This document shows positions 1 to 34,121 of a DNA stretch of 34,121 bases, in pieces (position 1 is the first letter of the stretch; each line of letters begins with the position of its first letter). A model generated the notes under the pieces. The model worked only from the letters and a program-made list of their open reading frames with translations. It did no database searches and was not told where the DNA came from. Location of the stretch: contig PBNO01000002.1 in NCBI GenBank assembly GCA_002723155.1, positions 249,461 through 283,581 on the forward strand, read 5' to 3'. The position numbers and the translations under genes were made by a program. This stretch comes from Ponticaulis sp. (GTDB taxonomy: Bacteria; Pseudomonadota; Alphaproteobacteria; Caulobacterales; Hyphomonadaceae).

Positions 1-1025
1 GCTTCGCTATTACCAAAGCCCGGACGTGAAAACGCGATCAGGCGCACACCCATCTCTCGATAATAGCGGTCTGCCTCCTCAGACAGGGTGACGCCAACAG
101 AATGCCCGTGAAGCAGGATAACCGGCACGCCGTCTTTCGCGCCAAGCCAGGAATAAGCAAGCTTGCGCCCTGACGGCGTTTTGAAGACGCGCTCGCGACC
201 ATAAGGGTCTCGCCATACAGGAATACTCGTCTCGTCTTTTCTCGTCATTCGCACACAAATGAGCGCCAGAAGCCGGACCAGATCCACCTGAGACGTTGCA
301 CCGGTCTTATGGAACACCGAGGCGAGCTGCAGGCGCACCGTGCGCGCCGACGTGTTGCGTTCTGCTGCGATCGCTGCGGTATCTCGCAAGCGAAACAAAG
401 CGCGGCAGACTTCAGCTTCTGCGTCTGTCAGTCCGAAAGCTTCAATAATCCCGTCCTTTACTGACGGGGTCCATTCAGGGTCCAGAACGCGGACGGCAAT
501 CGCATGAACATCGCGCCCATTGCGCGGTTCGACCGGAAAAATCTCTGCAATGCGTTCATCCATATCGGCCGTGCAGATGCGCACCATGCCATGCTGGAGA
601 TTGCCGCGGTTCTTCAGATTGCGCAGGATGGTACGGAACGTGTCCACCGAATCGGCAGACAGCCAGTCCTCACCGATCTTCTGCCCCTGAAAATGACCAA
701 ACTGCATCGTCCATTGGTCATTCGCCCCCAGAACATATTGCTCTGCGGAAACGATGAGCGTTGCGAATGATCCATCAGCGAGCAGTCGGTCGACCGGATC
801 GTTTGCGAGCGCGGTGGGCACTTCACTCGCGAGTTTGTCCGCTTTCTCAATGTGCTGGAATAACTGGTTAGCGAAGCCGCTAATACCTGATGAGGTATTC
901 TCGCCGCCAGCTTTGGCAAGACGGTCCTGCCAGGCCGCAACGAGCCCGTCAAAAGCGTCCGCATCGCTGATCACGCGATAGCTTTGCGCTACAATTTCAA
1001 AGTCTTCTTCGCGAAGATCTTCCAT
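1..1025 (-). CDS. LuxR-type HTH / alpha-beta hydrolase fusion protein (partial, C-terminus outside window)
   Basis: Reading the minus strand from ATG at 1025 gives an uninterrupted frame of 341 codons that runs off the window edge. Residues about 1-190 are a sensor-like region I do not recognise; a PAS-like fold is possible (the stretch around LIVSAEQYVLGANDQW). Residues about 195-260 are a LuxR-type winged HTH (FGLTDAEAEVCRAL, then NTSARTVRLQLASVFHKTG). After a short linker, residues about 265 onward begin an alpha/beta hydrolase with the oxyanion strand VPVILLHGHSVG and the following RPGFGNS; the nucleophile elbow would lie outside the window. A regulator fused to a hydrolase suggests control by, or turnover of, a small ester, lactone or amide ligand, which is inference. 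The next upstream ATG on this strand (1040) meets a stop after two codons, so 1025 is the start. A perfect palindrome lies 12 bases upstream and may be an autoregulatory operator. Confidence 0.85.
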   Translation of the reverse strand, partial: MEDLREEDFEIVAQSYRVISDADAFDGLVAAWQDRLAKAGGENTSSGISGFANQLFQHIEKADKLASEVPTALANDPVDRLLADGSFATLIVSAEQYVLGANDQWTMQFGHFQGQKIGEDWLSADSVDTFRTILRNLKNRGNLQHGMVRICTADMDERIAEIFPVEPRNGRDVHAIAVRVLDPEWTPSVKDGIIEAFGLTDAEAEVCRALFRLRDTAAIAAERNTSARTVRLQLASVFHKTGATSQVDLVRLLALICVRMTRKDETSIPVWRDPYGRERVFKTPSGRKLAYSWLGAKDGVPVILLHGHSVGVTLSEEADRYYREMGVRLIAFSRPGFGNSE

Positions 1026-1037
1026 GAAATATCATCC

Positions 1038-1057
1038 CATATGTCACATGACATATG
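1038..1057. promoter_or_regulatory. Perfect 9-bp inverted repeat, candidate operator of the LuxR-hydrolase gene
   Basis: CATATGTCA at 1038-1046 and TGACATATG at 1049-1057 are exact reverse complements separated by two bases. The total of 20 bp matches the usual size of a site bound by a LuxR-type dimer. It ends 12 bp before the ATG of the LuxR-hydrolase gene, so a bound protein could block its promoter or leader. Its use as an operator is inferred from position and symmetry. Confidence 0.55.
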
Positions 1058-1168
1058 ACAAGCGCATCGCGATGTAGTTTTCAACTCACAAAAGCTGGTC
1101 CTGCGGGGGACGTGCCCAAAAAATCATACTCTCGGCGCGACATTCGCTCTGTCTGCGCCTCGCTCTGA

Positions 1169-1204
1169 AACGCGTTCCTATCAAAGGGGACGCGTTCTTT
1201 TTTT
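1169..1204 (+). terminator. Strong orphan rho-independent terminator, rightward
   Basis: AACGCGTTCC (1169-1178) pairs with GGGACGCGTT (1187-1196) through ten positions including one G-U pair. The loop is eight bases, and a run of seven T follows at 1198-1204. On the opposite strand there is no T run, so it acts rightward. No + strand coding sequence precedes it: the gene to its left is on the minus strand and starts at 1025. It may therefore end a short non-coding transcript begun between about 1040 and 1130. Confidence 0.7.
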
Positions 1205-1221
1205 GCCCGAACGCCCTGAAA

Positions 1222-1256
1222 TAAAAAAGGCGCCCCGTCATTGAACGGAGCGCCTT
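1222..1256 (-). terminator. Rho-independent terminator of tkt
   Basis: AAGGCGC plus CCGT (from 1227) pairs with ACGG plus GCGCCTT (to 1256), with one mismatch in a 12-position stem. On the minus strand the hairpin is followed by a run of T (AAAAAA on the given strand, 1223-1228). It lies 22 bp after the tkt stop. Confidence 0.85.
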
Positions 1257-1277
1257 CAAAATTCAGATAACTACGTA

Positions 1278-3257
1278 TCAGACCAGAGCTTTGGCCGCAG
1301 CCACGACGCCTTCTGCTGTAATGCCGAAATGCTTGAACAGGTCTTTGTAAGGTGCGCTCGCACCAAACGAGTTCATGCCGACGAAGCCGCCTTTACGGCC
1401 AATCCACTGATCCCAGCCTGTACGCACACCGGCTTCTACTGCGAGCTTAGGCAGATCACCGCCCAGAACGTCGTCAATGTACGCCTCGTCCTGCTCTGCG
1501 AAGATTTCCCAGCAAGGCAGGGACACAACGCGCGCTGCGATGCCTTCAGCTTTCAGGCTCTCCTGAGCAGCGAGTGCAATCTCGACTTCAGAGCCTGTCG
1601 CAACGATCACAAGCTGCGCATCGCCTTCGGCTTCTGAAAGGACATAACCACCTTTGGCAGACTTGTTCTCGGATACGTCGCCGGAACGTGCTGGCGCGAG
1701 GCCCTGACGGGTCAGAACCATCATGCTCGGGCCATCTGTGCGTGCGAGCGCCAGTTCCCAGCATTCAGCCGTCTCAACGCCGTCAGCAGGGCGGAAGACA
1801 TTGATGTTCGGCATAGCGCGGAAGCTAGCGAGATGCTCAACCGGCTGGTGGGTCGGACCGTCTTCGCCAAGACCGATTGAGTCGTGCGTCATCACGTGGA
1901 TGACAGGCGTACCCATCAGAGCGCCGAGACGGATCGCAGCGCGCGAATAGTCAGAGAAGACGAAGAATGTGCCGGAATAAGGAATTACGCCGCCATGCAG
2001 CGCCATACCATTCATCGCAGACGCCATGCCGTGTTCACGCACACCATAGTGAATGTAACGACCAGCGTAATCGCCGGATGTCAGCGGGCCGGTAGAACTT
2101 GTTTTAGTGTTGTTGGAACCTGTGAGGTCGGCAGACCCGCCAATCATGGTTGGCAGAACCTTGGTCGCAACTTCCAGCGCTGCGCCAGACCACTGACGTG
2201 TCGCTTTCTTTTCCTGACCGTCAGACACAGCCTGTTTATGCGCCTTCATGACGTCAGCGAGTTCTGCAGGGATCACACGATCCATAGCTGCAGTGAACTC
2301 AGCCTTTTTGTCTGATGCAGCCAGACGGCCTTCCCATTCTGTGCGTGTCGCTGCGCCGCGTGCGCCTGCTTCACGCCATGTTGTGAGAACATCGTCCGGC
2401 ACAACGAAAGGTGCGTGGTCCCAACCGATATTCTTGCGAATGCCTTCGATTTCGGAAGCACCGTAAGGGCCGCCATGGGCTTTGCCTGTACCTTCGATTG
2501 TCGGCGCGCCGTAACCAATGCGGGTTTTGCAGGCGATCATGACCGGGCGGTCAGATGATTTCGCCCACTCAAGTGCCTGATCAATCGCGGTCGGGTCGTG
2601 ACCGTCGATAGATGCAACAGCCCAGCCAGCAGCTTCAAAGCGTTTGATCTGGTCTGTTTCGTCAGCCACGTCGAGCGTGCCATCGATCGTAACGTTGTTA
2701 TCGTCCCAGAGCACGATCAGCTTGTTGAGCTTCATGTGACCCGCGAGCGTAATCGCTTCCTGGCTGACACCTTCCATGAGGCAGCCATCGCCAGCGATCA
2801 CCCATGTGTTGTGGTCGACAACATCATCACCGAATTTCGCATTCAGATGACGCTCAGCGATCGCCATACCGACAGCCGTTGCGATACCCTGACCGAGTGG
2901 GCCGGTTGTTGTCTCTACGCCTTCGGTCACGAAGTTCTCCGGGTGGCCCGGAGTAGCCGCGCCAAGCTGACGGAAGTTTTCAATATCGCTCAGAGAAACG
3001 CTCTCATATCCTGTCAGATACAGGAGAGAGTAGATGAGCATGGAGCCGTGGCCCGCTGACAGGACGAACCGGTCACGGTCAGCCCATTTCGGCGCCTTCG
3101 GATCATACTTCAGATGTTTGGTGTAGAGAATGGTTGCGACGTCCGCCATGCCGAGCGGCATGCCGACGTGACCACTTGCAGCCTTCTCGACAGCGTCCAT
3201 AGAAAGTGCACGGATCGCATTAGCCATATCCTGATGGGAAGCGGGGGAAGAGGACAT
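1278..3257 (-). CDS. tkt: Transketolase
   Basis: A 659-residue thiamine-diphosphate enzyme that moves two-carbon ketol units between sugar phosphates in the non-oxidative pentose phosphate pathway (cytosol). The N-terminal half carries the ThDP signature GDGCLMEG followed about 30 residues later by DDNN. The pyrimidine-binding middle domain contains VREHGMASAMNGMALHGG and HDSIGLGEDGPTHQPVEHLA. The C-terminal domain begins near LVIVATGSEVEIA. The length is normal for bacterial transketolases. The frame is open further upstream (to 3569), but the ATG at 3257 (MSSSPASHQ) is preceded by AAAGGAAT at good spacing and begins just before the conserved ANAIRALSMDAV, so I choose it. It is divergent from DUF4164-zapA and ends in its own terminator. 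The gap/pgk genes often found downstream are not in the window. Confidence 0.97.
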   Translation of the reverse strand: MSSSPASHQDMANAIRALSMDAVEKAASGHVGMPLGMADVATILYTKHLKYDPKAPKWADRDRFVLSAGHGSMLIYSLLYLTGYESVSLSDIENFRQLGAATPGHPENFVTEGVETTTGPLGQGIATAVGMAIAERHLNAKFGDDVVDHNTWVIAGDGCLMEGVSQEAITLAGHMKLNKLIVLWDDNNVTIDGTLDVADETDQIKRFEAAGWAVASIDGHDPTAIDQALEWAKSSDRPVMIACKTRIGYGAPTIEGTGKAHGGPYGASEIEGIRKNIGWDHAPFVVPDDVLTTWREAGARGAATRTEWEGRLAASDKKAEFTAAMDRVIPAELADVMKAHKQAVSDGQEKKATRQWSGAALEVATKVLPTMIGGSADLTGSNNTKTSSTGPLTSGDYAGRYIHYGVREHGMASAMNGMALHGGVIPYSGTFFVFSDYSRAAIRLGALMGTPVIHVMTHDSIGLGEDGPTHQPVEHLASFRAMPNINVFRPADGVETAECWELALARTDGPSMMVLTRQGLAPARSGDVSENKSAKGGYVLSEAEGDAQLVIVATGSEVEIALAAQESLKAEGIAARVVSLPCWEIFAEQDEAYIDDVLGGDLPKLAVEAGVRTGWDQWIGRKGGFVGMNSFGASAPYKDLFKHFGITAEGVVAAAKALV

Positions 3258-3394
3258 GTCATTATTCCTTTGAGCAGCGTTACCGCGCACAAACTGAGTC
3301 TGGCCCGTTACGTCAAGGCTTGATATTTGCTCTGAACTGCATTTTTGGGAATAATGCCTGTGATTCTTGAAGTTAATTTCGGCGGCAAAAGGCC

Positions 3395-3673
3395 ATGACC
3401 CAGTTAAAAGACGCCGTTTCAGACCTCGAGGCAGCCCTACGCCGCCTCGAAAATAGTGTTGAGTCTCTGACTGACAGGCACTCTCCGGGCCGTATCGTGC
3501 AAGCCGAAGCCGAAGCGCTGCGCCGCGACCGTGCAAAACTGGCAGAAGATCTTGATGCCTCACGCGCAAGAGAACGCGAACTGGAAGCGCTGGCTGACGA
3601 AGCCTCCAAAGCGCTCGGCGTTGCGATTGCAGAAGTCAAAGCGGCCATGCAGGCCCAGCCACAGAACACTTAA
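3395..3673 (+). CDS. DUF4164 family coiled-coil protein
   Basis: A 92-residue, highly charged alpha-helical protein (MTQLKDAVSDLEAALRRLE...), predicted as coiled coil over most of its length, with no signal peptide or membrane segment. The composition and its place directly before zapA match the DUF4164 proteins found next to zapA in alphaproteobacteria. The function is not established; a link to cell division through ZapA is inferred from synteny only. It starts at ATG 3395 and ends 19 bp before zapA, so the two are probably one transcript. The promoter should lie in the 137 bp shared with divergent tkt. Confidence 0.8.
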   Translation: MTQLKDAVSDLEAALRRLENSVESLTDRHSPGRIVQAEAEALRRDRAKLAEDLDASRARERELEALADEASKALGVAIAEVKAAMQAQPQNT

Positions 3674-3692
3674 GCAGGATTGCTGAACGCTC

Positions 3693-4022
3693 ATGTCCAA
3701 AGCTGATATCGTCATTCGCGGCAAAACTTATTCCATCGCCTGCGCCGAAGGTCAGGAACCGCGTCTCATCGCGCTCGGCGAAAAACTGAACGAACGTCTG
3801 GAAGCTCTGGTCTCTGCTATTGGCGATGTCGGCGATACCCGCCTGCTCGTTGCCGCTGGCCTTTCACTCATTGACGAGCTTGAGAGCGGCGAAGGAAGCG
3901 ATTCCGAATTTGCCGATCTCGACAATCGTATCACGCTGGTCGAGCGCACCGCTGCGGCTGCACTGTCAGAGGCTGCCGCACGCATCAATCAGATTGCGGA
4001 CCGCGTCGATCAGGCAGGCTAA
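3693..4022 (+). CDS. zapA: Cell division protein ZapA
   Basis: A 109-residue cytosolic protein. ZapA stabilises FtsZ filaments at mid-cell as a dimer or tetramer. The N-terminal ZapA fold is clear: ADIVIRGKTYSIACAEGQE, then the helix LIALGEKLNERLEALVSAIG, then LLVAAGLSLIDELE. A C-terminal coiled coil follows (about residues 65-105). The length is typical. In many proteobacteria the 6S RNA gene and fthC come next; here they appear only at 14592, after an inserted block. Confidence 0.92.
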   Translation: MSKADIVIRGKTYSIACAEGQEPRLIALGEKLNERLEALVSAIGDVGDTRLLVAAGLSLIDELESGEGSDSEFADLDNRITLVERTAAAALSEAAARINQIADRVDQAG

Positions 4023-4058
4023 GACACCTGTGCGTTCCGGAATTTTTCCAAACACGCC

Positions 4059-4083
4059 GGAATAAAACATCAGCTACCACGTC
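4059..4083 (+). promoter_or_regulatory. Candidate ECF sigma promoter (site A) of the Ala-rich protein/beta-barrel pair
   Basis: GGAATA (4059-4064), 15 bases, then CGTC (4080-4083). The spacing and both elements are the same as in sites at 7436-7460 and 31028-31052; the element is followed by ACTCC, close to AGTCC/AGTGC in the others. The -10-like element ends 35 bp before the ATG at 4119, leaving room for the ribosome site GAAGGAG. ECF-type promoter architecture is known; assignment to the ECF factor in this window is inference. Confidence 0.6.
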
Positions 4084-4118
4084 ACTCCAGCATCAACACG
4101 ATGACGAAGGAGTGTGTG

Positions 4119-4931
4119 ATGCTTAAGACAGTTTCCATTTCGACACTGACACTCGCAGCGGTGCTTGGCTTTCAGGCTCAGGCGCAATCTGTATCCGTAG
4201 ATGTTTCTGCGAGCGGTGCCGGTTCAGCAACAGCAACCAATAACGCCGTCACAACAACGGTCACCGCCGAAGGGAATGCCGATGCACAAGCGTCTGTATC
4301 GCCGGAAGGTGTAGAACGCTCAGCCGAAGCCGAAGGTGACGCAGACACAGACACGTCGGTTGCGCCAGGCATGGCCGATGAAGCAAGCATCGCTGCAGAA
4401 GGCGCAACCGAACGCACAGTGACGCTAGCAGGTGAAACCTCGGGCCGTGTCCTCGGCGAGAGCACCAGCTTTGTCCTCACTGCTGAACGCCAGAGCGAAG
4501 CAGCGATCAATGGCGCAATCGAGGACGGCGAAGCAACCGTTGAAGGCGCTGCCGAAACGACGCGTATGGTTTCAGCGCAGGCTGAAGGCGCGCTGAACGG
4601 CACGCTCGAAGCGACGAGCTCACGCGCTGCCTCCGGCTCTGCCACAATCACGGGCCTGGCTGACGACTCTGTGCCGGATCTTAGCGGTGCGGGCGATCTG
4701 CCTGTCGCAACTGAAATCGCTGGCGAGGTCTCCGGTGACGTCGCCTCGAACCTGTCGGCAACAATCAATGATGCCGTCAGCGCAGACATCGCAGGCGACC
4801 TTGCGGGCACAGTGAATGCTGAAATTGCCGGCGAGATCGGAGCAACCATCCGCGAAGCGCTCGCGACAGACATCGGCTCTGATATCCGCGAGAACATTGT
4901 GAACGACATCAGAAACAACCTGCCGCTCTAA
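4119..4931 (+). CDS. Secreted Ala-rich, acidic, repetitive protein of unknown function
   Basis: A 270-residue protein. I choose ATG 4119 because GAAGGAG lies just before it (4106-4112) and it opens a classical signal peptide (MLKTVSISTLTLAAVLGFQAQ, cleavage after AQA or nearby). An in-frame ATG at 4101 would overlap the ribosome site. The mature protein is rich in Ala, Gly, Thr, Glu and Asp and has no Cys. Its C-terminal 80 residues are built from loose repeats of the type I-A-G-(E/D)-(V/I/L)-x-G-x-(V/I), which may form amphipathic or beta-solenoid-like structure. No enzyme motif is visible and I do not recognise the family. It has its own candidate ECF promoter (site A) and stands 74 bp before the beta-barrel gene, with a hairpin between them, so the two are probably co-regulated envelope components. 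Confidence 0.8.
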   Translation: MLKTVSISTLTLAAVLGFQAQAQSVSVDVSASGAGSATATNNAVTTTVTAEGNADAQASVSPEGVERSAEAEGDADTDTSVAPGMADEASIAAEGATERTVTLAGETSGRVLGESTSFVLTAERQSEAAINGAIEDGEATVEGAAETTRMVSAQAEGALNGTLEATSSRAASGSATITGLADDSVPDLSGAGDLPVATEIAGEVSGDVASNLSATINDAVSADIAGDLAGTVNAEIAGEIGATIREALATDIGSDIRENIVNDIRNNLPL

Positions 4932-4948
4932 CCCCCGGGAGCAGCAGT

Positions 4949-4975
4949 GGCCGGCGCTCACTCGCGCCGGCCTTT
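4949..4975 (+). terminator. GC-rich hairpin between the Ala-rich protein and beta-barrel genes
   Basis: GGCCGGCGC (4949-4957) pairs perfectly with GCGCCGGCC (4964-4972) around a six-base loop, followed by only three T. This may be a leaky terminator or a transcript-stabilising hairpin that makes the upstream gene more abundant than the downstream one. Confidence 0.6.
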
Positions 4976-5005
4976 CCCCTGACAGATCATACCGGAGTAG
5001 ACTTC

Positions 5006-5926
5006 ATGAAACGTCCGATCCCATATCGGCGCATAGGCGCACTTTGCCTTCTGACCGCCCTCGCCCAACCGGCCATCGCGCAAGACGATCCGGTCACGTT
5101 TTCTGGTTCTGTAAGCGCAGGCATTGGCTCTGATTCCAATGTCGGCATTCCGGAACTCGACCAGACAACAGGTGAAGGTGACCTGTCATATCTGTTCAGC
5201 CTGGAAGGTAATGTGGAAGCTGATGCGAGCGAGCGCCTCACACTGCGCGCAGGCTATGAACTCGCCCATACCGGCTATCAGGACTTTGATCAGTTTTCCC
5301 TGCAGACACACCGGGGCTCGCTGGAAGCTGTATATGATTTTGATGTCGTGGAGGCGGGCGTCCTCTACAACTATGTCCATGCGCGCCTCGATAGCGAAGG
5401 TTATCTGAACTATCAGCAAGTTTCGCCTTATGTGACACATCTGGCCGGTGACCGTGTCTTCCTGCGCGGCGCTCTGGAGTTCACGGACAAGGATTTCCAG
5501 ACTGACGATGCCCGCGACGCCGAGGGACAGGGCCTGCGCGGCGACGTGTATTACTTCATCGATGGCGCATCGCAGTATGTTTCCCTCACCGGGCGCGTCC
5601 GCGAAGAAGACGCAAATTCAGACCTGTTTGACTTCACCGGCATGAGCGTGGATGCGCGCTATAATCAGGACTTTACGGTACTGGATCGATCCGCGGAGCT
5701 TCGCATTGGTGGCGGCTATGAAAGCCGGGAGTATGACGGCGTGGATCCGCTGATCAGTGACGCCCGCAGTGACGACATTCTATCTGCACAAACGGGTCTG
5801 GAGTTTGAACTTGCTGGCCCGCTCGCGCTCGACGTCGATTACAGCTATCGCGACCGCCAATCGAACCTGCCAAATGCCGATTATGACGAGCACGTTGCCG
5901 AGCTGAGACTTCGAGCTAGCTTTTAG
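5006..5926 (+). CDS. Outer-membrane beta-barrel protein
   Basis: A 306-residue protein with signal peptide (MKRPIPYRRIGALCLLTALAQPAIAQ, cleavage about residue 26). From about residue 31 the chain alternates hydrophobic and polar residues in repeated strands (VTFSGSVSAGIGSDSNVG, LTLRAGYELAHTGY, SLEAVYDFDVVEAGVLYNY, LALDVDYSYRDRQSN) and ends in Phe after LRLRAS, the classic C-terminal signal for BAM-dependent insertion. GIGSDSNVG near the first strand resembles barrels of the surface lipoprotein assembly modifier (DUF560) type, but no TPR domain is present and I do not claim that function. It follows the Ala-rich secreted protein and converges on the S8 protease gene with a single base between stop codons. 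Confidence 0.8.
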   Translation: MKRPIPYRRIGALCLLTALAQPAIAQDDPVTFSGSVSAGIGSDSNVGIPELDQTTGEGDLSYLFSLEGNVEADASERLTLRAGYELAHTGYQDFDQFSLQTHRGSLEAVYDFDVVEAGVLYNYVHARLDSEGYLNYQQVSPYVTHLAGDRVFLRGALEFTDKDFQTDDARDAEGQGLRGDVYYFIDGASQYVSLTGRVREEDANSDLFDFTGMSVDARYNQDFTVLDRSAELRIGGGYESREYDGVDPLISDARSDDILSAQTGLEFELAGPLALDVDYSYRDRQSNLPNADYDEHVAELRLRASF

Positions 5927-5927
5927 G

Positions 5928-7391
5928 TCAGTCTTCCTTCCTTGGGGCTATCATCAGCACCCCATAGCCGATGGCCTCATCCTTAGCCTGATCCTGCGTC
6001 CAGCCTACGGCGCGGATCAGGCGATTTTCTGCCTCATCGACTGCGGAAAACTCAGCATCCTCAACCCATCCTGCCAGAAATGCAGAGACAATTGGCGCCG
6101 CAAGCGATGTTCCTGAATCCCGCTGCTCGCCGCCATCGGGCGCAGCAACCAGGACATTGACCCCTTCCGCAGCGATATCGACATAGGGTCCGCGATTGGC
6201 CCAGCGATAAGGAACGCCATTTGCGTTCACTGCCGTGACACCGATAACGCCCTCATAGGCTGCCGGATAAAGCGGGCCAGATGCCGGACCTTCATTTCCA
6301 ACTGCGGCCACCACGACGATGCCACGCGCCTGTGCACTCTGGATCATACTCTCCAGCGCAGCGTTTGGCGGCCCCGTCAGGCTGAAATTGATGAGATCAA
6401 CGCCTTCGACAATCATCCAGTCGATGGCTTCGATCAGGCTGGCCGTTGTTGCGCCTGTCGTGCCGTCACTATCCAGAAAAAATACCGAAGCTCCCAACAG
6501 CTCCGGCGTTCGTTGCACGGTCGCATGACGAGACAAAACTGAGGCAACGGATGTTCCATGCCCTGTCGGGCGAAGCGCGCCATGGCTGACGAAATCTGCC
6601 TCGGTCAATTCCAGAGACTGAAGCAGAGGATGCGCCTCTTCAATATCGGTATCGACCATGCCGATGCGCAGGCCTCCACCCACACCTTCGAATGTCATGG
6701 GTGCTGCGGCGGGACGCATATCCTCGGAGATAACAGCCTGCGGCTCATCCAGAGCCGCGCGGCGGAAGACATGATTGCGCTCCACAATCTGTCCATCAAG
6801 CGCGGAAAGCTCTGCCTCTAACTGGCGGCGCGTCGTCGGATCATCAGGAAACTGCACGACAAGCAGCGTTTGAGACACTGACCCAAGATCGGTCTCCTCG
6901 AGAATATCCAAAGACAGCACAGAAAGCTCATCGACCGCGCTTGTCGGCACCATCACGATCCACTCATTGCGCATGACCGGCCAGCCATCGAAACGGTCGA
7001 TCTCGATGGCACGTTGCGGGCGCACCTGGCTGAAGGTTTCGCGAACGCCGGAGACGATGCCTCCTGTCAGCTCGCGCGTGGCGTCCAGTGTATTGCCGAT
7101 GCGATCAGAACTCAACACACGGTCGGTCAGCACCTCACCCAACTCACCATCGACGACCCGCTCTGGAAGGTCATCCAGCACATTGTCCAGGTTCTGAAGA
7201 CGGTCTTCTATCGGGCGCTGTATCTGATCGGAAAGCCTGTCTTCCACCCGGTCGGTCACGCCAGGCAGAAGCTGGGCATGCGCAGCGGGAATAGCGGTCA
7301 GACAGGTACAGGCGGCAAGCCCGAAACCGATGCGTCTGGCTCCCGCAAAAAGAGATATCACTGGCACACGGCGCTCCATCATCTTATTCAC
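5928..7391 (-). CDS. Secreted S8 (subtilisin-like) serine protease with N-terminal extension
   Basis: A 487-residue protein. A signal peptide runs to about AHA-Q40. Residues about 41-125 form a charged helical region (DRVEDRLSDQIQRPIEDRLQ...). Residues about 130-210 look like an inhibitor-type propeptide (NEWIVMVP... to VERNHVFR). The S8 domain spans about 240-485: Asp247 in IGMVDTDIEEAHP, His278 in TGHGTSVASVL, oxyanion Asn366 in AAVGNEGPA, Ser429 in DSGTSLAAP. All catalytic residues are present, so it should be active in the periplasm or outside. The longest frame starts with GTG at 7391; ATG codons at 7382 and 7379 are alternatives and no strong ribosome site decides among them. It is divergent from the ECF sigma gene and convergent with the barrel gene, which suggests a shared envelope role, possibly cleaving the Ala-rich protein or signalling to the sigma/anti-sigma pair (inference). 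Confidence 0.88.
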   Translation of the reverse strand: MNKMMERRVPVISLFAGARRIGFGLAACTCLTAIPAAHAQLLPGVTDRVEDRLSDQIQRPIEDRLQNLDNVLDDLPERVVDGELGEVLTDRVLSSDRIGNTLDATRELTGGIVSGVRETFSQVRPQRAIEIDRFDGWPVMRNEWIVMVPTSAVDELSVLSLDILEETDLGSVSQTLLVVQFPDDPTTRRQLEAELSALDGQIVERNHVFRRAALDEPQAVISEDMRPAAAPMTFEGVGGGLRIGMVDTDIEEAHPLLQSLELTEADFVSHGALRPTGHGTSVASVLSRHATVQRTPELLGASVFFLDSDGTTGATTASLIEAIDWMIVEGVDLINFSLTGPPNAALESMIQSAQARGIVVVAAVGNEGPASGPLYPAAYEGVIGVTAVNANGVPYRWANRGPYVDIAAEGVNVLVAAPDGGEQRDSGTSLAAPIVSAFLAGWVEDAEFSAVDEAENRLIRAVGWTQDQAKDEAIGYGVLMIAPRKED

Positions 7392-7435
7392 ATGACATAG
7401 AGACGGGACAGAACCAAAAAAATTTCACAGTGGCG

Positions 7436-7460
7436 GGAATAAAAACACATACGGTCCGTC
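7436..7460 (+). promoter_or_regulatory. Candidate ECF autoregulatory promoter (site B)
   Basis: GGAATA (7436-7441), 15 bases, CGTC (7457-7460), then AGTGC. This is the same element and spacing as sites A and C. It sits directly in front of an ECF sigma gene, where autoregulatory promoters are usual for this class. The -10-like element ends only eight bases before ATG 7469, so transcription would start at or next to the start codon and the mRNA would be leaderless or nearly so. This fits the lack of a Shine-Dalgarno sequence. Confidence 0.65.
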
Positions 7461-7468
7461 AGTGCAGC

Positions 7469-7966
7469 ATGATGAACAATAAACCTGATCTTGAACGTGA
7501 AATCCTGGAGGCTGTGCCGCATGTCCGGCGCTTTGCTTTCTCGCTGACACGAGATGCGACGGACGCTGACGATCTCGTCCAGTCCGCAATCGAGCGCGTG
7601 CTTGCGCGCGGCGTTCCCGATGATGCCGATCTGAAAAAATGGATGTTCCGCGTCTGCCGCAATCTCTGGATTGACGGACTGCGCGCGAAAAAAGTCCGGC
7701 AGGACGCAGTGCCAGAACTTTCAGAGGCACAACCCGAAACCGTATCCAGCGAACAGGTCGCCAGCGCGTCCATTATGTTTGCGCGTACGAAAGATGCGAT
7801 TGCAGCTCTGCCGGATACGTATCGCGAAGTTCTGACGATAATCGCCATTGGCGGCGCAAGCTATAAAGACGCGGCCGCTCAACTGAATATTCCGATCGGC
7901 ACGGTGATGAGCCGCCTTGGGCGCGCCCGTGCCATGATCGCAGACAAGGTGGGGTATCATGACTGA
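7469..7966 (+). CDS. ECF-family RNA polymerase sigma factor
   Basis: About 165 residues (from ATG 7469; a second ATG follows at once at 7472). Region 2 spans roughly HVRRFAFSLTRDATDADDLVQ through KKWMFRVCRNLWIDGLR. Region 4 spans LPDTYREVLTIIAIGGASYKDAAAQLNIPIGTVMSRLGRAR, a clear sigma-70 region 4 HTH. There is no region 1 or 3, which is the ECF layout. A longer frame begins at GTG 7430, but that lies within the candidate promoter and I reject it. The stop overlaps the start of the next gene by eight bases, the usual coupling to an anti-sigma factor. The candidate target sites (A, B, C) suggest a small envelope-related regulon. Confidence 0.93.
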   Translation: MMNNKPDLEREILEAVPHVRRFAFSLTRDATDADDLVQSAIERVLARGVPDDADLKKWMFRVCRNLWIDGLRAKKVRQDAVPELSEAQPETVSSEQVASASIMFARTKDAIAALPDTYREVLTIIAIGGASYKDAAAQLNIPIGTVMSRLGRARAMIADKVGYHD

Positions 7967-8753
7967 TCTGCCAAAAGACCTCGACGCACGCCTCAGCGCG
8001 TTTCTGGATGACGAACTCGGCGAGCTGGCCCGTGCTGAAATCGAAGCGCTGATTGTCAGCGACGAACGCGTTGCCGAACGCCTTGAAGCCCTCGCGCTCG
8101 CTGACTCCGACTATATCGAAACAGTAGGCGAAATTGACAGTGCACCAATGAGTGACGGTCTCAGCCGCACGGTTCGAAAGCTGGAAGCCTCCGACAAGGG
8201 ACAGGTTATTCTGTTTCCAGCATGGCGCCGCGGTATGCAGTTTGTAGAGCGTCACAGTGCGCTTGCCGCCTGCGCGGTGATCGGTATTGCGGTTGCATCC
8301 TTCATTCCGCAATTGATGGGCAACGGCTCAAACGAACTGCCGGACCTTTCCGCAGGCACCGTAATCACGGCAAACTCCGAGCTTGGCAGCTCAATCGCGT
8401 CAGCACGCGGCGGAGAGATGTTCACCGTTTCGGGCACAGAGTTCCAGCCGCGCTTCAGCTATCTCGCGGATGATGAAGCTTGCCGGTTGATGGATGCGAC
8501 AAGCGCATCTGAAACCACACGGTTCGTTGCCTGCATGACGCCTGATGGCTGGGAGCTGCGCATCGCAGAAGCAACGCCAGTGAGCGACCAACCGCCAGGT
8601 GGCCCATTCACGACGGCAAGCGGCCCGGCAGGCGAAGCGATTGAGGCTTTTCTGGATGAGACCATGACGAGCGCCCCTCTGGGCGCCGAAGAAGAGACCG
8701 CCCTGATGGAACAAGGCTGGGTAACGCGCGAGGAGATGACTGATGTCGAATAA
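7959..8753 (+). CDS. Membrane-anchored anti-sigma factor
   Basis: 264 residues, overlapping the ECF sigma gene. The first 50 residues (LDARLSAFLDDELGELARAEIEALI...) have the pattern of an anti-sigma N-terminal helical domain of the RseA/zinc-less type; no HxxxCxxC zinc motif is present. One membrane helix is visible at about residues 95-118 (ALAACAVIGIAVASFIP). The C-terminal ~145 residues would be periplasmic and contain two Cys (in DDEACRLMDA and FVACMTPDGW). This is the expected topology of a cytoplasmic sigma trap with an outside sensor. The two periplasmic Cys may form a disulfide (inference). Its stop overlaps the start of the lipoprotein gene, giving a three-gene operon. Confidence 0.85.
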   Translation: MTDLPKDLDARLSAFLDDELGELARAEIEALIVSDERVAERLEALALADSDYIETVGEIDSAPMSDGLSRTVRKLEASDKGQVILFPAWRRGMQFVERHSALAACAVIGIAVASFIPQLMGNGSNELPDLSAGTVITANSELGSSIASARGGEMFTVSGTEFQPRFSYLADDEACRLMDATSASETTRFVACMTPDGWELRIAEATPVSDQPPGGPFTTASGPAGEAIEAFLDETMTSAPLGAEEETALMEQGWVTREEMTDVE

Positions 8754-9258
8754 ACTTACCGCCATTCTGCTGGCCGCAGGTATTGCCCTCTCAGCCTGCG
8801 CCAGCGCGCCGGACTATACAGAGGCCCGGAACGACCGATCCTCCGGTTATTCTGAAACCCAGCTTGAAACGGACCGGTATCTGGTACGCTATCGCGTTCG
8901 CAATGACGAACTGGAAGAAGCCCGCACACTGGCGCTTCGCCGCGCAGCTGAGCTCACCCTTCTGAATGGGTATCAGACATTTGAAATTGTCTCACAAATC
9001 GGTACGCGGGACCGCGACAGCGACACCTTCCACAGCGCTTATCCGGCTGCGCCTGTAGTCGCGCAACGCTGCGGACTGTTGAGCTGCCAGAGCACCGTCA
9101 TTCATCAACCCGGGATTACGAGCACGACACGCTTCGAACGCGAAGAGAGCCTGGTCGAACTCGACATCGTCATGTCTGACAAAGACGCCCGCGTGAGCCC
9201 GTCGCTCTATGATGCTTCGGAAGTGTATGCCTCGCTTTCAGAAGACGACAGCCAATAA
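8743..9258 (+). CDS. CC0125/CC1285-type lipoprotein
   Basis: 171 residues, starting inside the end of the anti-sigma gene (ATG 8743). A lipoprotein signal peptide is clear: MSNKLTAILLAAGIALSAC with the lipobox LSAC, Cys about residue 19. Mature motifs SGYSETQLETDRYLVRYRV and ALRRAAELTLLNGYQTFEIV match the CC0125/CC1285 lipoprotein family that is common in alphaproteobacteria and has no established function. The residue after Cys is Ala, so sorting to the outer membrane by Lol would be expected. The translational overlap with an anti-sigma gene suggests it belongs to the same signalling module, perhaps as an envelope sensor (inference). It is followed by a strong terminator. Confidence 0.85.
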   Translation: MSNKLTAILLAAGIALSACASAPDYTEARNDRSSGYSETQLETDRYLVRYRVRNDELEEARTLALRRAAELTLLNGYQTFEIVSQIGTRDRDSDTFHSAYPAAPVVAQRCGLLSCQSTVIHQPGITSTTRFEREESLVELDIVMSDKDARVSPSLYDASEVYASLSEDDSQ

Positions 9259-9261
9259 CAA

Positions 9262-9293
9262 AAAAACCCCGGCCCAAAGGACCGGGGTTTGTG
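9262..9293 (+). terminator. Bidirectional terminator between ECF operon and chemoreceptor gene
   Basis: A CCCCGG/CCGGGG stem extended by flanking A and T (AAACCCCGG ... CCGGGGTTT) closes a short loop. The A run on the left (9261-9266) gives a T tract on the minus strand, so it can serve both the ECF operon and the leftward chemoreceptor gene, although the rightward T tract is short (TTTGTG). Confidence 0.8.
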
Positions 9294-9317
9294 CTGAGGG
9301 GTTTGGGTCTTCGCGAA

Positions 9318-11354
9318 TTACGCCGCGCGGACCTTTGTAAGGAAGTTGGTGATCGCAGACTGCATTTTGCCAGCTTCCTGAGTGATGCCGTGAGAAGCAC
9401 CTTCAACCTGGGTTGCACACTCGCCAGTTTCAGCCGTTGTCGCAGAGAGAGACTGGACGTGCTCTGATACGTCGCGTGCACCACCAGCAGCTTCCTGAGC
9501 AGAGCGGGAGATTTCCGCAATCGCTGCACGCTGCTGTTCCATCGCCGCCGCAATCGTGGAGGAGATGTTGTCGATGTTAGAGATCAGCTTGGAGATGTTC
9601 TCCATGACGCCAACCGCCATACCGGACGCATTCTGGATAGAAGAGATCTGCTGAGCGATCTGCTCTGTTGCACGAGATGTCTGGCTTGAAAGCGCCTTAA
9701 CTTCGCTCGCAACAACCGCAAAGCCTTTACCAGCTTCACCAGCACGTGCTGCTTCGATCGTCGCGTTGAGTGCGAGAAGGTTGGTCTGGCCCGCAATGTT
9801 GTTGATGAGTTCAACAACTGCGCCGATGTCTTCAGCAGCCTTATCGAGGCCACGAACACGCTCGGAAGATACAGTCATCTCTTCAACCGCTTCAGACGCG
9901 ATTTTCGTAGATTCGTGGATCTGCTGAGTGATTTCGACGATAGACGCAGAAAGCTCTTCAGCCGCAGATGCAACCGTACCGACGTTGTAAGAAGCGTTGT
10001 CAGCAGATTGTGACGCAGAGCCTGTCTGTTGTGCAGCATTCTCTGCAGAAGACTTCATAACAGACGCAGTGCTTTCGAGTTCACGTGTCGCACCGTTCAT
10101 CATTTCCAGCGTACCCTGCATTGTAGAGTCGAACTGGGAAATCAGATCTTCGATTGCTTTGGCACGTTCAGCGCGCGCTTCTTCTTCAACACGGGATGCT
10201 TCCTCGAGACGGACGCGCTCACGACCGTTTTCTTCGAAGACGCGGAGTGTCTTAGCCATCTGACCGATTTCGTCTTCACCGTCAGTGCCGCTCATGTCGA
10301 CATCAAACTCGCCATCAGCCAGACGGCCCATAGCTACAGTGAGTTTCGTCAGACGACGGGAGAGACCACGTTCAACGTAGAAGTAGCCGATTGCACCTGC
10401 ACCAGCCAGAGACGCCAGCGTGATGATGACAAGGAAGATCGTTGTCATAACGCTTGTCGCAGCTGCGCCGGACGCATTCGCATCAGCAGATTCTGAAAGT
10501 GCTGTCGCGAGCGCCTGAGCTTCAGTTTGAAGCGCAACAGCTTTGGCACCAGCTTCGTCAGCCACGGCATTCGCACGAGCAGACTGTTCAATCGCTGCGA
10601 TGCGCAGTTCAGGAACAGACCGGGCACCTTCGACGAGAGAGTTCAGATTGCTAACCGCATTGCGCAGGTCGCCAGAGACAGCACCGCCAAGGATGGCAAC
10701 GTTTACAGTCATCTCATCGACCTGGTCAAACATAGATTCCTGAAGCGCTGTCACATCCGCTGCATTGTCCATAAGGCTGGCTTCAGCGAACAGAGAGTTC
10801 AGCAGGTTTGCAGACAGAGAAATCCGCAGGAAGGTTTCGATGTCAGCTTCGTCAGCGGTATCAAGCTGTGCCTCAACTGCGTTTACAACTTCAGCACGGA
10901 AAGCCTGCGCCGTAATAAGCTGCGAGTTCAGTGAAACCTCTGTCGCGATGCGACGCTCGACAATCTGGTTCAGAGAGTCGATCGCACCCACCATTTCTGT
11001 ATAGGACGCCTCAACTGCAGCAAGGTTTATATCACCGTCGACTGCCAGTTCATCGAGATCGCGACGGATGATATCCATCATACCATTCACGACGTCCTGA
11101 CGCTCAAGGCGCGCATCTTCTTCACGCACGGATGCGAGATTTGTTGTTTCCGATGTCAGCGTATTCGCATACTGAGCGAGCTCAGCGGAATGCGTCAGCA
11201 TTGGAAGTGTTTCATTTGCGACCGTTTTCAGCGAGTTGCTGGATGAATTCAGCGCGAAAACGGAAATAGCAGAAACCATCAACACGACCACACCAGCCAG
11301 ACCAAATGCGGCCGGCAGGCGGAAGCGGATCAGTTTCGAATTAAAATTAGCCAT
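9318..11354 (-). CDS. Methyl-accepting chemotaxis protein with helical periplasmic sensor
   Basis: 678 residues. TM1 is at about 13-35, a ~265-residue periplasmic helical region with no Cache motif (four-helix-bundle-like) follows, TM2 is about 301-325, HAMP about 326-380 ([20 protein letters not shown] ... [13 protein letters not shown]), and the coiled-coil signalling domain runs to the end. The kinase-contact tip is the canonical [20 protein letters not shown]. The protein ends in FLTKVRAA and lacks the NWETF-type CheR/CheB tether. It would signal to CheA/CheW, none of which is encoded in this window. A ribosome site GAGGGG precedes ATG 11354. A hairpin at 11423-11443 lies in its leader. 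Confidence 0.93.
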
Positions 11355-11422
11355 CAGATTTGCCCCTCAGCGATTTCCTCTGGAAACAGCACCCGAAATA
11401 CTCCCGGGCGCTCTCAGCCTGT

Positions 11423-11443
11423 ACGGGCAGCTCACCTGCCCGT
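11423..11443. promoter_or_regulatory. Hairpin in the leader of the chemoreceptor gene
   Basis: ACGGGCAG (11423-11430) and CTGCCCGT (11436-11443) are exact reverse complements around a five-base loop. There is no T run on either side, so this is not a normal terminator. It may stabilise or regulate the chemoreceptor transcript, or act together with the hairpin at 11461 after the TonB-like gene. Confidence 0.5.
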
Positions 11444-11460
11444 GCCGTTAAATATTTTCA

Positions 11461-11478
11461 GAGCCCCTCGCGGGGCTC
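11461..11478 (-). terminator. Hairpin after the TonB C-terminal domain gene, weak terminator
   Basis: GAGCCCC (11461-11467) pairs with GGGGCTC (11472-11478), extended at the loop by a C-G pair, 11 bp after the TonB-like stop. On the minus strand it is followed by TGAAAATATTT, which is AU-rich but not a clean T run, so termination may be partial. Confidence 0.5.
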
Positions 11479-11488
11479 CTGTACCGGC

Positions 11489-11809
11489 TTAAAGCTGGAA
11501 TGCGATCGTGATCTCGCCACGACCCGGGCTGCCTTCTTCGAATTCCCACTGTTCGAGAGCTTCGATTGCAGCGTTGTCGAAAACGCCTGGCATAGAAGCA
11601 GACAGAACTTCGACACCTTCGACGGCACCTGCAGCATTCACCTGGAATGCAAGTTCAACAGTACCCTCAAGGTTGCGACGCTCAGCGCCACGCGGGTATT
11701 CTGGAGCAACTTGTTTAACAAGAACTGGTTCAGCCATTGCTGGCGCAACGCCAACACCGAAAGCAGTCATAGCAGTCGCAGCGGCTAGAAAAGCATGCTT
11801 GAGCTTCAT
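11489..11809 (-). CDS. Secreted stand-alone TonB C-terminal domain protein
   Basis: 106 residues from ATG 11809 (MKLKHAFLAAATAMTAFGVGVAPAMA, signal peptide cleaved about residue 26). The frame is open upstream to 11842, but an AGAGGG ribosome site precedes 11809. The mature ~80 residues are a TonB C-terminal domain: VLVKQVAPEYPRGAERRNLEGTVELAFQVNAAGAVEGVEVLSAS, then FDNAAIEALEQWEFEEG. No inner-membrane anchor or Pro-rich spacer is present after cleavage, so it cannot transmit ExbBD energy as ordinary TonB does; it may bind peptidoglycan or TonB-dependent receptors (inference). The gene has an AT-rich upstream region with a long inverted repeat. Confidence 0.85.
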   Translation of the reverse strand: MKLKHAFLAAATAMTAFGVGVAPAMAEPVLVKQVAPEYPRGAERRNLEGTVELAFQVNAAGAVEGVEVLSASMPGVFDNAAIEALEQWEFEEGSPGRGEITIAFQL

Positions 11810-11949
11810 TTGGGTTTTCCCTCTATTTATACACACCATCAAGCGAGCCCGCCCTTTTCATATTCTACGTGGACGGGTCCCGATGGGAGGGAAACTAGCA
11901 ATGCTCGATGAAATCTAAGTTAATACAGTCGTGAATTTTGTTTAGTTTC

Positions 11950-12001
11950 CGTGATTTGCAGCAGAAACCAAAAGTCCAGATACCCATGAATGCAAATCAC
12001 G
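11950..12001. repeat. 11-bp perfect inverted repeat in AT-rich intergenic region
   Basis: CGTGATTTGCA (11950-11960) and TGCAAATCACG (11991-12001) are exact reverse complements 30 bases apart. A third, degenerate copy (GTCGTGAATTTTG) lies at 11928-11940 in the same orientation as the first. The region is notably AT-rich and lies between the TonB-like gene and the MscS gene, both leftward, so it probably controls the TonB-like gene. It could be paired operator sites or an RNA hairpin. Confidence 0.55.
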
Positions 12002-12088
12002 ACTATATATTTACTTACCGTAAACCATTTTGAACGCGGTCAATCTACAGATTTCGCAAGCAAAACATGCTTATGAATGGTAAATATT

Positions 12089-14452
12089 TTAACTTTTCTT
12101 GTCATCGCGAGAAGTATTCAAGTCACCTATATCAGAAGACCGGATGTGCAGATCGCGCTGAGGGAATGGAATTTCGACATTTTCATCACGGAACAGTTTG
12201 AATATCTCAACTCTGACTTTTGAACGTGTGATAATGCTTTTCTGTACATCAGCGATGAATACTCTTAGCTCAAAATCAAGAGAACTATCCCCGAAACCCA
12301 TGAAAAGCACCTGCGGCTCAGGGACTTCCAGAACATCATCCAGCTTCGCCGGAATCGACTCCAAAAGCGCGATAATACGGTCCGGATCTTCATTATAGGA
12401 GACACCAACTGGTATATTCACGCGGCCCAGACGGTTCTTATGCGTCCAGTTCGTCACGCTGTTTGCGATAAGCTCAGAGTTCGGAACCAGAATGGATGAT
12501 CTCTCAAACGTCTCAATCTCGGTAGAGCGGACAGAGATTTTCTTGACGATCCCCTCGCCCGAACTGGTAACGACCCAGTCGCCTACTTTGATAGGACGCT
12601 CGAACAACAGGATCAGACCGGATACGAAGTTGTTTACGATGGACTGAAGACCAAAACCGATACCGACCGAAAGCGCACCAGCAATGATAGCGAGGCTGGA
12701 CAGATCAAAGCCCAGCATGCTGACGCCGGTGATGAATGCGATCACCAGACCGACATACCCAATGAGTGTCTTCAGCGACGTCTGGATGCCCTGATCCACA
12801 CGCAGACGGGACAGAACACGCTTTTCTGCCGTCCGCTGTACAAAGCGGGTCAGCATCACCAGAACAACAAATACCGCGATCGCGATCAGTATCTGAATAA
12901 CCGAGATACGTACCGGCCCGATGCTAAAGCCGGTCGCCATGGTGGTTAGGATCCGGCGTACGACCTCCCACTCAAGTCCGACAAGCAAGAGCGCAATCGG
13001 GGCTATCGCAGCGATCACCAGAATATCGACGAACAGGCTCACCCAGAAATCGATCAGGTCTGCACCTGTTTCCGAAGAGAGTTTTGATCGGAAGACCCGT
13101 CCGGTTACGACCAATGCGATCTGCTTCAGAGCAGCACGCGCGATCAGAGCCAGCAGCAGAAGACCGCCAATCAGAACCACTCGTGTCATGACAAAGTGCG
13201 CAAGCGCTTCATAACCGAACAGCGCGCCAGCCAGACTCACAACAGAAAGGAAGGTCAGACCTGTTCGAATAACACCCGGAATAGCGAACGCGCGATTGTC
13301 CACCAGCAGAGGCGAGCCTTCATCATCCTCTGCGGCGGCATCGGTCTTTTCCGACTTCCAGACACGCGCCGTAAAGAACACGAGACCAGCCAGCAAAATC
13401 GCGACAATACCGCGGCGGATGAGCTCAGCATCCTCAACACCGGCGAACAGATTAATCTCTGCGTGCAGGATATGATCAACACCAACAACGCTGACCATTG
13501 CCAGGATCAGGGTTGTGACGAGCCCCGACATGCGGCGGGAATCCATATTAAATGGCGGCAGCGGCGCACGCGATGACATGAAGATGCGTGACACAGCTTC
13601 CAGCAAGATCAGGATAGCTGGCACAATCCAGAGCTTCTGATCTGCAAACCTCAAAACATCAGAGCCAAGCGAGATCATCGCCGTCGCATGATAAAGCGCG
13701 AACAGCCCCAGAAGTGATGGCAGCGCGCGAATGAACGCCCGCACAAGACCAACCACCGCACTCAAGGCACCGGTACGGTCATCATCGCCCAGCGGCTTGA
13801 CGATCTTCTGATTCAAATATCGACGGACGGGGATAGCGAACAATAGCGCGAGGACAAGCACCGCGCCGACCTGCAGCCATGTCAGCCTGCTGATCGGTTC
13901 GTCCGACTGCAACTCCAGAACCGGCGTGCCACCCTCTGTGAGAGCGCCATACTTCTCGCCAAAGCCTGAAAAGGCATCTGACCAAATGGATGGGCTGACA
14001 AGCATCGGACCACGTTCGACGAGACCTTTATAGAATTCACGGCGACGCAGATCATCGATTTCAGACTGCAGGCGATCAATCTCGTCCAGATTGCCCGTCG
14101 TGCGCGATAAAGCCTCGGTCAGCGTATCAAGCTCGCTCTGAAGCGCGCTCCTCCGTTCCGAAACGCTTTCAGATTCCCCCTCAACCTCTTCACCGATCCG
14201 CGACAGCTGATCCTGCGTCTGATCGCGCAGCGCCACGAGTTCAGCTTCCAGCGAAACGACATTCTCTCTCTGACGCGCGAGCGCGGAACGGATTTCGGCA
14301 AGGTCCGGCGAGGATGTGGTCAGCTCTACAGCGTTCTGGGAAATAATGCGTGTCTGCTGTGAGGCGCGCGCATCAAGCTCCCGAACTTGCGCCATGGACG
14401 GCTCAACAAGCAGAAAAACCAACATAAAGAAGGCGATAACAGAACGTGCCAT
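12089..14452 (-). CDS. Large MscS-family mechanosensitive ion channel (DUF3772-type)
   Basis: 787 residues from ATG 14452 (MARSVIAFFMLVFLLVEPSMAQ, a signal peptide). The open frame reaches a GTG at 14506, but the signal peptide favours the later start. Residues about 25-165 form a periplasmic coiled coil (LARQRENVVSLEAELVALRD ..., DUF3772-like). A series of about ten membrane segments follows, then the MscS core: pore helix LAIIAGALSVGIGFGLQSIVNNF, beta domain RPIKVGDWV ... ILVPNSELIANSVTNWT, and the C-terminal cytoplasmic domain to FPQRDLHI. The architecture resembles the large MscK-like members with periplasmic extensions. It would release solutes during osmotic downshock. It stands alone on the minus strand; no clear terminator is visible. 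Confidence 0.9.
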   Translation of the reverse strand: MARSVIAFFMLVFLLVEPSMAQVRELDARASQQTRIISQNAVELTTSSPDLAEIRSALARQRENVVSLEAELVALRDQTQDQLSRIGEEVEGESESVSERRSALQSELDTLTEALSRTTGNLDEIDRLQSEIDDLRRREFYKGLVERGPMLVSPSIWSDAFSGFGEKYGALTEGGTPVLELQSDEPISRLTWLQVGAVLVLALLFAIPVRRYLNQKIVKPLGDDDRTGALSAVVGLVRAFIRALPSLLGLFALYHATAMISLGSDVLRFADQKLWIVPAILILLEAVSRIFMSSRAPLPPFNMDSRRMSGLVTTLILAMVSVVGVDHILHAEINLFAGVEDAELIRRGIVAILLAGLVFFTARVWKSEKTDAAAEDDEGSPLLVDNRAFAIPGVIRTGLTFLSVVSLAGALFGYEALAHFVMTRVVLIGGLLLLALIARAALKQIALVVTGRVFRSKLSSETGADLIDFWVSLFVDILVIAAIAPIALLLVGLEWEVVRRILTTMATGFSIGPVRISVIQILIAIAVFVVLVMLTRFVQRTAEKRVLSRLRVDQGIQTSLKTLIGYVGLVIAFITGVSMLGFDLSSLAIIAGALSVGIGFGLQSIVNNFVSGLILLFERPIKVGDWVVTSSGEGIVKKISVRSTEIETFERSSILVPNSELIANSVTNWTHKNRLGRVNIPVGVSYNEDPDRIIALLESIPAKLDDVLEVPEPQVLFMGFGDSSLDFELRVFIADVQKSIITRSKVRVEIFKLFRDENVEIPFPQRDLHIRSSDIGDLNTSRDDKKS

Positions 14453-14591
14453 AAGACCAGCGTCACTCCGGAATAAAAGTCTCGTACAGGGAATAGAAAC
14501 TATCACACCCTGACAAGCGCTATATCAGAGGCTGCTATCGAATATAAAGCCATCCCCCCTTCACGGAAGGCATTTGCCATCTTATTTCTGT

Positions 14592-14755
14592 AGCCGGCGG
14601 CTGCGGCGTTCGAGCAGGGCTTTTATTCCAGCGACCTTACATTCTCATCAGGGAACTGGCAGAACTGTCTGGATCGTGGTCCAGGTAACCGGTGCCCACC
14701 TAGCTTTGCTGGGTCGATGGGAATAAACATACCTGAACGGCGCACGCGGTCGCTT
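14592..14755 (+). ncRNA. ssrS: 6S RNA (alphaproteobacterial type)
   Basis: The approximately 165-nt stretch upstream of fthC has the features of alphaproteobacterial 6S RNA: the motif GTTCGAGCAGGG, then TTATTCC and CGACCTTACATTC, the CAGGGAACTGGC bulge strand, GGTGCCCACCTAG, and a 3' strand GAACGGCGC that pairs with GCGGCGTTC near the 5' end (one mismatch) to close the terminal stem. 6S RNA binds RNA polymerase holoenzyme and lowers housekeeping transcription in stationary phase. Its place just before 5-formyl-THF cyclo-ligase is the conserved context. A TTATTT at 14582-14587 could be the -10 element. The ends are estimated from the stem to within about 10 nt. Confidence 0.88.
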
Positions 14756-14779
14756 TATTGATTACAGGAGCTGACTGAT

Positions 14780-15364
14780 ATGACGCCTGACAAGAATGCG
14801 CTGCGACAGTCGGCCAAAGAGCTTCGCCAGCATCTCCACGAAACCGAAAAAGACGCTGCCGAAACCATCGCGTCCATTTTTCCGGAAAAGCTGTTCACCC
14901 GTTTTGGTCCGGTTGTGGCTGGATACATCGCTATTGGCAGCGAGCTCGACCCGTCTCCGCTCCTTGCGCGTTTATCTGATCTTGGCGCGCAAATCTGCCT
15001 GCCGCGCGTTGAAGATGATGGATCAATGACTTTCCGTCACATTGAAGGAACGGACTCGTTAACCGCCGGGCCGTTCGGGTTAACCCAGCCCTCAGCCGAT
15101 GCGCCGTTTGCGGCTCCGACTTTAGTCTTAACCCCTATGCTGGCCTTTGACGCGCAGGGTAATCGTCTGGGCTATGGCAAAGGCCATTACGACCGGGCGC
15201 TGGAGAAGTTAAGGCAGAACGGCCGCGTCTTCGTCTGCGGCCTCGCCTATGCAGGCCAGATTGTCCCTGTAATCCCAGCAGAATCTACCGATATTCCGCT
15301 GGATTGGATGGTCACAGAAACCGGCTCCCTCCCACTCTTTTTCGGGCGCGCTGCGGGGGCATAG
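14780..15364 (+). CDS. fthC: 5-formyltetrahydrofolate cyclo-ligase
   Basis: 194 residues. It converts 5-formyl-THF to 5,10-methenyl-THF with ATP (cytosolic one-carbon metabolism). The N-terminal helix LRQSAKELRQ, the substrate strand VAGYIAIGSELDPSPLL, PRVEDDGSMTFRHI, FGLTQP and the ATP-loop signature GNRLGYGKGHYDRAL (about residues 127-141) are all present, and the length is typical. It is immediately downstream of 6S RNA and may be expressed by read-through from it. GGAGCTGACTGAT precedes the ATG. Confidence 0.95.
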   Translation: MTPDKNALRQSAKELRQHLHETEKDAAETIASIFPEKLFTRFGPVVAGYIAIGSELDPSPLLARLSDLGAQICLPRVEDDGSMTFRHIEGTDSLTAGPFGLTQPSADAPFAAPTLVLTPMLAFDAQGNRLGYGKGHYDRALEKLRQNGRVFVCGLAYAGQIVPVIPAESTDIPLDWMVTETGSLPLFFGRAAGA

Positions 15365-15504
15365 CATCTGGCCCGACCGACAATATTAAATTTGAGCGTC
15401 GATTTTAACTCGCGCTTTACAGAAAATTTCACGCACGCGTTTCAATAATAAAAAAGCTATTCGGCATAAAAACTCGCTTTGGGAATTATGGTGGGTGAAT
15501 ACTT

Positions 15505-17673
15505 ATGCTGAATCGTATCGCGATTACGTACAAACTGCTGGGGCTCGTCGTCGGCGGGATTGCTGTAACGGCCATGACACTGGGATGGGTAACCAGTCAG
15601 GCCTCTTCAGAAGCGCTCGCGCGTTTATCTGAGGATAAGTTGAGTTCTATTGCTCAGACAGAGGCTGCTGCGTTTTCAGACTATCTGCAATCAATCCAGC
15701 AGGACCTCGACACCGTTGCAGACAACCCATTCACTCTGAGCGCACTACGCGGGTTCGAAAGTGGTTGGGATGCACTGGGCTCGAACCAGCTCAACACGCT
15801 CCAGGACCTCTACATCGAGTCTAACCCTAATCCGCTGGGTGAGAAGCATCTGCTCGACTATGCGAGCGACGGCTCGGAGTATTCGCAGGCGCATGCCGAG
15901 TTCCACCCATGGTTCCGCCAGTTTCTTGAGGCCCGCGGCTATTACGACATCTTCCTGTTCTCCAATGATGGCTCGCTGGTTTACACCGTATTCAAAGAGC
16001 TGGATTACGCGACCAATCTGCGTACTGGCGAATGGGCATCATCAGATCTTGGCGCTGCGTTCCGCGCCGCCGCTGACGATAGCGCCTATATCTCCGATCA
16101 CGCTTTCTTTGACTTTCAGCCCTACGCGCCAAGCCATGGCGCACCGGCGAGCTTCATTGCCCGCCCGATTCCAGATGAAAACGGCAATCAGGCAGGCGTG
16201 CTCGTCTTTCAGATGCCAATTGACCAGCTGAACGAGATTATGGGGGCTACATCAGGTCTCGGCGAAACGGGCGAGAGCTTCCTGATCGGCGAAGACGGTG
16301 TTCTGCGCACCGATGCGCCGCGTTCAGATACTTCGACGATCCTCAACGCACGCTTCCCGACGGACGGCCTCGCAGGTGCAGCGTCGCGTGACTTCGCTAT
16401 GTATGAAGGCGCTTCCTACACCGGCGCTGACGTTAGCGCAGCGATTGTGCCGGTCGAATTTGAAGGCACACAATGGTTTGTCGTCGCGCAGGAGAATACA
16501 GAAGAGCTGAACCAGCCAATTGCTGATCTGCAACAACGTACTCTGATCACATCGCTGATTGTTCTGGCCATTCTCGGGGTTGTCGGCGCGTTTTTCGCCC
16601 GCATGATCTCAGGTCCGATCGCATCCATTGCCAAAACAACTGACAAAATCGCCAATGGCTATTTTGATACGGTGATCCCTTACCAGAAGCGTGGCGACGA
16701 AATTGGCCCGCTGGCGCGCTCGCTTGAGAAGTTCCGTCTTGCCATGATCTCGGCTGACGAGCTTGCGAAAGAACAGCAGGAACGCGCCATTCAGGATCGC
16801 AGAGAAGCTGAGCAACGCGCTGCAATCGGCGAGGCCCTTGCAAACCGTGCCCGCAAGTTCGATGAGATCGTGAGCAGCGCGCTGGAACAGTTCACGAAGG
16901 CGGCCGGTAATCTCGATGAGAATGCATCCGCGATGGCCGCGATTGCCGAGGAAACAGCCTCACAGTCCAAGGGCATTACGTCAGCCTCACAGAACGCGTC
17001 CAGCAATGTTCAGAGCGTAGCAGCGGCAACCGAAGAACTGACAATGTCAGTGAACGAAATCAGCTCCAAGGTTGAACATTCACGTGACGCCACAAGCAAT
17101 GCTGTCTCTAAAGCAGAAGTTATGCGTGAACGCGTTGGCGGTCTGGAGACTGCAGCCAATGCGATCTCCGACGTCGTCGGTCTGATCACGGATATTGCTG
17201 GCCAGACCAACCTGCTTGCACTCAACGCAACCATCGAAGCAGCGCGCGCTGGCGAAGCGGGCAAAGGCTTTGCGGTTGTTGCAAGCGAAGTGAAAGCCCT
17301 CGCGACACAAACATCCAAAGCGACTGAAGATATCAGCCGTCAGGTTCACGCTATTCAGGAAACAACCTCAGCGTCTGTGTCCGGCATCCATGATATTCTG
17401 ACGGTCATCAGCGAGCTGGAAGAAGCGTCTGCTCAGATTTCTGCCGCGATTGCGCAACAAAACTCTGCGACCATGCAAATCTCTGAAAGCATTCAGAGTG
17501 CAGCCGGTAGCGTATCTGAAGTGGATAACAACATTCACGGCGTTAACGACGCGGCGCAGGAAGCAGGCGTCACTGCAACGCGCATGCGCACAGCCTCCGA
17601 GCTTCTGAGCGAGCAGTCCAACATTCTGAAAAGCGAAGTCATGAGCTTCCTGAATGATGTACGTGTCGCCTAG
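15505..17673 (+). CDS. Methyl-accepting chemotaxis protein with double-Cache sensor
   Basis: 722 residues. TM1 is about 10-32. A ~310-residue periplasmic domain follows with Cache features ([70 protein letters not shown]), best read as dCache; these often bind amino acids, amines or organic acids. TM2 is about 346-368, HAMP about 369-425, and the signalling domain carries the tip [20 protein letters not shown]. The C-terminus is FLNDVRVA with no CheR tether. A single gene, with its own terminator. No che genes are nearby. Confidence 0.93.
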
Positions 17674-17699
17674 ATTTACACACCAGCGACCATTCGAAA

Positions 17700-17731
17700 G
17701 AGCCAGCCCTTGCGCTGGCTCTTTTGCTTTT
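17700..17731 (+). terminator. Rho-independent terminator of the dCache chemoreceptor gene
   Basis: GAGCCAGC (17700-17707) pairs exactly with GCTGGCTC (17714-17721) around a six-base loop, followed by TTTTGCTTTT. Confidence 0.88.
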
Positions 17732-17741
17732 GATGCAGGCA

Positions 17742-17766
17742 CAGACTGGTTTTTTAACCCCGTCTG
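17742..17766. promoter_or_regulatory. Nested hairpin in the leader of the YmdB-like gene
   Basis: CAGAC (17742-17746) pairs with GTCTG (17762-17766), and inside it GGTT (17748-17751) with AACC (17756-17759) around a four-base loop. It lies about 30 bp before the ymdB-like start, between the terminator above and the ribosome site AGGAGAACGAG. Its role is unknown; it may be chance. Confidence 0.3.
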
Positions 17767-17796
17767 GTCCATATCGCTCGGCTATAGGAGAACGAG

Positions 17797-18621
17797 ATGA
17801 GACTGGCCTTTTTCGGAGATGTTGTCGGCAAGCCCGGGCGCGACGTGGTGGAACGCTATCTGCCCCGACTGCGTGACCAGCTGTCTCTGGATTTCGTAGT
17901 TGTGAACGCCGAGAACGCCGCTGGCGGTTTTGGCCTCACCGAAGCGATTGCCAATGACTTTTTCGACGCGGGTGCCGACTGTCTCACCCTTGGCGATCAT
18001 GCGTGGGACCAACGTGAAATGGTCTCTTACATTGAACGCGATTCCCGTCTCATCCGACCACTGAATTATCCGCCGAGCGCGCAGGCACCGGGAAAAGGGT
18101 CAAACATATTTGCTCTGCCGGACGGGCGCATGGTTGGCGTCATCCAGCTTCAGGGCAATGTATTCATGCGTCAGGCGTTGGATAATCCGTTCCTCGTTCT
18201 GGAAGATGCACTGGCTGATATGCGCCTTCGCGAAGTGTGCGACGCCATCATCGTAGACATGCACTGCGAGGCAACGTCTGAGAAAATGGCGATGGGCCAC
18301 CATTGCGATGGGCGCGTCAGCCTTGTTGTCGGCAGCCACACGCATATCCCGACAGCCGACGCACAGCTTCTGGTTGGCGGCACTGCCTATCTGACCGATG
18401 CCGGCATGTGCGGCGACTATGACAGCGTGATCGGCATGAAAAAGGAAAACTCGGTTTACCGCTTCCTCACCCAGCTACCGGGCGAACGCTACCAGCCTGC
18501 CCTTAGCGACGGCACACTTTGCGGCGTATTCGTGGAAACCGATGACAAGACCGGCCTTGCGACACGTGTTGAACCGATCCGAATGGGCGGCCGTCTGCAG
18601 TCACTCGTGCCCGCAGCTTAA
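17797..18621 (+). CDS. TIGR00282/YmdB-family metallophosphoesterase
   Basis: 274 residues, cytosolic. Dinuclear-metal phosphoesterase motifs in order: GDVVGKPGR (Asp8), NAENAAGG (Glu39, Asn40), LGDHAWD (residues 65-71), MHCEATSEK, and GSHTHIPTAD near residue 185. Members of this family (Bacillus subtilis YmdB, Deinococcus DR1281) hydrolyse cyclic 2',3'/3',5' nucleotides. Reference members carry Asn in GNHxWD where this protein has Asp67; whether this is usual in alphaproteobacteria I cannot check here. Its place near fthC is a recurring alphaproteobacterial arrangement. The stop overlaps that of the convergent gene in the palindrome TTAA. The start is supported by AGGAGAACGAG. Confidence 0.92.
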   Translation: MRLAFFGDVVGKPGRDVVERYLPRLRDQLSLDFVVVNAENAAGGFGLTEAIANDFFDAGADCLTLGDHAWDQREMVSYIERDSRLIRPLNYPPSAQAPGKGSNIFALPDGRMVGVIQLQGNVFMRQALDNPFLVLEDALADMRLREVCDAIIVDMHCEATSEKMAMGHHCDGRVSLVVGSHTHIPTADAQLLVGGTAYLTDAGMCGDYDSVIGMKKENSVYRFLTQLPGERYQPALSDGTLCGVFVETDDKTGLATRVEPIRMGGRLQSLVPAA

Positions 18622-19025
18622 GCCCCGCATACCAGATCACGCACAGCAGCCATTGGCGCATCATACGGATCGTCCGTAATCGGCGTGAAGGTGAGCGCAC
18701 GCAAGCTGGATGACACGATATTGCTCGAGTACTGCGCGAGCTGATCCAGCGCTTCAGCCGTCACTGGCAGTTCCGGCGCGTGGTCCATCGCCAGATAGAC
18801 ATACTGGCCGGAGGCACAATCCGTCATCTGATCCATAAGCGTTGCGCCGCCATCTGCGCGGGTGATCAGAAGCGACGCCACAGGCCGCTCTGCGCTGCCG
18901 TAAATGCGCATCAGTTCATAGGTAGAACCGTTTGGCCCAGCCATCGAAAAGCCCTGCCCTTCGCCGCTTGCCGTCATGGGCAAAACCAGCACAGCACCTG
19001 CGATAAGTCCGTAAACAGATTTCAT
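18618..19025 (-). CDS. Secreted protein of unknown function
   Basis: 135 residues from ATG 19025 (MKSVYGLIAGAVLVLPMTASG, signal peptide cleaved about residue 21). The frame is open further up to 19127, but the signal peptide and a G-rich ribosome site (GGGGGATGTGAG) select this start. The mature part contains two Cys (TDCASGQ and the C-terminal LVCGA), probably a disulfide. I do not recognise the family. It is convergent with, and overlaps by four bases, the phosphoesterase gene. Confidence 0.7.
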   Translation of the reverse strand: MKSVYGLIAGAVLVLPMTASGEGQGFSMAGPNGSTYELMRIYGSAERPVASLLITRADGGATLMDQMTDCASGQYVYLAMDHAPELPVTAEALDQLAQYSSNIVSSSLRALTFTPITDDPYDAPMAAVRDLVCGA

Positions 19026-19189
19026 CGTCTCACATCCCCCAATGTTCAGAACTATCAGCTTAGCCCGAACTTTCTGACACGCAATCAGCGCGCTTGCCCT
19101 TGTGCAGACGCGATGCTTAAAAGGCAACTCGAGAGGGAAACTGATCCATTCATCACCTCCCGAGCATGTATCCGGGGGGATTCGTCAAT

Positions 19190-20101
19190 ATGGATTGGTA
19201 TGTTCGCACGTCAGATGGCGAAAGCGGCCCGCTGTCAGAGGGGCTGATGGTCTCAGGCTTTCACGACGGGACGTATAGCGAAAAAACATCCGTCCGCGCG
19301 GCAGACGGTCTGATGTGGCGCCGCCTCGACGAAAGCGAGTTGGGCGACACGCTCGGCATCAAACCGGCCACCGTGACAGACGATGATGGCGCAATCAGGC
19401 GAATCCAGCCCGAGCTTTATCGCAAAATCAGCCTGCGCGGAGCCTTCCTGCAGATTTTCCTGACGCTGTTCGCTGCGCTCTGTCTGATCGCACTGATACC
19501 CATTGGCTATGTCTTCGTAGAGACGCTGATCGCCCCGCCCTTCCCTGACGACCTGATGAATAAACCCCATCTGATCGGCACGCTGGAACTGAACTATTAC
19601 ATTTCTCTGGTCCGCCTGATTGTTTTCCCCTTCGCTGCAATCTTCTTCATCCTGTTCTTCCACCAGGCGCTCAAAAATGTGCGCGTACTTGGCTCGAAAA
19701 GCGCGACCATGCCGCCATGGAGTATCTGGGCTTGGTTCTTTGTGCCGTTCGCCAACGTGATTCAGCCAGTCAAGGCGATGTCCCAGCTCTGGAGCGGGGC
19801 GCACCACCTTGCAGGCCGTGATGCCGCCAGTGCGATACCGCTCTTTCTGTGGTGGACATGCTGGCTGCTGCAAGCCGTCGCACTTCGTATCGGTGATTAT
19901 GCCTTTGCCGAGATGTTCCGGCGCGCCAATATCAGCATAACGCTTTACGAGCCGGCAGACTTCCAGACAGCATATGGCGCGATGTTCGTGGGCCTGCTCG
20001 CGCTTCTGATCTCCACCATCGGCCTCATGCTCATCGTCACTCGCATCTCCAAACTCAACAAAACGCTGAAGCATCAGTTTGATGTGGATGCGTTCTCCTG
20101 A
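19190..20101 (+). CDS. GYF_2 / DUF4328 membrane protein (first of a tandem pair)
   Basis: 303 residues from ATG 19190, preceded by GGGGGGA. Residues 1-55 are a GYF_2-like domain (MDWYVRTSDGESGPLSEGLM ... VRAADGLMWRRLDESELG), a cytoplasmic fold for peptide or protein contact. Four or five membrane segments follow (about 85-115, 130-165, 180-205, 220-240, 265-290), with the DUF4328 signature around MPPWSIWAWFFVPFANVIQPVKAMSQLW. The function is unknown. The next gene is a paralogue with the same domains, 49 bp downstream, so this looks like a local duplication kept in an operon. Confidence 0.82.
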   Translation: MDWYVRTSDGESGPLSEGLMVSGFHDGTYSEKTSVRAADGLMWRRLDESELGDTLGIKPATVTDDDGAIRRIQPELYRKISLRGAFLQIFLTLFAALCLIALIPIGYVFVETLIAPPFPDDLMNKPHLIGTLELNYYISLVRLIVFPFAAIFFILFFHQALKNVRVLGSKSATMPPWSIWAWFFVPFANVIQPVKAMSQLWSGAHHLAGRDAASAIPLFLWWTCWLLQAVALRIGDYAFAEMFRRANISITLYEPADFQTAYGAMFVGLLALLISTIGLMLIVTRISKLNKTLKHQFDVDAFS

Positions 20102-20150
20102 ACCGCATCAAGCCGGTTTGCGCAGCGCGCTCGCACAAGAGGGTACATTT

Positions 20151-21011
20151 ATGGAATGGTATGTCAGACAAGGCGTTACAGAACGCGGGCCAATGTCACT
20201 GGAGGAGCTACATCGCGACTACCGTGATGGTAGCGTTAGCGGCGACACACTCGTCAAATCCGATCACATTCCCGAATGGTCTCTTCTGAAGACAACGGAT
20301 GCAGCCGATGCACTGGGTATTCGCGTAGAAGCGACGGAACACGAAAAGCGCGGTCAGGTAAAACCGTTTGGACCGAGGCTCGGGCTTTTTCGCACAGCAG
20401 TCGGCCTGTTTGTCGGCGTCCACATCATCGCGATTCTGATAAACATCATCGTCATTTTCGCAATCGACACATCTACAGGCTATGTCGAAGAGGCCTTCCT
20501 CAACACGCCAACCGGCACAATAATATTCACGATCGTGGATTTCATACCGGTGGCGTCATCAGTCTCCTTCATTATCAGCGCGGTGACTTATTCGATCTTC
20601 TTCCATCACGCGCTGTTTAATGTGCGCCAGTTGAATGCCCCCGAAGCCACAATGAAGCCGTTTGAAGTCTGGATCTGGCATTTCGTGCCGATTGCAAGCT
20701 TCTGGAAACCTCTGGAAGCAATACGACAGATCTGGGACGCCTCCCATCGGCTGGCCGCAGATTCCGAAGCACCGGGCGGCCTTCTTGGCATCTGGTGGAC
20801 GACATGGATCGTCTCGCTGCTCGGCAATCGTTTCATGACCATGTATTATGAAAACATGACTGACCCGACCTCTCTGCCCGTCGCATTGATCGTCGAAAGC
20901 ATCATCACCGCCATCTTCGCCACATCGGCGATCTGCCTTTGGATCATGTCATCAAGGGTCGCTGATCTCCACCGTAAGATCGCTGACGGTGGACAGGCCG
21001 AAGTGTTCTGA
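20151..21011 (+). CDS. GYF_2 / DUF4328 membrane protein (second of a tandem pair)
   Basis: 286 residues from ATG 20151 (GAGGGT just before). The GYF_2-like start MEWYVRQGVTERGPMSLEELHRDYRDGSVSGDTLV is recognisable against the preceding gene. Membrane segments are at about 80-105, 125-155, 170-195, 205-225 and 245-270. The DUF4328 signature is present as MKPFEVWIWHFVPIASFWKPLEAIRQIWDASH, aligned with the same place in the paralogue. The sequences have diverged clearly, so the duplication is not recent. The function is unknown. yebC follows 84 bp downstream. Confidence 0.82.
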   Translation: MEWYVRQGVTERGPMSLEELHRDYRDGSVSGDTLVKSDHIPEWSLLKTTDAADALGIRVEATEHEKRGQVKPFGPRLGLFRTAVGLFVGVHIIAILINIIVIFAIDTSTGYVEEAFLNTPTGTIIFTIVDFIPVASSVSFIISAVTYSIFFHHALFNVRQLNAPEATMKPFEVWIWHFVPIASFWKPLEAIRQIWDASHRLAADSEAPGGLLGIWWTTWIVSLLGNRFMTMYYENMTDPTSLPVALIVESIITAIFATSAICLWIMSSRVADLHRKIADGGQAEVF

Positions 21012-21095
21012 ACCAGCACCCTTCACCTTTCAGCCCGCATAGGCTAAACGAGGCGCTTCAGAACACACCGTCAGAAACAGCCTGCAGGAGTTTTC

Positions 21096-21845
21096 ATGGC
21101 TGGCCACAGTAAATGGGCAAACATTCAACACCGCAAAGGCGCGCAGGATAAAAAACGTGCCGCAGCTTTTGCGAAGCTCTCAAAGGAAATCACAATCGCT
21201 GCCAAGCTCGGTGGCGGTGACATTGACGGCAACCCGCGTCTTCGCCTTGCGGTGAAAAACGCGCGCGCCGAATCCATGCCAAAAGACAATATCCAGCGCG
21301 CGATTGATAAAGGTGCTGGCGGCGATTCCGGTGACTATTTCGACATTCGCTATGAAGGCTTCGGCCCGGGCGGCGTTGGCGTGATCGTTGAGTGCTCAAC
21401 CGACAACAAGAACCGTACCGCGGGCGATGTCCGCTCTACTTTCGGCAAGAATGGCGGCAATCTTGGTGAGACCGGCTCTGTATCCTTCGGCTTCGATCAG
21501 GTTGGTGAAATCGTGTTCGCACGCGAAATCGGCGACGAAGAAGCTGTCATGGAAGCAGCGATTGAAGCTGGCGCAGAAGACGTGGAAGTCGAAGACGAAG
21601 TCTATGTTATCTACACAGCACGCGACGATTTCATGGAAGTGGCAGGCAATCTCGACGCGGCCTTCCCTGACCATGAAGCCCGTTCCACCAAGCTGATCTG
21701 GAAGCCTCAGAACTATATCGAGATTGAAAGCGATCCGGCGCTGACCCTTCTCAAGCTGATCGATGCGCTTGAGGATCTGGATGACGTTCAGAACGTCTAC
21801 CATTCCGGCGAAATCGACGAAGCCACGCTCGAAGCCGCAGAATAA
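21096..21845 (+). CDS. yebC: YebC/PmpR-family protein
   Basis: 249 residues, cytosolic. [32 protein letters not shown] is the family hallmark; ENIQRAID-like helices ([13 protein letters not shown]) and [20 protein letters not shown] follow, ending with [15 protein letters not shown]. The length is typical. Members are described both as transcription regulators and, more recently, as factors that relieve ribosome stalling at proline stretches. The usual neighbour ruvC is not next to it here. CAGGAG precedes the start, and a strong terminator follows. Confidence 0.96.
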
Positions 21846-21853
21846 GCCTTTCG

Positions 21854-21887
21854 AAAATCCCTCTTCCGCAAGAAGAGGGATTTTTTT
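21854..21887 (+). terminator. Rho-independent terminator of yebC
   Basis: AAAATCCCTCTT (21854-21865) pairs exactly with AAGAGGGATTTT (21873-21884) around a seven-base loop, with T continuing to 21887. Confidence 0.92.
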
Positions 21888-21971
21888 CTGATCCCGCCTC
21901 CTTTGAATAGGGGATGCGCCCATGCCCCTCCCGTTATATTCTTGGTTGAAACTCGACCATTGGAGGGGACG

Positions 21972-22337
21972 ATGCTCAAAAAACTCACCAAAACCGCTGC
22001 GGCGCTGGGACTCGCCGCAACACTCACTGCATGCGGCGTAACGGGCGGACCGCTCATTCGTGAGGGTGAGCCTGTCGGCATGATCACCATACGCAACACG
22101 TCACAGGCATCGCTGACCGTCGTCACCATGTCTGACTGCGATCATTATACCTACGGCATGAACCGTATGAGTGCGGGTGAAACCATTCCTCCAGGCTATG
22201 ACCGCAGCTTCCGCGTTTCTGCCGGCTGCTGGGATGTTCAGGTCGGTTATGGCTGGGCGACGGGCTACTCCACTGGCACCAAACGAACTACGGTTCCGGC
22301 TGGCCGTAATCGTATCCTCGTCTATAGCGGCGACTAA
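21972..22337 (+). CDS. Small lipoprotein of unknown function
   Basis: 121 residues from ATG 21972, preceded by GGAGGGG. A lipoprotein signal peptide is present (MLKKLTKTAAALGLAATLTAC, lipobox LTAC). The mature part has two further Cys (in MSDCDHYTYG and SAGCWDVQVGYG), likely a disulfide, and many Gly/Tyr/Thr, with beta-strand-like patterns (VGMITIRNTSQASLTVVTM). I do not recognise the family. It stands 59 bp before the PP2C-like gene and may be co-transcribed. Confidence 0.75.
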   Translation: MLKKLTKTAAALGLAATLTACGVTGGPLIREGEPVGMITIRNTSQASLTVVTMSDCDHYTYGMNRMSAGETIPPGYDRSFRVSAGCWDVQVGYGWATGYSTGTKRTTVPAGRNRILVYSGD

Positions 22338-22396
22338 GCCCTTTTGCCGCCCTGCCCGAACCGGTATACGGAGCGGGCAGACGCGGAGGGACACGA

Positions 22397-23260
22397 GTGC
22401 CAATCTCAGTAAAAGAATCCATCAACTGGCCCGGTGCGGGCCTGACCGCCGACACGCCTAAAGTCACGGGTGATGACCGGTTTGGCTTTGATGAAAGCGC
22501 CGGTACAGCATGGGTTCTGGATGGCGCGACTGATCTTGGCCCGTTCCGGCTGTTCAATCAGTTTGAGAGCGATGCCGCCTGGATTGCCGAATTTCTGAAC
22601 CGTGAACTTATGAGCCACCCTCCCAAGAGTGATCTGCGCGCATACTTTGGCGACATTCTTGCCGCCGTTCGAAAACGCGCCGAGAAGAAGTCACAGGTCG
22701 ACATCGAGACCGCGCCGCGTGAGACATGGCCCATCGCATCGGGCATGTGGATGTGGCACACCGATGACGTCACATCCTTTGTCCGTTCTGGCGACTGTGT
22801 AGCCCTCATCCGTACGCCAGACGGCAAAACCGAAGTCCTCACCAAGCATGAACAATCAGACCTTGAGGCCCGAACCTCGCGTGAACTAAATGCCATGTCG
22901 CCCGAAGACCGGATGGCAGGCCTTCGTAAAATCCGCGCCACCCAGAACACCGACCCGCAGCACGTGCTTCTGGGCCTGTCACCTCAAGGCGTGGATACAC
23001 TCGTCATTGAAACCCGTAATCTGCCAGAAGGTAGCCACATCCTGATCATGTCTGACGGGCTTTGGCGCATTGTCGATCCGTACGGAATGATGAGCGCCGA
23101 ACAGATGATGGATGAAGCCCTTTCAGATGGCGTGGAGCATCTGGCCCGCCTGATGCGCAAATTTGAAAAAGCCGAGAGTCAGGATGCAGCTGCCCGCATC
23201 AAAAAGAGCGATGATGCCTGCGGAGTGCTCATTGAGATACGCAGCCTGCTCGCGTCTTAA
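22397..23260 (+). CDS. PP2C-like serine/threonine protein phosphatase
   Basis: 287 residues, beginning with GTG at 22397 behind CGGAGGG. PP2C metal-binding motifs in order: VTGDDRFGFDE, AWVLDGATDLG, a core strand pair SFVRSGDCVALIRT, then ILIMSDGLWRIV with the conserved Asp-Gly, and KKSDDACGVLIEI with the C-terminal Asp pair. There is no membrane or sensor domain, so it should be a cytosolic phosphatase for Ser/Thr phosphoproteins. The partner kinase is not in the window. Confidence 0.85.
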   Translation: MPISVKESINWPGAGLTADTPKVTGDDRFGFDESAGTAWVLDGATDLGPFRLFNQFESDAAWIAEFLNRELMSHPPKSDLRAYFGDILAAVRKRAEKKSQVDIETAPRETWPIASGMWMWHTDDVTSFVRSGDCVALIRTPDGKTEVLTKHEQSDLEARTSRELNAMSPEDRMAGLRKIRATQNTDPQHVLLGLSPQGVDTLVIETRNLPEGSHILIMSDGLWRIVDPYGMMSAEQMMDEALSDGVEHLARLMRKFEKAESQDAAARIKKSDDACGVLIEIRSLLAS

Positions 23261-23339
23261 CTAAACAAGTTCATAGATTCCAACGGTTTTTTAACGTCAG
23301 CCGGATACACTCACCTCAAATATAACAGGTGTTTGGGAG

Positions 23340-25001
23340 ATGCCGGTGAGGAATATGAGCACGTCCAGTCAGCTAAATCTGATTGGAATTGCAAGCATTG
23401 TTGCGCTTGCAATCGTCATCGCGGGAATGACCGCATTCGCTTACAACAAAGAAGTCGAGAGCCGTAAGCAGGAGCTTCGCAGCCTCGTCGATTCTACACT
23501 CACACTGGTTGAGGATGCCCGCGCGAGCGGTGATCCGGAAGCCGGTCAAGTGATCAATCCGCTTCGCTATCGTGAGCGCGAATACTTCTTTGTTATCAAT
23601 ACTGATGCCTACATGGTGGCGCACCCTATCCGTCCGGAGCTTAACGGCACGGACCTGCGCGTTCCGGATGCAAGCGGTAACAATTATTTCGAAGAGATGA
23701 TTGAAACGGCGCTCGCTGATCCGCTTGGTGGATTTGTGAATTACGAGTGGGCGAAACCGGGCAATACACCGGAAGAGCTCTCTCCGAAGATCAGCTTTGT
23801 TCGGGCAACCGCTGACCGTCAGTGGATTGTCGGCACAGGCGTTTATGTTGATGATCTGCAGACCCTGCTCTGGCAGTATATCGCGACAGGCATTGCCGCG
23901 CTTCTTGTCATTGGCGGCCTCCTCTTCCTGATCATCCGCAGCATTGCGAACTCCATCAAGAAGCCGATCAACAGCCTGCGTGAGACCACAATTCAGCTGT
24001 CTTCCGGCAACACCTCCATCGTTGTGCCTGCGACTGACCGTACAGACGAAATTGGCGAAATGGCACGCGCAGTCGAGACCTTCAAGCAAGGCCTGATCGA
24101 ACGCGCCAGCCTTGAAGAAGAACGCACGCAAGCGAACAAAGCCAGCGCAGAACGTCAGGCACGTATCGATGCCATGATTGAAGGCTTCCGCGATGAAGCG
24201 CGCGGCCTCATCTCGAGCGTCGTTGAAAACGTCCACATGCTGAAAACGACCGCTGAGCAGGTCGAGGCGATTTCTCTGCAAACGACTGAAAGCTCCAGCA
24301 CAGCGCTTCGTGCAACCGGTCAGGCGTCTCAAAACGTTGAGACGGTTGCCGCGGCTTCCGAAGAACTGTCAGCATCTGTGTCTGAAATCATTCATGCGAT
24401 CACAGAGGCGAACTCATCAGTGTCCTCAACGTCTCAGGTCACGACTGAAACCTCCATCAATGTTCAGAAGCTTTCCGAGGCGGTGAACAAGATCGGCGAT
24501 GTCGTCACGCTGATCTCTGACATTGCAGAGCAGACAAACCTTCTCGCGCTGAACGCAACCATCGAAGCCGCACGCGCAGGCGATGCCGGCAGAGGCTTTG
24601 CCGTTGTTGCATCCGAAGTGAAACAGCTGGCAAACCAGACAGCTCGCGCTACAGAGGAAATCTCCGGTCAGATCATGGCGGTTCAGAATTCTACTGGTAT
24701 CGCGGTGTCGTCTATCGGCGAGATTTCGAGCGCGATGGAAGGCGTCTCCGGCACAATGGAAGCGATTGCCAGCTCGGTTGAGCAACAAGGCGGCGCGACA
24801 CGTGAGATCAGCGAGAACGCACAAATGGCAGCGGGCATGACACGCGATGTCGTGACGAATGCTGACGCGGTCGTTGGTATGGCCGAGAATTCAAAGGCTG
24901 CTGCGATTGCTGTGAAGTCTGCGGCGGACGAACTGTCTGCAGCCTCTAAAGATCTGGAACAACGCGTCGAGACATTCCTGTCCAACGTCGCTGCAGCCTG
25001 A
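23340..25001 (+). CDS. Methyl-accepting chemotaxis protein with single-Cache sensor
   Basis: 553 residues. TM1 is about 12-32, a sCache_2-like periplasmic domain about 33-175 ([40 protein letters not shown]), TM2 about 180-202, HAMP about 203-258, and the signalling domain tip is [20 protein letters not shown]. YFFVxNxDxxMVxHP is typical of sCache_2 receptors, many of which detect small carboxylates. The C-terminus is FLSNVAAA, without a CheR tether. Either ATG 23340 or the in-frame ATG 23355 (preceded by GTGAGGA) may be used; I list the longer one. Confidence 0.92.
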
Positions 25002-25017
25002 TCTGACACGATCTTAT

Positions 25018-25052
25018 AAAAACGCCCGGCCTTTTAAAGGTCGGGCGTTTTG
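25018..25052. terminator. Bidirectional terminator between chemoreceptor and ubiquinone hydroxylase genes
   Basis: AAAACGCCCG plus CCTTT pairs with AAAGG plus CGGGCGTTTT with one mismatch (G/T) in the arms. A and T tracts flank both sides, fitting the two convergent genes. Confidence 0.85.
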
Positions 25053-25056
25053 CGTT

Positions 25057-26313
25057 TTAGCCAATGAGCGCTTCGAGAGGTTCGCCGCGGACAAGTCGCG
25101 GCAGACCCGGCTTATCCGCACTGGCCTGCGCGGCAAGGGCGCGGCGCAGCGGGCCGACTGTGCTGCCCACGGTCAGCGCCAGACGCTTGAACGGAGAGAG
25201 CAGCGCGCTCGAATTTGAGAATGTGCGATTGATGCCATCCATAGCGAGCGCTGTGGCAACGCCATCAAACCGGCGCCAGCGCTGATAAGTTTCAAGCTGC
25301 GCGCCATCTGAAAGCGCAAGGCCCGCACGGCGGCTCTCCACGAGGATTTCCACCAGCGCCGCAATATCTTTAAGGCCGAGGTTAAAGCCCTGCCCGGCGA
25401 GCGGGTTCACGCGGCGTACCGCATCACCAACCAGCGCAACGCGCGGCGCGATCAACTTTTCAGCGAGGCGCAAACGCAGCGGATAAGCCAGCGGATCACG
25501 CAGCACTTTCATCGGGCCGGCCAGATCGCCAAAGCGCTGATTGATTTCAGCCTCAAGGTCAGCTTGAGACAGTTTCGCCGTCGCAATGCCTGCTTTCTCT
25601 TTGCGGAACCAGGCGAGGTTTCCGCGATTCTCTGTCAGCGGCAGAATGGCAAACGGACCTTCATCCTGAAACCATTGTCGTGCTGCGCCATGATGCGGCC
25701 AGTCAAGCTGCACAGTCGCAGCAACAACCGCCTGCTCATAGCTCCAGCCGAGTGTCTTGATGCCGGAAAGTTCGCGAATGGCACTTCCCACACCGTCTGC
25801 CCCGATCACAAGGTCGGCCGTGATTGTTTTACCAGAATCGAGTGTCACAACAGCGCCACTATCACCAACATCGAGACCGGTGACCGTTTCAGGCGCGTAT
25901 TGGGTGATCGCGGTGCAGGCATTTACCCGGTCGCGGATCTCCTGATTAAGAAGATCGACCTCAATCATATAGCCGAGCGGCTCACCCTCGGTGACACCAT
26001 CGGGCAGGTCTTCTACGCCGAACATGCTCGCCGCGGGCGGCAAAAGCCCATTGCGATCATGAGCTTCCATAGACAGAAGTGGCTCGGCTTTATTAACTAA
26101 ATTACCGCCAACACCCGCTGCATCGAGAACGCGCCAGCCACCGCGCACAATCGCAAAGGCGCGGCTGTCCGGCGTGAAAGGCAATGTCGGATCGCGCGTA
26201 TCGACAAGGCCGACTTCAAAGCCAAGCTCGGAAAGAAGAACCGCCAGAACGCCGCCGCTTGAGCCACCCCCAACAATGAGAATCTGCGATCTAGTGTGCT
26301 GTGAAGCTGGCAT
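25057..26313 (-). CDS. UbiH/UbiF/COQ6-type FAD-dependent hydroxylase
   Basis: 418 residues. The Rossmann start ILIVGGGSSGGVLAVLLSELG binds FAD; LVIGADGVGSAIR is the DG motif; VALVGDAVRRVNPLAGQGFNLGLKD is the GD motif. This is the layout of the flavin monooxygenases that hydroxylate the ubiquinone ring (UbiH, UbiF, UbiI, UbiL, UbiM). The exact ring position cannot be read from the sequence. Family members usually have GDAAHxxxP; here the Ala-His is Val-Arg. An AGGAGAG ribosome site stands at good distance before ATG 26313. It is divergent from amt. Confidence 0.9.
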   Translation of the reverse strand: MPASQHTRSQILIVGGGSSGGVLAVLLSELGFEVGLVDTRDPTLPFTPDSRAFAIVRGGWRVLDAAGVGGNLVNKAEPLLSMEAHDRNGLLPPAASMFGVEDLPDGVTEGEPLGYMIEVDLLNQEIRDRVNACTAITQYAPETVTGLDVGDSGAVVTLDSGKTITADLVIGADGVGSAIRELSGIKTLGWSYEQAVVAATVQLDWPHHGAARQWFQDEGPFAILPLTENRGNLAWFRKEKAGIATAKLSQADLEAEINQRFGDLAGPMKVLRDPLAYPLRLRLAEKLIAPRVALVGDAVRRVNPLAGQGFNLGLKDIAALVEILVESRRAGLALSDGAQLETYQRWRRFDGVATALAMDGINRTFSNSSALLSPFKRLALTVGSTVGPLRRALAAQASADKPGLPRLVRGEPLEALIG

Positions 26314-26470
26314 TTATCTCTCCTGATACCGGAAATCGATAATAGCTTACTGCGATTTCCCGACAAGCGGTGCAACGCTTTTGGGCGATTCAGTCGCAGG
26401 GTGCTCAGAACGTGACCAGTTTGTTCGTAACCCGTTTCAGATGCCCCAAGGCGCTTAGAAGAAACGAGCC

Positions 26471-26508
26471 GTTTTGCAAGATTGGCCCCCGAGCAAGCGG
26501 GGCAAAAC
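26471..26508 (+). promoter_or_regulatory. Compound hairpin in the amt leader
   Basis: GTTTTGC (26471-26477) is the exact reverse complement of GCAAAAC (26502-26508). Inside it CCCC (26486-26490 region) can pair with GGG (26499-26501). It ends about 31 bp before the amt ATG. It could be a 5' regulatory structure; there is no T run in the amt direction, so it is not a terminator. No convincing sigma-54 promoter (GG-N10-GC) was found in the intergenic region. Confidence 0.35.
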
Positions 26509-26539
26509 CGCTTCTCCTGATTAACGATTGGGGAAAACA

Positions 26540-27847
26540 ATGAAAGAAACAGTTTGGAAATGGACGGCCCGTTCTGCGGGCGCTGCCATTCTGAGCGGCC
26601 TAGCGCTGACGGGTTCAGCCTTCGCTCAGGAAGCCAGTGAAGTCTCGGCATACGTTGATAACTCTTACCTCTTCCTGATTTCAGGCATGGTCGTCATGTT
26701 CATGGCAGCCGGTTTCTGTATGCTGGAAGTTGGTCTCGTTCGCAGCAAGAACGCCGCTACACAGTCCGTAAAAAACATCATGATCTACTCTGTAGCGGGT
26801 ATCATGGTTTACCTCGTAGGCTACCACCTGATTTACCCTGCTGGCGACTGGATGATCCCAGGCGTTCTGGCTGGTTTCAATGTCTGGTCTGAAGGCGACC
26901 GCGAAGCTATGGACGGCGCTGGTTATGCGCTTGCGTCTGACTGGTACTTCCAAATGGTATTCGTAGCGACTGCTGCGTCTGTTGTTTCTGGTACAGTTGC
27001 AGAACGCGTGAAGCTTCTTCCATTCATGATCTTCACAGCAGTTCTCACTGGCTTCATCTACCCGATCCAGGCTTCCTGGCAGTGGGGCGGCGGCTGGCTT
27101 TCTGAGCTTGGTTTCTCTGACTTTGCTGGTTCTACGCTCGTACACTCTACAGGCGGCTGGGCAGCTCTCGTCGGTGCAATCATCCTCGGCCCACGTGCTG
27201 GTAAATATGTTGATGGCAAAGTTAACCCAATGCCAGGTTCTAACATCCCGCTCGCGGCTCTTGGTACATTCATCCTCTGGCTCGGCTGGTTCGGCTTCAA
27301 CGGCGGCTCTCAGCTCGCTGCTGGCACAGCTGCAGACATCAACGCTGTTTCTATCATCTTCGCGAACACAAACCTCGCTGCAGCTGGTGGTGTTGTAGCG
27401 GCGGCAATCCTGACACCTATCTTCTTCAAGAAGATGGACCCGACAATCGTCATGAACGGTGCGATCGGTGGTCTGGTTGCGATCACAGCTGAACCACTGG
27501 CTCCGGCTCTGTGGGAATCAATCCTCATCGGTGCAGTTGGCGGCGCGATCATCGTGTTCTTCGTACCACTGCTCGACAAACTGAAAATCGACGACGTTGT
27601 TGGCGCGATCCCGGCTCACCTCGTTGCAGGTATCTTCGGTACACTCGTTGTAGCTTGGAACGGTGGTGACATCGTTGCTCAGGCGACTGGCGTAGTTGCT
27701 ATCGGTGCATTCGTCATCGTGACATCTGCAGTGACATGGCTCCTCCTCAAATTCACGATCGGCATCCGCTGCTCTGAAGAAGAAGAGATGGAAGGCATCG
27801 ACAAAGTCGAACTCGGTCTCGAAGCTTACCCGGAATTCTCCAAGTAA
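26540..27847 (+). CDS. amtB: Ammonium transporter (Amt/MEP/Rh family)
   Basis: 435 residues from ATG 26540, with TTGGGGA before it; a TTG twelve bases upstream also opens the frame but lacks support. An N-terminal signal sequence (MKETVWKWTARSAGAAILSGLALTGSAFAQ) precedes about eleven membrane helices. Family landmarks are VVMFMAAGFCMLEVGLVRSKN, the first pore His in TLVHSTGGWAALVG, WLGWFGFNGGS, and the second pore His in IPAHLVAGIFGTL. Codon use differs from neighbours (many GCT, GTT, TCT, ACA), which I read as adaptation to high expression rather than transfer. The PII gene glnK, often the partner, is not adjacent. Confidence 0.96.
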   Translation: MKETVWKWTARSAGAAILSGLALTGSAFAQEASEVSAYVDNSYLFLISGMVVMFMAAGFCMLEVGLVRSKNAATQSVKNIMIYSVAGIMVYLVGYHLIYPAGDWMIPGVLAGFNVWSEGDREAMDGAGYALASDWYFQMVFVATAASVVSGTVAERVKLLPFMIFTAVLTGFIYPIQASWQWGGGWLSELGFSDFAGSTLVHSTGGWAALVGAIILGPRAGKYVDGKVNPMPGSNIPLAALGTFILWLGWFGFNGGSQLAAGTAADINAVSIIFANTNLAAAGGVVAAAILTPIFFKKMDPTIVMNGAIGGLVAITAEPLAPALWESILIGAVGGAIIVFFVPLLDKLKIDDVVGAIPAHLVAGIFGTLVVAWNGGDIVAQATGVVAIGAFVIVTSAVTWLLLKFTIGIRCSEEEEMEGIDKVELGLEAYPEFSK

Positions 27848-27869
27848 GTTTGACCTGATCCTTATGAAG

Positions 27870-27899
27870 AACCCCGGTCCGAAAGGTCCGGGGTTTTTT
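27870..27899 (+). terminator. Rho-independent terminator of amt
   Basis: AACCCCGG-CC (27870-27880) pairs with GG-CCGGGGTT (27885-27895) around GAAA with one T/T mismatch, followed by TTTTT. Confidence 0.9.
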
Positions 27900-27945
27900 A
27901 TTGCCTGCACTCGCGAAGCCACTGGCTCACTGTCAAAAGCAGCGC

Positions 27946-27999
27946 AAAATGGCCGGAACTGCAGTTATTAACGAAAAATCTCGCAGTTTGGCCCATTTT
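27946..27999. repeat. Large imperfect inverted repeat between amt and ftsK
   Basis: The 17-base arms at 27946-27962 (AAAATGGCCGGAACTGC) and 27983-27999 (GCAGTTTGGCCCATTTT) pair at 14 of 17 positions, enclosing a 20-base A/T-rich loop. The right arm ends in a T run. It may be a second terminator, a structured ftsK leader, or a protein site. It lies about 90 bp before the ftsK start. Confidence 0.55.
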
Positions 28000-28085
28000 T
28001 CTGCCATATGTTTCCTGACCATTAAGCAAGAGACCGGCATTCTCAGAGCAACACCTAACGTTTTTCGCCTCTGAGATTTGCCAGA

Positions 28086-30557
28086 ATGACAAATTCAAAC
28101 ACTGCTGCTGCCATGTCAGACACAACATCACAGATGTCAGGTGAACCAATCTGGCGCATCCTTACCGGCTTCGGAATCTTCGCGCTGGGCGTCTTTCTGT
28201 GTGGCGCGGTCGGCTATTACGACCCGCAGGACCCGAGCCTGAACGCAGCAACCGGCAATGATGTAAGCAATCTCTTCGGCATGACGGGCGCTGTCGTGGC
28301 AGACCTCGCCAACCAGATCCTTGGTTGGGGCGGCATGCTTGGCGCATTCCTCGTATTCGCAGCAGGCCTTAAGCGTATGCTGCTGATCGGCAAGCCGTCT
28401 GCCTCCAATTGGGGGCTCGGCTTCCTCAGCGTTCTTGCAGCAAGCACATGTCTTGCCTCCTGGCCTATCCCGAACAGCTGGGTTCTGGCGACCTCGCTTG
28501 GCGGTATGACGGGCGACTTCCTGTTCGGTCTGGCGCGCCTGCCGTTTGCGGCGCTGCGCGTGCCATATCCTGATGTCGTCGCAGGTGTCGCCGCAGCTAT
28601 CCTCTCCTTCTTCCTGCTGACCCGCGCGGCTAATCTGGAAAACCGCGACCTGACGCGCCTTTCGCGTCTGTTCTTCCGCAATGTCGGCAAGCTGCTAGCT
28701 CTGCTGCTTTTGCCGCTTGGCCCTGTCGGGCGCTGGATCAGCCGCAACATGGTCGCGGGCGTCGAAAAGCTCAAATCATCCGTTTCAGGACTGGTGGGCG
28801 GCCTGTTCAACCGTGAACGCGACGACTACCCATATGTGCGCGGTGCGATCACGCCCGATGCCGACGATGACTACGGCTATTTTGATTACTCAAAATCCCA
28901 ACGCGAAGCTGAACAAGCCGAAGCGCCGAGAGAGGCCGATACCAAGCCTGAAACAAAAGCACAGCCGGAAGCCCCGCGTACACAGCGCCGCCAACGCCGC
29001 GAAACGCCTAAAGCCCCGCGCGTGAACAAGGCAGGCCTGCCTTCGCTCGACCTTCTGGTCACCCCGCCAGCCCGTACAGGCACAGTCGATGAACACCTGC
29101 TGTTAGAACGCGCAGAACATCTGATGCGCATTCTGAACGAGTTCGGCGTGAAGGGCCGTATCACGCAGGTACGCCCCGGCCCTGTTGTCACCCTGTTCGA
29201 GCTTGAACCTGCACCGGGTGTGAAATCCTCCCGCGTGATTGCGCTTGCAGATGACGTTGCCCGCTCCATGAGCGCGATCAGCGCGCGTATTGCCGTTGTG
29301 CCGGGCAAGAACGCCATCGGTATCGAACTTCCGAACAAATCCCGCGAGACGGTGTATCTGCGCACGCTTCTGGAAAGCCCGAGCTTTAATGACGGCAAGC
29401 AGAACCTGCCTATGGCGCTTGGCGAGGACATTGGCGGCGAGCCGGTTTGCGCAGATCTTGCGAAAATGCCTCACCTTCTCATCGCGGGTACAACGGGTTC
29501 TGGTAAGTCGGTTGGTATCAACGCGATGATCCTCTCGCTCATGTACAAGCTACCACCTGAGAAGTGCCGCTTCATCATGGTCGACCCGAAAATGCTCGAG
29601 CTTTCGATCTATGAAGGCATTCCGCACCTTCTCTCGCCTGTCGTGATCGACCCTAAAAAGGCGGTCACCGCGCTTAAATGGGCGGTTCGCGAGATGGAAA
29701 GCCGCTATGAGATGATGTCCAAGGCGGGCGTACGGAACCTTGCGGGCTTCAATGAGAAGGTAGAAGAGCTGAAACGCACTGGCGGTCGCCTCACGAAAGA
29801 AGTCCAGACGGGCTTTGAGGCCGATACAGGCCGCCCGGTCTATGAGACTGAGGAAATCCCGCTCGAGCAGGTACCGAACATCGTTATCGTGATCGACGAG
29901 ATGGCTGACCTGATGATGGTGGCCGGTAAAGAGATTGAAGCCTGCATTCAGCGCCTCGCCCAGATGGCGCGTGCGGCGGGCATTCACCTCATCACGGCGA
30001 CGCAGCGCCCATCGGTTGACGTTATCACCGGTACGATCAAAGCGAACTTCCCAACCCGTATTTCCTACATGGTGTCGTCCAAAATCGACTCGCGCACCAT
30101 TCTGAACGAACAGGGCGCCGAGCAGCTTCTTGGCATGGGCGACCTTCTCTACATGGCATCCGGCGGCAAGATTAAGCGTCTGCACGGTCCGTTCGTGTCT
30201 GACGAGGAAGTGGGCCAGATTGTTGAATTCCTGAAATCAACCGGCGAACCGGATTACCAGACCGACATCACTGAAGAACCCGACGAAGATCCGTTCGGCG
30301 GTGGTGGTGGTGGCGGTTCTCCTGTCATGGACGCCATGCTGGGCGGCAATGAAGAAGCCGACCTTCTTCAGCAAGCGATCCAGATCGTCGTTCGCGACAA
30401 GCGCGCCTCAACCTCGTATGTCCAGCGCCGCCTGAAAATCGGCTATAACCGGGCCGCATCGCTGATCGAACAGATGGAAGATATGGGTGTCATTTCTGCG
30501 CCCAACCATGCGGGCAAGCGGGAAATCCTGCGCAAAGCTCCTGGCGAAGAAGACTAA
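28086..30557 (+). CDS. ftsK: DNA translocase FtsK
   Basis: 823 residues. Four membrane helices (about 25-45, 70-95, 110-130, 160-185) anchor it at the division septum. A short charged, Pro/Arg/Glu-rich linker (about 230-310) follows. Motor: LFELEPAPGVKSSRVIALADDVARSMS (alpha), then Walker A GTTGSGKS (about residues 468-475), Walker B VIVIDEMADLMM (about 600), and TQRPSVDVITGTIKANFPTRISY. A seven-Gly linker (about 739-747) leads to the gamma winged-helix domain (ADLLQQAIQIVVRDKRASTSYVQRRLKIGYNRAASLIEQME), which reads KOPS orientation signals. The length is typical of alphaproteobacterial FtsK with its short linker. It clears and resolves chromosome termini at division. Followed by a strong terminator. 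Confidence 0.97.
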   Translation: MTNSNTAAAMSDTTSQMSGEPIWRILTGFGIFALGVFLCGAVGYYDPQDPSLNAATGNDVSNLFGMTGAVVADLANQILGWGGMLGAFLVFAAGLKRMLLIGKPSASNWGLGFLSVLAASTCLASWPIPNSWVLATSLGGMTGDFLFGLARLPFAALRVPYPDVVAGVAAAILSFFLLTRAANLENRDLTRLSRLFFRNVGKLLALLLLPLGPVGRWISRNMVAGVEKLKSSVSGLVGGLFNRERDDYPYVRGAITPDADDDYGYFDYSKSQREAEQAEAPREADTKPETKAQPEAPRTQRRQRRETPKAPRVNKAGLPSLDLLVTPPARTGTVDEHLLLERAEHLMRILNEFGVKGRITQVRPGPVVTLFELEPAPGVKSSRVIALADDVARSMSAISARIAVVPGKNAIGIELPNKSRETVYLRTLLESPSFNDGKQNLPMALGEDIGGEPVCADLAKMPHLLIAGTTGSGKSVGINAMILSLMYKLPPEKCRFIMVDPKMLELSIYEGIPHLLSPVVIDPKKAVTALKWAVREMESRYEMMSKAGVRNLAGFNEKVEELKRTGGRLTKEVQTGFEADTGRPVYETEEIPLEQVPNIVIVIDEMADLMMVAGKEIEACIQRLAQMARAAGIHLITATQRPSVDVITGTIKANFPTRISYMVSSKIDSRTILNEQGAEQLLGMGDLLYMASGGKIKRLHGPFVSDEEVGQIVEFLKSTGEPDYQTDITEEPDEDPFGGGGGGGSPVMDAMLGGNEEADLLQQAIQIVVRDKRASTSYVQRRLKIGYNRAASLIEQMEDMGVISAPNHAGKREILRKAPGEED

Positions 30558-30558
30558 C

Positions 30559-30590
30559 AAAAAAGCCCCGGACATCCGGGGCTTTTCTTT
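30559..30590. terminator. Bidirectional terminator between ftsK and the Tyr-rich protein gene
   Basis: AAAAGCCCCGG (30561-30571) pairs exactly with CCGGGGCTTTT (30576-30586) around a four-base loop, flanked by A and T tracts on both sides, serving two convergent genes. Confidence 0.93.
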
Positions 30591-30596
30591 TATGGG

Positions 30597-30995
30597 CTAG
30601 TCGATCCGTATCGCGACACGGGTTCCGCGGCGCTCATAAGCACGGTCATACCGGTCATAGCAGAAGGTCGATTCATAGCGCACACGGTCGCCATGCTGCC
30701 AGCCATACTGGAAACGCGTGTGGCAGTCATAACCGCCATAATATGGGTCGTAATGGTATGCGCGGTGGGTATGCCCCGCCTGATACCAGTGACCTGACGT
30801 ATAGCCGTTATAGGTGAAGCTATAGCTGGAATGACGACGCGGTTCAGGTGCGCGTCCAACTTGCACGCCGACACGAGCATCGGTGTTCACCCCAAGGCCC
30901 AATAGCTGGGCAGACGCCTGCGGCGCGGAGAACATCGCGCCCGCTGAAATAAGTGCGACGCAGACGGCTTTGGTAAGTTTATTCTGTTTCATCAT
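30597..30995 (-). CDS. Secreted Tyr/His/Arg-rich protein of unknown function
   Basis: 132 residues from ATG 30995, five bases after a perfect AGGAGG; the next ATG (30992) is equally possible. A signal peptide MKQNKLTKAVCVALISAGAMFSAPQASAQ is cleaved about ASA-Q. The mature ~100 residues are strikingly rich in aromatic and basic residues (about 14 Tyr; HWYQAGHTHRAYHYDPYYGGYDCHTRF), with two Cys (YDCHTR and TFCYDR) that may form a disulfide. I do not recognise the family; a cell-surface or metal-binding role is conceivable. It has its own candidate ECF promoter (site C). Confidence 0.78.
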   Translation of the reverse strand: MMKQNKLTKAVCVALISAGAMFSAPQASAQLLGLGVNTDARVGVQVGRAPEPRRHSSYSFTYNGYTSGHWYQAGHTHRAYHYDPYYGGYDCHTRFQYGWQHGDRVRYESTFCYDRYDRAYERRGTRVAIRID

Positions 30996-31027
30996 GATCG
31001 CCTCCTTTTGGCTTCTCATGATGGACT

Positions 31028-31052
31028 GACGGATGGACGACAGATTTATTCC
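31028..31052 (-). promoter_or_regulatory. Candidate ECF sigma promoter (site C) of the Tyr-rich protein gene
   Basis: On the minus strand GGAATA (31052-31047), 15 bases, CGTC (31031-31028), then AGTCC. Both elements and the spacing are identical to sites A and B, and the flanks are nearly the same (GGGAATAAA as in site B; TCCGTCAGT as in site B). The -10-like element ends 32 bp before ATG 30995. Confidence 0.62.
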
Positions 31053-31175
31053 CGCCTCACTGTTTTTTCAGCCTTCGCAGATCAGATGGAACAGAAAAGC
31101 AGGCCGGGCATTGCATCACCTCGCGGTCAGTAAGCGACTGCCGCACATAGAATTTTGCTGAACGTCAGGCAACGA

Positions 31176-31230
31176 ATCTAGGCAGCGCGCCCAAATTAAG
31201 CCCTATTGTGGTGAAGGGCGTATTCTAGAT
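31176..31230. promoter_or_regulatory. Possible structured leader of lolA
   Basis: ATCTAG (31176-31181) and CTAGAT (31225-31230) are reverse complements and enclose a second pair GCCCT/AGGGC (31199-31203 and 31214-31218 region). The outer pair is short and far apart, so chance is possible. No clear -35/-10 pair is seen for lolA. Confidence 0.25.
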
Positions 31231-31259
31231 AAGACACCTGACAAGTAATGGAGTGCCAG

Positions 31260-31958
31260 ATGTTCAATTTTGCGAACTGGATCCTTTCAGGTGCCGTTCT
31301 GACGTCGCCTTTCATGGCGTTGGACACCGCGCAGGTGGAAACGCCTGTCGTAGAGACTGAAACCGCAGCAAGCGCTGAGGTGGCTCCGGCTGAAGTCGCG
31401 CCGGTGGAGGCCTTCAACCGGACAGAAGCGCTTGCGCGCGCGAACGCGTCCCTCAACGCGATTGATACCGCGCGTGGGCAGTTCTCTCAGCTCGACCCGA
31501 ACAATCACTTCTCGACCGGTACATTCTATCTGAACCGTCCAGGCCGCCTGCGCTTTGAATACGATGCGCCTGTGCCTCTGCTCATCGTGTCAGATGGTAC
31601 AACGCTCGCGATTGAAGACACCGATCTGGAAACAGTCGACCGCGTGCCGCTGGTCTCTACCCCGCTGAACCTCATTCTGCGCCGCAATACCGATCTCGCC
31701 GAGCACGCTGATATCATCTCGATCGAGCGCAAAGCTGGTTATGTCGCCATCCGTGTCGCGGATAAATCCGGCGAAGCCGAAGGCGAGCTGGAGCTGTTCT
31801 TCGACCCTGAAGACTACACGCTGGCCCGTTGGGAAGCGATCGACATGATGGGCGGTATCACAACAGTTCAGCTGAACGATATTGAGTTGGGTGTATCCGT
31901 AGACCCGCGCCTCTTCCGGATTGAAGATCCTGAAGACGAGGATGACCGTCGTCGCTAA
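31260..31958 (+). CDS. lolA: Outer-membrane lipoprotein carrier protein LolA
   Basis: 232 residues from ATG 31260, preceded by GGAG at seven bases; an ATG at 31248 lies on top of that ribosome site. A hydrophobic signal peptide (MFNFANWILSGAVLTSPFMA) is followed by an Ala/Glu/Val-rich spacer (about 25-55). The LolA fold then begins: ALARANASLNAIDTARGQFSQLDPNNHFSTGTFYLNRPGRLRFEYDAP, LLIVSDGTTLAIEDTDLETVDRVPLVSTPLNLILRR. RPGRLRFEYD is the family signature. It carries lipoproteins from LolCDE through the periplasm. The place after ftsK is conserved in alphaproteobacteria. The C-terminus is unusually acidic and then basic (DPEDEDDRRR). Confidence 0.93.
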   Translation: MFNFANWILSGAVLTSPFMALDTAQVETPVVETETAASAEVAPAEVAPVEAFNRTEALARANASLNAIDTARGQFSQLDPNNHFSTGTFYLNRPGRLRFEYDAPVPLLIVSDGTTLAIEDTDLETVDRVPLVSTPLNLILRRNTDLAEHADIISIERKAGYVAIRVADKSGEAEGELELFFDPEDYTLARWEAIDMMGGITTVQLNDIELGVSVDPRLFRIEDPEDEDDRRR

Positions 31959-31987
31959 CTACGGCAGATCACATCAAGCCCAAAATC

Positions 31988-32017
31988 AAAAAAGCCGCTC
32001 TGATCGAGCGGCTTTTC
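31988..32017. terminator. Bidirectional terminator between lolA and phaR
   Basis: GCCGCTC (31994-32000) pairs exactly with GAGCGGC (32006-32012) around five bases; A and T tracts extend the stem and flank it on both sides. Confidence 0.9.
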
Positions 32018-32018
32018 T

Positions 32019-32627
32019 TTATTTCTTGGAGAGCTTGGAAAGCTGGGCCTGCATTTCCGCCATCTGGCGCTGCAGGGCATCAATCGTATCCGCCTCTTCA
32101 TCCTTGTCTGCGCGCTGCGCCTTTTTCGGCGGCGCTTCATCCTCAGCCTCAGGCCGCGAACGAGCCGGCGTTCCCGCCGTAAAGAGGTTCATAGAGCGCT
32201 CGAACATTTCGAAATTGCGACGCGCCTGCTCTTCAAACAAACCCATAGGGTTCGGGCCAACAGCCCCACCGGCCATCATATCACGCCAGCGTTCCTGATT
32301 CTTTGTGAAGTTGTTCATCGCCATGTCGAGATAGGTCGGCAGCGCAGAAGACACGCTGTCACCATAGAAGCGGATGACCTGACGCAGGAAGTTAAGCGGC
32401 AGCGCATTGCCGCCCTTGTTTTCCTGTTCGAAAATGATCTGAGCCAGAACAGAGCGTGTCAGGTCTTCGCCTGTTTTCGCGTCCTGAACGACAAAATCCT
32501 TACCTTCGCGAACCAGCGTGCTCAGATGCTCCAGCGTCACATAAGAGCTGGACGATGTGTCATAGAGACGACGGTTCGCATATTTTTTGATGATGATCAC
32601 GTCGTTGAGACCTGATGTATCAGCCAT
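32019..32627 (-). CDS. phaR: Polyhydroxyalkanoate synthesis regulator PhaR
   Basis: 202 residues from ATG 32627 (MADTSGLNDVIIIKKYANRRLYDTSSSSYVTLEHL), with GAGGGAAGG upstream; the frame also opens 18 bases earlier. The N-terminal PHB/PHA accumulation regulator DNA-binding domain (IKKYANRRLYDT...) is unmistakable, followed by the PHB accumulation domain (VLAQIIFEQENKGGNALPLNFLRQVIRFYGD) and a charged coiled-coil tail (ALQRQMAEMQAQLSKLSKK). PhaR binds both PHB granules and DNA, and represses phasin and pha genes, including often its own, when no polymer is present. It is divergent from phaB. Candidate sites TTGCAGCA lie in between. Confidence 0.95.
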   Translation of the reverse strand: MADTSGLNDVIIIKKYANRRLYDTSSSSYVTLEHLSTLVREGKDFVVQDAKTGEDLTRSVLAQIIFEQENKGGNALPLNFLRQVIRFYGDSVSSALPTYLDMAMNNFTKNQERWRDMMAGGAVGPNPMGLFEEQARRNFEMFERSMNLFTAGTPARSRPEAEDEAPPKKAQRADKDEEADTIDALQRQMAEMQAQLSKLSKK

Positions 32628-32980
32628 CGATTTACCTTCCCTCACCTTGGGGTGGAATAAATTCCGTTGGGCAATGCACGCCCTTTATACGTTTCCTACC
32701 ACAGACTCTTTAAACCAGAGTTTCGCGTTTGCAGCAAAAAACCACTCAAACGGGGCGTATGGCAAGGATAAATATAGCATTATACATATTAGGAATAGCT
32801 GAAATTCGCACATGCCACACCGTTGACAACCCCGACTTTCCTCGGTCTTTGCTTACTTAGGCGAGACATTTAGTCCTAATTCTAAAACCAGTCTGGTCGG
32901 TCTAAGAATATGCTGCAACCGCTTACAGACCCGAAAAGGGCATAGGGGTTCAGGATATAGTTCAGCTCGGGGAGAATAGC
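32628..32980. promoter_or_regulatory. Divergent phaR-phaB control region with two TTGCAGCA motifs
   Basis: 353 bp without a gene. TTTGCAGCAAA at 32728-32738 is a perfect small palindrome around A. The reverse complement of its core, TGCTGCAA, occurs again at 32911-32918. PhaR proteins are known to bind TGC/GCA-rich sites, so both are candidates; this is inference. TTGACA at 32823-32828 may be a -35 element towards phaB, but I find no convincing -10. The 32760-32800 stretch is AT-rich. CGGGGAGAATAGC supplies the phaB ribosome site. Confidence 0.5.
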
Positions 32981-33706
32981 ATGAGCAAAGTAGCAGTCGT
33001 AACGGGTGGCACCCGTGGTATTGGTCGTTCAATCAGCGAACGCCTCGTCAAAGACGGATATAAGGTCGCGGCGACCTATGCCGGCAATGACGAAGCAGCG
33101 CAGGCCTGCGCAAAGGAAATCGGTGTTTCCGTATTCAAGTTTGACGTTGGCGATTTTGATGCCTGTGCAGAAGGCATCGCGAAAATTGAAGCAGAGCTCG
33201 GCCCGGTCGAAGTTCTGGTCAACAATGCCGGCATTACCTGGGATGCACCATTCCACAAAATGTCCAAGGAAGCCTGGCAGAAGGTCATCAATGTCGACCT
33301 AGATTCGGCTTTCAACATGACCCGCAATGTCTGGGAAGGCATGCGTGACCGTGGCTTTGGCCGCGTAGTCAACATTTCTTCCATCAACGGTCAGAAAGGC
33401 CAGTTCACACAAGCGAACTATTCTGCCGCTAAAGCAGGTCTGATCGGCTTCACCAAAGCGCTGGCGTATGAAGGCGCGAAAAAAGGCATCACGTCTAACG
33501 TGGTTGCGCCGGGCTATATCGACACTGAAATGCTCCAGGCGGTTAAACCTGAAGTTCTTCAAGGCATTATCGCGACAATTCCAAACGGCCGCCTCGGCAA
33601 GCCGGAAGAGATTGCAAGCATGGTTGCATACCTTGCGAGCGAAGAAGCAGCCTTCATCAATGGCGCGACCATGACGGTCAACGGCGCGCAATACATTGCC
33701 GGTTAA
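32981..33706 (+). CDS. phaB: Acetoacetyl-CoA reductase (NADPH-dependent)
   Basis: 241 residues, a short-chain dehydrogenase. The cofactor loop is VTGGTRGIGRSI; NNAGIT follows; catalytic residues are Asn104 (VINVDLDSAF), Ser134 (NISSINGQKGQF), Tyr147 and Lys151 (ANYSAAKAG). ISSINGQKGQFTQANYSAAKAG is characteristic of PhaB rather than FabG. It reduces acetoacetyl-CoA to (R)-3-hydroxybutyryl-CoA for polyhydroxybutyrate. The length is typical. phaA (thiolase) and phaC (synthase) are not in the window. It is divergent from phaR, which likely controls it. Confidence 0.95.
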   Translation: MSKVAVVTGGTRGIGRSISERLVKDGYKVAATYAGNDEAAQACAKEIGVSVFKFDVGDFDACAEGIAKIEAELGPVEVLVNNAGITWDAPFHKMSKEAWQKVINVDLDSAFNMTRNVWEGMRDRGFGRVVNISSINGQKGQFTQANYSAAKAGLIGFTKALAYEGAKKGITSNVVAPGYIDTEMLQAVKPEVLQGIIATIPNGRLGKPEEIASMVAYLASEEAAFINGATMTVNGAQYIAG

Positions 33707-33738
33707 GCCCTCTTAAAGGGAAAACACGGTTTAATTAC

Positions 33739-33785
33739 AGGCGGTAATGGGATGGTCAGGTAGACGCCCCATTGCCGCCTTTTTT
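33739..33785 (+). terminator. Rho-independent terminator of phaB
   Basis: AGGCGGTAATGGG (33739-33751) pairs with CCCATTGCCGCCT (33768-33780) over 13 positions with one G-U pair, followed by TTTTT. Confidence 0.9.
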
Positions 33786-33803
33786 GTTAGTCATAACATC
33801 AGC

Positions 33804-34121
33804 ATGAACACATCCCTCGCCAGCAAACTTAAAACAGGACTTTTCTGTCTCGCCGCTGCCACCAGCAGCGCGTTGGCGATGCCTGCATTTGCGCAGGATG
33901 CGTCAGACGAGGCAAGCTTCCCGCATCTGTTTGCAGGTAACCCGATCTTCCGGGATGGCCTGACCGGATTTCAAACGCTCGACGGCCGTGGCTTCAGCAT
34001 GGAACGTCAGGGAAATGTCACCCTGTTTCATATGAGCGGACAGACAGAAGTCTGGGCTCTGGAATCGGTACCCGGCCCACGCGGTGATGAGTTTCTGAAA
34101 AATGACAATGGCCGCATATTT
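33804..34121 (+). CDS. Secreted protein of unknown function (partial, C-terminus outside window)
   Basis: An open frame of 106 codons from ATG 33804 runs to the window end. It starts with a clear signal peptide (MNTSLASKLKTGLFCLAAAT ... MPAFAQ, cleavage about residue 31). The mature start (DASDEASFPHLFAGNPIFRDGLTGFQTLDGRGFSMERQGNVTLFHMSGQTEVWALE) shows beta-strand-like patterns. I do not recognise the family. No strong ribosome site precedes it, so the start is moderately certain; the signal peptide supports it. Confidence 0.65.
   Translation, partial: MNTSLASKLKTGLFCLAAATSSALAMPAFAQDASDEASFPHLFAGNPIFRDGLTGFQTLDGRGFSMERQGNVTLFHMSGQTEVWALESVPGPRGDEFLKNDNGRIF

Follow-up and report, generated by a model that had tools for sequence, protein, structure and literature searches.

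The closest described relatives of the locus analysed here are ECF26 sigma factors, for which the consensus is -35 GGAATA and -10 GT in the accessible part of the S. meliloti study (PMC6180224). There the RpoE6 gene is divergent from a serine protease gene, an arrangement termed widely conserved in ECF26; the divergent protease SMa0142 is an RpoE6 target, the other prominent local targets described being a glyoxylase-type enzyme and hypothetical proteins, and sigma factor crosstalk between the ECF26 and RpoE2 regulons is known (PMC6180224). The sulfite-responsive RpoE1 and RpoE4 and SigE of Starkeya, as far as the available parts of the sources describe them, recognise -35 GGAAT and -10 CGTC, the elements given for sulfite-oxidation promoters (PMC6527743), and have small regulons of sulfite oxidation genes, with autoregulation of RpoE1 and RpoE4 (PMC3511301, PMC6527743). 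ECF26 sigma factors are common, yet in the accessible literature the experimentally determined regulons come from S. meliloti and Starkeya.

The window, meaning the whole stretch of 34,121 nucleotides of Ponticaulis sp. DNA that was analysed, is located at G000:C2:249461-283581 in a genome of 3.84 Mb. A preliminary description made from the sequence alone had reported three copies of GGAATA-N15-CGTC with identical spacing. Exactly three were found (Table 1), compared with a mean of 0.03 in shuffled windows, and none of 100 shuffles contained three. The likeness of the three copies was said to continue past CGTC, and it does; they share GGAATAAA, a common stretch 3' of CGTC and an A/T tract 5' of the -35 element. 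As first described, each also precedes a gene and points towards it. A weight model was built from 59 sites picked by GGAAT[AG]-N15/16-CGT, none of them from the window's own genome (G000) or from G001 and G004. When both strands of the window were scanned with this model the three best matches were the three reported sites, and the fourth reached 13.6 bits with CGCT in place of CGTC, in agreement with the earlier reading by eye that there is no fourth site. The region before the S8 subtilase gene contained no good site (best 8.7 bits), and a search for a sigma-70-like promoter in 3900-9400 found none. The training-site consensus prefers A and then T from about 20 to 11 positions 5' of the -35 element (T in 64% at -13), which we take to fit an UP element, and the A-tract before the -35 element may act as one.

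Table 1. Predicted promoters, genes and associated elements of the window (positions are those of the window).
Feature	Position	Strand	Details
A/T tract region before promoter 1	4039..4058	+	possible UP element (putative role)
Promoter 1	4059..4083	+	-35 GGAATAAA, N15 after GGAATA, -10 CGTC; 30.4 bits; before secreted repeat protein and barrel genes
Secreted Ala-rich repeat protein	4119..4931	+	alternative start 4101; ends in 19 unbroken [VIL]xxx units
Outer-membrane beta-barrel protein	5006..5926	+	PF13505, PF10082
Exported S8 subtilase, divergent from sigma gene	5928..7391	-	PF00082; short [VIL]xxx run after signal peptide
A-tract (AAAAAAATTT...) before promoter 2	7416..7435	+	possible UP element (putative role)
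Promoter 2, before sigma operon (putative autoregulation)	7436..7460	+	32.6 bits; 18/18 orthologue rows
ECF sigma factor, ECF26-like	7469..7966	+	sigma regions 2 and 4 (Pfam); tree; start codon 8 nt after -10
Anti-sigma factor	7959..8753	+	anti-sigma domain at the N-terminus, single membrane helix, two invariant cysteines in the C-terminal domain; predicted topology
Lipoprotein, CC0125/CC1285 family, last gene of sigma operon	8743..9258	+	NF047637 above its cut-off
Tyr/His-rich secreted protein	30597..30995	-	promoter 3 upstream
Promoter 3, before Tyr-rich secreted protein	31028..31052	-	18.9 bits; 4/4 sigma-bearing genomes with the gene

Besides sigma regions 2 and 4, with no further sigma domain, the sigma factor has promoters of the -35 GGAATA / -10 GT type (CGTC or CGTT), a divergent serine protease gene and an anti-sigma factor with an N-terminal anti-sigma domain, one membrane domain and a periplasmic C-terminal domain, all as expected of ECF26. 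The anti-sigma architecture comes from an alignment of 12 sequences and a predicted model (pLDDT 78.9); its Pfam match is below the cut-off, and the topology is a prediction. From its promoter, layout and anti-sigma factor the sigma factor may be classed as ECF26-like. The preliminary description had compared the sites with the EcfG type and noted a difference at both ends. That difference stands, all three sites being GGAATA-N15-CGTC and not the GGAAC-N16/17-GTT of ECF15/EcfG, but EcfG was the wrong reference, the appropriate one being the published ECF26 consensus as given in the available part of PMC6180224. ECF15/EcfG shares with the window its alphaproteobacterial ECF character and a GGAA-type -35 element; its PhyR/NepR linkage was not found here, the neighbours of the sigma gene being the S8 subtilase and membrane anti-sigma genes, and this genome's strong PhyR match lies next to a different ECF gene on a separate contig. 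Phylogenetic analysis of 99 sigma proteins puts the window sigma factor in a clade of 16 rows (98/81), each with an S8 gene nearby, and the PhyR-linked ECF paralogue in a separate clade. The split between the window clade and that of RpoE6 (locus L206) is unsupported (33/24).

On pSymA of S. meliloti the S8, sigma and anti-sigma genes of L206 are laid out as in the window, and the RpoE6 - EcfR6 - SMa0142 system is like the window in its GGAATA/(C)GT promoters, the one-membrane-domain anti-sigma factor after the sigma factor and the divergent S8 protease, as described in the accessible part of PMC6180224. Unlike the window, L206 has no barrel match nearby. According to the same part of that source the promoter of RpoE6 itself is not of this type, unlike that of the window sigma factor, and RpoE6 targets its divergent S8 gene, whereas the S8 gene of the window is without a good site (PMC6180224). 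The predicted autoregulation is shared with RpoE1 and RpoE4, and the window contains none of the sulfite oxidation genes targeted by those sigma factors and SigE in the available parts of the sources (PMC3511301, PMC6527743). The membrane anti-sigma factor with its N-terminal anti-sigma domain also recalls the AlgU-MucA and RpoE-RseA pairs; its profile matches to MucA and RseA were weak and not significant (E 0.16 and 0.23). Unlike those systems, where DegS and AlgW are trypsin-like proteases, the linked protease here is a subtilase and the outer domain of the anti-sigma factor contains two cysteines, invariant in 12/12 aligned sequences, which could possibly form a redox-sensitive disulfide.

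The mechanically listed open reading frame of the sigma gene starts at GTG 7430 and overlaps its own site; conservation points to ATG 7469 as the start. The anti-sigma gene overlaps the sigma gene and the lipoprotein gene then follows. The sigma gene was found at a minimum of 44% identity (E up to 7.6e-38) in 11 of 61 genomes covering its own genome, genus, family and order, and at E 1e-32 in 13 of 105 genomes of the family. The comparison of sites in related genomes, which the preliminary description had put forward as a check, gave GGAATA-N15/16-CGT before the sigma gene in all 18 tabulated orthologues, namely 12 alphaproteobacterial genomes including the window's own, Amphiplicatus and five Gammaproteobacteria; G001, G004 and L047, whose sites were found separately, are omitted from this table. 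Among 80 ECF26-like loci in named genomes, one of which was dropped for too little upstream DNA, a sense GGAATA-N15/16-CGT[CT] occurred in 33 of 79 upstream regions (0.06 expected) and one in the opposite direction in 25, 12 of these with an S8 gene there. When spacers of 10-23 were tried on these loci only 15 (22 times), 16 (11) and 17 (1) occurred. In the 13 alphaproteobacterial rows the start codon lies no more than 11 nt 3' of the -10 element (in G024 a script-chosen TTG, 1 nt after), and the sigma mRNA would thus be leaderless or nearly so, with near-leaderless translation predicted for these rows, although four of them contain a string resembling a Shine-Dalgarno sequence. The distance is 20-76 nt in the five rows from Gammaproteobacteria.

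The genes for the secreted repeat protein and the barrel are convergent with the S8 gene, and the 74-nt gap between them indicates that they are probably co-transcribed. The block of repeat protein, barrel, S8, sigma and anti-sigma genes is conserved between families and extends to Gammaproteobacteria; the subtilase is absent from the preliminary description, yet is part of this conserved block. Seventeen block loci with repeat gene, barrel, S8 and sigma gene all present were compared (G000, G005, G034, G066, G080, G026, G032, G123, G018, G040, L039-L043, L046 and L047), the acidic protein of L046 and L047 being placed by position and site. Left out were G001 and G004 as near copies of G000, L044 because a repeat gene was not found there, G024 and G003 because of contigs that were too short, and L102, which was not read for the repeat gene. 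In 16 of the 17 loci the exact site lies before the repeat gene; the exception is G005, with one -35 mismatch (GAAATA). G034 and G066 each have two repeat genes, with a site before every copy. In L044 the barrel, S8 and sigma genes are present, and a search for a repeat gene and a second site found neither. The repeat protein of the window matched no Pfam family and its predicted structure was uninformative. The [VIL]xxx run of the repeat proteins is 9 to 46 units long in 12/12 scored loci (the block loci other than L040, L042, L043, L046 and L047), with 0/500 shuffles as long. Autocorrelation of the last 90 residues gave a clear period in 11 of 13 proteins, the others being those of G034 (z 1.9) and L046 (0.9).

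The Tyr/His-rich secreted protein, also without a Pfam match, is encoded 23 kb from the sigma block. Homologues were found in 15 of the 105 family genomes, in two genera, and all four that also have the sigma gene carry an ECF26-type site before the Tyr-rich gene. The other eleven all belong to genus g5 and contain no sigma orthologue at E 1e-32 (G030 none at 1e-20 either). Nine of these eleven have a homologue 41-48% identical over most of its length, and in 9/9 GGAAC-N17-GTT is located 54-80 nt before the match (0.05 expected, 0 on the opposite strand), so that EcfG appears to own this promoter in g5. Neither site type accompanies the five remaining matches, which are either copies with 34-37% identity or fragments of 34-40 residues. 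PhyR domains were searched for in two g1 genomes and four g5 genomes, and all six gave matches. Most simply read, the Tyr-rich gene would encode a sigma-controlled surface protein, its promoter class presumably varying with the sigma factors available.

A genome-wide search for GGAATA-N15-CGTC, also proposed as a check, showed that the short motif is not specific: it occurs at 8 places in G000 and the reversed pattern, used as control, at 10, a lack of enrichment from which the regulon looks small. The expectation that the motif would lie before genes and not inside coding sequence held for all three window sites and failed for three of the five occurrences elsewhere in the genome, which lie within ORFs of 100 aa or more; the highest-scoring of the five, on contig C9, reached 16.9 bits. 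The longer GGAATAA-N14-CGTC was found at 37 places in 11 sigma-bearing genomes (control 12) and at 28 in 50 other genomes (control 61; Fisher P 9e-7), and at 29 against 10 in the bearers minus the near copies G001 and G004. Since 18 of the 37 places are the block and Tyr-rich sites, leaving 19 that hardly surpass the control of 12, no large regulon is visible.

The reading of the three sites as the -35 and -10 elements of a regulon recognised by the ECF26-like sigma factor, as first proposed, is favoured because of the conservation before orthologues, the recovery of the sites by a model from other genomes and the tracking of the site type with the presence of the sigma gene. These comparisons make it very probable, with sigma dependence predicted from sequence, and the same three comparisons support the further proposals that the sigma factor would be autoregulated and that its predicted targets are exported. 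Counting against this regulon are the unenriched bare motif, the small excess of the longer pattern beyond the block and Tyr-rich sites, the GAAATA of G005, the state of L044 and the crosstalk known for ECF26 and RpoE2 regulons in S. meliloti (PMC6180224). The sites might instead be read mainly by a different sigma factor, for instance EcfG of the general stress response, with the local ECF gene as one more target: G000 encodes a PhyR-domain protein with an adjoining ECF paralogue, the regulons of RpoE6 and RpoE2 overlap in the accessible account of S. meliloti (PMC6180224), and EcfG-type sites precede the Tyr-rich homologues of g5. This is unlikely, since the window sites combine GGAAT with CGTC and not GGAAC with GTT, the site type follows the orthologous sigma gene and precedes it in every tabulated row, and the PhyR-linked paralogue falls outside the window clade. 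A chance likeness, or repeated sequence that does not serve as promoter, would agree with the control-level genome count of the short motif; it is very improbable given the shuffled windows, the conservation of the sites before orthologues across classes and their first ranking by an independent model.

The part played by the subtilase is more evenly balanced. Its expected catalytic residues D247, H278 and S429 are invariant in 14/14 aligned sequences, and before the catalytic domain the window protein has a [VIL]xxx run of 7 units (shuffle P 0.036). Such a run is significant (P < 0.05) in 8 of 12 scored loci, and 15 S8 proteins encoded at loci with no barrel match had none above 6. The residue make-up of the repeats in the secreted protein and the S8 protein is more alike within than between the 12 loci (P 0.0012; 0.015 without G040, where both repeats are strongly acidic). 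The runs and their make-up would suit a protease whose sole task is to mature the exported repeat protein, without any signalling role, a view to which we give an even chance. Against it, G034, G066, G080 and L041 have no significant S8 run and the longest in L040, L042, L046, L047 and L102 is only 3-4 units, and ECF26 sigma genes without the repeat protein still have the S8 gene next to them, RpoE6 being an example in the available part of PMC6180224; this retention favours a signalling role, in which the subtilase would cut the anti-sigma factor.

In the regulon proposed here the inner-membrane anti-sigma factor would hold the sigma factor until an envelope signal frees it, possibly by proteolysis. 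The free sigma factor would then amplify its own operon from promoter 2, turn on the secreted four-residue-repeat protein and the outer-membrane barrel from promoter 1 and turn on the Tyr-rich secreted protein from promoter 3. The barrel may export or anchor the repeat protein, and the subtilase may either process that protein or cut the anti-sigma factor.

The promoter type and the divergent protease are already known as features of ECF26, not EcfG, from the accessible part of PMC6180224. The output module (a four-residue-repeat secreted protein and a barrel, some loci having a repeat of similar kind in the protease as well) is apparently absent from the searchable literature, most subscription papers being outside reach, and within the same bounds no description was apparently available of the promoter swap, the upstream A-tract or the near-leaderless sigma mRNAs. 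The Tyr-rich promoter, ECF26-type with the sigma gene and EcfG-type in the genus where none was found, would be a clean natural move of a target between sigma factors. For the ECF26 class the analysis predicts from sequence a coherent surface-protein output, conserved in two classes, with specific genes and promoters named. The four-residue repeat of the secreted protein recurs in the protease of several loci. One speculative and rather doubtful possibility is that the shared repeat lets the exported subtilase and the exported structural protein recognise each other, a distinct ECF26 branch monitoring and building a surface structure while the subtilase senses if the repeat protein has arrived there via the barrel and cuts the anti-sigma factor to match. 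If true, this would be an outside-in feedback loop in Alpha- and Gammaproteobacteria.

An additional candidate site with the motif GGAATAA was located in an intergenic region of contig C9 of the same genome, scoring 16.9 bits in the weight model trained on 59 sites of other genomes. The site is preceded by an A-rich stretch and has a counterpart in the near-copy genome G001. The coordinates of the features are listed below.

Positions of sites, genes and repeats (window or extracted locus)
Feature	Sequence	Position (strand)
GGAATAA site	L006 (G000:C9:84836)	1525 (-)
Its counterpart in G001	L130	1501 (+)
Sites at detached CC0125-family lipoprotein genes (G123, G018)	L227; L167	15554 (+); 2992 (-)
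EcfG-type sites, Tyr-rich homologues, genus g5	L152, L209-L216	
Anti-sigma gene	window	7959-8753
[VIL]xxx repeat, secreted protein	window	4692-4931
[VIL]xxx repeat, S8 protease	window	near 7190-7275
Chemotaxis-like genes	window	9318-11354, 15505-17673, 23340-25001
Membrane protein pair	window	19166-20101, 20079-21011
Back-to-back sigma/S8 sites	L164 (same layout in L041, L049)	8853 (-), 8875 (+)

The CC0125-family lipoprotein gene of two genomes, G123 and G018, is separate from the sigma operon and carries its own ECF26-type site; 20 further copies outside the operon, and one more, were without such a site (site in 1 of 22). Upstream of the close Tyr-rich homologues of genus g5 the ECF26-type site is replaced by the EcfG-type GGAAC-N17-GTT (9 of 9), and a search for a sigma orthologue in this genus found none.

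The outer domain of the anti-sigma factor contains two cysteines that are invariant in all 12 aligned homologues, which span two classes. By eye, three genes of the window, all inside a 16-kb span, resemble methyl-accepting chemotaxis proteins, and two neighbouring membrane proteins look alike, perhaps through tandem duplication.

The C-terminal part of the secreted protein is taken up by the four-residue [VIL]xxx repeat, of which a shorter stretch follows the signal peptide at the N-terminus of the S8 protease; both repeats are strongly acidic in one genome (G040). The intergenic region between the sigma and S8 genes contains only the sigma-facing site in the window, and in some relatives two sites pointing apart, an arrangement by which S8 would be co-regulated in those relatives.
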